From: Ceratodon purpureus
Lineage: Eukaryota; Streptophyta; Bryopsida; Pseudoditrichales; Ditrichaceae
Direction: 5' to 3'
NCBI GenBank assembly: GCA_014871385.1
Contig: CM026426.1
Span: forward strand, 22,984,539-23,048,538
Length of the DNA stretch: 64,000 nt
The first letter of the stretch is position 1. Each line of letters opens with the position of its first letter. The notes under the pieces are model-generated. The model did no database searches, was not told where the DNA came from, and was given only the letters and a program-made list of their open reading frames with translations. Below, piece by piece: positions 1 to 64,000 of this stretch. A program made the translations under genes and the position numbers.

Positions 1-374
1 CCCTCATGTCAACATAGAAGGACCATGTCAAATTGAGGTGAACACCTTAATGTAATCTCACCTCCAAGAGAAGGTGAATCGAAATGTATCTGTAATTACG
101 TTACCTTTTAACCACAGAACAGCCTGACAGTAACATAGACGGATCATGTCAGATTAAGGTGAACACCTTAATTTCGTCCTACCTTCAACAAAAAATCTAT
201 CCAAAGGCAGTAACATAGACGGATCATGTCAGATTAAGGTGAACACCTTAATTTCGTCCCACCTTCAACAAAAAATCTATCCAAAGGTATCTCTAATTAC
301 ACTATCATGTTAACCACACGACTACCTGAGGGTAACATAGGAGGACCACGTAAGATTAAGGTGAACACCTTAAT
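1..374. repeat. Subterminal tandem array with A-type palindromes
   Basis: Four related units, each containing a 20-bp palindrome of the form ATTAAGGTGAACACCTTAAT, lie at 32-51, 153-172, 233-252 and 355-374. Two neighbouring units (about 128-207 and 208-288) are nearly identical over about 80 bp, including the flanking words GTAACATAGACGGATCATG and AATCTATCCAAAGG. The array sits beyond the 3' end of transposase T1. It is probably the subterminal region of Element 1, whose left end would lie just outside the window. Confidence 0.85.
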
Positions 375-462
375 GTCATCTCACCTTCAACAAAAAAATC
401 TATCGAAAGCTAGAGAAACATACCTCACATGATGGAACACCATTCATTAAGAGTCCTCAGCT

Positions 463-3400
463 CTATGCAGTATCTAAATCATCGGATTCAGAAGCAGAGT
501 CCGAGCACCGATCCAAATTATCCTTGGCTATTGCAATTTGCAAAGCTGGGATGCCAATGTTAACAGCTCCAGCTCGAGGTCTCCATGCGGTCAATATGGA
601 GTCTGTGTGTACCCAACATGGTAGTTGTGTCGAATCAGCCCTCCACCTCAACGCACTTCTTCCACTGATATCCCATCCACGATAGAAATCCTGCACTTCG
701 TGGTCCTTCTTGAGAGGTGTGAAATACTGGACATAAATAAGTTTGTAGTGTTCACTCGTTGCTGATAGCTTTGGGTCGGAAAGGGCCAGGGCCAACCACA
801 CAGGTTTTGGCTCCTCTTCACTTTCTCCAGGGCGCAACAAAAGCATGAAGCCTTCGGCACAATCCCGGGCAACTCGAAATGAAGGCTGCGGCCTAGCCCT
901 TGCCGGCCCAATGAAGTGGTCATCTACATCAAACTCCTCCCTTACGCTCCCATCACCATGGAACATATCTCTCGTCCCTCATGTACTCGAGTCGTAGGCC
1001 AAACTCCGTCCAAAAGTTGCTGCGACGGTAATGCAATTGAAGTCGGTAACATAAGCGCGTCTCTCACATTCTTCCAGTACGTAATCAGGTGCCTGTGCCG
1101 TGCAAGATAATTTCCCGAATCATCTTGTGCTGCAAGGGACTCCCAATAGGTGATAAATCCCGCCAAACCCTTCACGATTTCGTCTTTGTTTCGCATTGCA
1201 ATAGGAACAGCTACAAGCGGCTCTCCATCGAGCAACATCTGCTTCCCTGCAATGTCTGTACTCCAAAGTTTTATTCCTTCGGTAGGCATCCAGAGCTCGT
1301 CTGTGCATTGAATCTTAAACTGCATAATCGATTCACCATCGCGCATGGAGAACTTAAACTGTTGCCCTTTAGTGTGCCCGATAAGTTTGTCTCCATCCTT
1401 GGCATTGTATGGCTCAACAAATGCCTTGAAGTCAGGAACTTCCTCAATCAGATGGGGAATTACTTTCCCACAGTTCTCGTCTATGTTCATGTAAGACTCC
1501 ATCAGAGAGGGTAGTGTAGGATAATCATTCTCTCGTAGTTTCATGCTCCACCTACCGAAAGAGGCGTCGATATCTTCATGTGTGTGACCGACAAGTAGAA
1601 ACGATACAAAAACCTCTTCAAAAACACCCTTCGCAACAAGAAGAGACCAGTAGCAAAATACGAACCTACTTTTGTTGTCCTTCAAACAATTGTCAAGTTG
1701 GACATGAAGAACCGGCGGGAGAGGACTCGCATCTGTAGATGCCCTTGAAATGCCTAGAGCTTGAATGCAACTTTCTTTACCCTCTAGCAGTGCGCTAAAC
1801 AACGGAGTCCTTCCAGAATTCTGGAACACGCGGCCATTAGCTGATGCTTTAGGCTGCTCAAGATCTCGGAGAAGTCTTGCAATAGACCCAACAGTATGAT
1901 TCGAATCAGCTTTGTAAAGATCAAGAGCGTAATGAGCATATCGAACATCGCCATGACCATGGGCTATCATACTCGTCACTGACACAGGGAGTTTCATTAG
2001 TCCATCGGTGTTTTTGTTTTTCGTTGCCAAGCATGGTGAAGCCGTTTTCAAATGATCCATTTTATCGTGAATAATAGTCAACACCTGCTCGAGCTTCTGG
2101 ATAGACAGATACCGTGCAGCATAATATGTCTGACGGTGCGCCTCCTGCTCTGCAAGATGGCGGTCTAATAACTTCGCATAAAATGCGTAAGCGGAAGAAC
2201 CCAAAGGATGGGCATCCCTCATTTGCTTCCTCCTATCACAGGTACCACATTGAGCAAACATATCACCTCGGCGTTTGATTATACAGTCGCTGAACTCAAG
2301 GCGCCGGAGAAAGCTCACAGTCAAGGCCGAAATTTCAAGTAACCCCAAAGCAGCGTTCACCTGCACACGAAGTAGCAAAATAGTCAGTATAAGAATTAAG
2401 GTGATCACCTCAATTTGAAGCAGAACACAATCTACAGAGATAAAGAAATTGTATATCAACTGTTATCCATAACAATCAAAAGGCCATGGCCCAAAGACAA
2501 CAATTCAATACCTACAGAAACTCCTACCGAGAAACTAAAGAACCCGCAAGATTATAGAAAAGAATCCGGGCCACACTTAATCAAAAGAGAAAATCAGAAT
2601 TTGGTAATATGAGTCAATATATCGACTTCCAGTTGGACACGATTAAGGTGGCCACCTTAAAACAAAGGAGACATCTGTCGCATTTGCAGTGAAAAAAAAC
2701 AGAATTAAATTATCAAGTAAATAATACCCTTCAATGAAGTTTGAGCTCAGTGGCGGGATTATTAACTGCACGCCACGAAAAAGGAGATCAACAAATTTAC
2801 CTATTCATTCTTAGAAAGGACGCTCGGTTGGAGGCAATGCAATTTAAATTAGTAACAGCGGTTCTGGATCGAAATCCCCATATTAAGGTGTCCACCTTAA
2901 TTCGTATGGCGTACCCATTCCTAAAACTTGTATACATCCGGAGGAATGTAGGTACTACGTCGTACAGAAATGCCTGATACTACTGTAGTAATTCCAAATG
3001 TCATAGAGAAGAGGCTCGGCAATTCACTGATTATTCACTACACACGAAATAAACTATGGTCACGACTTAATTCGGTAAGACACCTTATTGTTCAAAAGAA
3101 AACTTTAAGGTGACATACCATTCAATTCAAGAAAACTCAGCTTTGTTAACATAGACTGTTGAGGCGAACTGAATTCATGTAGCCAAACAACTGCTTTGAT
3201 AACCTTAGTCCCAAGTAAATTAATGCTGAAAAGTTCATCGTCAATGAATGGTACATGATAGACAGAATAGTATCCGAACAGACAACAACTGCACCTGAGG
3301 TTCCGTCTGTGTTGTTTATAGGGATGCTTTCTAAAATGATAGCAATAACAATCTGAAAATGTCAAGTTTGCACATGGGAAAGATTTGACTTCACTGTGGA

Positions 3401-4378
3401 GACGACGTCTTCATATTAAACAATAACTCCGATGTAAAATCAAAGTACTAATAACAATCATTCAGCACGGTATCCTATCCTAATTTCAAATATGCACGTA
3501 TTATCCTCAACATATGCTCAAACCATTCTACATGATTACATCTTACGACTACTCCTATAACGGGGGAATAAATAAAAGAGCACTTGCAATCATGTGTCAA
3601 AATTCTCCAATGGAAAATCAGACACACCTCACTCAGCCTGTTGCGGATATCCTTCCACTTCGTTCCAGCAGGCAGAACACGCTCCACAACTCTTTCACAA
3701 CTCTTTCACCGCTTGTTCTCTAGTGTCACATACTTACGGTCACCACCGGGGCGGACATGCCTGTGAACTTCAAGCTTGATGTGAGATCTTAGTTTGTGAT
3801 CAGATGACCACATCTCATATCTTAAACTTCGAACAACTTCCGGTTCAATCTTCCGGGTACACCTTCTCATACAACACGTCTTCGAGGCAACCTCCCATAT
3901 GGCTTGATCGCTTATCATGCGCTTAAGTTTCTCAAAACGTTGCCTTCTCCGCGTCCGGGTAGAATTGTATTGTCGCCGAGGTCCTTGAAGCTCTCCATTC
4001 GTGCGAGCCAATCTATCCTCCTCAAATACTCTCCCCAGATCAAACAGTGATGGTCTCCGATATTTGACAAGTGTACAAGGCCAGCGGCGAACGGAGTACT
4101 TCTAGTCCGCGGGAACGTGCTCTGGCAAGATCAATTCAAGGATTAGAAACACCTACACCTTTCAAACCGAGTTGACTGTTGTCGACGCAGTCAGCGGGTA
4201 CACAGTTTCGAATGACTCCAGCACCCACAAGGTCACCCTCGGCATTGAAAACTGAAACCTCCAGGTTCAGCCACTCCGATCGAGGAAGTCTTGACTACAA
4301 GGGCTCTGGAATTTCATTGTGCGACTCCATGTCGTTGTCCAGATCAGGCGCACTAGGCTCTCCTTCAGAATCATTCTC
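463..4378 (-). pseudogene. DUF7869-like transposase T1 of Element 1 (decayed)
   Basis: Probable transposase with an RNase H-like fold. The clearest exon runs from 2360 (acceptor GCAG before GTGAACGC) down to 942. It carries HDKMD near the start, then QLDNCLKDNK, then GHTHEDIDASF, the acidic blocks expected of a DDE-type active site. An upstream exon (4378 to 3628) holds a stretch like WLNLEVSVFNAEGDLVGAGV, matching the N-terminal region of T2, and ends LPAGTKWKDIRNRLSE at a GTGTGT donor. The intron between them (3627-2361) contains A-type palindromes and is phase 0, as in T2. Breaks: a frameshift near 950, after which the C-terminal domain continues to 463 (compare GFMLLLRPGES with T2 GSWVLLRPED); a stop in the upstream exon; and an internal deletion near 3710 that removes the helix-turn-helix-like region kept in T2. 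The identity with DUF7869 is from memory and unverified. Confidence 0.75.
2395..2901. repeat. A-type palindromes in T1 intron
   Basis: Three 20-bp palindromes lie in the T1 intron, at 2395-2414 (ATTAAGGTGATCACCTCAAT), 2642-2661 (ATTAAGGTGGCCACCTTAAA) and 2882-2901 (ATTAAGGTGTCCACCTTAAT). Weaker half-sites follow near 3067-3120. Confidence 0.85.
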
Positions 4379-4678
4379 CTACAAGATGGATAAAAATCAA
4401 AACACAATAGTGTTGTATTCCACCCACCCGTTCTTCCGAATCATGGATAAATAAAATTAGAGGCATGATGAATAGAGAGTTCTTCGTATCAGAGTGGACG
4501 CAGCTATTGCAACAGGTGCACTCGTATTATCGCCAGTGAGTGCGGGGTCTGTTAGAGAATATCAGTGCAATTCAATCAACCGTTATCACAAGCATTCAAT
4601 ATGGTCCAAAAATTGGACATCCAAAATAAAACTAAGGGCGATGAAAAAAACCAGTCTAAAAGCCTTGCAGTACCCAGG

Positions 4679-5427
4679 ATTAAGGGGGACCACTTAATAC
4701 TGAAAGCATAAGTCGTCCGTTACAAGTCGCCATGGCCGTGGGTTACTAACTTTCTATACAAAGGAAATTCGAACTATAAACAGAAAATTCAATCAGTCGA
4801 TCGGACCATTTAGAATTGGAGGCACACGAATGGCAGCTTCTTCAATTTCCCCTTCAAAAAGAATCTGCACAAAAATCAACAATTCCCACACGTTTAGCTA
4901 TCTATTTGCGTCAATCTCACCATGCAAGAAATCACATACAGAATGTTCTAAAAATGGGCGGATCTACATAAATTATCTCGTACCTCCTCCGACGCTAAGT
5001 CATGAGTGCCCGCCATTGATTATTTCCCCTACAGACATGGAACGAACAGTTATTTTAGGAACAATTCAGTAACCAGAAATATTCGCACCCAAAGAGGAAC
5101 TGTTACGCTTTTGGGAGACGTCAAAAAGGTATTGTCCAAGATAATAGTAAAAGTAGGAGCAACATTTTCGTTGTCGACATTGATACCGTGACCAGACGCT
5201 CGACGACGTCAAGTGTACCCAAAAATTAAGAGGACCGTCTTAAACCAAAGGTTGCGTAGGGCCGTAGCCACTATCACTGTTGACGTCGCCGACAATAACA
5301 AATCTCTTCATGAAAGATGATGAAACTAATCATTTTTTTCCCAAGACTGTTATCACTAAGTGAATCCAAAATTGCCATGTATTAGCTGCGTTCTTACTAC
5401 GGAGCACAATTAAGATGGTCCTCTGAA
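4679..5427. repeat. A-type palindromes upstream of T1
   Basis: Degenerate palindromes at 4679-4698 (ATTAAGGGGGACCACTTAAT), 5225-5244 (ATTAAGAGGACCGTCTTAAA) and about 5408-5427. They lie on the 5' side of the leftward transposase gene, comparable to the B-type array upstream of T2. Confidence 0.7.
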
Positions 5428-5429
5428 TT

Positions 5430-7640
5430 TATAAACCGTAATGCATGCACCATGCACGCCATGAACCTACAGGATCCACACATGCAGTCCGTGATAACAA
5501 AAACGAGAAATTCACCTCCGTTAACCACATGCATCATCAAAGTTCATAGTGTACTGGCTTGTATATAAAGGCAACCTCCTTAATATAAACGTACTCTGTA
5601 GAAATGAATTCTTGTGACTACAGTATTGCAAGCATTTCTCCTACCAAAAACCATCTCATTTATGAAAACAACTTCTCTCACAGAAAGGTGTTGATTCGGA
5701 AACCATCTATTATGTTATCAAAGAATATGTTATGATGACACTCCAAGGAATTGAAACGGAGACCTGAATACAAACATGAGATAATTTTCCATGAAAATAA
5801 CTCATAGCTTATTTTAGATTTCTGGTATTACAACTGAACTTAACAAAAGAGAAATTTGTTTGTGCAGGTGCCACAGCCGATTCGTGAGAAGAGACGATAC
5901 ACACCTCGTACAAACCAAGCACTGTAGATGAAACATGGAATTGCACGAATGTGGACTGATACTATCAGATTTCAAGTCTTATTACAGGACTACCTTTTCA
6001 TGACGTTGAAGTTCTAGGCAGACTAGTAATGCCCATAGATGCACACTTAACATAAGAGAAATGGTTCGTGGCTCTCTGACTTTGCACGACAAAATAAACT
6101 CATGGACTTCCTAGCTACGAATCATCTTTTGCAAAACACAGTCCTCAATAACTTAAGAATGCTCAAATCGTAACGTATGACTCAAAGCAGCACGAGGAAA
6201 GGAAAGAGAGAGAAACTTACGAAGTTGGAGCTCTGAACAGGTATGCGTCCTGACGTTGTGGGCGACCGTAGAGAAGAATGCAATGGACCTCGAAGCTACA
6301 AGGTTAGCACGCCATGCAAAGGAAAGATGCGGTTCACATTTTGGGACCACTAGTTTATATAGACATGTAATGACATGGAGCCGATATGATGTAAAATCAT
6401 GAAATTGGAGGGAAACTTGCTTTGAAAATTAAACTCCCCTCTAAGAAAAGGTCAAGTTGTTTGATCTCGGATTCTTAGTAATTTACAGCCCTGAAAACGA
6501 CACAACAATCCACCTCCCGAGAATGACAGCTACTACACTGCAACACATGCATTGAAATCTGTGCATTCTAGAATGTGAACGTTCTGTACCAAAAATGGAG
6601 CACTTCATTCTATACTTATCCTACGTACCCACACAATTAAAACAGTCGCCACCAGAGTGCTCAAAGAATAGCAAAGTATGATTCTAGCTATTGCTTTCCA
6701 GAAAGCTACCATAATCTAGCTATTCGTGGAAGAGAAACCGACAAGGTTAAATAAAGATAGGTTAACAATAGCCCAGTGACCAATACATGCAGGAACATGA
6801 GAAGGAGGGCAAAGTTACCCATATATTGATCACATGCATCGCATGAAAATTCTACAACCTCTGGCGACGGAAAAATGTCCAAAAGCTGTTGTTGCATTAA
6901 GTGTCCACTAACACTGTATTGAGAGCAGTAACGCAGCTCTTCTAACAGAGTCAAAACTTTTGCATGCTGGAAAAAAATAAACAGAATTCCATGTCCCAAG
7001 ATTCTTCAGTGATCTAATTGAATCAAAACTCTAGAGTATGGGAGTATCGGAACAGGATTAGGCGGGAACTACTAAAGAGGTCGCCCACATGTACACAGTT
7101 GGTCAGACTCAACGTGGTCCTCGTTGCTTGCGTCCCCTATCTGCTCGAATGCCTGGCCCACTCCTGTAATGTTCACATCCTCTCCACGATGTCCATCGGA
7201 TTCTCTGGCACTCCGGTACTCATAAAACCTGATCACACCTCTGCGGTTACTATCTGAACCATCGTCGGATGGAATCTCGTCCCGTTGACCTGATGAGCCG
7301 TTGGAGATAGGTATTAAAGCACTAATACCACCCATCGCAATTTTCCGGGATCTTGATGAATCGGCCTGGGCCCATCGAGGCAGAGCGCTTCGCGAATTCG
7401 GTGGCAAATTACTACGAGCGACCGGGAGATCTGGGCTAGCTGAACGTCGCAAAATAGAGTTGTTAATGACCCTTGGACGCTCAAGACGATAAGGCGGGCT
7501 GGGGTGTACAAGTGTGAGCTGTCTAGGCTCGGGACCCAAGACCCCATCGCTCCAGCGGCCACGCATCGGCCCATGGCGAGGACGGCAGGGAGCATCCCCA
7601 TGATTTTCACGGCCTAGTTGGTGAAGGTCAGGGATATCGA
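5430..7640. other. No confident gene
   Basis: No recognisable gene and no palindrome of either type was found here. The longest uninterrupted frame (7072-7566, minus, about 164 codons, Arg/Ser-rich) matches no family I know. Other frames overlap it on both strands, so I do not call it. Confidence 0.4.
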
Positions 7641-7642
7641 TA

Positions 7643-8042
7643 CATTAGGAGAAAAATGAGCTCAAAATAAGGCCGTGTAAGCCTGCCCTTTCTAGGTGAA
7701 CTCCCTACTTTGGGCACCTCTGCCGCTGGCAGCGGATGCCAGAGTTGCTGCCCGCACAGAACTGCGTGGCGCACTCACAACAAAGGTCCTCGGAATATTA
7801 GGTGAGACATGAATGCCTCGGCTCGGGCTTTGGTCCCAAGTGGGCAGGTTGTGTCAGCCCGACACTGTAGATGTGCCCTCCACACGCCTCGCTCGGAGGT
7901 CATTGGTTCGAGCCCCCGTGGCGGTTGCTGGCACCACGGTGGCACCTCACATGCCATGTCAAAAAGTACGCGGGCAGCGCCCGTTTTTTTCTCTCACGTG
8001 CCGCTTACACGGCCTTTTTGTGACCTGATTTTTCTCCTAATG
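7643..8042. mobile_element. 400-bp MITE-like element with about 40-bp terminal inverted repeats
   Basis: The left end (7643-7682, CATTAGGAGAAAAAT ... GGCCGTGTAAGC) and the reverse complement of the right end (8003-8042) match at about 36 of 40 positions. There is no coding potential. The interior contains GGTTCGAGCCCCC near 7907, which resembles a Pol III B box, but no convincing A box or tRNA fold. No clean target-site duplication is visible, so the superfamily is not assigned. It lies inside the palindrome-free part of Element 1 and was probably inserted there. Confidence 0.75.
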
Positions 8043-8559
8043 GTTGATGCGACAGCAAGAACTCGTGGCATGGGAGCGGGCGCATCACCCCTTCAGTGCT
8101 CGGAGCGAAGGATATGTTCAGAACGTTGTTTACCGTGTTGAATTGCAACTGACATTGCCGGCTCCATTGCAGTGTTGTGCTTCGATCGAGCAAAGCCAGA
8201 ACGATGTCGTCGTGCTCTGGTAGATAGCAAAAGCCTGTGCGTTCATGGATTGTACGCACTGTGACCATCCATTGCAGTAGTTCAACAACGGACCCTGGAT
8301 GTGAGTGAGGGTTTACTGATATCGGCATTCTGTCTACAAAGAGGAAGATTCTACATGAACAACAGCTTTAGCGGAATGGAGAAAAACAAGGCACTGCTCT
8401 TGAAACCAATGTTGATCATAAACCTAAGTAGTGTTGGTGTTGGAGTAGAAGAGAGAATACGCTCAGATGATGAGAGTCTAGTTCTTACTGTGGCGGATGT
8501 CATATCGATTCTCCAAATTTGTCTCATTCGTGTCTTAGACAAGATGCTATGAATGAAGT

Positions 8560-11325
8560 AGAAATTACTTAGATGTCGAGTCTAAATGTGTCCTGTAACG
8601 AAAAGTCGAGGAGAATCATCCAGCAGTATCGACAAAGTTTTCATCCAATGACTATGGCGGCATCCTCGGAGTACACTTGCAGGAATGAATCCATTGTTGT
8701 AATTCTAGAAAAAGACAGAATAACTTATCCCGTATGGATATAATTCTCTAAACACGATTCTAGGCTAGAAATAATTGAAGGTGGCCCTAACTATCATTTA
8801 GTAGTTCATTGGAAAAGAAAAATATTAATCATAATTAAAGATATAAATATTAAAAGTTTCTAATCTCATCACATACGCTAAAGGAATGAAGCCTTGCGTT
8901 AAAATGTAAATATCGTATAGGAGTAAATAATTTTAATGTACGGCCTTCAATGCTTCATATTTGTATTTAAAGTCAAATCTTTAAATATGATATTATCTTT
9001 TAATTTGCTCGTATAAGGAGCGTGTAATCCTACCATACAACTTCTACTATTACTTTCTTGAGTTCTATATAAGAGCGTTAAAATGATTGAAATTAAAAAT
9101 AAAAATAAAAATCTTATAAAGGAAATACTTTCAAAAGGTTAACAAGATCTTGATTAAATTAAGAGAGTATAAAAGAGTTTTACTTAATTTTGATTCATTA
9201 TACACAATCAATGTTGATAATCAAAAAATTATGACTCTATTTATACTAAAATTACTTTAAACTTGCGATGGTTGTTGTTTAACATGTATGTTAAGGAAAT
9301 CTATTAGGTCTCTTTATCATAAAATATAATAAGTACCATATTCGTTTTTTTTCAAAATCTTTTTATAGTCTCATTTTTATCCTCAACTTGGGGATACTGT
9401 ATTGAATCATCTCTTTAATTATAAGTTTTTATTTAAACATGAAAACTCAAGCTTTTAAATATTCTTAATGGAATCAATTTCTAGGAATAATTAATTCTAT
9501 TTATGTTTCTTGATAAGTGCTTAGAATGGTAATTGCATTAAATCTCTATATAATACAAACAACAACAATTATTTATAAATATATAAACCCAAGAACAAGC
9601 CTTATTCAACCTTGGAAGAATGAAAAATCTATTCGTGGAAGATTTTCAAAATGACATTAAATCCAAGATAAATGCTTATTAATTATTAAGCTGCCACTTT
9701 GCACTACAATGACATCATTATTATCCATTTTTTGCTTCGTGCTTTACGTGATGTAGTTTTATATTTTTAAATTTCCATGGATTTCATCATAGATTTTATT
9801 TAAGAGTATTCCATTTAAAAATATATATAAAAATTATTATATGTTGCACTATCTGTATTATTAGTTTATTATCTTTATATTTGTCAATCTATACTAATTC
9901 TTTGACAGTCCTTATTAAAATTGTATTTTAATTAATTGTATGTGATACAACTTTCAAATATCAATTTAAAAAAGGTATGTTCATTTCTAAAGATTAAAGA
10001 CTTTGCATAAATTATATGTCAAAATCTATTTTTAACAATATAAACGTATATATATTTCTATATATATATATATATCTATAAGAAAATAAATAAACCTTTA
10101 TATTCATTTTATAAAAATACTAATATTTATAGGAAATTTATATTTAAATATTTAATAATTAACAAAAATTTAGTATATTAACGTATTAATATTAAACAGA
10201 ATTTGGATTTTTAAAATTAAAGACGTGTTTCTAGTGCCTCGAAGGACAAACATAATATTGTCCATATAATTTTCTCTTTTGTTTGTCCCATGTGTTCAAA
10301 TTTAGTGGTATAAAGTGACATTTTTTTCTATTCTCGGTTTATATGTATGACATTCGTAAAAACTGTTTTCGACCTTCCTTTTTTGTATCTAGTTTAAAGT
10401 GTGCATGAAATAATAAGATTGAAATACCACGATTGTCATACTATAATAGTTTAGGCTTCTCTATTAATCCCAATTGTTGATTTCTATAAGGAATAATTTG
10501 AAAAGTAATCATTAACGAATTACCTCAATAATAAAATTGTCAATTATAGTAAGCCTTTTACGTTTATTAAAACATTAATAGCGTGTCCTAGATTTCAAAT
10601 TTTCAAAGAAAAGACATCTAGAACACTTTTGACTATAGCGACAATGTTTTTCTTGTAGTGTGCTAAATAATAAAATGCAGGTTGACAAATGAATTTTCTA
10701 CTTGGGGTATTGTAAATCTTTGAATATCCGAAATTTCAAACATTCGAAGGTGGTGTAAGATGATGGTATATAATCGTGGCTCCTACTTGATATCCACAAG
10801 ATATTATACCTTCATCATGCTTAGGAATAAAAAATCAATTTCCAAGTGAGGTAACTAATATAAGGATCTTGATGTCACATACAACGATAGTAAATATTTT
10901 GTGGTTTTTAAAGAAATCTACCACTTGATAAGATCTTTTTTTTAATGATTTTCATTTATAAAGTCATTTTCACAACGTATTGTAGAAAATCGATTACAAA
11001 AAAATATGGAGTTTGTAGATGAGTTGAGAATCTAACGAAATACAATTCGGAATTATTATATATTGTTCGATAAAGTAGCCAAATGTAACATATGAAGTTT
11101 AAGCCTATCTCTTCGGTCATCCACTACGGCAATTGAGGATTTAGTGTTGTAAGAAGTGATGTCACCGTATCCAATAGTACATAAGGGAACGCAATAATTT
11201 AGGCATTCAATGAGTGTTTTGAATGTCAATGGTTAGTTGAAAGGAAAAGCCAAGATTTGGATATGAATATTACTCCACACTCATTAGACATGGTGTGTGT
11301 CACTCTTCCTTTGGCACTCTTTCTC

Positions 11326-11361
<36 letters not shown>

Positions 11362-11980
11362 ATATTTTTTAAAATAAATTTTTATTACCAACTAACCAAT
11401 GACGTTCCAAAATCACCATATATTATACTATAGTTATGCAAAAAAAAATTTGGAGCCTTCTATAATTATTCCTCTTCGTGAACTGTTTTTTATCAAATCA
11501 GATATGCATGCCTAAATTTATTATGCAAAAGTAATTACGATCCATAAATTAAAGAAATGAACAAAATGATTAAACGCCTTGATGCCCATACAATCCTTAA
11601 AAAAATTAAATTACACCAACTGGATTCATGTACATTATTTTTTATAATAATCAAAGAGACTTATGTTATCATGCATATGAACGGAAATGCAATCAATTCT
11701 GAAGATGATGATCCCAGCATTTGGAAAACAATTGATTGGATCCATTGAGTCTGGTTTGAGTGGCCGCCACTACTAATTTCCATGAATCGTAATTAGTATT
11801 TTTAGACACATAATTACTTCAAGCATCATGAGTATTATCAGCCTTGAGTATTATTAGAGAGGTGACTTCACGTCCCAAAAATAATCTGATCTGGGTAAGC
11901 CGCCACTAGGTGCACTTTCTGGACCCACAAACTCCACAATCAAGTGACTCATAGATCTAGACCATAGCCTTGATAGATCC
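8560..11980. other. AT-rich non-coding core of Element 1
   Basis: A very AT-rich stretch with many homopolymer runs, including a T run of about 37 near 11,324-11,360. There are no A-type palindromes and no substantial open frame (longest about 63 codons at 11,557). It lies between the divergent transposase and gene P arms, as does the AT-rich block at 48.2-50 kb in Element 2. It could be a spacer, a scaffold-like region or nested debris. Confidence 0.6.
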
Positions 11981-11984
11981 ACTT

Positions 11985-13429
11985 CTAGGGCTCATGAAAC
12001 GATCCCTGTTGTTCCCAATGTATTTGCACTCCGTTCTCTGAAATCCTCGGTTTGAGACTCGCACCTCCTCTCCTGGCATCGACCACCTTGTGTCTACGCA
12101 CTCGCAGGGTCAGTGTGCATCTTCTCTCTCTCCGATGCGGAGCTCCTGCGTGCTTACTTACGAAGTTACGAGTAAGTTTTCCTTGTTTCCAGATTGTCTT
12201 CAGACCTAACTTGTTCATACATTGCTTGGCTTCGTTGTGGTTTACTGGAATGTCTATTAGCCTCTGCGAGGCTTCAGTTTTCGCCCTCTTACGTCGACAA
12301 TACTCACAGCAGCACCTGAATTCCTCACGTAGCATTTTGTGTTTTCTTCGTTCAGACTTCTTGACTTCGGGTTTGTTTGCGAAATCCGGTTCTCGCTTTG
12401 AAGAATTGTTTCTTGTGCTGCGCGGTGATGGGAGCATCTGAAGCGCTGCCGCAACTATGGCCAGGAGCACTTCATTAGGACTTATGCGAGGTTTGTTCTT
12501 GAAATGTAACCTTCATTTTCAAAGCTCTTTGACATACCATTTTGCTTCGGGTATTTTGCTTCTGTTTAGGGCGTCGTTCTGATGTTGTTGAGTAGTACCC
12601 CTCCTTCCTCCCCAGCTTCCCTCCCCCCTCCCCCCTCATCCCATTTCATTAGGAAAACTGTACCCAAATCTTTCAATCCCGCTCAGTGGTTCCCGATTTA
12701 CGGATAGTTGAGGGTCTCATGTATTGGTCCGATGTTGCTGTTCTGTAGTTTCCATCGATTTTCCAGAATGGACCTCTTTTCCTTCCTGTTCTACGAAGTT
12801 GTGCGTTTTTCACCTTGTAGACTATAGTTACAAAAACATCAAAAAACCTGAATTTGCAGAGCTTGCTATTCCATTGAAAGTGTTTGGTTTCGGTATTGAA
12901 TTTGCTTCATTTGTAATGGTATCTTCCAATTTATTCTGTTCCTTGTGTAGACATCAACAGTATAGCAGTGAGAATAGAGGTCAGGGTAGTCTAATCTATT
13001 CTTTTTTTATGCTCATTATATTTGGAATACAGTACTCGAGGTCCACAATCGCAGATCACATTGCTGGGGACTCAATTCTGTGGATTTAAAAGTTGTCCTG
13101 TTTGATACTGTTCGATGTAGCATTGAGATGAGCATGTCATTCTTTTTGTTGGGTCATAGTACGTATATTACCTTCCTGTCTGCACAATCCAGATGGAATT
13201 CAAAATCTACCGACCTACAATAACAATGTGATTAGCGTCTTCCTCAAGAAATGGTCTTTACTAAAGGTTTTGTTTGAATTACATAGTACTATACAGTCTT
13301 CGTCATACAATCTCCGGTGCAACTGCTTCACTGTTATTAAGTTACTCATAGAATTTCTTTGCAACATTAGTGTGGCCTCTTAAATACTTTTACCACATTA
13401 GGATAGTCGCTTTAACTATGTCTTCTGAG
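11985..13429. other. Putative leader/promoter region of gene P1
   Basis: Composition turns GC-richer at about 11.99 kb, with pyrimidine tracts near 12,600-12,640. Frames are open on both strands (for example 11,985-12,470 minus, 161 codons) but match nothing I recognise. Its position upstream of P1 and before the palindrome cluster mirrors 47.2-48.2 kb in Element 2. A 5' untranslated exon followed by a long first intron is the best guess. Confidence 0.3.
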
Positions 13430-14008
13430 TTTAAGGTGGTCGCCTTAATTCTATACTTCAATCAAATTCAGGTGACTACCTTAATCTTTAATAAAATATT
13501 GCCTCGGTCCTGAACGTCATCGCACTGTTTTGCTCTTAGAAGAAGATAAACCACAAAAGTATTGTCTAGCACCCTTCCTCTAGAATTAAGATGGTCACCT
13601 TAATCTTTTGTCACATTCCCAATGCTTGATTAAGGTAGTGGAGAAGGTCCCGGTCTTCTCAAAAAATCTACAACCATCCGTGTCGCTATGTTTGTTCCGA
13701 ATCCCTTATCTACTGAATGAAGTCGATGTCAACTATAATTTGTAATCTCAATTAGGTGGATTAAGGTGACCACCTAAATCCTTATCAATGTAGTCTATTC
13801 TATTAGAACATGCTCAAATGGCCATTTTGCTCTTCTTAAATCTGAGTCTGTTCTGTCTAGGAAAGAAAATATGAATGTGAGTTATGGTGAGAGAAGTTTA
13901 CGTATGTGTAATAAATTGGTCAAGTTATACAGTTGAGGAACGTTATAATCAATTGAACTGTGATAACTGAAGGTCTCAGTCCATTCATTTTAAGGTGATC
14001 GCCTTAAT
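13430..14008. repeat. A-type palindrome cluster upstream of gene P1
   Basis: Five palindromes lie in about 580 bp, at 13,430-13,449, 13,466-13,485, 13,585-13,604, 13,760-13,779 and 13,989-14,008, with a half-site near 13,628. All fit (A/T)TTAAGGTGNNCACCTTAAT with one to three changes. The last ends 70 bp before the P1 start codon. Element 2 has an equivalent cluster (46,568-47,150). Confidence 0.88.
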
Positions 14009-15553
14009 CTTTTTCGTTATTCACATATTTTTCACCTAGCCATTCTCACGGCATGTTGCAACTGTTTCCATTTGCAGGATGGCTACATCCGATCCCTTCC
14101 TTTTCAAATTTGCAGTCCGGCAAGATCAATGTCCCAACGGATGCGACGACGACTTCTTTGAAGAGATTGATGAGGTGAAATTCACTTTGAAGGCGGATGT
14201 ACTTGATACAGCATCAGGCTGGATTCTGAAAAGGGAGAGCAAGGAATCAAAGAAAACATGCTTGCTTGTCAAGTTCCTTGGATCCAACGAGTATGTCTTG
14301 GTGAACGGATACCATGTCGTTTCTTGTAATGCAACACACCCTTATTTGTCTTTCACACTACAGCGCTCCGAGTCTGTGCGTGAGGCTCTCCTTATCAACA
14401 CCGAGGTATACGGAATGAATCATTCTAGAATGCGAGAGTTTTGGAAGGAGTCTAGCTTATCCTCCTTTGTTTCGGAGACTTTTCAGAAAGTATCCAATAA
14501 GGCAGGGGTAATAGAGAGACAGGTTTCGAAGCTGGTACTGAAGGTGGTTGAGTCTGGAACAAAGAAGAAAGTGAGGGTTTCTAAAAAGGATAGCGGAAAC
14601 ACCTCGGCAGTCACAAATTCTGGTACAGCAGGAGTCACGGAAGTTGTCCGCGGAGCACCGAAAAAAGTTCCACGGGGAAAGTCGAAGGCCAAGAATTCTG
14701 AGACACCAGGTACAAAGGAAGCCCAAACGTCAAAAGTGACTGAGCAGGAATCCGAGGCAGATCCCTCGATTCGACACAACCTCCCGACAAATAGAAACGC
14801 CGATGGAACCGTAGTCGCAGAGGAGTGCATTTGTAGGTTTGCAAACTTTGAAGCTGACTTTGGAAAATACTATCCTCTTGGATATAATACCATTGTGGAC
14901 GTAGATATCACAATGGTTGACATAGTACCATGCAACTTCGTAGTACGCGTTTTGGAAAACGAAGGTGTGACAACAGTGTACAACACCTTGATGACTCAGG
15001 TCATTCCGAACAAGCAAGTACTGTGCCTATACCCTCAGGGATTAACCGAAATTCCTAAAGATTGAAATCAAATAAAAGAACTCAGATTCTGGGCAATTAG
15101 TGGGCAGCATACCGTAGTGGCTGCAAATCGAATTATCGCCAACCCTGATTTTGATTCGACAAGGAAGGATCTGATGAAGACTTGGAAAGCACAAATCGTT
15201 TGGGACCTCGAAGCTTGGAAAATCCAGGCAATTTCGGAGTACTATAATCAGTCAAATCAAATCAACCCTTTCAAGCCTACGTGGGCTTCAAATATCATAC
15301 ATGTTAGGCGTATTTGGGAGCAGATGGGGAGGCCAGAAAGGACGCGAGTCAATGCATCCCACAAATCAAGCCCCGAAATGAACAAGAAAAGGGCCGATTG
15401 GAATGTAAGTTTCTATTTCTTACTTGAATACCAGATAGTCAATGTAACACATAGTTGCCGATTCTAACAGACTTGGAAATTAGTGTAAACTTTACTCAAT
15501 TCGATGTTTCGAACGTTACTCTAGTTGAACTTATGTTCATCTCGTTAATTCGA

Positions 15554-15805
15554 ATTAAGGAGGTCACCTTAATCCATTATATTCTTAGCTTTGGCTTTAT
15601 ATTTACACCATCCAAACTCCGATATCAATTTTGCGGGCTTTTAGTTTATTATTCGATTCTCGTTTTGAGAAAGTCCATCAGATTAAGGTGATCACCTTAA
15701 TTTTGTTCAATGGTCATTCTCTTTCCAATAAACTGTTCCTTCATAGAATCCAACATTGCTAGGGAACTAAGTCTGATTCGGCAGAAATGAGGTATACACC
15801 TTAAT
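15554..15805. repeat. A-type palindromes in P1 intron 1
   Basis: Sites at 15,554-15,573 (ATTAAGGAGGTCACCTTAAT), 15,682-15,701 (ATTAAGGTGATCACCTTAAT, a perfect palindrome) and a degenerate copy at about 15,786-15,805, all inside the intron between P1 exons 1 and 2. The matching P2 intron carries three B-type sites. Confidence 0.88.
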
Positions 15806-17422
15806 ATATGAAAAACCACTTGTCTTCTTTTGCTTACAATGTTCAGTGGTATCTCATACGCTTGTTTCGTTCCTGTCCAGTGATTCCTGAACTCCATGAT
15901 CCAGACATTATCCAGTGTTCGGTCGAAGAAGGATATGATGGAGAAGGATGATAAGCTGATCAAATGAGCTACAACGATGTCCGAAACGAGTGGGCGCTGG
16001 TTCAAGTGATAAATCCTGGGAGAAGTGGGAGAGATTCTTCGCAGCTCATGTTAAGGGTGAGCTTACTTGCCCGGAGTTAGGGCACCTGATCAAGGATACG
16101 CCAAACTTCAAGAACAACCTGAAAGCAGTTGCTCCCCTGTCGAAGAATTGGTTCAGATGTCTGGAATCATTGACGGAAAAGGAAATTATGAAGATGGCGT
16201 CGTACCTGTTGAACGAAGAAACAGAGGTAGGGAAGCCCGTGCCGATTTACCCAAAGGTAGTGCCTTTCAGCGTGAAAACGAGCATCAAGAATTGCAACGT
16301 TCATTCTGCTTTAGAGTGGGGCAACCGTAAGAGAACGAAAGGACATGTTATTCGAGAGTTTGACAGGTTTACAGAGATGAAGTTTAAACTCATGGAGAGT
16401 TCCGCTGCAATAGGACTAGATGAGGCGAATGACCTGAACTTGGAGAAATGGAGAGACTTCAAGAAAACACACATGATCACGTCAAAGACGATGGCCAATG
16501 TAATCGACTCGGTCGGTGAGATATTCTTCAACAATTTCGATGGTAGAAATAGGACGGACAAGGGGTACCTGCCAGCAGCATTTGTTGAGTCAAGGAGAGC
16601 CATTGTAGACACAAAATCTGAGGATGCCCTGTCTACAGAATGTGGTTTTTGCATGCTCGTCCAGAAATATTACAGATCAGATGACGGAACATTGGTGAAA
16701 CCTGGGAACTACATTCCTCTACATGGCTTGAGTAAGACCCAAATTCGTGAGAGGACAGGAGTAGATTGGGCTGCTGTAATTAACTTCCGCAATGTAGAGG
16801 GCATTCTCAGCGGGTCCGATGGTGACAATCCGTTTTGGGACTCGTTTGTGAAGAAGTTGGAGAATTTTAAGATGTTGCGATGGACCGAGACACCCATCTG
16901 GGTATGGATTGCGGACGACGCTTGTAAGGAACAGGTCTAAGCTTTATTCAAGCGTAAGTTGCGTACAACTCATCAGAAGCCTGTAGAAGCATTTTACCAC
17001 CCGGACCCTCTCGAAGGTTTCAAGACAGATAAAAAGGTCAAGGGGAATGTGGTAACTATATACTACATCGTCAAAGAGGATTGGAAGGTACCACCGTTGA
17101 CGAATGTTTACAAGTCCCTGAAAATGAAGACATACACCCAAGGAAAGATCCGATTGTATCCTGGAGAATTTAGGATGGAGACATATATTCGACTGCTTCA
17201 AGATGTATCTGGACCGTTCAAGACAGTCTTGAACATATTCGGAGGTGGCAAACTGATGCTCGCATGCCAGTTAATTGACCATTGTAATTGTTGATCTCAT
17301 GATGCTGAACATGGCACAATGTGGGCTCCTAGATGAATTCGATTCGAAATGTTAGGTAGTTTGCATCTAGAGATGAATTCTGTGCAATACCAGTCAATTT
17401 CATCGTCAATGTCAAGGCCAAG

Positions 17423-17620
17423 AATAAGGTGGCCACCTTAATCCCAGATTGTAAGGTGGGCCACGTAATCAATTAAAGTGGACTAAGCTGCGAAAACGAA
17501 CATATAAAACCTCTCCAAAGTTTGTGTTGTAGTGTTTTGATTTTGAGTATAGAAGACTATAGATAACCGATCACCACATATGTTTATCACATGCCTCATA
17601 AATTAAGGTGCCGCCTCAAT
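17423..17620. repeat. A-type palindromes in P1 intron 2
   Basis: Sites at 17,423-17,442 (AATAAGGTGGCCACCTTAAT), about 17,450-17,469 (degenerate) and 17,602-17,620 (one base short), in the intron before P1 exon 3. Confidence 0.8.
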
Positions 17621-18869
17621 CTAACAGTTTCTTCTGTGTACGCAGATGTTAAAGATCCAGGTTCACAGTTTCTGCGACCAGAGTTCTGTTGCCGTGTTAG
17701 AGGCTACGAAGTCGAAGGCATTAACAATGAACCACAAGGATTTTCTTCAACCTTCACGGACTGTCCCGACCAGAGGCAGTAGTGCACTTGAAAGAGGTGA
17801 CAGCGGGAGTGGCAGGACGGAACCAATGGAGACAGGCGGAGGTGATCAGAGCATGTCCGCAGGAACATTGTCACAGGGACCCCAACAGCAAGGTGATGCG
17901 GATACAACTCACGTTAGTGGAGATTTACGAAAATGTTGTCACGATGCAGAGGACGAAATGCTATGGATGGATTCCGAGGATTATGTATCTCCAATGAGCT
18001 ACGGGAGTTCACCAACTTTTGACCCAGCTTCTGCCCCCCTCCCCCCCCCCCCCCCCCCCCCCTGCGGAGCATTACAATCCACAACTTCTGTCCTCGAAAA
18101 AGTTGAAGGAGTGTGATTCTGAAGAATACCCCGAAATTATTTTTGTTGAGAAGGAGATTAAGAGAGCTGAGCTTGAGGTGAAGTTGAAGATGCTAAGAGA
18201 AAGTCTAAACTCTGGCATCTCAGGCGTTTCTCAAGGAGGATATAGACCTCCTTTTCATGCTCGGTACGGTGGATATCAACAGTACCGTGGGGGTTAGTAC
18301 ATTGAGGATCAGTACGGCGAGGCACATATGGATTGTGACCCCCAGTTTGACGATCCTGGTTTAATCCATGGCCACTCTCAATATTACCGCGGACCTTATT
18401 CCACCTCTAGAGGTGGACCGTTAAGGTTCCGAAGTCAACTCGCCATCACCAATGAAGCGCCGGTGCCAAGTTCAAGATTGCCGATTGTTGTTGAGCCCAT
18501 GGAGTTCGAGCCTTGGGAGGATGTTCCAATGGTCAGGGTTTTAGATGTATCAGAGGAACCTGAAAATGCATGTGATGTTGAAGAACAGCCAGATCCGGGC
18601 TGCTCAATGGCTAATTCAGTGGAGGACACTGAAATTCAGGAGAATACCCTAAATCTAACTCAATTTGAGCCTATAGTGACTCTGATAGCGATTCCCGCAT
18701 TGTTAGTGGACATGAATTTATAGGTTCCTCTACGGATTTGATTATTGAGCCAAATGGGGGAAAGAGCCCTGGTTTACCGGATAGCGTAACATGCGGCGGT
18801 AAAACGGATACCCTTCCTTCTCCTCCTACTCTTGGAATTCCACCTCAGGTTGACAACCTTGTCACTGGG

Positions 18870-19144
18870 ATTAAGGAGTCCACCTTAATTCTAACGCCTA
18901 GTATAGCGCATGGAGAAGAGGACGTGAGTGGACATGTTGACAAACATGACACTGGGATTAAGGAGTCTACCTTAATTCTAAACCCAATAGCGCAAGGAGA
19001 AGAGGTCCCGAGTCCACATGTCGACGACCGTGTCATTGGAATTAAGGAGTCCACCTTAATTTTGACGCCGATAGCGCAAGGAGAAGAGGTCCCAAGTCAA
19101 CGTCTTGACAACCTTGTCACGGGGATTAAGGATCCCACCTTAAA
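18870..19144 (+). repeat. Coding tandem repeat built around the A-type palindrome
   Basis: Four copies of the palindrome (18,870-18,889, 18,957-18,976, 19,041-19,060, 19,125-19,144) are spaced 87, 84 and 84 bp apart in P1 exon 3. In the reading frame they encode GIKESTLIL-type peptides separated by (I)AQGEE(V)PS and a D-rich stretch. The spacing is a multiple of three, so the array is translated as a 28-29-residue protein repeat. Confidence 0.9.
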
Positions 19145-19910
19145 CCAGTCCAATGCTGGAGCTGGGGACAAAGCTCCAAGTCCACGTTTTCATCCACCTT
19201 CGGTCTCAGCACTTGAGAAGGGCAGTGGGCATGTCCTTGATAATCCTTATGTTTCGGACGTGGAACACACCGTTTTAGGTGATGATGATGAAGCTTCTCA
19301 GGAATCACGCAAAGGGCAATGACTGGTAAATGAAAATGAGGTTGAAGGTCAGACTAGTGGAATGGATACTTCTAAGGAGATTCCAGAAGGCCCTAAGAAA
19401 CTGAAAGAAGTTCAGGAGCTAGGGAGTTTGGAAAGAAGGACGTCGGAACGTCTCCTTAGGCGTGCAACGAAGGAGGTAGCGGCCGGCAAGCCGGTAGTTG
19501 CAATACATACGACTCCCGAAGCTCAAGAGCAAAGGTCAAGGCTTCAGCCTACAAAGAAGGTTGCGGAGGAGGCCACTGAGACTGTTGCAAGGAAAGGAAA
19601 GGGAAAGCCGGACCCGCCTCCCGTTTGGAAGATTGCTGCTTAGATGATGTGTCAGTCACGTTGGTAGGGAAAAGTGATTTGGTTTGATACGATCTAACTT
19701 CACGAAGTTTTGGTCACGTCTATGCGATCTCGAAAACGTGTTTTTGATAGTATGGGCAGATTTACCTTATGATTGTGCCGTGGAGATCAGTAATTTTCTC
19801 TTTCAGGAATGTAGAAAGCGACCGGGCAAAATTTTCTCTAGGTGAGAGATGAGACCTATGCGTGATAGAAGTGGACATAATCACAGAAGGCCTTTACTTG
19901 CTGGGTCACT

Positions 19911-20288
19911 TAAAGTCGAGGGGACATTAACTTCCTGAAGGAGGTCAAAGACATTCTGTGGACAAGAGATCATCAGTGGAAGTTCGACCCTGCTCCTCTG
20001 AGCGGGGAGCTCCCTAATCGTTCGAACACTCTCCTAATTGATTGTAATCAGGAGATTAATATCAGCTCGCCTGGAAACGTTTTGTTAACGTTACTGTGGC
20101 ATGGCCCTCTGGACCGTCATTCTTGCCTAATGAGACACGTTTTTCCTTTCATTCACGATCTAGCCAAGTCTGGAGAGGACGTTCCGGAGTTCATGAGTAA
20201 AAGTCGTGGCAAAGTGCCCGGTCTAGCTCTTTTGGATGCAAAATGCCACGATCGTGTTGAATACTCGAAGTGGATGAAGTCACGGTAG
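19911..20288 (+). pseudogene. HAD-a relic of Element 1 (FCP1/NIF-like, C-terminal half)
   Basis: An open frame from about 19,911 to 20,288 reads GDINFLKEVKDILW, then LLIDCNQEINISSPGNV, then a helical tail ending SKWMKSR. It aligns with the second half of the Element 2 HAD proteins (VLIVDDCEWKNVMNGNHSC; VLLVDDSPQKNLLNDP). FCP1/NIF-type HAD proteins carry a DD motif at this point. Here the second Asp is replaced (IDC). I found no clean N-terminal half with the DxDx(T/V) nucleophile loop upstream. It follows P1 directly, as HAD-a follows P2. Confidence 0.5.
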
Positions 20289-20455
20289 TTTAATGTCTTA
20301 GCGGGAATTCTTTTGGCTGTGACAATTAAGCTTGTGATTTTCTTTTTCAATGAAAGGTGCATAGATGAATTGAAATTTATTTTGATGACGTTAATTCTCA
20401 TTCTGTTCATGTGGATGTGCGTTTATTTGGCTGTTTCGAATTACCTCGTTCCCGA

Positions 20456-20786
20456 TTTAAGGTGACCACCTGAATTTGTTTGTTGACTGAATCTGTGACA
20501 TTTATCCATCATCGCTTGTGTTTCCTCTCATGTTTGGTTCCACCATTCGATGATTTCCTGGACAATGATAATGCACTATAAGGGTAAGGCAGTTCTTTTT
20601 GTTTATACTATTTATATGTGCAATGCGCTTCTGTCGTGTTTATAGGTCCGTCGGAGCATTGAGATATCGCGTTAATTTCAGTATGTTGACATTGAATCGA
20701 ATATGCATTCTCGTTTTTGGTAAATCATGTGTATATACTGCCAGATCTAGTCTAATTTAGTTAGAGATTAAGGCGGCCACCTTAAT
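20456..20786. repeat. A-type palindromes between HAD-a and HAD-b
   Basis: Two sites, at 20,456-20,475 (TTTAAGGTGACCACCTGAAT) and 20,767-20,786 (ATTAAGGCGGCCACCTTAAT). The second is the rightmost A-type palindrome of Element 1 that I found. Confidence 0.85.
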
Positions 20787-21264
20787 CCTGAACTTTATCC
20801 GGTAAGTCTCGTTTGTCTGCGTGGAGTAGTTTTCTGTATCCTCTGATTGTGCATTTGTGGTATCTTATATTGTCAACATATATAAGTATTTGGCTTTATT
20901 TTTAAGTAGCTCATTGAGTCATTGTGTAATATTTTTCGTTACTTGTCTTCAGAGAAGTTCAAGGCCAACTTCGGTTTACAAGTGTATTGGCAATATCGCG
21001 ATAGCGTGTGAAGGCGGTTTATCGGGTGTGGGGGATGAATCAACCCCCCCCCCCCCCCCACTCCGATGCACCGGACTCGCTCTACTGATAGAGGTGGAAA
21101 TCAACGTAGGTAGCAGTCAGGGCGACCTAGTCTTGAATTTATTCTGTGGTTCATTACAATTCTGGATTGTTTTGAACTGAATTTATTAATGGAAATTTTT
21201 TGGTCATATACTTCGATATTTGGTGTCGTGATAGTGATGGTTTGTTCCTCGTCCTGATCTCAGC

Positions 21265-22106
21265 AGGTGCGCCTAGGAGAAGGCAGAAAAATTAGAGAGG
21301 CACCCGCGCTGAAACATAGGACGAGACTTCTCATTTTTTACTTGAACCATGTCCTCTGCAATATTGAATTCGTGAGTTTAAAGAAAAAGGACATTCCTGC
21401 AGATACTTATGTAAGCACCGAGGCAGAAATGCAGTACGAGCTGTTGGCCCTTGTAAAGGCTTTGGGGAAGGAATCGTTTAGACTCGTTACCGCTAGGCCA
21501 AACGTGCGACAGTTTCTACGATCGCTCTTGGCTGTAGCACATGTGGGTGTGGAGACGTGCATGGGGCAAGATATGGCTACTCCAATCGTCTCTTGGTTGT
21601 TCGGGGAGTGTAAGCCATCGTTTTTGTTGTCCCAAGGACATTGCACTACCCTGAAACATGAAGTCGAGAATAAGATGTATCGGTTAGAGCAGGGTTCCCA
21701 TGAAGAATTCTTTAAGGAATTGCCGCTATTCTGGAGGTTAGAATGGGGTATAGATCTAGGGGGCTTCGTTCCTTCTGCAGAGAACACTGTTATCATAGAC
21801 GACAGTCCCCTTAAATGCTTCTTCAATCCTCGGGGGAATTGTATTTTCCCCTATCCTTGGCGCAGCATATTGGATGAGAATAGCGATATGATGAAGGACA
21901 TTAAGATCTTCAAGTCCTTGTGTCTGTCGGATTTTCCTGTTTACAGATTCATAGAGGATTTATTAGAGGATGGGGACGGATCCAGAGTTTCAGCTCAGAA
22001 TCTGATCTCCAAGGATAGTCGAATAGCGGAGTCCCTTGAACCATACACTAGACGTATACGACCAAACAAGGCTTTCCTAGAGCGAATTGATCGGAAGAGG
22101 TTGTAG
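21265..22106 (+). CDS. HAD-b of Element 1 (FCP1/NIF-like pseudophosphatase)
   Basis: An uninterrupted frame of about 280 codons, probably the last exon, since a good acceptor (CTCAGCAG) ends at 21,264 and no ATG opens the frame. It resembles the FCP1/NIF branch of HAD phosphatases. LLIFYLNHVL occupies the nucleophile-loop position, a central region follows, and NTVIIDDSPLKCFFNPRGN fits the Asp-Asp motif. The usual nucleophile loop is LDLDxT/V. Here the first Asp is Tyr and the second is Asn, so phosphatase activity is unlikely. Family members act on phospho-Ser/Thr, for example on the RNA polymerase II CTD. A retained fold with a lost active site suggests a binding role or decay. It lies at the right edge of Element 1, matching HAD-b of Element 2. 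Confidence 0.65.
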
Positions 22107-22139
22107 TTGGGAGCTTGCATTAGGATCTAACCTTAGGGT

Positions 22140-22220
22140 GTAAGTACATTAGACCCCATACACTTTGGGCAAAATGCTGTTGTACTTGATGTACATAATA
22201 GTACAATATTGTACCTATCG
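22140..22220. repeat. GTAC cluster just beyond HAD-b
   Basis: Six GTAC tetramers lie in about 75 bp (for example TTGTACTTGATGTACATAAT followed by AGTACAATATTGTACC). Such clusters otherwise mark Element 3. This could be the edge of another GTAC-type element or a terminal motif of Element 1. Confidence 0.6.
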
Positions 22221-22229
22221 TACTAGCGC

Positions 22230-23950
22230 CTACAGGATCTGAACCGTTAAATGTAGATCGTACGGTCTCGGAGCGTGGATCTGGATTGCCCAATCACGCC
22301 TCGAGTGGTCCCTGACATGCCACGTGGTCATCACGGTGGACGTATATGCGGTTTGCTATTATTGGTAAATTAGTAGGTGGGGCATGTGACTTGGCAAACG
22401 GATCCAGCAAGGATCCGAGGTGGAATCCTAGGTAAAGGGTGAAAGAAAAGTCTGCAATGGAGTTTTTCATCCTAAGTAGCCATTCGTTGATGAAAAAATA
22501 TTCAGTAGTTAGTTTTAATAAGGCCTAGAGGTATGGTTTTGTTAAATCAAAGTGCATTTTTTTGGATGACGCTTGGAGGAAATTACATTAGAACCATGTC
22601 TTAACATTCCAAAATACCATTATACATGTTTAATGATAAAAAAGAATATGTTTTAATTTTTGGTGCGTCTTTTTTGACACACAGCATTGTCATATTATAA
22701 TATAAAGGTCTATTATAATATAAAATTGTTGTCAATTGGATGATTTTCAAATATTTTTTGTGTATTTCACAAAATGTTTTAACTTAATTATTTGAAGCTT
22801 TGGTAGATGAATATTATATATAAAAATACAAAGTATGATATTAATATCCATTGTAATAGAATCAGAATTTTGTTTATGATAATTCTATGATTTAAAAAAA
22901 TTGATAAGGAAATATTAGAAATTTAGAATATTGAATATCTTTAGGGTTTAAAATTAAATATATGTTCAGTGTATATTGATGAATATCACCAAATAATAAT
23001 TGTAATAACAATCAACATGATAAACATTAGGAAATTAATCAAGATATATGTTTATATTTATTATTTGAAAAGGCTTAGATTTGGCACTATATTAAAATTT
23101 ATTAGGGTCCACATAAATTATATATTGTTGTAATATAACATACTGATAAGGTCACTTGTAAACCCATATAAATTTCATATGGTTGAAAGAATATTTAAAA
23201 TGTAAGTGTCATATGTACTGGGTATATTTTGTATAGAGTAATCGTATTGTGCTATAAATTTAGACTTGGCGGCTAAAGATGATTTTATATTTTTGTACGA
23301 TGTTAATTAAAAAACAAGTTTTAATACTATTTATTCTAGAAGCATGTTGAATTTATACAAATAAATTAAAAAAGAATATTATAAAGTTTTTTCATTTCTT
23401 CATTAGTTCATTTAATAAGTTTGATAGAATTGACTTCAATTAATCAAAGCATGGAAGACTACCCATTGATAATGCTACATACTAAAATGGGCTAATAAAG
23501 AGAATCAAAATGCAACATTATTTATCCACTCTAATTGTTTTATACACAAAATTTTGTTGGTAAAATTCCTTCACTTGTTAAAATATATAATTTACCGATT
23601 AATAAAATAAAATATCCAAATCCTAGACTTCCATTAAATTTGATGAATTCTAATATGTGAATTTGAAGTTTAAGGTTAGAGGTTATGCATTTATTATTAA
23701 TGAAATGTAGAATAAAAATATATTTAACATAAATAGAAACATTCATAGTCTTAAATGTATATATGATGGCACTACATTTCGATAATAAATATGATTTACC
23801 TAAATTAGATACTATAATTCTCTATTTCCTAGATTTTAGAATTAATCAATGGATTTCGCAATTACACATAGCTACGGGTTGGGCCGGTCATAGGGAGATA
23901 AGGTGTCAATTCACATTAGTGGTTGACTGGTGGTTGCGGGTATATGGGTG
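22230..23950. other. AT-rich non-coding stretch
   Basis: Mostly AT-rich sequence from about 22.45 to 23.9 kb with no palindromes of type A or B and no credible gene. The frames at 23,540-23,746 and 23,763-23,954 are short and low-complexity. It separates Elements 1 and 4. Confidence 0.6.
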
Positions 23951-23955
23951 GTGAT

Positions 23956-24053
23956 GACCGGTGACAGACGGTCATTCGGTTTCTAAGTTGGATATCAATT
24001 CTAAGTAACCGGTGACGCCAAGTCACTAGGAGTTTCGACCGGTGATCGCCGGT
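23956..24053. repeat. Three ACCGGTGA motifs before Element 4
   Basis: ACCGGTGA occurs at about 23,957, 24,008 and 24,038. The last extends to the near-palindrome ACCGGTGATCGCCGGT. They lie 200-300 bp upstream of the first Element 4 frame and could be a terminal or promoter motif, but three copies is thin evidence. Confidence 0.4.
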
Positions 24054-24254
24054 AGTCATCTTCTTCCTCAGTTTACGCGCGGGAAGTAGAGTTTGTTTCT
24101 TGGTGTACTCCCGCGAGTCTCTCTCTACGGCGATGGCGGATCTAGTTTGTGTTTCGCGAGGGTCGTGTACTCTGTAGCGAAGGAGAAGGAGGAGGAAGTA
24201 GTGAAGGGGCGGGGGTGTTAGGAAGGTCTTGGGGTTTAGGGTGCGGTGTTCACG

Positions 24255-25313
24255 ATGGCGGGTCGGATTGGTGGAGCGCAGTCAGGGAGTGTCCAGAGCG
24301 GGCACAAGGGTTCGAGGAGGGATTTGGCGCCGGCTTCAACGATGGAAGAAGATGGTGTCGAGGTGAGCAGGGAGTTCGGTGCGGCGGGGTCCAATAGTGA
24401 CCAAAAAGAGGGTGAGAAGGTCAAGACGCCGGGAGGGAGGGGAAGACAAGGACCGCGGAGGCCAAAGACGAAAGGAGATTCGAAGATGAAGCCGGCGTAC
24501 AGAAGGGCAGAGGACGTGGACGCGGAGATAGCTGGGTTGAGAGCTCCACCGCAGGAGCTGAGTCGCGAAGACTTCATCAGGCTCTACCCGAAGCTGTCCA
24601 GCAAAGGTGATAACCCTCACCAATATCGCAAGGATACAGTGAGCCATTCCTTGATGAAGGAATTGTTTGAAGGTGCGTGTGGAGACAATGGGCGCCAAGG
24701 GTATGCGTGGGGGAGTTGCAAGGAGGCTCAAGTTGTGAAGAGAATCGAGTACCTTCACCCTATTTTGTATCAGCATCCCCTCGAGGCGATTCCTCCATAC
24801 TTGAAGATACGGTTTGCTGAGGGTGAAGCGATGGAGTTCGAGAAGGGCAAGGGCTTCGTCGACTGGTGCGCATTTGGAGCTGAGACTAACAAGCGGCAGC
24901 GAAATCGTTACAAGACTGACTTAGGGAAGCTCATGGCGCTGAGGAGGACTTTTGAGGAGGATAATCCCATGGAGGTTCGGGGGAGGGAATGGCGGCAGAT
25001 TAAATTGGAGCCCGGTGTAAGCTCAATGCCGACACAGAAGGGTGGAGGGGCAGGGTCAGAGGGTAGGAAGGGAGGGTTTGGGGGTGAACAGGTCTTTGAG
25101 AGGAGGTGTCGGTCTAAGTTAGGGGAAACAGGTGATTTCGACTCTAAGATGGGTTCAGGAGTGTTTGTTAAAGGAGACGGAGGGGACGCGCGAGGTGGTC
25201 GATGGACTGAGGCTTCGCTGTCGGAGCCCCTGGGGGAGCACTACCATTTTTTTTTTTTGTTAGCGTGCAATCAAATGAAGGGGTATTATAATTACCTTGG
25301 TCCTAAAATTTAG
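24255..25313 (+). CDS. Hypothetical basic protein at the head of Element 4
   Basis: An open frame from ATG at 24,255 (MAGRIGGAQSGSVQ...). The first 90 residues are Gly/Ser/Lys-rich and probably disordered. A more structured block of about 130 residues follows (around EDFIRLYPKLSSKGDNP, SHSLMKELFEGACG, IEYLHPILYQ). The rest is a Gly/Arg-rich tail. The frame enters a T run and AT-rich DNA near 25,245, so the true exon probably ends earlier. I do not recognise the family. It precedes transposase T4 on the same strand and may be an accessory gene or a 5' exon of it. Confidence 0.45.
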   Translation: MAGRIGGAQSGSVQSGHKGSRRDLAPASTMEEDGVEVSREFGAAGSNSDQKEGEKVKTPGGRGRQGPRRPKTKGDSKMKPAYRRAEDVDAEIAGLRAPPQELSREDFIRLYPKLSSKGDNPHQYRKDTVSHSLMKELFEGACGDNGRQGYAWGSCKEAQVVKRIEYLHPILYQHPLEAIPPYLKIRFAEGEAMEFEKGKGFVDWCAFGAETNKRQRNRYKTDLGKLMALRRTFEEDNPMEVRGREWRQIKLEPGVSSMPTQKGGGAGSEGRKGGFGGEQVFERRCRSKLGETGDFDSKMGSGVFVKGDGGDARGGRWTEASLSEPLGEHYHFFFLLACNQMKGYYNYLGPKI

Positions 25314-25744
25314 AAAAGGCTTCAAAGTAAATTAGCATTATAAGAATGGGTTGTTTGAATTTTATAAAGAATGAAGGGTGGGGGATAATACTTAATTTTA
25401 TTTAATTTTTTTTATACAATAGCATTGCCAATAAGCAAAAATAAAATTTGAAAATATTAGAACTAAAGTTAAAACTGTAGCGTTCCCGCGTATACTGTAA
25501 AGGTTGATGAGAAATGGTGGATGATGTTCAAGTTTCGTGTTTTGGATGACCCGTGGATGACGATTTGGTTTCTGGGTTTTGACACAATACTCGTTCTAGG
25601 GTTTGGGTGCGAGCCCTCTTTCTGATGCTGTCTCCTCGCTGCTGTTCAGAACGTGTTTTTCAGAAGCTGTTCTAAGGGTTTATTTTTGTAGCCGTCCTTC
25701 TTATTTGAGCAAAGGGAGGTTTTGGGGTTTTCAAATTTGACGAT

Positions 25745-28700
25745 ATGGATGTCAGTACCTCCAATAGGATTACGTTGTGGACATTAGAGGGGGAGGGGGC
25801 TGATCCAGAGTACTTCAGGAAGGTTGACGTTGGCGGCGCTTTGTCTTTGGAGGCACTTAGGATTACTTTGGAAGCAAATGAGATATTGGAGTGGCCCTTT
25901 GATTTCTGGGATGCCAAAGATAAGCGGCGCGTGAGGAAGAAATTGGAGCGGTTGAATGGCATTAACAAGGAGGTACATGTTATTCAGCTCGGACAAGGGG
26001 ATTGTGATGCAAACAAGCGACGTTGACTTGGAGACGGGTCGTTCACAGTGACCACCGTGGACGTCGATGCGCCTCCGGAAGATGTTTGCGATGTGCAGAG
26101 CGAAGCAGGCGATCCAACGATTCAGCCTGTCTGCTCATCCAGGGTGAGTGGCAGTGCAGACTCAGCCGAGGTAGACAACATTCCCCTCAAGTCCACGCTA
26201 ATACCAAATGAGGTTCTGGATCGGTATTTGGAACGGGCGAAGAAACTTAGGGTGGAGTTGAAGAGGGTGGCTATGTCGGACCACAATTAGTGGTTGAAGA
26301 CATTCGACATGAATGGCAACGGAGTTGTTAAGTTGTGGTGCGGTGAGTGCAAGAAGGACTGCGGGGGTGGCAGCACGGATCATACGAAGGCACAGATCGA
26401 CAACTTATTCAACAACTTCAGGAGATCGCACATTGTGAGTACAGCCCACGTGAGGAATTTCTGTGCCGCCAAGAACGTAAATTTTGATGGTCATCCGCAG
26501 TCGGAGGCCAAGAACGGAAGGCCAATTACCCTAACTCCCGAGGATCACAAACGCTTGGTTGCTGAGGGGGTTGAAGTTCTGGAATCCGTGAATGCTTCTC
26601 TTCCGGAGGGGCATAAAAAATTTAAAGTGTTGGGGAACTTAACCGCGGAGGACACACGGTGTTACTGGTTTAAGGCGAATTGCCAATACTGCAGGGACCT
26701 GATGGTGCTCTGCCCACCTAAGAGGACACTCGAAGTGAACCTGAGAAATCACATTAGTGGTCCACGACATAAGAAGGCTGTCGAGGATGCGGAACTCGCT
26801 ATGAGGGAGCCAGCACGAACTGGTCGACCAGGGCGCCCAAGCAGGTCCAGCACCACAAGTTCTCACTCTAATCAAGGTGATCTTCATACATGGTTCAGGC
26901 CGAGTGCATCACACAGCGTGGAAGGTATGTCTCAAATAGTCGATAAAAACTTGGTCGCTGGTCTGATGTGTTATGGATTTCGTGGTCCGACTGTTGAATA
27001 CGGTGGTCTGTCCTATGCGGTTAATGCTTTAATCAATGACCCCCACGCTAGTGTGGAATGGTACCCGGAACCTCATCTAACTGCTGCAGTTGAAGTGAGA
27101 TGTGAAGTTGTCACAGTGAATGGTACATTTCGGCATAGAAAATGTAATCGTGTGTCCATGTCTGTAGAGCCTTTCCCGAATCTGACTTGCCCAATGTGCG
27201 CCCAGATACCACTTCACAATGATTTCAGAATGAGAATCAAAAGAGAGGACCGGGCATTGGTTAAGAGGGGGCACAGAAGCATAGAAGGAGGGATACGATT
27301 AGGATATCTATCTGTATACAAAGTGTCTAAACATACTAGGGAACTGTCTAGGAAGTACCGGCCAGAGAAGCTACATTATTGGCATGCTAGAGCCAGGATC
27401 GTACAACTTAAGGCTAAACGACCAACCATGCGTGAGAGTGCCATGAACGCCTCATCAGATAACAATTTAATGAAATTTTGTAACGACATCATAAGTGCCC
27501 ATAGGGTAGGGGCTTTTGGAGGCAAGGCCGGGCTCTGGGACTTCATGAAGGACGTCGCTGCAAACTTGAATAGGAAGGATTCCGGGAATTGCTATAGCGA
27601 AAATACAATATGTTTTTCACAAGCGATGAGAATCTATGGGGGCCGCCGTCTTTGTGATTTATTCGCCCTCAATTTTGCAGGACCCAGTTATGACACAATT
27701 CGTAGGGTACAAAGAAAAGGTGTTCAGTTCATATCAGGTGAACATGCTGAAATTTTCCAGTCTGTCGCTAGAATTTACGCTGATGCTAAAGCTGCGCTCC
27801 GGATCACTGGGCCGATCCCGGTTTTACTTGCTGAGGATGAAACGAAGGTCAGAGGTCGAGTTTCATGGGAGGCAAGGTGCGATGCAATGGTGGGATTCTG
27901 TGGACCAAAGGAGGACCACATTTGCATACCGCATTACAAGCCAACTGTCGAAGACGGTGAAGTAGGGTACAATAAAATGGTCGATTCGTTTCGGTTGAAC
28001 AAGCTGGGCGGGTTCGCTAGAGTCATTGTCGTAAATCCGATGCACCCAAAACTACCTCGACTAGTGCTAGTTCCTGCATGTACTTGCGGGTGTTTTGATT
28101 CGAATTGGGTTAGACAGCAATGGGATAGGATCATTGCTACGCTGCTGTTGGTCCTATCATAGGACATGCTAGTGATGGGGACTCCCGCAGAAGGCAGTTG
28201 ATGCTCCAAGATTACAGAAGTTTAGTGGGGCCGAGATTATCTATCGATTGGTAGGGGTGGGTATTCACATCATTAATAAACAGTCAGGGAGAAGCAACCG
28301 GTTTGCATGATCAAGACTATATACATAATGGAAAAAAATTGTTAAACCCGATTGATAGTAATGTGCGTACTTTGAGATTAGGTGCTGATCTGGCCCTTCA
28401 CCAACAGATATGCCAAGTGTTTAACCGGTTCACTGTCGATGAACATGGGTTACTTTAGGAGGATTACGATAGAAAGGATCGCCAGAATTGGGCAAGTGCA
28501 CAGAGATTATGTTCGCAGAAGGTTAGAGATTGCGTGCGGTCCCTGCATTTGAGTACTGATGTGCACCGCAAACGTACACTTGGAACCGAGATGTACTTAG
28601 AAATCTGTGCTGACTATATTGACATATTTCTTTCACCACGTCATGATCTTCGTGCTCGAATTGTGAAGGCTGCAAAAGTATCCTTCTTCTTTCGGATCTG

Positions 28701-30220
28701 GAAACTATGGATGAGGCATGGTAATCATGGGGTACTAGGGAATCTAGAACCGGTGGATCCAAAAGTAAATTTCGTGAGTCAACAATGTTTCTTAGATGTG
28801 CAGTTATCCTGTCATTTCATTGTTCTGTTAATTTGCCATTTCCGTGACAACTACCCTCACCTCACTGTGCCATTCCATCTAACCGGCAGTGACTCATGTG
28901 AAATATTTTTCTCTAAGGTGGGGGGCATGGTTGGCATGGAAAGGGCCTACGATTTTCACGAGTTGGTTGGTTGCGCAAACATTGTCAACCATTTGTCGCA
29001 GATTGAGTATGGAGGGAACGGAATTAAGTTTGGCAGGGCACACAACAAGATGAACAACATCTGGGCTAAGTTGCATAAACTGCAAGAGGACGAGAGGGAG
29101 CCCGATCTTGGAGATTACGGTGCTATCTCAACTAATGAGGACGTTGTGCAGGCCTTAAAGGAAGGGCTAAAAGAGGCGCAGAGGATGATCAACAGTTTGA
29201 ACATGGCTCCTAATCCACAAGCTGCACGCAGCAAAAGGTCTGGTTTGATAAACCTTGGGTCGTTGAGCGGGCGGACAAACAGTCATTCGCGTATGCGGTC
29301 TCTGTGAAACCGGTGCGTGGTGAGGATGGTGACATGGAAGTTCTCCGGGAAGACATACGTGAAAAAGAACAGGAGTTGCTGTGACGGGCTGAGCTCGATG
29401 AGGTTGCAACGGGCATGACAGATCAGGCTGAAGAAGACCTCGTCGACGATGGAGTCCCGGCAATGACGGTCGTCGAGAGTGAAACTCGAGATCTCATTTC
29501 CGAGATGTTAAGCAGCCATGAAGAACATGTTCGTGCCGTACCGGTTCCAGCAAAAATCCTCGCCTTTGTGGAGTTCGATGGCCACAGAATTTTCAAGTGG
29601 ACTCTGGTCGGGCAGCTGAACGGCAACCCCTTCTTGTCGAAAGACAGGTTGACTCGGGTGAAGAACTCACTGTACTTTAACAACAGTGACGACTACCTAA
29701 GTGCCGCGCAATGTCCGAATACTTGTTTTGTTGGCATTGGATCGGATGTTGGAGTCTATTTTTTACAGCAATTTTTTCCACAATTACGAGGCCGTCTACT
29801 GTGACTGCAGCAAATAGGAGGGGAAATTGTCGAGCTGGAAAGTCTGGCCGTGCTACTTCAATTCTGCAAGGAGTGGATGAGGGTACCTGGTGGGTTGGCC
29901 GTATACAGAAGATGCGCAAGCGTGCTGGTGGCAGCTCTTGGGGTTCCTTAAAGCACCCGGTGGATCTTGCCAACCGTGAGGTATCTGCAGGGAGAAAAGG
30001 TAACCAATCTTCTAATATTGAAGTCATGTTGCATTACTACACCCGTGCACCTGGTCAATATAAGTTAAGGTATAATTTAACGGACTCTAAATGGATTGGC
30101 CTTGATTCAATAATCACTAACGTTATCCTTACTTACAATCCAGTTTCGCAAATTTATAGCTTGGACAGGGGTGATGCCGATAATTTGAATGATTATGTTT
30201 GCAACAATAGAGTAGCGTAG
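25745..30220 (+). pseudogene. DDE transposase T4 with BED-like zinc finger and PIP-like motif (decayed)
   Basis: A transposase of a eukaryotic DDE family I cannot name with certainty. In order: a start at 25,745 with a small domain ending RKKLERLNGINKEVHVI; a BED-like finger (CQYC ... NLRNHISGPRH, near 26,690-26,770); QGDLHTWF, which resembles a PCNA-interacting PIP box; LLAEDETKVRGR (27,827-27,862) as the probable first acidic site; GHASDGDSRRR (about 28,163-28,195, shifted frame) as the second; and LTGSDSCEIFFSKVGGM (about 28,880-28,930) with the conserved Glu. C-terminal exons follow at 29,415-29,804 (KWTLVGQLNGNPFLS) and 29,800-30,220 (WWVGRIQKMRK, ending in a Leu/Asp-rich tail). Breaks: in-frame TGA at 26,024 and TAG at 26,288, a frameshift near 28,150, and a stop before 28,460. 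About 1,400 residues if whole. Confidence 0.7.
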
Positions 30221-30548
30221 CACCCTGTATTACTTCGCTGTGGTTTCGCTGATTGTGGTGAGCAGAACATCTCAGAATCCTACCCGACTGCATGGTTTGC
30301 GCTCTCTTCATGGTGTTTGATACCTCTATAGGAGTTTGTGGCGGCTGATGGTGACAACAACCTGTCAAATCGGTGAGACATGATTAGCCCCAGTAATCCA
30401 GGACGTTGTTCATGTTTCGTATGAGATCATGATGACCATGCTGGGTAAAATCGTATGATTACCCAAAAGCCCTGTCAAAAATCTATGATTTATGTTGATT
30501 ACGAATGACGGGTGAAGTGACTTACATCTATCCACGATCAGTTTCGAT

Positions 30549-31043
30549 TTGGTCGCCTCTCACGTCCTAATTGATCATGTCCTCGATTTCGTGTGTGCTC
30601 CTGCAGATCCATGGACCTCCGTTGACTGCCTGCACATCGACAAAAAGGATTTGTTGGGGCTGAGCCCCAAGTTGGCGTGCGTGTTGAAGGAGTGGAACGC
30701 CGCTATTCGCTCCCGGGTTGAGTATGCGGCACTTCGTGCTGCTCCATCCCTGCGTAGGAATGCAGCTGCCGGCTCCAATTGGCTCCGCCAACGTCGCTGT
30801 TACCCTGTGGCCGAGTTCGATGAAGCATGCGCCATCTTCTCGAAGTCGTGGAGCTTCTCCCGCCCGTTGCCGATGAGACTCCGCACTGCACCCTTGGGGG
30901 ACCTTTCCAACTCCGAGCTGGCTGAGCTCCTCACATTCTTCAGGAGCGGATGGTGGGTGGAGATCTCCGTCACCCCGGGAGACGGGCAGGAGCTCTTAGA
31001 GACAGTGTGGGTCACTCCTGCACAACGCATGAAGCACCTATGA
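30549..31043 (+). CDS. Hypothetical protein, 164 codons
   Basis: A GC-rich open frame with protein-like composition (for example LLGLSPKLACVLKEWNAAI and LSNSELAELLTFFRSGWWVEI). It has no family match that I recognise. It follows T4 on the same strand after a 330-bp gap and may be a 3' exon, an accessory gene or the first part of the neighbouring element. The frame start is arbitrary. Confidence 0.35.
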   Translation: MVASHVLIDHVLDFVCAPADPWTSVDCLHIDKKDLLGLSPKLACVLKEWNAAIRSRVEYAALRAAPSLRRNAAAGSNWLRQRRCYPVAEFDEACAIFSKSWSFSRPLPMRLRTAPLGDLSNSELAELLTFFRSGWWVEISVTPGDGQELLETVWVTPAQRMKHL

Positions 31044-31049
31044 AGGTTA

Positions 31050-31840
31050 GAATCAAGGTGCGTTTCTTTCTTACTTACTGAACTTGTTGAATTGGGGTCT
31101 CCTTGTACGCATGAGATGATTCCATTCCCCTTCCTGCATGTTTACATTTCATCTTCCTAAGTGTATGTCCCTATCCTGTTTTCTCATGCGATGTTCGTAT
31201 TCTTGATCCAGGTTCATTGGGGGTTCGGCCTGGAGGATCGCACATTGGATACATGAGAATACCAGTTTAGTTTTTTGATGTGTTTATGAACACAGTTTTT
31301 TTTTCCATGGGACCTGATGGTTCCCTTTTCCAAGTTCGGAACATGTTGTCGTCACGGAACCCTGACGGCAGTTGCCAACTTTGTTTTGAACCTTTAGTTC
31401 ATACTAATTCATGAGGTGCTCAGTTTGTGTGTTGTGTTGTAAATGACAAGGAATGCCATGGAAATAATTTGTAGGCTGCTATGCTTGTCACCCTAAACCT
31501 GAACCCTGCTTGTTCTGTATGATTTTCTGTTCAATGTCGCTCCCCTTCTTGTTAGCACACGAGTTATGTGTTTTTGCGGTTTGGATTGCAAAATTTCAAC
31601 TTCAAAGTGTTTGTGTATCAATTCCATTCAACATGCTTGTATTCTGTATTTATAATGAACATAGGGTACACATAATTAGATCAAGAAAAAATTTATAATA
31701 ACAGATAGGCTAGCTGAAAAGAACAGAACTTAGAAATGTAGGTAAACATAGCCCTATTGTATTTCACAAAAAAAATCTACATAGCCCCCACTTAATTGGG
31801 GTCTGAACGCACGTGATCCTCACACACCCTAAGGAGTGCT
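31050..31840. other. No gene seen
   Basis: An intergenic stretch between Elements 4 and 3. It has short open frames only and no palindrome enrichment. Confidence 0.5.
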
Positions 31841-31853
31841 CCCCCCGTGGTCG

Positions 31854-32662
31854 GAGCGCGGGCAAGAGATTCAGGAGATGATGGCCATCCTGTCCTTGGA
31901 GTTGGCGGCGAGCACAGTAGAGGAGAAGGCCGCAGCAGCGACGTGAAACAAGTGCCGGTATGACAACACACAATCCGAGTGCCTAGTTCAGAGTTACCAG
32001 AGGCAATCGGAGGACAAAGGCAAGCGGATCGAGCAACTGAGAGATGATGGGCAGGTAGTGGACCGAGAAATCATCAAGATGGAGGGCATTCAAGAATAGC
32101 TTGCGGATGAGGAGGAGAGACTGGAGAAGTTTAGGAGGGAGTTTAACCTAGTAGAGTCCAATTACCTCGACCTGGTTGCTAGCTTGGAAGGGCGTAAGCT
32201 GCAATTGGAGTCTCTGAAGTCGGAGTTTTTACAATTGAGGAGGGGGAAGAATTTGGTCACTTTCTGGCCTCGACCGGTGATGTACCTTGAAGAGAGTGGC
32301 TCATGCGACAGAGAAGGAGATAACTTTTTAGAAATAACGGTTTGCTGTCTTTGTCTTTTTCCATTTCCACTGAGTGACATTGTCGTCTCTTCGTGTAGGC
32401 ACTTGTACCATCCATTTTGTACGTCAGTTCTCTTTGCGAATGGTGACAAGTGCTCGGCCCGAGGTTGCCAAGGCACCTTGACTGGCATCGAAGCTTTGGT
32501 TGGGGGGAACCAACTGCTGAAATGCTACAGAGAGCCCGCATGCTTGGCTTTGCCGAGGAGAGGAGGAAGATTTTGCAAGTGAGAATGGACGCCGCAAGGG
32601 CAACATCTCCTACTGCTGGTGAGTATTCGTATTCCTATGCTGAATCTATATTCCCTTCCTAA
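31854..32662 (+). pseudogene. Coiled-coil/RING-like protein relic
   Basis: One frame from about 31,854 reads as a Glu/Lys/Leu-rich coiled coil (EIQEMMAILSLELAA; KRIEQLRDDGQ; LVASLEGRKLQLESLKSEF). A cysteine-rich block follows (CCLCLFPFPLSDIVVSSCRH, then YHPFC ... CSARGC) with RING-like C-x2-C ... C-x-H-x3-H-x2-C spacing. A short tail (WHRSFGWGEP) continues in another frame. Breaks: stops at 31,944 and 32,097 and a frameshift near 32,460. The likely role would be a zinc-binding scaffold or E3-like protein. The start is unknown. Confidence 0.55.
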
Positions 32663-32700
32663 AAAGATATTGTAAGGTTTATCCATCTAACTCTACATTT

Positions 32701-33440
32701 TCCATGTACTGTACGCAGAAAAGATGTACTCTAAATGTTAGAGTTATATTATGGTACATTCGTAATGTGTGATATGTACATCTGCGTACATTAAAAATTG
32801 TTATTTGGGGTTAGAGTACTCCATTAACAATTGAATTTTGTTTAGAAATGAAAACATCAAATTGTTTTGCAAGACAGTGAACCTCAAGTACTTAGATTAG
32901 ATACTTGTGGTACATAACTTGGTAGACTTGTATTCCTTCTGATTGAGGATACTAATCAGAGGTACTACTCTTCACGTACTGCATGTGCACCTGGTTCTGT
33001 GATTACATAACATTTGTCTATTGGTACGCCTAGTACACTTGAGGTAAGTCATACGTCTCTGAAATTGTACTTATCATACGCACGTAGTGTACAATCGTTC
33101 ACTGTGGCTAAACTTTGAAGTACTTAGTTTTTAATAGTTTTACAATAGCTTGTATCAGATGTAGAATGTGTACATGCCCAGAGTTAGATGATTAATGTTT
33201 GTACAAACATCTACTATGTAGAAGTTAGAAGTACATTATATACTGTACAAGTGTTGCGTGTAGTATATGTACTCTTCAGTGTACTCATTCTACAATTAGG
33301 AAGTACTAGACCGCTTATTTGCAGGCCCCATGTTGTGCGCTGTACAGGTGCAGGTACAGTTTAGGTGTTTAGTAGTATATGTACATATTCAAGTATTCTT
33401 TGTATAATTAGAATGTACTAGAAGTGCTACTTGTACTGAG
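32701..33440. repeat. GTAC-rich intergenic block
   Basis: By hand count about 28 GTAC tetramers in roughly 740 bp, against about 3 expected at random. Many are in the 6-bp palindromes TGTACA and AGTACT. There is no coding frame. It separates the RING relic from the K/E-rich gene. Comparable clusters at 36.3-37.1 and 58.8-59.4 kb flank and interrupt the T3 gene. Confidence 0.8.
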
Positions 33441-33496
33441 TTGTGAGTGAAGTCTTCATTGTGTGCCATACATTCTTTTCTATGCATGTTTGAGAG

Positions 33497-34762
33497 ATGC
33501 CGTCCCAACTGTTTAATCCGCCCACATCAGAGATCACTCCTGCAATCTTTACTGAGGGAGATGCAAGTCAGGCTATTTGTAACTCAGCAAAGGTAAGTGA
33601 GGTCGGTGGTAAGACCAGAACTTTGGTGGTTCTTGAAGGCAACGATCTAGAGGGGTTTGCGATGGAGTCTCGGAAAAGAGTTGGAGCAGACAAGGAGAGC
33701 ATGGGGAAGCGTCAAAAGAAGGATGACATCTTTGAATGTCTGACGGGACAACGACCGCGAGGAAATCTGAAGGAGCTTGAGATTGATTAAGAAGATGAGT
33801 CGGATGAAGTAGAAGAGAATCAGAAAGACCCTGTTCTGCCCTCAAGCTCAGGTACGACAAGGAGCACTTCTAAGGAGGATGGTGACTCAGATGGTGAGAG
33901 GTCCGTGGATTCCGGTGAACGGACTGGAGGGCAAGGTGACGCAGATGAAGAGGTAGAGGAGGTAAGCGAGGGTGTTAAATTGCCGGTTTTAAAATCCTAC
34001 AATCCTCGCTTTGTTAGTCCTCAAGAGGCCCCAAAGACAAAGAAAGCTTCTCAGAAGTCTGTCACGCCACCGGCCGAGGCACTGATGCTACTAGGAGAAG
34101 AGAAGGAGGTGATTGAAGAAGACCTTCGTAACAGTATACCAACACCTCAACCGAGCATCTTGAGGGCTTCAAATGCTTTGGGGCTGGAGGGGATTGTAGA
34201 AGAAACAGGCTCTGACTGTCTGCCAGGCCGCTGCAATCTAGAGAAGTCAAGTGGAAAGAAGAAGGATTAGAAGAGCACTAAGTCGACATTACACGAGAAG
34301 GAGGTGGTTGAAGACAAGGGGCAGGAAAGTGACTATTTGTATGCCCCTGAGCAAGATCTCGTGCAAGGGAAGGCCAAGGGCAGAGTGAAGGAGACGCAGG
34401 TGGAGGTAGGTGAAGGGGTTCAAACTGAGAAGGTGCCAGAGCGGAAGAAGGGGAGGGAAAAATCAAAGGTGAAGTCTGCGGGGAATGGTGATAGAGATGA
34501 AGACAAGGAGGAACTTCAGCAGAGTAAGGGCAAGGAGGAGACTGAGCGGGGTGCAAAGTCCAGGAAGAAGCGGCTTAGTAAGGAGGTCGACAATGAGGAG
34601 GAAGCAGAGCCAGAGATTGAGAAGGGAAGTGAAGTGGCCGAAGCAAAAGTTAAGGAACCAGGCAAGTCAAGGGTTAAAATGAGGGCACAGCTCCAAGCAG
34701 AAGCGTCAAATCCCAAGGGACAGGTAGACAGTGGCAAGAAGCGCACGGGCACTAAAGAGTAG
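33497..34762 (+). pseudogene. K/E-rich low-complexity protein with two in-frame stops
   Basis: A single reading frame begins at an ATG (MPSQLFNPPTSEITPAIF) and stays open for about 420 codons except for stops at 33,788 (TAA) and 34,268 (TAG). The product would be highly charged, with long Lys/Glu blocks (KEELQQSKGKEETERG; RKKRLSKEVDNEEEAEPE) and nuclear-localisation-like basic clusters (KRQKKDD). No globular domain is visible. It is probably a disordered nuclear protein carried by Element 3. The clean frame on both sides of each stop suggests recent point nonsense changes. Confidence 0.5.
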
Positions 34763-35129
34763 CCCTGCTTACTGCTTCAAAAATGCTGGAGATTTTTGTA
34801 TTTTTATTTTAGTGATGTGCATAGAAGATGTATGTAGTCATCCTGATGTGTATCTTCTCCACCATTGTGGTTTCTAGAACAGGAACGTGGGGGTACTGCC
34901 CTCCTTTTCTATTTGTACTCTGTTGTTCTTTGAGACTCTGAGTATTGGTGATTTGTTTGGTTCCATTATTTTGTAAGTCTCGTTGTGTGAGTATGTTCCT
35001 GTTATTACAAGTGTCTGTGCCGTGGCTGTGTGAGAGTAGTGTTTTGCACTTGCAGTTCTCTAAGTGCACCCAGTCCATCTAGGTCTTTGACACTTGGGAT
35101 GTGGCTTGTTGGGCTGGGGGCTATATCAG

Positions 35130-36186
35130 GATGAGTCCTGGATTGACTACAAAGATTTGTCCCGGGGCATGGAGAACATTCCTGTTCCCGTAGCTAGTTC
35201 TAATGTTACTATGACTCCGTTTCCTTACATGTCCTCAAGCATGGTTCACGAAAAAGCCCTTGTGGACCAGAGTTTGTATCCTTTGACTCCGGGAGATAGC
35301 TGCAGATGTGGGCCTAGTGATTGCTTGACAGCTCCAGGGCCTTGCAACTGTGCAAAAGAAACAGGAGGGGAATTCGCATATGGAGAAGATGGTCTCCTCA
35401 GGGATTGCTACCTCCAACTGGGAATAAGGGACTGCAGCAGTTGTAAGAATCCAGGAGACTGTTATTGTCTTGATGTATCACATGTAGATGCTAGACCGAG
35501 AATTAGAACACGTCCAATTCAACGCACTTTCATTAAAGAGTGTGGTGTGAAGTGTGGCTGCAACCATAAATGTGGCAATCGCGTTGTACAACAGGGAATG
35601 AGGTACCCAGTAGAGGTTTTCCACACGGGCGAGAGGGGTTGGGGGATTAGGGCGAAGAAGACTATTCCAGGAGGTGCGTTTGTGTTTCAGTTGAGTGGGG
35701 AGATTCTAACAAATGCAGAGATGGATGTAAGAAACTTTGTAGTGTGGAAAGGACCCTCTTATGGACTACAACTGGATGCTGATTGGGTTACCAAAAAGAA
35801 ACTTGATGACAACAGTGCCCTCTGCTTGGATTCCACTTTGTTTGGAAATGTTGCAAGATTTCTGAATCACAGGTTTGTAATATGATGACATGCATTCATT
35901 AAGTGTTGTTTGATTTCACTAAAACGTCAACTAATTTTTGTATACGAATGGCTGTAGGTGCGAAGATGCGAATTTGCTAGACATGCCAGTATTGATTGAT
36001 GAACGGGACAAGAGTTATTATCACGTAGCCTTCTTTACAAAACGTCTAATTCCAGAACTAGAGGAGCTCACATGGGACTATGGCATAGATTTTGACCTTG
36101 AAGACCCAGGGTTGCCATCCTTTGCATGCAAGTGTCAGAGCAGCATGTGTAGGGACATACTCTCCCTTGTAGTTGACATTTCTTAG
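35130..36186 (+). CDS. SUVR4-like SET-domain histone lysine methyltransferase
   Basis: Two exons, 35,130-35,872 and 35,958-36,186, with a GTTTGT donor and TGTAG acceptor. The junction restores NHR-CEDANL. The upstream limit is an acceptor (ATATCAG) at 35,129. An in-frame stop lies further upstream and the first in-frame ATG is at MENIPV, so an earlier exon may be missing. Domains in order: a pre-SET Cys cluster (CRCGPSDC ... KCGCNHKCGNRV); SET with GWGIRA, GEILTNAE, LDADW, the cofactor/catalytic motif NHRCEDANL and ELTWDYGIDF; and a post-SET (CKCQSSMCRD). All key motifs are intact. The family methylates histone H3 (usually K9) and acts in heterochromatin, including transposon silencing in Arabidopsis. 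No WIYLD domain is visible. It lies between GTAC-rich blocks and may be captured cargo or an isolated host gene. Confidence 0.88.
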
Positions 36187-36340
36187 TCGTGTTTGGAACC
36201 AGTCCTCAGCAGATATTAAGATGAATCTCACATCTCTGAAAACTCTCACTTAATAGTCAGACAACAATTTTTCTTGATTGCATGAAACTGATATGTGTTG
36301 TAAACTGAACTAGTGATGGGAAAAGCAATTTAGTCAGAAT

Positions 36341-37075
36341 TTAACGTACAAATGGTACTTAATTAATACTAGAAGTATATCATTTGTACATTAAGTACAA
36401 ATACTACAAGTAATACAGTTTGTTTTGTCACGACTCTTGATAATTCTCCAAATTCTCTAGTCCCTCCTCACACATTCCACTATAAAATTCATCCCAAAGA
36501 GGTTGAATTTCCTCCCTCGTCCATTGGGGACTCGTGCTCCAAGAGCTCTGTGATTCTGCGGTTTTGTCAAACCCTCCTGTCCATGAAGACCATCGTTGCG
36601 TAGAAAAAACCGCCCTCAGCTTCCAGAGAAGGGAATAGAACGTTTCTTTCCTCCCATGTTGGATGCTCCACTGTTGTACATGGGAGCTTGCTACCCAAAC
36701 GCCACACAATATCCTCCTACATGCCACTACTGAAACAACGAGCATTCCTAGATAGAGCATTAGAAAGCACCCCAAAACAACCACAAATTCATCTACGGCT
36801 AACTCAGGGTCCATATTGCAGGATCAGAGGAGCAAAGAACAGTAGCATTCTCACACAAGCACATAGTCACACACAAAGAAGGTATCACATAAGAGTCGTC
36901 CATTTATACAAAGGCGAGGGGTGAGAACTCTGCCAAAATCTATATAAAGAGTAACGGTCACATATCTTGAGCAACACGCTTCCTGTCCTTTTTACACCGT
37001 ACAAAGAGTATTCACAAATACCTCGTACAGTGCACCAAAAGTATAATTAGTACTTCTAAGTTTTTAAGTACAATA
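36341..37075. repeat. GTAC-rich blocks flanking 36.4-37.0 kb
   Basis: Two small clusters. At 36,345-36,412 there are four GTAC tetramers in about 70 bp, and at 37,012-37,075 four in about 65 bp. They bracket a short minus-strand frame and lie just past the 3' end of T3. Confidence 0.65.
36428..36814 (-). CDS. Hypothetical small membrane-like protein
   Basis: A 128-codon minus-strand frame from ATG at 36,814. Residues about 8-31 form a strongly hydrophobic segment, and the remainder is Trp/Ser-rich with an acidic tail (EEGLENLENYQES). On the minus strand a TATA-like CTTTATATAG lies about 130 bp upstream (near 36,945). The family is not recognised. It could be a decayed accessory gene of Element 3. 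Confidence 0.3.
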   Translation of the reverse strand: MDPELAVDEFVVVLGCFLMLYLGMLVVSVVACRRILCGVWVASSHVQQWSIQHGRKETFYSLLWKLRAVFSTQRWSSWTGGFDKTAESQSSWSTSPQWTREEIQPLWDEFYSGMCEEGLENLENYQES

Positions 37076-37078
37076 TGA

Positions 37079-38370
37079 CTATTCCTCATTGAAAGCCCAC
37101 CATTCTCGTAAAGCATCCTCACAGACCCTCAAGCTCTCTTTGGACATCTTGTATATAGGGGAGCCCTTCACCCTATGTGCAGCGAGAATCATTGGAAATT
37201 TGCAGGCCCTGACCAAGTGCGAATCAACGTGAGCGTCCACTGCTTTGTCACAGAACACAAAGGTCTTGTCGCCACGTCCAAACTTCTTGAAATACTTTGC
37301 TCTGATTACCTCATCGCCAGCATTGAAGACGCCCCCCCCCATGGACAGTTAAGATGCTCGTGCAACTCAAACTTCCGTTTCGTACACTGAAGAATATAAA
37401 ATTCGACCCCATCTTCATTATCCTCCTCTGCAAGTATCATGAAGTTATCCCCCACGTCCACCAAGTCACCGAGAGACATCGAGACACCGTCATGCATCCA
37501 GTTGGCCTCATCGTCCAACTCTTCTATCACCTCTGCTACTGCACCAGCGCTATCCGGAACCAACCATTTAACGTCCCAGCCCTGCACATGAGATAAGTTC
37601 TCAGAGTTAGCCCAGTCGCAATCAACACAGGGTATACAAAAACAAGACAAAGATCGTGTCCTCAACAAAGTAGGGTCAGTATCAGAGAAGCCCATAATCG
37701 AATAAAGCAATTTTGAGCCCGGCAGTGTCTTGCAGCGTATGCTCGTGTCACCATGGTCGACCTCATCTTCCCCAATGTGCCAAAACACACGAGAAAGGGA
37801 TGGGGTATTTGTCCGCTTGTACGTGCTTGTGACCCGCTCGGTGTATCTCTCCTCCAGGAACTGGACAACTTGTGCAGCATTCTGCAATGGCCTCGAGGGG
37901 TTTAGGATCTGCTCCGAAGTCAACGCTCTCTTCACAACCGCACCGACTCCATCCCATTCGCCCTTCCCGTGAGCACTTTCGAAGTAGCTCCATCGCATCT
38001 TGCAACCCTTGGTAAGGATGGGGTATCTTGCCACAAAATACATAGCCGTGGCACATTTGAATTGGGCGCTGCAACCGTCACTATACACCCAATGTTCTTC
38101 TAGACTGAAGCCAAAATCTTGCAACCAGTCCCAATGCAAGAGCAAACAATGCTGGACATATGCCAAATCATGGTCCTCGTCGTCAGACACATAGAAGTGT
38201 GTCTGCTTCATGATGTCCTCTCCTTCTCTCCACATGGTAATGTGAACTAGGATAGTGACAGAGGTGCTAAAGTAATGCATACTTTGCACCTCATTCTGAA
38301 TTGCAAAACTGTAATTTTCTGCAAAATCAATATGGGAGATGATCACTCCCTCAGGTACGTTCTTCATCAT
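37079..38370 (-). pseudogene. Transposase T3, C-terminal half
   Basis: A minus-strand frame with motifs of a DDE-type eukaryotic transposase family: SHIDFAENYSF near its start (first acidic site), YSDGCSAQFKC (second) and FESAHGKGEWDGVGAVVKR (third region). A Cys pair (CFCIPCVDC) and an acidic C-terminal section follow. The frame shifts at a C run (37,330-37,340), after which the tail continues as FNAGDEVIRAKYFKKFG to 37,079. Its N-terminal exons lie 20 kb away at 58,578-60,794, because Element 2 interrupts the gene. I do not know a formal name for this family. Confidence 0.72.
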
Positions 38371-38395
38371 GAGGTGATCGTAAGGTGATCACATC

Positions 38396-38429
38396 ATTAA
38401 GGTGATCACCTCATGATGATCACCTTAAT
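38396..38429. repeat. Isolated A-type double palindrome
   Basis: An imperfect 34-bp palindrome made of ATTAAGGTGATCACC facing GATCACCTTAAT around a CTCATGAT centre, with further half-sites at 38,371-38,390. It sits about 40 bp outside the left end of Element 2, in T3 DNA. It is the only full A-type site I found outside Element 1. Confidence 0.75.
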
Positions 38430-38466
38430 TCTTATAAATCTGACAATGAGCATAACAACCCCCATC

Positions 38467-38492
38467 ATGCCATATTTAACTATTTCTGGACT
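38467..38492 (+). repeat. Left 26-bp terminal inverted repeat of Element 2
   Basis: These 26 bases (starting ATGCCATATTT, ending TTCTGGACT) are the exact reverse complement of 58,552-58,577. The flanks do not match. No palindromes of type B lie outside the pair. Target duplication is unclear: at most the two bases AT. Confidence 0.75.
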
Positions 38493-38597
38493 ATTCATTG
38501 AGTTATGGACTGTAGATCGTCCAGAAAAAGCAAAGGAAAATGAAAGGGGCTTAGTAAAACCATGCCCTACTGTTATGAATAGTGTATTATTTGAATG

Positions 38598-38830
38598 ATT
38601 GGATCAGGAGATCTTCCGATATAGAGTTGTTCCAAGACGAGGGAAATGTGTGGACTAAGTAATGTTTAAACATTGTATGATTTGTAAGTCCATGGATCAG
38701 GAGATCTTCCGATATAGTGCCGTTCCAGAAGAACAAATGTATGGACAAAGTAATGTAATGAATAATGTGTGTTTTGCAAAACCATGGATCAGGAGATTTC
38801 CCGTTATAGGTGTCTTCCGGAAGAACAACA
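38598..38830. repeat. Left subterminal array of Element 2
   Basis: Three tandem units of about 85-95 bp each begin TGGATCAGGAGATCTTCCGA or a close variant (about 38,602, 38,695 and 38,784) and continue with GTTCCA(A/G)AAGA-like sequence. The core is a diverged B-type palindrome. This mirrors the subterminal array of Element 1 at 1-374, but at the other arm. Confidence 0.8.
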
Positions 38831-39064
38831 TCCATCTTACAATTGCACGAGTGAAATGTTATGGACAAACTAAGTAACATAACATTACAGATAATACACA
38901 TAGACCGATGATGGTGAAATAGTCATTTACATTACAACAACGGGTTACATAAATATGAGGTATTGTCATGAAAGTCATTCGAATGAACGGTGCCATATTA
39001 TTACCACTAATACATTGTAGTATATAGGGACACGGGATTGTAAGCAACTCACTGAATGTACTGT

Positions 39065-39673
39065 CTATTGTTCTACTCTACTGGTGTACCATTGCCTAAG
39101 TGATCTCCTACATAATTCCCCATCCATGGGAGTTTTCTGAAGGAACTCAGTAACGGAGTCATAATGAACCAAATCCATAATGAATGGAAGTAAGGCTGTG
39201 CCGACGTCTGGTATGACGTTTCGCGGATTAGGTAGGTGCATTTCACCCTTCCAAGCAGTCGGGAAATAGCAGGAATGATTTCCATTCATTACATTCTTCC
39301 ATTCACAGTCATCTACTATGAGAACTTTACCCGGTTTGCAAAACCTGCGAGTTTTTTTATCCATACGAAGTCGTTGCAGGAACTTCTGGAAGAATGGATA
39401 AGGCTTCTGTCGAACACACTTGTCTTGACCATACACAAAAATTAACTGCGATCTAAGCTCCACTGGAAGCAGATGCGCTAAGACAAGGTCCAAGCGGGAT
39501 GGGGGCATACATGACCATATTCCGAAATGGAAATCTTGAAGAAGCTTTCGAAAGAACGGTCGAATTCCAGGACGGCAAATGCCATTCCCTAAGTCCAGCA
39601 ACGGCGGGCTGAATCCTTTATAATCCTCGAAGCACAGGACGCCATTAATCGAGAGAACTATCGCCTTCTGCAC
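39065..39673 (-). CDS. HAD-b of Element 2 (FCP1/NIF-like pseudophosphatase)
   Basis: An intact frame of 202 codons from ATG at 39,673. It resembles FCP1/NIF-type HAD phosphatases. The nucleophile-loop position reads IVLSINGVL, a central FHFGIWSCMPPSRLDLVL block follows (the family usually has W(T/S)S or WTA here), and GKVLIVDDCEWKN supplies the Asp-Asp motif. The first catalytic Asp is Ser, so hydrolysis is not expected. Length fits the family core (about 180-200 residues). It is the outermost gene on the left arm, matching HAD-b of Element 1, which also lacks this Asp. It could bind phospho-peptides or serve as a scaffold. Confidence 0.72.
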   Translation of the reverse strand: MQKAIVLSINGVLCFEDYKGFSPPLLDLGNGICRPGIRPFFRKLLQDFHFGIWSCMPPSRLDLVLAHLLPVELRSQLIFVYGQDKCVRQKPYPFFQKFLQRLRMDKKTRRFCKPGKVLIVDDCEWKNVMNGNHSCYFPTAWKGEMHLPNPRNVIPDVGTALLPFIMDLVHYDSVTEFLQKTPMDGELCRRSLRQWYTSRVEQ

Positions 39674-39715
39674 AGTTGAAATAAAACATCAGGACATTTC
39701 TACATCTGAGACTAA

Positions 39716-39786
39716 ACATCGGGGGATCTCCCGATGTTTGTAAATGACGAATTTGCTAACATAGTTCATCGGGGGATATCTCGATG
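39716..39786. repeat. B-type palindromes upstream of HAD-b
   Basis: CATCGGGGGATCTCCCGATG at about 39,717-39,736 and CATCGGGGGATATCTCGATG at 39,767-39,786, 45-115 bp upstream of the HAD-b start. Confidence 0.9.
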
Positions 39787-40169
39787 GCGCCTCCCAACGC
39801 CATGGCACACAGAGGTGGTCAGACCATGTCTTGAAAGAGTATTACCACAGCAAAGCGATTTTAAAACAAAACAAATTCAAAGTTCCAGAACTCCATTGCG
39901 TTCAGGAAGACAAATGCAAATTTTCAGGAACTCGGTTAGTTTCATTCTGCTATCAAACATGAGGGAGCTACAGCTTCATTACATGGTCATGTGAGAGAAT
40001 GTATGTGTTGACAATGAAGAACTCTGAATAAAATGAGTGTTCCATAATCCAAAGTCATTTGCACTAAACTACAATCTTCCCAATATAGAATGGTCATGTG
40101 AGAGAATGTAAGTATTGACAATAAGGAACTGTGAATAAAATGAGTGTTCAAAATCCAGAGTCATTTGTA

Positions 40170-40842
40170 CTAAGCTACAGCGCCGCTCAATATCTTCAGT
40201 GCCAAGTCCGACGACCGGTCCATGGGGAACTGACCAAACGGAAGCGGGGCCCGTTTCACATACTCTGGGACAGCTTCCCCTGAGCTGAATAGACCCTCCA
40301 GCCACGATTTCAGTGTCATCGTAAGAAACCTATCACCACCATCCCCGGACCAGGTTGGGGGGTGGACAGCGTTATGAGGGTCGTTGAGAAGGTTCTTCTG
40401 TGGACTATCATCCACCAGTAGGACTTTCTCAACGGACTCCAATACCAGCAACTTAGCAAAGACACGGAGATCCTTTAGAAAGAACGGCTTGTCTGGTTTT
40501 GACGACTCCACGTATGACGAACGTGTGCATTCGTTCTGGCTAAGAACCTGCACATCTAGCAGCTATAGAGGTGCCCAGAAGAACAACAGGAAGAGTTTCA
40601 GGTATATTTCTAGGCGCGATGCTTGTCCAAAAGGCTACCGTTGCCTGAGTATGAAGCCAGTTCAGGAATTCCTGGCATCCAGGTCTGATCATTATAGGGC
40701 GCTTTTTTCCCTTGACAAAAATCCCACGGTGAACGAGAACCCCGTTTAAGTCTAGTACAACCGAATACCTTCGACCGGGTACCTTTCCGATCACCTTTGC
40801 TGGAACGGAGGATGGGAGAGGGGGCCCTGGAAAATGCAACAA
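40170..40842 (-). pseudogene. HAD-a of Element 2 (FCP1/NIF-like), one frameshift
   Basis: The N-terminal part (40,842-40,540) contains RRYSVVLDLNGVLVHRG, a nearly canonical nucleophile loop with the first Asp kept but Asn at the second position, then FWTSIAPRN. The C-terminal part (40,553-40,170), in another frame, contains VQVLSQNECTRSS and KVLLVDDSPQKNLLND. The frame changes near 40,545. This is the paralogue of HAD-b and could have been active when whole, since FCP1-like enzymes need the first Asp. It lies between HAD-b and P2 on the same strand. Confidence 0.65.
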
Positions 40843-40865
40843 AAAAAAGTCTCATCAAAATTCAG

Positions 40866-40999
40866 CATCGGGAGATCCCTCGATATAGATGTCCACTGTA
40901 AACAGGTGTGATCAACATTCAGCATTGGGAGATCCCTCGATGTAGATGTCCACTGAAAAAATGTCATAGTAGATCCAAGCATCGGGAGATCCCTCGATG
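40866..40999. repeat. Triple B-type repeat upstream of HAD-a
   Basis: Three units about 57 bp apart each pair a palindrome (40,866-40,885, 40,923-40,942, 40,980-40,999, of the form CATCGGGAGATCCCTCGATG) with the following word AGATGT(C/T)(C/T)ACTG. They lie just upstream of the leftward HAD-a gene. Confidence 0.9.
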
Positions 41000-41995
41000 C
41001 AGATGTTTACTGAATTCCTCAAGCATCTACAGGAGACACTACACGTTCTACACATGTCCAATCTGAGGACATTAGAACTATCAGTCCTACAATTAGAGTC
41101 CGACTAGATACCTTTCGCACTGTCGTCCAAATTCGGATCTTGGGCTTCCGATGAAATGCCAACCGTTTTAGACGTCGGAATCTGGTAAAGGTTTTTTTTC
41201 AAAGTCATTAGTAAATGGGATTTTATCATTATAGTCCTTGTAAACGAACTCGTGAGCCTGTCTAACTGCTTCAAGATGCTTAGCCTTGCGAGAGGGTGGG
41301 GTGTAATTCCCTCGCTGGGATATGTGATGCCTTACCTGTTCGTCCAGACTAGCACGAGCTCCTGCTGGAGTGCTTTTTCCCTTAGGCTGTCTCTCAGCAC
41401 CGGAACCTTTTCCCTTCCCCTTGACCCCCGTTCCGGTGCTAGGCCTAGACTTACCCTTGCCTCGTGTGGCCGGGGGACCGGATGTTGTTCCCGACGCAAG
41501 TTCCGGCGGAAGGGATCGTTGCAAACGCTTCTCCAGCACAAGTGAGCGACAATCAGGATCTGTGTCCATAGATTTCTCCACCTCGACTACATCTACCTCA
41601 GTGGATACCTCCGTAAGTGCGTTGTCTGGGAGCCCTTCATATAAATCCTCGCTGAGCTCCTTCACTTCTGCGTCGTTGTCTTTGACCTCGTCACATGCCT
41701 TCACATCGTCGCACACCGGGGCTTCCGCGTTGCTTGACGTCTTCTCCGGGCTGAACGCGTCTAAATCCTTCAGAGTGTCGTCAACAACATCTTCGTTCAT
41801 GTCAGGAGCCACGGGGGGAGACTGATGAGTCTCCCCGGGAGATGTAATCCGTGGGAGAGGAGGCGGGGGGCTTGATGGGAGAGGAGGCGGGGGGCTGCAA
41901 GGGATCACATAAGGAGTGACGGACAGCGAACTCTGAGGACCGCACTCCTCAGGTACGGGGGGGTGATGGTTTGGAATTGGTGCACTGCCTTCTGT

Positions 41996-42015
41996 CATCG
42001 GGATATCTCCCGATA
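41996..42015. repeat. B-type palindrome inside P2 exon 4
   Basis: CATCGGGATATCTCCCGATA lies within the open coding exon. On the minus strand it is read within LSGDIPMTEG, so it keeps the frame. Confidence 0.88.
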
Positions 42016-43260
42016 GTGGGATGCACGGTTCATGCTGACTATCAGCTACTCCTCCCTCCGTCTCCTGCTCTTGAAGAGGAGAAATCCTTTCCGGGTCCAC
42101 AGCATCCCTATCCGTCCCCTCCGTATCCCTGTGAACTCCCGCGTCCTCCTCTCCTGCTGGTGCGGATTCATTCATTCGCGGAACCGCAGCGAAGTTCTGG
42201 ACATTAAAGTCCAAGTCATCCAGCCCGTCAGCACCCTCTCCCACGTCTTCTGCGCCACCTTCAGGTTCCGTAGTCTGAGTCTGGTGATCCACCGGTAATA
42301 TCCTCATATCCAGCAGCGACCGAGCTACGTCATTCGTGTTTCCCGACACGGTGGCAAGATCGCTTCGTGGCGTCAAGGACTCCCCCACGTGAGAATCGTC
42401 AAAGGTGTGATCCCTCGACGCAGCTCCACCATAAACGCGCGCGGAGTTCAGCAGTCCCTGCAATATGAGCGCAGGTCACCATTAGCGGTAAGAAAAGCTG
42501 CAGTGCAGTAGAAATTGGGTTCGAGTATATGGTACAGGAATACTACAATGCCTTGGAAGTTAACCCGAGGTGCAGTGCTAAGCAAACAAAAGAGAGGTGC
42601 CTTGCTCACAAGAGTAGGGAATTTAGTCGTGAGGGGGATGTTACATGGAATGAAATAATTGGTCGAGAGAGGAATAGCGTTCTTCAAAAATATAAATTCC
42701 TCATTTTCCATAATGGTATGCAAATTATGATACTTATAGAATGGTACAGTTTCTTACAGAACCCCTACACGAGGATAGTAATCATGCTAGATTTCGCCAC
42801 TCGATAAAACAACATGGAATCCCAAATTAGGTAAGCCTGCCTAAGGTCGAAAACCTACCGAGGTGCAAGCCGTCTCCTCGTCGTCAGAGTTGGATTCGGA
42901 ATCATCAGGCGGCGATTGCCCGCGGGCATCTTCATCAGCAGCCACACCATCTTCATTATCACCCTCTCCACCGCCTGCCTCATCATCACCATCGTCACCA
43001 CCATCATTGTCTACCAATTTATCTGGGTCAACTGCGTCCTTGTAAAGTATGTCCCATATCTGCTTCGACGTCTTCTTCGCGTGTTCCTCATCATCGACAC
43101 AGAAGACAACTTCGAGGACCATGGCTTCGTTTTCCTGTAGACATGCAGGCGATATGAACATGTATAAAATGCGAACAGCACACTCTAACCAAATGTCACG
43201 TTCAATTTCATTGCGTAAGGGTTCAGAAGTGTCGGGAAATGTGGACTGAAGTGCATGATT

Positions 43261-43344
43261 TATCGGGGGATCCCTCGATGATTTGAGAACCCCTTAAGCC
43301 TAGATTTTTGAGACGTTATCCGTCCATCGAGGGATCCCCCGATA
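43261..43344. repeat. B-type palindrome pair in P2 intron 2
   Basis: TATCGGGGGATCCCTCGATG at 43,261-43,280 and CATCGAGGGATCCCCCGATA at 43,325-43,344 are near reverse complements of each other, so the pair could also form a larger hairpin with a 44-bp loop. Confidence 0.9.
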
Positions 43345-45010
43345 AATCTTGCATCCGTGAGGACATATCCGGAAACACTGAGGCTGAGAACAGAGAAGGA
43401 CTTCTGACTTAGATTCTATATACGTGAGTGAACGAGTGCATATATCGCGAGTACTATAAGTGGAGGACATCTGCATAATAAGCCTCAAGAACAACAGTGT
43501 ATTCGCACAAGTATGAAATAAAGTGGAAGCATTTGAGTCAGTGAAAGAGAAATATCTAATATGACTTCAACATTCGAAGGGTGCAGACAGAGTACTTACA
43601 AGTCCAAGGAGGGTGAAGTGAGCCCCGTCGTTGACGTTTACGAGCACCATGTTATCTTTAATGTGCTGCTGAAAGATAGTAGAAAGGGCGGCCACCTTAA
43701 TCGTTGGTCGACCAGGTCGTCTCCATTGCAGGATGGTTTCAGTAATGTCCTTGGCCAGGTACACTGCGTCGAATGGCCTCTTCCCCGGAAAGAAATCCCC
43801 GAAGCATTCCTTCATAGACTGCGTTAGCGAATAAGCGAAGCAGAAAATCATGTACACAACATACGAAGAACCGAGCTCCGGCTCGGGAAATCCGTCCTCG
43901 CGGGAAGGGACATAGTTGATCACATGCCAGTTCCACAACCTCCTCTTTGCTGTCCTCGTGCGCGTTTCGATGTGCAGTAGTGTCGCATGGAATCCCGCCG
44001 CATCTGTGAAGAGAAGTGCTCCTGAGCGATTAAAGACCTGCGTGCTGTTAAGTTCCTGCCCCAATAGAGGATCGAATATCCGAGACAGGACGTTCTCCTG
44101 TAGCACCTGAGCTTTCACTGGCATGTCAGCGATCGCATCAAACAGGAAGTACATGAATATGTGTGGTTTTGCCCCTCCTCTCCAACTATATACTTCTTCA
44201 CTTCGCAAAATAACAGAAATCTCGGGCCTACTCCGGTCCGTAAGCACGTACTTATACTTCTGATTGAACCCCTTCTGGATGTGCGATAAGTAACTTGCTT
44301 GCTCTTGTACCATGTTGTGAGCGTCCAACATCACCTTAACGAAGTCAGGCACGTCCGCAGGATCACACGTCTTGTTGAGGTTCCTGTTTCGGTCGTCCAG
44401 CCACTACTTCCCCGCAGCCATTGCATACGCCTTATCCAGCCAGCTCTCCAGCTCCGCGCGACCGATGTCTCTCGAATCGGCTGACTCCTCCCATTCCGCA
44501 GCAGAATACATTACGTATGTACCCTAAACCTAGGAAGCTCAAAACCCATATAGTAGTTCATCAACTCGTTCTTCATACATCTGATCAGTCTTTCCCTATT
44601 CCCTGCTGTTTGAAGGGACGGTAATCTCGCCACTTTATCACCTTTGGTGGCCTTCGATCCCTTCACAGATATTTCTTTCTTCTCCACAAGGTCAGCAAGG
44701 TGATGGATATCCTCTGAGCGCAGGCCGTATAGTGGTTTTAAATCGATCTGGACAAATGGCTTCCGCTTGAGGTCATAGTTCGTCTGCACATTCCCTTGCC
44801 CATCTGGGAGCTTCCCCTTCATGTACTGTTTCTCAATCTCCACCCATCGGTCAACTGCCGTATCGTCTTCAAGAAACAGTAGCGGTATCTTGCAGTCCCT
44901 TAGCTCTGATTCCTTCACGTTTGTGAAGATCGATGCCAGAGCTTGAGTGAATTGCTGCGTACCACACGTCGGGGGAGGGGTTAGTAGCGCTCTCCGACAA
45001 AGGAAGTTGC

Positions 45011-45159
45011 CATCGGGGGATCGCCCGATGATGGGAAGTACAAGGAATACTCTAAGAGGCCACATACATTTCTACAACTCGGATCATCGGGGGATCTCTC
45101 GATGACTTTGATACATATATACAGATATACAACTAAGATCATCGGGGGATCTCTCGATG
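45011..45159. repeat. B-type palindromes in P2 intron 1
   Basis: Three sites, at 45,011-45,030 (CATCGGGGGATCGCCCGATG), 45,085-45,104 and 45,140-45,159 (both CATCGGGGGATCTCTCGATG). The equivalent P1 intron carries three A-type sites. Confidence 0.92.
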
Positions 45160-46567
45160 AGGGGGGGAATACAGACTTACCAGAAACTCTATAGGGTGCT
45201 GCCGTCCCTGTAAAGCTGGCATCGGGCACTTCAACTCTTTCCACTTGATTCTGGCATGGAGCACCTGCATCATGAATGTGTGCTCCTTCTGTGGCCCGGC
45301 CATATCCTAGTTCAGGACCCGTGAGAGGAGCATGAGCTTTATGTGCTCAGGCTTGGGCGCCCACACTGGGATGATTGAGAACTTAGACGCCTTGTCTTTG
45401 TCAGCCCCAGCAATTTCCCCACTCTCAACGAGATCCCGGTAACACTGAACCGTATGCTGGCTCCCAATGATGAAGAATGGAGTGGAGCTTTTGATCTGAT
45501 TCTTCTCCGGAGGTGTATTGAAAAACTCTACTTTTCTATCCGGTCCATAAGGTCCCTTCTTCAGTGGAAGTACAGTGATTTCCCTATCTGTTCCACTGTA
45601 CCTCGGAGCGATGCGCGCCTGCTTCGTCAAGGCTTTTAACCTGTCCGGAACAAGTCCTCGGTAGACGATTGAACCTGGAGGGGCCCTGTGCAGCTTTGAG
45701 AAATGCACAGTTATTAGCGCATCGTTCTCATCGTTGAGCCTCTCGTGGCCCCACTTGTACAGTGGTTCAAACGCCTCGCTGTACAGGTTCTTCATCTCTG
45801 TCTGCTTGGTCTTGTCCAGCTTCTCAATATCCGAAGCTGACATTGTCACACACTGCTGGAGAGTGAGCTTGTCATCACCCTTTCCCTTCTTGCCCTTCCC
45901 TGTGTCCGGCACCGCAGTTTCCCCGTCATTGATCAAGGAAGATTTCCGTTTTGTGCCCCGCGTCTTCGTAGGAGTAGTCGCAGTCGGAGTCTGCGATGGA
46001 ACAGGAGCAGCAGCTGCAACCTCACTTCGCGCCTCGTCAATTAGGTTCCACTGGTTTTCAATTTGTGCCGGAGTCCACTTCGCCTTATCCTCCGGCAGGT
46101 ACATGAAGCCCTTGGCAGTGAGGGATGCACACTGATTGAGGCTGAGCTTGCCGAGGTCGAGGATTAGTCCATAAGTTACAGTCCGATCGGACTTTGGCAT
46201 CTTCTCCTCCACCACCATGATAGCTGTCCCCACATCAAGGCCCTTCAGTTCGAGAACGTTCAATCCAATCGGGGAATGGATCCGCCCTTCACAGGTGAGA
46301 TGGGGGACAATGACGGCCATGCCTCCTGCCGTATCCTTCCACGACATGGCCCATGCGGTGACGTTCTTATCGCAGCGGTAAACTGCGCAGGGATTTGATT
46401 CTCCGACATGATTGTAGCCATGGATCCAGTGATCGACAAAGGGGAACAGCTTCACGGGCTTGTGGTCCAATGGTGGTTCCATTATTTGTTCATTCGTGCA
46501 GAACAGACATACATCACTGTTGGTCAAATCCCTGCTCCAAATAAGTTAACACTTATAAAAATCGGAT

Positions 46568-47150
46568 CATTGGGGGATCTCTCGATGACTTCAATTCATA
46601 CACACGCATAGGGGGCTATGCGCATTACGTAGAGGACAACAACTATCTCACAGTACCATTGAAAAAATCAGAGGCACGAAAGGGCACTGAGGTCATCGGG
46701 AGATCCCCCGATGTTCTGCCATACCTACAGGATGAGAAGGGATACCAACACATCGAGGGATCCCCCAATGGACCAACGATATGACACCTAAGCAAAATAG
46801 CACTGTCCATACAGTTCATTGTCCGCGGTGAGGTTATCTGGTTATAAGTTTATGTTTTATTAATATGGTTTGTAGTGAGTGGGTCATCGAGAGATCCCCT
46901 GATGTTCTGCCATACCCACAGGATGGGAAGGGGATTCGAAGACATCGAGGGATCCCCCGATGGACCAAGGACATGTGCAGAGTGGTCATCGGGAGATCCT
47001 CCGATGGCTTGCCGTCCCCACAGACTGGTAAGGGGATAGTGACGCATCAATGGTAATTTCAAGTGAAAAAGGTCATCGGGAGATCCCCCGATGGCATGCC
47101 GTTCCGAAAGAATGGAAAGGGATACTGACGCATCGAGAGATCCCCCAATG
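46568..47150. repeat. B-type cluster upstream of gene P2
   Basis: Eight palindromes lie at 46,568, 46,694, 46,751, 46,884, 46,943, 46,987, 47,074 and 47,131 (each 20 bp). They alternate in orientation of the imperfect half and are linked by words such as TGCC(A/G)T(A/T)CC-CACAG and GGACCAA. The cluster begins about 90 bp from the P2 start codon and mirrors the A-type cluster before P1. Confidence 0.92.
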
Positions 47151-47159
47151 GACCAAGAA

Positions 47160-48235
47160 CATTTTTATTGCATCAACGGATATCACTGAAGTTTGTTACA
47201 GTGTCCGTACAGTGTATTTTGTTGGAAGAGGTTCTCAGTTCCGTACAGTTTATGTTCAAACCTTAGTGTTTGCAGTATAGAAGAGCTGGAGCTGGTTTTT
47301 AAGCCGGACTGGGAGGTAGGCATTTCGAGATGTGATAAAGGAAAAATGTCACTAAGCACAGAATTTGAGATTAAGAAAAAAACTTCCGGGTCCTCCCAGA
47401 TTCTTGCGGTCCCAGGCCCTCTGGATGAACTCCCTGCCATAGCTGCCTGCAAACTCTGCACGGCGATGGCACGATGCACGGGATGACAAATTTTCGATTA
47501 AGACCGAGAATGACAAATAAGCTCTTGGTCGAGCAATGTCCAAGCATGCACAATTCTAAAGTCATGGAGGACAGAGGCTACTATAGAATTTAAATTGACG
47601 AGAGTTTCATGCACTTGAACGACGTCTACAGACCCCTCGCCCTCATCCGGCGGAATAGAATCCATAGGGCGGAACATACTATCTACAACATTTTGCAGCA
47701 ACAGAACCAATGAAGGTAAAAAAAATGCCACATTGCACGGGAAACAGACCCGATTCGATTAAGAATGTAGAGAAAAAAGTACCTGTGAATGCACTCGCAG
47801 GTGAAAAACCACTCAACCGCTGCTTCGTCTTCTTCCTCAACGCACGCTCCGACAATCTCATTTCTTTGTCCGCCCCCCGATCCAAAAGCTCTCCCTCGAT
47901 CTCGCTTAGTGCACCTCCCAAACTCAGACCTCTCAAATGCGACCTAAAAGAAACCTCTCACTTGCCTCCCAAACACCTCGAATCTCGCCCTAAACCTCCC
48001 GACCACGAATTAAGCACCCTGAAACTGCCAAGCACCTCTAAATTGCCCTAAACCTCCCTCGCAACTCGACACAAACGCAATCACGACGACCTAAGACTCT
48101 CGGTAGGGAAGCGGGAAACTCGGAGCGACCTACAGCATACCAGGCGCGAAAGCGAGGTAGAGCGAGGTAGAGCGAAGGAAAAACACTCGAGCGACGCCGT
48201 CTTAGCACTGTACAGTGGAGAACTTAGTACCATAT
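47160..48235. other. Putative leader/promoter region of gene P2
   Basis: Moderately GC-rich, C-rich on the plus strand (CCTCCCAAACACCTCGAATC), with only short overlapping frames. The position matches 12-13.4 kb in Element 1. No gene is called. Confidence 0.3.
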
Positions 48236-48239
48236 TAAA

Positions 48240-50065
48240 AAAGAAAACGGGTTAGGACGTTCTTGGAGGAGAACGACGTACATTAAGGGGCACCAATCTC
48301 TGGCTCATGAGTGCATGCAGTCAATTGAAGTGACCCCTTGATATTAATTGCAAATTAATGAACGATGGGAAATGAACAAAGAAAATAGAAAATTAAATTG
48401 GATATTCAGAATAACGAAAAAATATATATAAAATAGAATGAAGTGAATTAAAAGAGTTTAATGGGATTACTTTTAAAAGTAATTGAGAATTAAAAATTAA
48501 AAAAAAACTAAAAAAACTAAAAATAAAAAATAAGAAATCAAATATAAAAGAGAACCGAATGAAATATAAACGAGAAGGAATTACATTCGATAAGAATTAA
48601 AAGAAAACTCATAATAGGAAATAATGATATCACGGGCATAAAAGAAAATGCACATTGAAAAATAAAAGATAAATAAATGATAGATAAAAGAGAAGCGAAT
48701 GCAAATGGTGGAAAAGAGAATGCCATGTTAAAAGAGACGGCAATTAACTTAAAAAGAAAAATGAAATTAAAAACAACTAATATGGAGTACGCCTTTCGAG
48801 ATTTCATGAATTAGATAGATCCTCAAGAGATTTATGTCACATACTAGAAGATGCAATAATAGATACTTCCAGATAAATAAACCTGGAGCTCGAAGAACTT
48901 ATATGGAGTTTCCCTTATAGGTTGTCCTACCGTCATCCACATGGTACCGCGCATGGATTATAACTCTAACATTCTCAAAAAACCACCATTAACTTTTTTT
49001 ATATATATAATTTTCATTTGAATACCTTAAATAGTGGCAACCACTACTGATTTATTGCAAGATATAAATCATCCTCACGTTTTCATACTCGATAAATCAG
49101 ACTCATAGTAGATCCAACAACAGTCATTATGAAATCATTATTTTTAAAAAGAAAATGGTACAAGTCATTTTTCTTTGAAATTAGTTTCACGCGAACTGTT
49201 AAGTCATTCATTTTACCCTTATATTATCTTCTTAAAATTTCCCGTCATAAATAAGAGTACCATGTTATCAGAAAATGACCCGTTATAAATTAAATTCAAT
49301 GATAACAAAGGTTAGGTGATATAAAGATACCTTAATTACAATATAGCATTTTTATACAACGTTACTTCGACGCTTTTTAAAGAAAATACTTACATGTGTG
49401 ACTTAATTACATAAACCATTCATATCATAATTGAGATTGAATTCAATTTTTACTTTGTGATGCACCGTATTTAAAATACCAACACACTAAATCCCTAGAA
49501 AATTACTTGAAAGAGTCACGATTAAAAATTCACGTTTTGAAGAGTCACGTTTTGAAGAGTCACTCATTTTCACAACGTGAAAGGTCACAGGAATGAATAT
49601 AAAAAAAAAAAAAAAAAAAAAAACATTTGAATGGTGTGTAAATGCAAAATGGGGGCATTTGGTGATGCTTGTCATTTACTTCAAGACACTATAAATTAAA
49701 TTGACCCTTACGAGATTTATGTGACTTCCAAAAAAAAAAAAAAAAACATTTGAATGGTGTGTAAATGCAAAATGGGGGCAAATTTTGGTGATGCTTGTCA
49801 TTTACTTCAAGACACTATAAATTAAATTGACCCTTACGAGATTTATGTGACTTCCAAAAAAAAAAAAAAAACATTTGAATGGTGTGTAAATGCAAAATGG
49901 GGGCAAATTTTGGTGATGCTTGTCATTTACTTCAAGACACCATAAATTAAATTGACCCTTACAAGATTTATGTGATTTCAGAAAAAAAAAAAAAAAAAAT
50001 ATGTGAATGGTGTGTAAATTAGATAGTCCCTCCAAAGTTTTATGTGACCTCGAAAATTCTAAAAT
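48240..50065. other. AT-rich core of Element 2
   Basis: An AT-rich stretch with long A runs, no B-type palindromes and no credible gene (the frames at 48,538-48,807 and 49,487-49,675 are low-complexity). It lies between the two divergent arms, like the AT-rich core of Element 1. Confidence 0.6.
49600..50050. repeat. About 125-bp tandem repeat headed by A runs
   Basis: Units start with 14-23 A residues, then CATTTGAATGGTGTGTAAAT, and end GAGATTTATGTGACTTCC. CATTTGAATGG recurs at about 49,624, 49,747 and 49,872, with a diverged fourth copy near 50,000. Near-identity of units two and three suggests recent expansion. Confidence 0.88.
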
Positions 50066-50069
50066 AGAT

Positions 50070-50150
50070 AAACCCTAAACCCTAAACCGTAACCCTTAAA
50101 CTCTGAACCCTGAAACCCTGAACCCTGAAACCTTGAACCCTGAACCCTCA
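50070..50150. repeat. Interstitial telomere-type repeats
   Basis: AAACCCTAAACCCTAAACC, followed by degenerate GAACCCTGAAACCCTGAACC units. This is the plant-type telomere motif (TTTAGGG on the other strand). A short opposite-strand stretch (TTTAGGGTTCAGGGTTTAGG) lies at about 55,869. Both are inside Element 2, so they are not chromosome-end sequence in the usual sense. Confidence 0.75.
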
Positions 50151-50159
50151 AGCTTGAAC

Positions 50160-51160
50160 TCAGAAATGGCCTATTACGCCAGCACTCCCATGAAAAGTGT
50201 GGGAACAGAAACGTGACTTAAAGGACGTGGTACGTGACTCTAATAAATCATGCCCTGGTGTGGCTATCTACGTAACAGATCTTGACATATAAATACATCT
50301 TGGTCCTTCGTAGAGAGCGACTATCGTACAGTAGTGGACCAGGTGATGATATGGACACTCCTACAGAAGTAGGGGGGACAGATCGAGATTCGCTGCATCA
50401 TGAAATGGAAATCACTTTCACGAAAGTACTGCTGGATGGTTTATGCATCATGACATGTATGTTCCCTTCAAATTCAAACCTGAAGGGCTCGATCTTGTTT
50501 CCCCCTTCTGAATTGGCGGGGATTCTCCGTTTGAATTCTCTGCTGGACCGCCATCTCCTGATTCATTCACATCAATTCAGAGCAGTCTCCTCAGAGTTGT
50601 TTCATTAGCGCGTTTCAGAGTACCAGTTTCCTGCAACATAGCATGTCGTAGACGGGTTGTAGAACCTTGGACTGGTGGTAGAACCTGAGATTAGAGGGTT
50701 GCGGGGGACCGAGGATGGAATTGAGGTGCCGGAGAATCATTCGAGGAGGCGGAGGGAGCATCTGCTCCGGTGTTTAGAGTGGCCGATTACATTTGCAGGG
50801 AGCGCAGGTATGATCTCGGTCTTTCCTTGGAAGATCTTTTGTCAATCGGGTTTATTTCATTGCTCTTGAAGGGTGTGTTCTATCTCCTGTACACGTTACA
50901 TGTGCTGATCATGTGATCCATCGCGGAATCCCCTATTGTAAGTAGAATTGTTCATGTAGTTCTCCGCCGATTATGTAGAATTTGCAAAGGTATCGGGGAA
51001 TTTCTAGTTAAGATCAACCCTTGCATGTTGCATATTGGTGGAATGAACTGCACTTCTGTGATTTCCGTGTTGTTGTAGAAATTATTCTGTACGGACAGGA
51101 ATTTCACTGTACGGACAGGGGGTGGCGAGGTGGAGGCTGCTTCTTAGTGGACCCAACTAC
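50160..51160. other. 5' region of T2, no clear gene
   Basis: Several short plus-strand frames (50,282-50,608; 50,675-50,869) without recognisable domains. It is probably untranslated leader or intron of the T2 transcription unit. Confidence 0.3.
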
Positions 51161-51163
51161 ACT

Positions 51164-51471
51164 CATCGGGAGATCCCTCGATGCTGCTTTGGAGATCATA
51201 ATCGAGAGACACTCATCGGGAGATCCCCCGATCCTATAGAAGTTAGACCCTCATCGAGAGATCCCCCGATACTTCTTTGGAGATCCTCATCGAGAGACCC
51301 CCATCGGGAGATCCCCCGATCCTAAAGGATTTAGACCATAATCGAGAGATCCCTCGATACTTCATTGGAGATCCTCATCGGGAGATCCCCCGATCCTATC
51401 GAATTAAGACCCTCATCGGGAGATCCCTCGATCCAATAGAATTTAGAATCGCATCGAGAGATCCCCCGATA
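51164..51471. promoter_or_regulatory. Dense B-type array directly upstream of T2
   Basis: At least eight palindromes in about 310 bp (51,164, 51,214, 51,252, 51,302, 51,340, 51,376, 51,414, 51,452), spaced about 38-50 bp apart, with TTGGAGATC and TTTAGA(C/A) spacers. The last ends about 20 bp before the T2 ATG at 51,492. The close, regular spacing next to the start suggests an operator-like or transposase-binding array. That role is inferred. Confidence 0.85.
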
Positions 51472-51491
51472 CTTCTTTGGCTCTCGTGAAA

Positions 51492-54400
51492 ATGGACTCT
51501 GAGAGTGACAGTGACGGTCCCCAGATGCCGTCTGTGGGTCCTTCCCGTCACGACTTCTCTCAGGAATCAACTGCTCGCTCAGATGAGCTTCGACCCGGGC
51601 AGTCTGTGAAGCTTGTCGTCCCCCGTTTCGGAGATGTTGGAATCGGATCTGTTGTCGACGTTAATCCTTCTGGGCAGTGGCTTGGGGTTTGCATTCCACC
51701 TGGCTCTTCAGAATTTATTCTTGTGTGACCATCAAGCATCGTGTCGGACGCAGAGGACCTCTTCCTCGAACCACGCCAGAGAGGCTGCATCGTTTTGCGG
51801 GATGCTTTGAATCGAACAGTCCTCTGGAGAGCTGGTGATGCGATTGCATTGTTGCAGGATCCTCCCACGAACGATGTTGAATACGTTTGTCAACAATCCT
51901 GGATTGGTCTGGAAGTTCAGAAAGTGGACCTTGCGGGTGCGGTTATAGCCTCCGGTAGAGTGTTCTGCTCAGAAGCGGAGGAGTATTTCCGAGACGGAAG
52001 ATTGGGCGAGGGATACATTGGAGTGACAATCCTCGACGTCTTTGTCGGGGACACTGATGCCATAATGAGTAATGAGCGTTGGTTGATATCTGAATGCAAA
52101 TTCCCGAACGGCCCTTCTCTTTGGTCAACAGTAGAGCACTTCTCCCGAATCCCAATGGAGGTAGATCCACAGGAGCACCTTGGAGGCAGACGGAAGGCAC
52201 CTTACCGGTTTATAGTGCGGAAACCTAAAACGCATGAAAAACGTTTGCTGTACAATACGAAGACAGCGGATGCTGAAGTGAGGAACGTTAGCTCCGAACA
52301 ATGTTGCTCGAAGCATTGCTGTCAGACATTTCCCCAGGAGCTCACGCTAATAGTGCGTAAGAAATTCTATTCGAAATCCTTTCAGGGAAGACGGGAATAC
52401 GGGATTGCGGCGGGTGGACAGATGCATTCAGTCGACGGTGACCGTAGGAGGAAGTTCTTGACGCTGCATGGTTTGGAAGTTTGCGCAACTGCGTGGTATC
52501 TTATTCACGGAGTTCCCAAGTCAACATTTCATAGCTATGTCCAAAGATACAACGAAGGGGTTCTATCAACAGCGCATGGAAACAAGGGCTACAAGCGATT
52601 GAGGATCGGAACAGTTCAAGTCATGGGTACTATTGCTGCTATTGTAGACGAGAATGCAGATCAGATGCCCCATTAAATGCGAGGAATCGGAAATGGACGA
52701 GTGGACACTCTGAAATATCTTCCAGCAGGCAACAACTGGAAGCGGGTGATGGCTGACGCCAATGAGGTATGAGTCTTTGCTTCGCGTTCCTTGTAGTGTC
52801 ATTCCATCGGGAGATCTCCCGATAGAGGTTACTTTCGTATTGACAGTCACTCCTATATCTTACAGTATCGTTGCACTCTACCTACGTCATGCAATATAGA
52901 ACTCTTTTTCTCGTCTTCGGTGATTTGTCTGAATTTATCGTCTAATACTTCGAGCTTGTTTGCTTGCGTGCGTCTCTTTCTTTTCCTCACCAGCCATTTG
53001 AACGTACCGGTGCTTTGCAGACAAATGTTTCATTAGGTCTGCCTACACTGAGCTAGTCTACAATTAGTAGAATTAGAAGTTCACTCTTCAACAATATCGC
53101 AATCAAACCGGTTGGAAGTTCTTTTGCGAAATGCTCGACATGTGACCAACTTCAAGAATTCATTCTGAAGTCAGCCAACGGAAGTCCAGAATATGTTGAC
53201 TTCGTGAAGCAACGGGAGGAGCATCTTGCTCACCAAGCCTCTTGTTGTCGTCTGTATGGTGCATGGCGCGAAGAATCAAAGCGCAATCCCAGTGAGATTC
53301 TGTGCATCATTCATGACAAGATGGATACTGCAAAAACCGCCCTTCCCCGGATGCGGGTTACAACAAAGGCTACTCAAGGTTTGGGCCAAATTCCCATGAA
53401 CGTCACTGGTATGGTTTCACACGGGCACGGGGATGGCGCTTATGCACATTACTGTCCTCACTGTTGGCCAGGAGATTCTAACGCCACAATATCGTCGTTG
53501 GCGAGGCTGTTCCGTCGACTGGAAGGCCCCTCATTTCGGGAGTCTGGGAAACTATTTGAGTACCCCCCGCAAAACTCAATGTTCGAGACATTGTTGAGGG
53601 GGAAGTCTAGGTGCCTCGACATTTTACCGCGTATCGAGGGATCCCCCGATGTCCCAGGGTCGAAACCTTTACCGAGGAAGTTATACCTTCAACTGGATAA
53701 CTCCGCCAAAGATAACAAGAACCAATATCTCATGGCGTTTCTCTCCCTTCTGACTGCACGGGGTGTTTTGAAGGAAATTCAGGCTGGATTTCTATTAGTG
53801 GGTCATACGCACGAAGATATTGACGCTTATTTTAGCCATTTGTCGAAGGCATTAAAAAGCAAGAATACGTTCGTTCTAGCGGATCTAATGAAGGCCTTCA
53901 TGCAGTCCCAGGAGTTGTCATTCATGCCGGAGTTCATTCAAGAGGTTGCAGACTTCAAGTCTTTCATCAAAGGCTATCAAAGTAGTGGTGCAGCACGCCT
54001 TATTGGACTTGGAGAGATGCACCTTTTCAAGTTCTATGTGGACGATGATGGTTGGCCGGTTATGAGGTACAAGAAATCAGCCGTCGACCTACAATGGCTA
54101 CCCCTCAACAGACCCCCTATTCGATTGTGGAATGAAAACATGGATGGCGGCCCAAAACTTCCTCACGGCTCACCGAAGCCGGTTCCGTTCAAACCTGTGT
54201 GGGGAAGTGAGGTTCCTAAATCTACTGGGAATCAGGTGAAGGCGAGAGATAACGCAGCCAAAGCCACTGAAAACAAGAAATTCATGAAGTGCGGACTCCA
54301 AAAGTACATTGAGTATTGGAAAAATGGAATGGCAAAATGCGAGGGATTTGCAGCAGCTTTTGGGCCTTATGTTGACTACTGGACTCGTTTGTTGTCTGAG

Positions 54401-54934
54401 ATTGATAAGCCTTTGCCAGTGACAAATCCTGAATTGTTAGAGGGTTTCTGGCCCCGCTATGACTGGAGGGACGTATCCAACGGAGTACCGCGCCCAAGAT
54501 TTTTACAATTTTTACTTGAGGATGTGACTCATAAGGATGAGGAACCAGAAGCGTATTGTGGCCCAGCAAACCAAGCTCCGGAGAGTCCTTTCAATCCGTG
54601 GCGTGATATTCGGCCTGGCAGTTGGGTTCTTTTGAGACCTGAAGATCCACTCATTTGTCCTGTATGGCAGGGAAGAGCAGCGATTGCTGTATGCAGAGAG
54701 GAAGGCCATGTAAACCATGGGAAATTTTTAATTCAGTTTTGGGAACCTCGTAGCGCGGAAAGAGACCTTGCATTGAAATACCGTAACAATTGGTCTGCTA
54801 AGTGGGTAGTAGAGACGCGTGCTCCGGAGTGGGTCTCTGTTGGTGCAGCTCTGTTTCAAAATTGGTCAAAAATCAAGGACCCGTCCACTAGAACCATTCC
54901 TAAGAAATCTATGGAGGCTGCTTTAGCAAACTAA
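51492..54934 (+). pseudogene. DUF7869-like transposase T2 of Element 2 (three in-frame stops)
   Basis: Two exons, 51,492-52,766 (GTATGA donor) and 53,021-54,934 (TTTGCAG acceptor), phase 0, about 1,060 residues. The N-terminus (MDSESDSDGPQM) leads to strand-rich blocks (PGQSVKLVVPRFGDVGIGSV; VASGRVF-like IASGRVFCSEAEEYFRDGRL) reminiscent of a domain in plant En/Spm-type proteins. A helix-turn-helix-like segment follows (CATAWYLIHGVPKSTFHSYV). The catalytic blocks are HDKMDTAK, LQLDNSAKDNKN and GHTHEDIDAYF. The C-terminal domain includes GSWVLLRPED and FLIQFWEPRS. A B-type palindrome lies in the intron (52,805-52,824) and another inside exon 2 (53,632-53,651, read as RIEGSPDV). Stops at 51,726 (TGA), 52,674 (TAA) and 53,054 (TAG) leave the frame otherwise open. 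About half of the core residues match T1 by eye. Confidence 0.82.
53632..53651. repeat. B-type palindrome inside T2 coding exon
   Basis: TATCGAGGGATCCCCCGATG is read in frame as (R)IEGSPD(V) between ILPR and PGSKP of T2. T1 has a different sequence at this point, so the palindrome looks like an in-frame insertion into a surface loop. Confidence 0.88.
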
Positions 54935-54957
54935 GAGAGAGCTAACGTAGTTGATCC

Positions 54958-55048
54958 ATGATCCTCTATGCCACTTAGGCTCGACAGACGGTCATCCCTC
55001 AATGATTACATCTGAGTCACCTGTCTTCCTCATTCTCTATTAAAGAAA
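54958..55048. repeat. Direct repeat, copy 1 (second copy 57,138-57,228)
   Basis: About 90 bp beginning GATCCTCTATGCC and containing a degraded B palindrome, then ATTACATCTGAGTCACCTG and TTCCTCATTCTCTATTAAAG. A close copy lies at 57,138-57,228, and a partial one near 58,060-58,145. The first two copies flank the gene at 56.1 kb. Confidence 0.85.
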
Positions 55049-56090
55049 TAAGAGTCATCACTGCTTGACCGTTTCTCATCCCCGTGTAATATCATCCTTC
55101 CTCGTGCCAATGATGTTTGTTTCTGAGATTTGTGACACTTTAAGAACCATGACGATCATGACTACGCAACGTGGAGACTGGTTGTGGAAGCAGATGGAGT
55201 AGTGGGAAACTGGAGGAAGGAAGTAGAAGCTTTCAGAACAAGGGGGGAAGGAGAAAAACTGCAGATTCATACGCCCAGTTCATTTGGTGTCGATAAACTT
55301 GAAGTCCGAGCGTTCTGTTCAGCAGCGACTTTGGTAGCGGCAGTAGAAAGCAACGCAAGTTCCCGAGCAGGTGAGAGCAATGCACACATGCAGGGGCCAT
55401 GGCCAATCGACTTTAGTTTTTAGTTGAAATTCTCTTCTTTGCGTTTTTGGTTGTGTTGCGTATCGAGTCTGTTGGGTTCTTGAGCAATTAGCAACACGAG
55501 TCATTGAGATTAGCTGGTGTATTAGTTTGAGCAGATACGGTTGGCATGTAATTAGGTTTTGGTCCACTGGAGTCGTCGTTTTCCTAATACATATGGACAT
55601 ACAATGTCGACAGCCTGATCCCACTGTATGTTGTTGCATTTTTGTCTAAGTTTTATCACTGTTATCGTGACGAGTTGAGCGGGTTTCATTTGTTGAGGTA
55701 AAGACGCAGTTGCTTGATGTGTACTTGAGACATTTGTTGGGCTACTTGTTCACGAATTGGTAGTTTGTTTGAGGGGTACTACTGATAACACATGTCGATC
55801 GAATACTTTTGTTGAGGTGGAAATTTGGCTAAGTGCTGCGATGAACTTGTAGAAAAAAGGATTTACTGTTTAGGGTTCAGGGTTTAGGGCTCTGGAGGTG
55901 GATTTACATTCATATACATCATGTGTTTCAGTTGAAGGGTTTGAGATAACATATCTTGTCATCAGTTTTTTAGTTTCTTTGAAGTGTGTTGTGGTTATTG
56001 GTTCTTTCGGATCTGGTTTTATGAACTTCATGTGGGTCTAGAATTTTCTAATCTTTTTCTCTTGAATTTTTTTTTCTACACTTCCCAGGT

Positions 56091-56678
56091 ATGGAACAGG
56101 ATCCGACTCTCAAGAAGGGGAAGATGATGATGATTGAGGATGGTTCAACCTCCCAGAAGGAACCCCAGTTGGTCTTCAATGGAGATTGCGAGAAACCAGA
56201 ACTTCCAGTCTGGAGAGATTCAACAGCAAGGAGAGGTGGAGAGTTTCAATTCATGAAAGATGCACCTGTCAACCTGCCATGCCTACGACATTGGCTGAAG
56301 GATCTGAAGACATTTCAAGAGACAACAAAGTATGAAGTTCCTGATTATGACAAAGTTTCTGGGATGAATTGTGAAGGATGGGATGGAACTTGGAGCTCCA
56401 TTGTTTTGAGGCAATTTGTGGCCGTTGCAAATGCAACTGGGGTGATGCACCCTCCAAGGAACAAGAAGAACCAACTCGACTACATGAGGAATCAGGTCCT
56501 TTCCATCATGAAGCACCTGGAAGAGACAATGGAGATAGAAGGGACAATGGAGACAGAGCCAGCTCCAGCTCCAACAGTGCCAACTCCGACAATGGCAACT
56601 CCGAAAGCGACTGGATATTCTTTCGCCAAATATCAAGCCGCCATCAACAAAATGGAAGAAAACCGCAAGGACCTGTAA
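56091..56678 (+). CDS. Hypothetical 195-residue protein of Element 2
   Basis: An intact frame from ATG at 56,091, right after an acceptor-like TTCCCAGGT, so an untranslated 5' exon is possible. Residues about 40-150 look globular (LPCLRHWLKDLKTFQETTKY; SSIVLRQFVAVANATGVMHP; LDYMRNQVLSIMKHLEE). A Pro/Thr-rich linker and a short helical tail (FAKYQAAINKMEENRKDL) follow. I do not recognise the family. It lies between direct repeats (54,958 and 57,138) downstream of T2, which suggests it came in with a duplication or insertion. No counterpart is visible in Element 1, where the equivalent position is off-window. Confidence 0.55.
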   Translation: MEQDPTLKKGKMMMIEDGSTSQKEPQLVFNGDCEKPELPVWRDSTARRGGEFQFMKDAPVNLPCLRHWLKDLKTFQETTKYEVPDYDKVSGMNCEGWDGTWSSIVLRQFVAVANATGVMHPPRNKKNQLDYMRNQVLSIMKHLEETMEIEGTMETEPAPAPTVPTPTMATPKATGYSFAKYQAAINKMEENRKDL

Positions 56679-56719
56679 GTGTGGTGGATGCCTTACGAGG
56701 AGGACTTTACTTCTGATGT

Positions 56720-57860
56720 AGCGGATATGTTGTAGTCAGAGACTTCAGGTGCCATTGAGGCAGGTTTTGTAGTTGTATGTTTCAGCGGACACGTAGGAGA
56801 TTTTGTGTAAAAACATTCCTACTGTTCTCGTTCTCTGGACAATTCTGTTTAAGTACTTTCACAGACTTTAGTTGCCATTGAGCCCGGTTTAGAATTTTGA
56901 CTAGATGACATGAAGTACTCGTAATTGTAAATTCTCAATCTGTAATGGTGGTTGTATGAGCACGATTACTTGAATTTGTTAAATAGGTTTGAATGTGTGA
57001 ATATCGCAATGCACTGGATCGGCAGGACGTAATTGACCGATTGCAAAATTAAAATAAATTAATTCCTCAGAAAACACAAACTAACATCGCACAGAAAATA
57101 ACGCCCTAAACCAAAACTGTTTACAGTTTTTTGATCGGAGATCCTATATGCTGTTTAGGTACGACATCAAGAGATCCCTCGATGATTACGTCTGAGTCAC
57201 CTGACTTCCTCATTCTCTATTAAAGAACGCCCTCCTCATGTTTTCATAGTAATAGATTACATTTGCTGTATGTCTTGCGCAGAATTCCATTGCCTGATGC
57301 TGAGTTCGTGGTGATTATCAAGAGGATGAGTCCGTGCTTTAGACCTGCACTTCTCGGTTTTAATCCCTAAACTTCATACCATCTGATCCTGTTTTCCTCT
57401 TTGCTTCTGAACTTGCAGGCATTTTCCACATGCTTAACTTCTTGCTGCTAATCAGCTCAGATATCGGAAGGGGACTTTAGCAAGTAGTTAGCAAGACCGT
57501 TATATCCTACGATGTTTGGTAACCATAGATGTAAAAACAGATCACTTTCATCTTTTTGTATCTCTTGTCGAAGGTGTCCCTCGTGTGGGTTGTGAACTAC
57601 TTTTTGAATGGAATGCCTTCAAAACAAAGTTGCTTTGAATAATAAACAGAGTTTCATTTGATGCTTTCATATTTGTATATTTTGTATTCTAAGATTTCCA
57701 TGGTTTAGAATAAATTTAGTAGTAGCAAATCTAGAATAGTTTCAAAACTGCTTCACATTATAATATGTCGGTCATGTTTGATATTGGGGTATTGCGTGAA
57801 AAATACTTCCGAGGCCGCAAGCCTTGTACCTGATTGTATGTTTGCCATGTGATATCCATG
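56720..57860. other. Non-coding, with a direct-repeat copy
   Basis: No gene is seen. It includes the second direct-repeat copy (57,138-57,228) with a B-type palindrome at 57,165-57,184 (CATCAAGAGATCCCTCGATG) and AT-rich sequence to 57.8 kb. Confidence 0.5.
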
Positions 57861-57872
57861 GTTCTACTCTGA

Positions 57873-58450
57873 CATCGCAGGATCCCCCGATGAATGGTAG
57901 AGTACTTCCGAGCCCACATCTCTTCCTCTCTTCCGTTGGTCACTGTTGATGCAGTGGTGTATGCAACTTAGCAAAGACATGGATCCGACGTGTAGAATCA
58001 TTCCCAAGATAGCCATGGAATCTACGTTAGCAAATGTATAAGGAGACAATGTTTCTGATCGGAGACCCTATGTGCTGTTTAGGTACGACATCGGGAGATC
58101 CCACGACGAGTCCGTCTGAGTTAATTCTCTTCCTGAGATAATTCTCTTCCTTCTGATCGGAGATCCTATGTGCCCCCATCTCTTCTATTCATTTGTATTA
58201 CCGTAATCCCAATGTATGTATATCTCGGTCAAGTTGGGTGCTGGGGATCCCGTGATGAATATTGTAGAGCCGAAATCTCTTCTGTTTTCCGTTCCTTGCT
58301 CGCAATGTACGTATAATTATCTGGGTCAGGTTTGCTATCGGGGGATCTCGTGACACATACTGTGGAGCCCAAATGTCCTCTGCTCTTTAATATCTCGCTC
58401 GCAATTTACTTATATCTTGGTCAAGTTCGGTGTCGAGAGATCCCGTGATG
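57873..58450. repeat. Right subterminal B-type repeats of Element 2
   Basis: Degenerate sites at 57,873-57,892 (CATCGCAGGATCCCCCGATG), 58,088-58,107, about 58,240, about 58,336 and about 58,431. The last three lie in repeating units that also contain TATATCT(C/T)GGTCAAGTT-like words. They end about 100 bp before the right inverted repeat. Confidence 0.75.
57955..58042 (+). pseudogene. Duplicated 3' end of T2
   Basis: The sequence encodes KDMDPTCRIIPKIAMESTLA and aligns with the T2 C-terminus (KDPSTRTIPKKSMEAALAN), followed by the same downstream words as after T2 (GGAGACCCTATGTGCTGTTTAGG). It is an older, diverged duplicate of the gene's last codons and 3' flank. Confidence 0.7.
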
Positions 58451-58551
58451 AATACTTCCCGTCCACGACGGTTCTTCCCATACATTGTTACATTTATGCT
58501 CTAAATTTGAGGACCAATTATCGGGTGATTACTTAATTCTGGACTCTGGAC

Positions 58552-58577
58552 AGTCCAGAAATAGTTAAATATGGCAT
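58552..58577 (-). repeat. Right 26-bp terminal inverted repeat of Element 2
   Basis: The exact reverse complement of 38,467-38,492. Its outer side abuts T3 exon sequence (minus strand, ...CASETED), so it marks where Element 2 joins the disrupted T3 gene. Confidence 0.75.
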
Positions 58578-60794
58578 CCTCCGTTTCACTAGCACATACG
58601 AAGCACCCACAATCACAGTTGGACTGTGCATGAAGGCCCCGCACTTTGTCCCTCAAATTGCTCAGACCAACCTTCATCAGATCCATTTCTACATGGTAGA
58701 TACAACAACAGGTATTCCTCTCTTTTAGCTTTCGCACCCACCAAGGCTTCAACCTTTCGAAAGCTCTCTGGCGAACACTACACTCTGGATGCGCCTTCGT
58801 AAACCGCAAGAAGAACGTTGTCTGCAATCCATCATAGAGTACAAATGAGTATCATAGTACATTAGTACCACTAATAAGCAAGAGGAGTACCCAAAACCAG
58901 AGTATGAAGTACTGAAGAAGTACTCGTACAGTACTAAAACAATTCTATGGTTGCCTACAAATGACGTTTCATTGTGTACAAATGATATAGAAGTAAACAT
59001 TGAGTACGCATATACTCTTGGACTTTACAATTGATACAACATCAAAGTACAACCTGTATATATTTGTACAAGCCAAGTACGTTGTTTTCAACTGCTACCA
59101 CATGGAGTACTATCTATACAGACTCTTGAAGTCCAGAAGTATATAGTTTGTACAGTATGTTCGTGGACTCCACATTTTCTACCACAGACCCATACAATGC
59201 GTTTAGTCTAAGTACTAAGATTACACAGTCGTCCAGCACCTCAATGTATCCAAAGTATACAGTGTCTTTGCAAATTTGTCTTTGTACATCAATGGCCACC
59301 AGTAATTCTCATCTAGTATGGTAAAGTACATATAGCCACAGGCAGGGTACAAGAGAAGTATGAAACACAGGCTTTCAAAGTACTAAGAATATAGTACCCA
59401 AAAACCCTTCGAGCAACAACTAAAACTCCGTGTATAATTAGACAGCTATCACTGATTTTACAAAGGCAACAGATAGAAGTGGAAGAGGGAAACGTACTTG
59501 TGCCTCACACAAGTAGTGAGTAGGATGAGGCTCGGCCCAAAGATTCCTGCCAACCCTGTGCTTCACAATATCCTTCTTATTAGGTGACACCTTAGTCTGA
59601 CTCCTCCACCACGCCTCGATCTGGTCCTTGATGTAGTCGGATAAGCCTCCTCTCTTCTTGCGTTGGAGACGCAGTCTTGGTACAGCTTCTTCGGGGCTGA
59701 GAGCATAGACCCTACGATTCTTTGCTATCGTAATGCTCTGAGTACTTGTGTGCAGAACTCGTGACAGCGCTCTCACCCCACCAATCCCCATGCTCACTGC
59801 AGCATCTAAAAGGGCACTCTTACGTGCTAACAACTCATTTGAATTCGCCACCTTCACCATAGAAAGCTCATGCCTAAAGTTCATGAGAAAACCATGCACG
59901 ACCTTTGCTTCTTGCGGTCGAGGGTAATAATCAGGTAATAGTGGCCAAAGAGTGTCACGACGCAACTAACTCTCCATGACACCTTTCCGACTCAAAGGAC
60001 CGGGACAACTTCTCAACTCCTCAACTATGTACTGAGCTATGCGTAGTGAAATCCGATTGGACTCCCTCACGCTGAGATGGTCCTCAACGTCCTCATCTGG
60101 AAGCTCAGTCGCCAACACTCGTGTTTCCTCAACCATCTGTCTCTCACGTGCTCTCTAGCGAGCTTTCCTCTCTCTCGCCCCTTCAACTGTCGACGACCTC
60201 TGTTCATTCCGCAACCTAGTTTCAGCACCATGTCTCACACGCTGTCTCTTGGCGGTGTTTCCCATGAGACCTAGCAGTTGTGCACGACACCGGAGCTTTG
60301 TTAGTAATCTATAGACAAACTCAGTACATAGTTGTGGAGTTGAGAGGTTAGCACGCTCCTATACATCCGAATGAAGAGTTCCACGAAGAATGCAGAATCT
60401 ATTCTACAAAACTCACCAAAATTGCTGACAAACATCACCTTCTGAATGCAACTGACTCCTCGCTTCTAGTAGGGGAAGATATATGATACCTCACATCAGG
60501 AAGAGAAGGCAAAACGTCATAGCTACTATTGGGATAGCTACAAGAATGAGTAGAAACTGCGGCAAGAAACAATCCACGCCTAGGAGAGTCTTTAGATGCA
60601 GCGTTGCACTTTCCTAAGTAGAAATCTCGGTTTTCTTGCTTTGAAACAGGGGTCTCAGATACGTAACAGGAGTCACTAGTTTCGCTATTTTCTGTATAAT
60701 AAATCGATTCGACCTCTGAAGTTTGTGGGATACAGGTGAAGTACGAAGTAATCAACTTCTGCACCTGATTCGACCTCTGAGCGAACCTAGACAT
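58578..60794 (-). pseudogene. Transposase T3, N-terminal exons
   Basis: Minus-strand exons of the gene whose C-terminal half lies at 37-38.4 kb. The first exon starts at ATG 60,794 with a PCNA-interacting PIP box, QKLITSYF, at residues 12-19. The second runs from about 60,298 to 59,498 (GTACGT donor): a basic segment (GNTAKRQRVRHGAETRLRNE), then KVSPNKKDIVKHRVGRNLWA. It has TAG stops at 60,155 and 59,966. The third runs from 58,821 (GATTGCAG acceptor) and includes ERLKPWWVRKLKERNTCCCIYHVEM and a Cys cluster (CDCGCFVC). Element 2 then interrupts the gene. The intron 59,497-58,822 is GTAC-rich. PIP boxes bind the replication clamp and are known in some DNA transposases. Confidence 0.68.
58840..59420. 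repeat. GTAC-rich block in T3 intron
   Basis: By hand count more than 20 GTAC tetramers in about 580 bp, mostly AGTAC(T/A) and TGTACA, all within the intron between two T3 exons. Random expectation is about 2-3. Confidence 0.8.
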
Positions 60795-61343
60795 TTTGCA
60801 TGAACACAGCAAACACAGAGAATCTGCAAGCAACTATGGAAAAAACACTACGCAACCAGCCCGTCATTAAGCGCCCTAATCGTTTAGACGTTGAAAACAC
60901 AGCTGAACATGAGCACAGAGCGCAGCCGCCACGAAAGGTGGGAAAAACTGCATGGGGGAGACAAAGAGAATGTCAAAGCTGGGGTTGATTGCAGGTGGCG
61001 GCGGCATATTCGAGGGGCGTTGAAGGGATCTGCTCTATGGGTCATGCATAGGCTCCCTCCCAAGCTCGACGCCGTTGAATTTCGGATCTTCATCGCGAAA
61101 ACGAACGGCCCAAGTGATAGGGTCGCCCACGTGGACGGTCAGGATGCAACATCGAATGTACATTGCCTACTATAAGTACTGTATGTACACTGTGAACGCA
61201 GTGTGATTGGCTACTAAATGAATAACAAAAAAATTCTCTTTTTCCAAATTGAACAGTAAGCCGACTGTAAGGTAACTTACATTGATAGATGGATGAATGA
61301 AATCTTCTAATCACATTGGACAGTGTGTAAGCAGAGGATGAAA

Positions 61344-61528
61344 GGAGTCAGACAACTCCCAGCTGAGGATGGATGGACCGGAGTTAGACAACTCCAGATT
61401 GAGAACATGTGTACTGGAGTTAGACAGCTCTATATTTAGTACATTGGAGTTAGACCACTCCAAGATTGAGAACATGTGTACAAGAGTTAGACAACTCAAG
61501 ATGAGGTACACTAGAATTAGACTACTGA
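61344..61528. repeat. Six short imperfect palindromes in the LTR
   Basis: Copies of GGAGTTAGACAACTCC or close variants lie at about 61,344, 61,380, 61,416, 61,446, 61,483 and 61,513. Several are linked by AGATTGAGAACATGTGTAC. They lie in the presumed U3 part, upstream of the TATA-like box. Confidence 0.8.
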
Positions 61529-61542
61529 TAGTAGTGAATTAG

Positions 61543-61701
61543 CTTTACTCTAAATATAGGAGTAAAGATAGTGGTGAATTATCTTTACTCTAGATATAGG
61601 AGTAAAGAAGATGGAAAGATCTAGAAGAGTCTCTAAGTTGAAGAGATAGAAGAACCTAGAAGGATTTGTGGATTACCTTTACCCCAGATATAGGAGTAAA
61701 G
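61543..61701. repeat. Three hairpin repeats in the LTR
   Basis: CTTTACTC ... GAGTAAAG stems with a 9-bp A/T-rich loop lie at 61,543-61,567, 61,583-61,607 and 61,677-61,701 (the last with two stem changes). They lie between the short palindromes and the TATA-like box. Confidence 0.8.
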
Positions 61702-61967
61702 GAGATAGAATGATCTATGAATAGGCTAGACTCTGGGACTTAGCCTAAGATAGACTGTAGTTCCTTTTGGGAAGGAACTCATATATAAAGGCTCGGAGGT
61801 GAGATGGTGAGACACTTCTCTGGTGATCACTTCTCTATGGTTGGGTGGTGAGCCTTCAGTCAATATATTTTGATCTTTGTAGTTCTATTGAGTTTTTATC
61901 TTTTCCTTGTCTTATTTGTCTTTTTGTTGAGAGTTGGTGGCAAACCTGTTGGGAGGTTTGTTACAAT

Positions 61968-61979
61968 TGGTATCAGAGC
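61968..61979 (+). other. Primer binding site (initiator-Met tRNA)
   Basis: TGGTATCAGAGC, the usual plant LTR-element primer site, three bases after the LTR end TTACA. Confidence 0.9.
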
Positions 61980-64000
61980 AGTATGGATCCTCTGCAGGGT
62001 TTGGAAGGGAGAGTTGATCCTCTTGCGGGTTGAGAAGAGAGGATTATGAGAGGAGTGATGGGAGCCATGAAGGAAATTTTGGATTCTGTTCAATGTGGTG
62101 CTCATCCTCTTCCTAGAGGGGATTCTGTACAATCTGGAGCTCCACCTCTCCCCAGAGGTGTTCGTTCAGACACTCCTCGCCCTCCTTCATCTTTACCTGT
62201 TAGGTCAAGAGAGATAGAGTCTGTTGCAACATCTACGTTGAGGGGTCCTGGTCCTAGAAGAGTTGATGTTTTGAAGGACTTGAGGAAGTATCCTTTCAAG
62301 CCTTCTTTTTGAGGAAGGAACTGCAAACCGGAGGAGGTCAAGTCTTTTATTTCCATGCTGGAGGACTTCTTCACTTCAGATTACCAAGATGATGACAAGA
62401 TCAAGGCTATGGTGATTTGTCTTCAAGACAAAGCTCGTGTGTGGTACGATAATTTGAAGAACGACCGGGAGAATCGTGGACTTCAACCTTTGTCAAATTG
62501 GAGCACTTTCAAGCACTTGTTTCTTCAAGAATTCCTTCCTGGGAATTACGGAGAAGACATGCGCCAAGGGCTCTATGACTTGAAACACGGAAGTTTGTCT
62601 GTAACCCAATACAAGTCAAAGTTTGATTTACATATTGTCTATTTTTCCAATTGGGGTGAAAGTGATAGGGTTGAGTTCTTTCTTCGTAACTTAAAGGATT
62701 CAATTAGATTTAAAGTCAATGCATATCATCCAAGGACTCTAGATGATGCTTATGGTTTGGCTTTGAACTTTGAGAGGGAGGTTAATAGCAAGTTAGAGAA
62801 GAACAAGAGTCTGTTGGGAAAGAGGTCCTCTGAGTTCAATCGGTCTAATAACTTTAAGTCTTCAAAGTTCTCTCAAGGTTCTAATCCCTCTCAAGGTTCC
62901 AAGTTCAATCCAGGACAGAGGGGTGCCATGTTGAGCAAAGAAGAGCAAGAGGAGCATGTGAAAAAAGGTCTTTGCTTTAGGTGTCATAAGCCTGGACATC
63001 GAAGCTTTGAGTGTCCATCATCCAAAAGGAAGACAACAGCTTTGGAGGTGAAGCAAGGAGATGAAGATACATCTGATGGAGAGCCAAGCAAGAATGTTGT
63101 CCCAACTCTCTTAGCTGCTATTATGAACATGGAAGTGGAGCAAGATCCAACGGTGCTCCAAATCAAAGGCTTTCTGAACTCTTCCTTCTCTTCTATGATT
63201 CTTATTGATTCTGGTAGCACTCACAATATGATATCAACTTCATTTGCTCACAAGATAGGACTTCCCCTAGTTCCTATCAAACCTTGCTCAGTTTTGTTAC
63301 CAAACAACCAAACTGGTTCCATCACTCACCGCATGTTGAAGGTTCCTGTGAACATTCAAGGTGTAGATACTGAGGTGGACTTTGAAGTTTGGAATGGAGC
63401 ACGATATGAGGTGATACTAGGAATGGCGTGGCTGAAGCAAGTGGACGCATAGATTGCATGCAAGGAGGGAGCAGTTCATGGAAAGCTTCACAACGGGGAA
63501 TCTTTCACCATAAGAGGTAAGAGATCTTCACCAAGGGTCCCTATGCTTTCTCATTTACAAATGAAACGATGTATTAGGAAAAACCACGAAGTATTTCTAA
63601 TACATGTGAGTGAAGTTGAGGATGAAAGTAAGGATAACAAAAGAATGAATGAATTCTTGGATGAATTTAAAGATATATTTCCTGAAGAGTTGACGGAATT
63701 GCCACCTAGGAGAGATGTTGATCACGCTATAGATTTAATTGTCGATGCCGCTCCTATTGCTAGGGCACCCTATCGTCATTCTCTAACTCAAAATGTTGAG
63801 TTGGAGAATCAATTGAAAGATTTGTTGAACAAAGGTTACATTAGACCTAGCAAATCACCTTGGGGTGCCCCAGTCCTCTTTGTTAAGAAGAAAGATGGAC
63901 CATTAAGATTGTGTGTAGATTATCGTGGTCTTAATAAACTCACTGTCAAGAATAGGTTTCCGTTGCCCCGTGTTGATGATATTTTTGACCACTTACATGG

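What the first reader, a model, noticed from the sequence alone, without database searches (positions are those of the whole stretch)
32..58450. Each element carries its own dispersed 20-bp palindrome
ATTAAGGTGGCCACCTTAAT-type sites (about two dozen) are confined to Element 1, apart from one copy at 38,396. CATCGGGGGATCCCCCGATG-type sites (about 40) are confined to Element 2. Both are used in the same contexts: subterminal arrays, introns of P and T, clusters upstream of the P and T starts, and coding exons. Same deployment with a different word suggests co-evolution of a DNA-binding factor with its site, like the subterminal TnpA sites of En/Spm but longer, perfectly palindromic and spread across the whole element.
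Basis: partly seen in the sequence, partly recalled or inferred. Interest (0 to 1): 0.92.

Follow-up and report, generated by a model that had tools for sequence, protein, structure and literature searches.

The report
Private palindromic codes of two transposons
Two related giant DNA transposons lying near each other each carry their own 20-letter palindrome in dozens of copies, probably the docking site of a protein that each one makes to control itself; this would show jumping genes evolving private address codes.

Summary
A scan finds 27 strong sites of the first palindrome (26 in Element 1, one at 38,396) and 36 of the second (all in Element 2); motif-blind clustering of near-palindromic 20-mers recovers these two families and nothing else above shuffle level. 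Element 2 is a complete insertion (38,469-58,575; 24-bp perfect terminal repeats; AT duplication). Both elements carry divergent T (DUF7869) and P (FCP1/NIF-like) genes; T cores are 35-38% identical, and all four genes look broken. Conservation is largely confined to the 20 bp, half-sites vary without compensation (against RNA hairpins), and sites ride on unrelated tandem repeats. Placement agrees between the elements (rho 0.75, p 0.003), but mostly because both avoid exons and the intergenic core; among non-coding compartments alone the density agreement is not significant. Only 1 of 62 sites is perfectly palindromic. Best reading: docking sites of a lineage-specific dimeric protein encoded by the element (P favoured over T), working like Arabidopsis VANC anti-silencing sites or En/Spm TnpA sites, in an element that fits neither family. 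No binding, genome-wide or phylogenetic data could be obtained; there is only one pair of elements.

The parts
1..22106 (.). Element 1 (partial): T1 gene on the minus strand, P1 gene on the plus strand; left end taken to lie outside the window, right end not located (22,106 is only the P1 stop)
   Evidence: gene content; no copy of the Element 2 terminal repeat here with up to 3 mismatches and no convincing local alignment
38469..58575 (.). Element 2 (20,107 bp): 24-bp perfect terminal inverted repeats GCCATATTTAACTATTTCTGGACT, flanked by a 2-bp AT duplication
38469..38492 (+). Left terminal inverted repeat of Element 2
58552..58575 (-). Right terminal inverted repeat of Element 2
32..374 (.). 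4 type-1 sites (32, 153, 233, 355) 3' of T1, in tandem repeats of 80/201 bp
2395..2901 (.). 3 type-1 sites (2395, 2642, 2882) in the T1 intron 2361-3627
   Evidence: GT-AG ends
4679..5584 (.). 4 degenerate type-1 sites (4679, 5225, 5409, 5565) in the unresolved 5' region of T1
13430..14008 (.). 5 type-1 sites, 71-649 bp upstream of the P1 start (14,079)
15554..15805 (.). 3 type-1 sites in the probable P1 intron after the GQHTV exon
17423..17442 (.). Type-1 site inside P1; exon or intron status unresolved
18870..19144 (.). 4 type-1 sites in a P1 open frame, in 84-bp tandem repeats (encoding GIKESTLIL and similar)
20456..20786 (.). 2 type-1 sites between the two NIF-like exons of P1
   Evidence: P1 NIF1 exon recognised only by its match to P2 (E 0.004), not by Pfam
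38602..38714 (.). 2 degenerate type-2 sites in the left subterminal region (third, weak copy at 38,787), in 92-bp tandem repeats
39717..39786 (.). 2 type-2 sites between the two NIF-domain exons of P2
40866..40999 (.). 3 type-2 sites in a 57-bp tandem array just 5' of the NIF1 exon of P2
41996..42015 (.). Type-2 site inside a P2 coding exon (LSGDIPM)
43261..43344 (.). 2 type-2 sites in a probable P2 intron
45011..45159 (.). 3 type-2 sites in the probable P2 intron after the GQHTV exon, the counterpart of 15,554-15,805
46568..47150 (.). 8 type-2 sites, 86-668 bp upstream of the P2 start (46,482, minus strand)
51164..51471 (.). 8 type-2 sites, 21-328 bp upstream of the T2 start (51,492), in 38/88-bp tandem repeats
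52805..52824 (.). Type-2 site in the T2 intron 52767-53020, at the same place in the protein as the T1 intron
53632..53651 (.). Type-2 site in the T2 coding exon (RIEGSPDV)
57165..58450 (.). 5 type-2 sites (57165, 57873, 58089, 58336, 58431) in the right flank of Element 2
463..4294 (-). T1 gene: DUF7869 domain; 5' part broken and lacking the putative helix-turn-helix stretch present in T2
   Evidence: DUF7869 E 2.5e-41
51492..54934 (+). T2 gene: DUF7869 domain, interrupted by apparent nonsense codons
   Evidence: DUF7869 E 3.9e-43
14079..22106 (+). P1 gene: NQIK...GQHTV exon, low-complexity middle, NIF-like domains; contains an apparent nonsense codon
   Evidence: NIF2 E 6.3e-10; NIF1 only by match to P2
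39065..46482 (-). P2 gene: same order, two NIF-like domains; contains an apparent nonsense codon
   Evidence: NIF1 in two exons, E 4.2e-07 and 2e-07; NIF2 E 0.0021, below cut-off
38379..38429 (.). Exception: three overlapping type-1-like sites (one strong, two weak) just outside Element 2, in the open frame it inserted into

Best explanation
The palindromes are cis-acting docking sites for a dimeric, lineage-specific DNA-binding protein that each transposon encodes for itself, most probably the fast-diverging P protein. Each half-site is about 9 bp around a central dinucleotide. The protein binds clusters in front of P and T, in their introns and near the ends, and so controls expression of the element's own genes or counters host silencing of its own copies, as VANC proteins do for VANDAL elements. 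When the protein changed its specificity, sites in the same kinds of places were replaced by the new word through local tandem duplication. Shown here: two word families, their separation, similar contexts, conservation largely confined to the 20 bp, uncompensated half-sites, association with tandem arrays. Inferred: the protein, its dimeric state, that it is P rather than T, the regulatory or anti-silencing role, and the replacement history.
For: Strict separation. Similar contexts despite different words: density rho 0.75, rotation p 0.003; collapsed arrays rho 0.72, p 0.006, and rho 0.85 without the two least certain compartments. Matching single compartments: P intron after the GQHTV exon 3 and 3 sites; NIF1-NIF2 intron 2 and 2; T intron 3 and 1; P upstream kilobase 5 and 8. 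With one representative per array, information is 0.3-1.9 bits inside the 20 bp and mostly near 0 outside (flank columns of 0.4-0.9 occur in Element 1 and one of 0.5 in Element 2). Half-sites vary independently: Element 1 has 207 complementary pairs of 260 against 205.4 with shuffled halves; Element 2 has 277 of 360 against 286.3, fewer than expected. 6 of 8 tandem arrays of period 30 or more in the elements hold sites (rotation mean 1.9, p 0.001), and masked arrays share no sequence at E 0.01. P1 and P2 match each other less than T1 and T2 do (BLASTP E 0.001, 8e-4 and 0.004 for P pieces; 5e-81 for T). VANC sites show the same kinds of placement and tandem-repeat growth (PMC5735166, passages).
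Against: Restricted to the 8 non-coding or mixed compartments, densities do not correlate significantly (rho 0.30, p 0.27) and occupancy agrees in 7 of 8 (p 0.07): the placement agreement is largely avoidance of exons and intergenic core, which other non-coding features could share. Compartment borders were set with the sites already known. No DNA-binding domain was recognised above cut-off in the P pieces scanned. The only candidate in T2 is a sub-threshold HTH_psq match (E 0.16) and a low-confidence helical model (mean pLDDT 42). All four P and T genes look broken, so these copies cannot show current function. Six of 62 sites lie in coding exons, whereas the VANC21 motif is mainly non-coding (PMC5735166). 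One type-1 cluster lies outside any P/T element (38,379-38,429). CpG content shows no clear trace of silencing or protection (o/e 0.82 and 0.79 in the elements, 0.71 and 0.53 outside). n is one pair of elements.
Confidence: 0.47

Rival explanations
1. The sites are bound by the transposase T itself (or a T-derived product) and serve mainly to assemble the transposition complex and repress T, as TnpA does on the subterminal repeats of En/Spm; internal sites are by-products or help compact a 20-kb element.
For: Both elements have sites in flanking regions (4 in Element 1 next to T1; 2 left and 5 right in Element 2). T2 has a helix-turn-helix-like stretch (weak). TNPA-type proteins bind subterminal repeats, need them for transposition and regulate their own gene, and the repeats differ between CACTA families (PMC2613891, passages).
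Against: Most sites are not terminal; the largest clusters lie in front of P and T and in introns. The end-proximal sites of Element 2 are among its weakest (38,602; 38,695; 58,336; 58,431). T1 lacks the HTH-like stretch, though this copy is degenerate.
Confidence: 0.3
2. The palindromes act in RNA as hairpins, or in DNA as cruciforms.
For: Single sites fold as short hairpins (z -0.8 to -3.9 in the 6 tested), as any palindrome would.
Against: No compensatory pairing: complementarity equals the shuffled-halves expectation in Element 1 and is below it in Element 2. Many sites lie upstream of the start codons. No Rfam family reaches its gathering score in the window.
Confidence: 0.04
3. Neutral repeats: one short sequence in each element was copied about by slippage and duplication and has no function, or is bound by a host factor unrelated to the element.
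For: Many sites lie in tandem repeats, the genes are broken, and placement agreement weakens to non-significance once exons are set aside.
Against: Copied repeats would share flanks; masked arrays share no sequence and conservation largely stops at the 20-bp edges. Element 2 has no type-1 site above chance and Element 1 no type-2 site. A host factor does not easily explain two words in similar places in two related elements.
Confidence: 0.12

Closest known systems
VANC / VANDAL anti-silencing system of Arabidopsis (PMC5735166 passages; PMC10398659 abstract and outline)
   Same: Each element lineage has its own short motif, clustered in upstream regions, introns and terminal non-coding DNA, growing through tandem repeats; related families use different motifs; motif and protein are proposed to coevolve.
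   Different: VANC21 motif is 9 bp (YAGTATTAY) and arrayed in one orientation; here it is a 20-bp palindrome, also found in some exons. No MULE transposase domain appeared in the Pfam scans; VANC homology was not searched directly; binding and hypomethylation are untested here.
En/Spm (CACTA) subterminal repeats bound by TnpA; soybean Tgmt* (PMC2613891 passages)
   Same: Large element with a transposase and a second function; family-specific repeats thought to coevolve with a binding protein; sites also near the ends.
   Different: En/Spm sites are subterminal; here most are internal. Ends here are GCCAT..ATGGC, not CACTA/CA..TG; no CxxC between the inferred second and third catalytic acids; duplication is 2 bp, 3 bp in Tgmt*.
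DUF7869 proteins (Pfam PF25273)
   Same: T1 and T2 both match far above the cut-off (141.8 and 147.7 bits, cut-off 26).
   Different: The family is of unknown function; 0 papers in the held library contain the word DUF7869. The link to a delimited transposon with a phosphatase-like gene is not described in anything that searches listed (titles and abstracts seen), but Repbase and Dfam are not held.

Membership tests
En/Spm and allies (CMCT clade) | Termini 5'-CA..TG-3' (in most cases; PMC12730594) | tested here: not met
   Element 2 termini GCCATATTT..AAATATGGC
En/Spm and allies (CMCT clade) | Target duplication of 2-5 bp (PMC12730594) | tested here: met
   2-bp AT, a single insertion
[quoted passage not shown]
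   No CxxC between the inferred D213 and E252 of T2; catalytic residues are inferred from conservation in two sequences only
VANDAL (Mutator-like elements) | MULE-type transposase domain | tested here: not met
   In the T and P pieces scanned, only DUF7869 and NIF exceed the Pfam cut-off
VANC-type anti-silencing sites (functional analogy) | Lineage-specific motif confined to the element lineage | tested here: met
   one pair of elements in one window, with one type-1 exception at 38,396
VANC-type anti-silencing sites (functional analogy) | Motifs in upstream regions, introns and terminal non-coding DNA, carried on tandem repeats | tested here: met
   6 of 62 element sites lie in coding exons
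VANC-type anti-silencing sites (functional analogy) | Motif bound by the element's protein; loss of silencing follows | not testable with these tools
   Needs binding and methylation data
Zisupton (KDZ) | 8-bp target duplication (PMC12730594) | tested here: not met
   2-bp AT
DDE/RNase H-type transposase (T) | RNase H fold with three catalytic acids | tested here: inconclusive
   Conserved IHDKMD, QLDN and HTHEDID in T1 and T2; strand/helix order suggestive but the model is poor (mean pLDDT 33)
FCP1/NIF-type HAD phosphatase (P) | NIF domain above the Pfam cut-off | tested here: met
   P1 NIF2 39.4 bits, P2 NIF1 30.2 and 31.3 bits in two exons (cut-off 21.8); P2 NIF2 18.2 bits, below it; P1 NIF1 exon no Pfam match, only a match to P2 (E 0.004)
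FCP1/NIF-type HAD phosphatase (P) | Catalytic DxDx(T/V) motif (recalled) | tested here: not met
   Read directly: P2 NIF1 VVLDLNGVLV keeps the first D only; P2 NIF2 IVLSINGVLC and P1 NIF2 LLIFYLNHVLC lack it; P1 NIF1 motif not found; likely inactive, not assayed

The most novel reading that the evidence does not exclude
An undescribed superfamily of giant DNA transposons (DUF7869 transposase plus a phosphatase-like protein P) in which every lineage carries a private 20-bp palindromic address, read by its own P; P, a probably inactive CTD-phosphatase-like protein, recruits or shields the transcription machinery on its own copies only.
Probability: 0.25. Interest if true: 0.82.

Novelty: new variant of a known kind. 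Interest (0 to 1): 0.62.

Why it matters
How a transposon tells its own copies from its relatives', and how a binding protein and dozens of sites can change specificity together, are open questions. Here two related elements use different words in similar places, which makes protein-site co-evolution directly testable: clone two proteins per element and swap the words.

Tried and rejected
Genome-wide counts and a T/P phylogeny: no genome is held for the window. Relatives of T: none found in viral contigs or genome contigs; no PDB sequence match for the T alignment. Relatives of P were not searched for in these collections. Both words in viral contigs: type 1 found 0 stretches, type 2 found 2 contigs with a single site each, taken as chance. 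Structure predictions of the T2 core with T1 (mean pLDDT 33) and of the T2 stretch with the putative helix-turn-helix (42) were too poor for a fold search, so none was run. A ParB/sulfiredoxin-like domain in P, suggested to me by the GQHTV motif (recalled), found no support in Pfam, NCBIfam or PHROGs and was dropped. PDB searches with the NIF2 domains gave none or two chance matches. A home-made gene finder gave approximate P exons, but its T2 model used a wrong start frame and was discarded; T exons were read by hand. CpG depletion as a test of silencing or protection was uninformative. RNA families: 0 matches at gathering score. The Element 1 right end was not found with the Element 2 terminal repeat. 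A test restricted to non-coding compartments went against a strong reading of matched placement; after it I lowered the best explanation from 0.50 to 0.47 and raised the neutral rival from 0.10 to 0.12. Literature searches for palindromic or dispersed transposon sites listed no report of this arrangement; searches served the comparisons.


Full report
What was checked. The two words were searched with mismatches, with symmetrised weight matrices scored against shuffled windows, and without any prior motif, by clustering every 20-mer with at least 7 of 10 self-complementary pairs and all four bases. All agree. Type 1 (ATTAAGGTGnnCACCTTAAT) has 27 strong sites, 26 at 32-20,786 and one at 38,396. 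Type 2 (CATCGRGRGATCYCYCGATG) has 36 strong sites, all at 38,602-58,450. The motif-blind run returned 34 and 25 members for these two families and nothing else above 3, the level also seen in 5 shuffles. The 16 kb between the elements and the 5.4 kb on the right hold other, apparently mobile-element, genes (a gag by Pfam; the rest by inference) but no third family and no type-2 site; the only strong type-1 site there is 38,396, with two weak ones beside it.

The elements. Element 2 is complete: 38,469-58,575, 20,107 bp, 24-bp perfect terminal inverted repeats, AT on both sides. Joining the flanks with a single AT keeps one reading frame across the junction in an open frame of a third apparent mobile element. 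This is supporting but weak evidence (one chance in three), and stops follow shortly after, at the type-1-like array. Element 1 appears cut by the window start and its right end was not found. Both carry two divergent genes. T has a DUF7869 domain (E 2.5e-41 and 3.9e-43; 35% identity over 472 residues; 38%). T1 and T2 also match in their N-terminal parts (E 5e-4 and 0.002) and C-terminal parts (E 5e-5). P has NIF/FCP1-like phosphatase domains (P2 NIF1 in two exons, P1 NIF2 above cut-off; P2 NIF2 below it; P1 NIF1 seen only by its match to P2, E 0.004) and a shared NQIK...GQHTV stretch (E 8e-4). The copies look degenerate: apparent nonsense codons interrupt T2, P1 and P2, and T1 is broken in its 5' part and lacks a stretch present in T2.

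Placement. With gene landmarks as a ruler, 14 compartments were matched between the elements. Site densities correlate (Spearman 0.75) and 12 of 14 compartments agree on being occupied or empty; random rotation of the sites gives p 0.003 and 0.014. After collapsing arrays to single clusters the values are 0.72, p 0.006 and p 0.02; with the doubtful NIF1 region merged (12 compartments) 0.70, p 0.011, and 10 of 12, p 0.04. Specific matches: upstream kilobase of P 5 and 8 sites; P intron after the GQHTV exon 3 and 3; intron between the NIF exons 2 and 2; T intron 3 and 1; none in either intergenic stretch (7.1 and 3.5 kb); none in the P first exon, the NIF exons or the T N-terminal exon. The exons used are depleted (4 of 26, p 0.04; 2 of 36, p 1e-6). 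The important limit: among the 8 non-coding or mixed compartments alone the densities do not correlate significantly (rho 0.30, p 0.27) and 7 of 8 agree on occupancy (p 0.07). So the demonstrated agreement is mainly that both elements keep sites out of exons and out of the intergenic core; agreement intron by intron is suggestive, not proven. Compartments were also drawn when sites were already known, and exon borders are partly approximate.

Nature of the sites. One representative per array shows information largely confined to the 20 bp, apart from flank columns of 0.4-0.9 bits in Element 1 and one of 0.5 in Element 2. The two halves vary independently in Element 1 and slightly against each other in Element 2. 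This is expected of a dimer reading two half-sites and not of a conserved hairpin or cruciform. Only 1 of 62 sites is a perfect palindrome. Six of 8 tandem arrays of period 30 or more within the elements contain sites (p 0.001), and with the sites masked the arrays share no sequence at E 0.01. So separate local duplications each took up a palindrome, rather than one repeat spreading.

Mechanism. A trans-acting protein specific to each element is the simplest cause of two words in similar contexts in two related elements. I favour P because P1 and P2 have diverged far more than T1 and T2 and because sites concentrate in front of and inside the genes rather than at the ends. T is the main rival: it has a weak hint of a helix-turn-helix (E 0.16) and transposases often bind subterminal repeats. 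No DNA-binding domain was recognised above cut-off in the P pieces scanned. The second NIF domain in both P proteins lacks the first catalytic aspartate of the recalled DxDx(T/V) signature, so P may act as a binding or scaffold protein. All of this is inference; no binding was measured.

Comparison. VANC proteins of Arabidopsis VANDAL elements bind short lineage-specific motifs in upstream regions, introns and terminal non-coding DNA; the motifs grow by tandem repeats and differ between families (PMC5735166, passages; PMC10398659, abstract and outline). The contexts and the tandem growth here are alike, but the motif is longer, palindromic and sometimes exonic, and the element is no MULE by the Pfam domains found or by duplication length (9 bp recalled for MULEs). 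En/Spm repeats and TnpA (PMC2613891, passages) are the second analogue; ends and motifs of T do not fit that clade as described in PMC12730594 (passages). No paper in the held library contains DUF7869; searches for transposons with NIF/FCP1-type proteins and for eukaryotic superfamilies listed nothing matching, judged from titles and abstracts.

Limits. One pair of elements, one window, no host genome, no relatives of T in the collections tried, poor structure models. The host is not identified; a Pre-SET/SET open frame and a TAAACCC-type repeat would fit a plant, by inference.

Noticed in passing
38,379-38,429: Three overlapping type-1-like palindromes, partly a 17-bp tandem, in the open frame that Element 2 inserted into, 40-90 bp from its left end; a 20-nt exact match between 38,417-38,436 and 2,388-2,407 of Element 1 overlaps it. 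Origin unexplained.
   Followed up: partly
37,306-38,466 and 58,578-58,900: A third, apparently mobile-element, gene on the minus strand interrupted by Element 2; no Pfam match for 37,309-38,385.
   Followed up: partly
50,069-50,148 and 49,607-50,019: Degenerate TAAACCC-type (plant telomere-like, recalled) repeat next to a 125-bp tandem repeat in the intergenic part of Element 2.
   Followed up: no
7,643-8,042: Inverted repeat of 40-nt arms, 90% complementary, 320 nt apart: looks like a small MITE inside Element 1.
   Followed up: no
26,291-29,307: Long open frames of another apparent mobile-element protein without a Pfam match above cut-off.
   Followed up: no
35,091-35,885: Pre-SET plus SET domain open frame, histone methyltransferase-like.
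   Followed up: no
62,313-63,452: Ty3-type gag with a zinc-knuckle-like stretch (below cut-off) and a protease-like region.
   Followed up: no
56,052-56,678: Extra open frame in the right flank of Element 2 without a Pfam match; no BLASTP match among the Element 1 open frames at E 1e-3.
   Followed up: no
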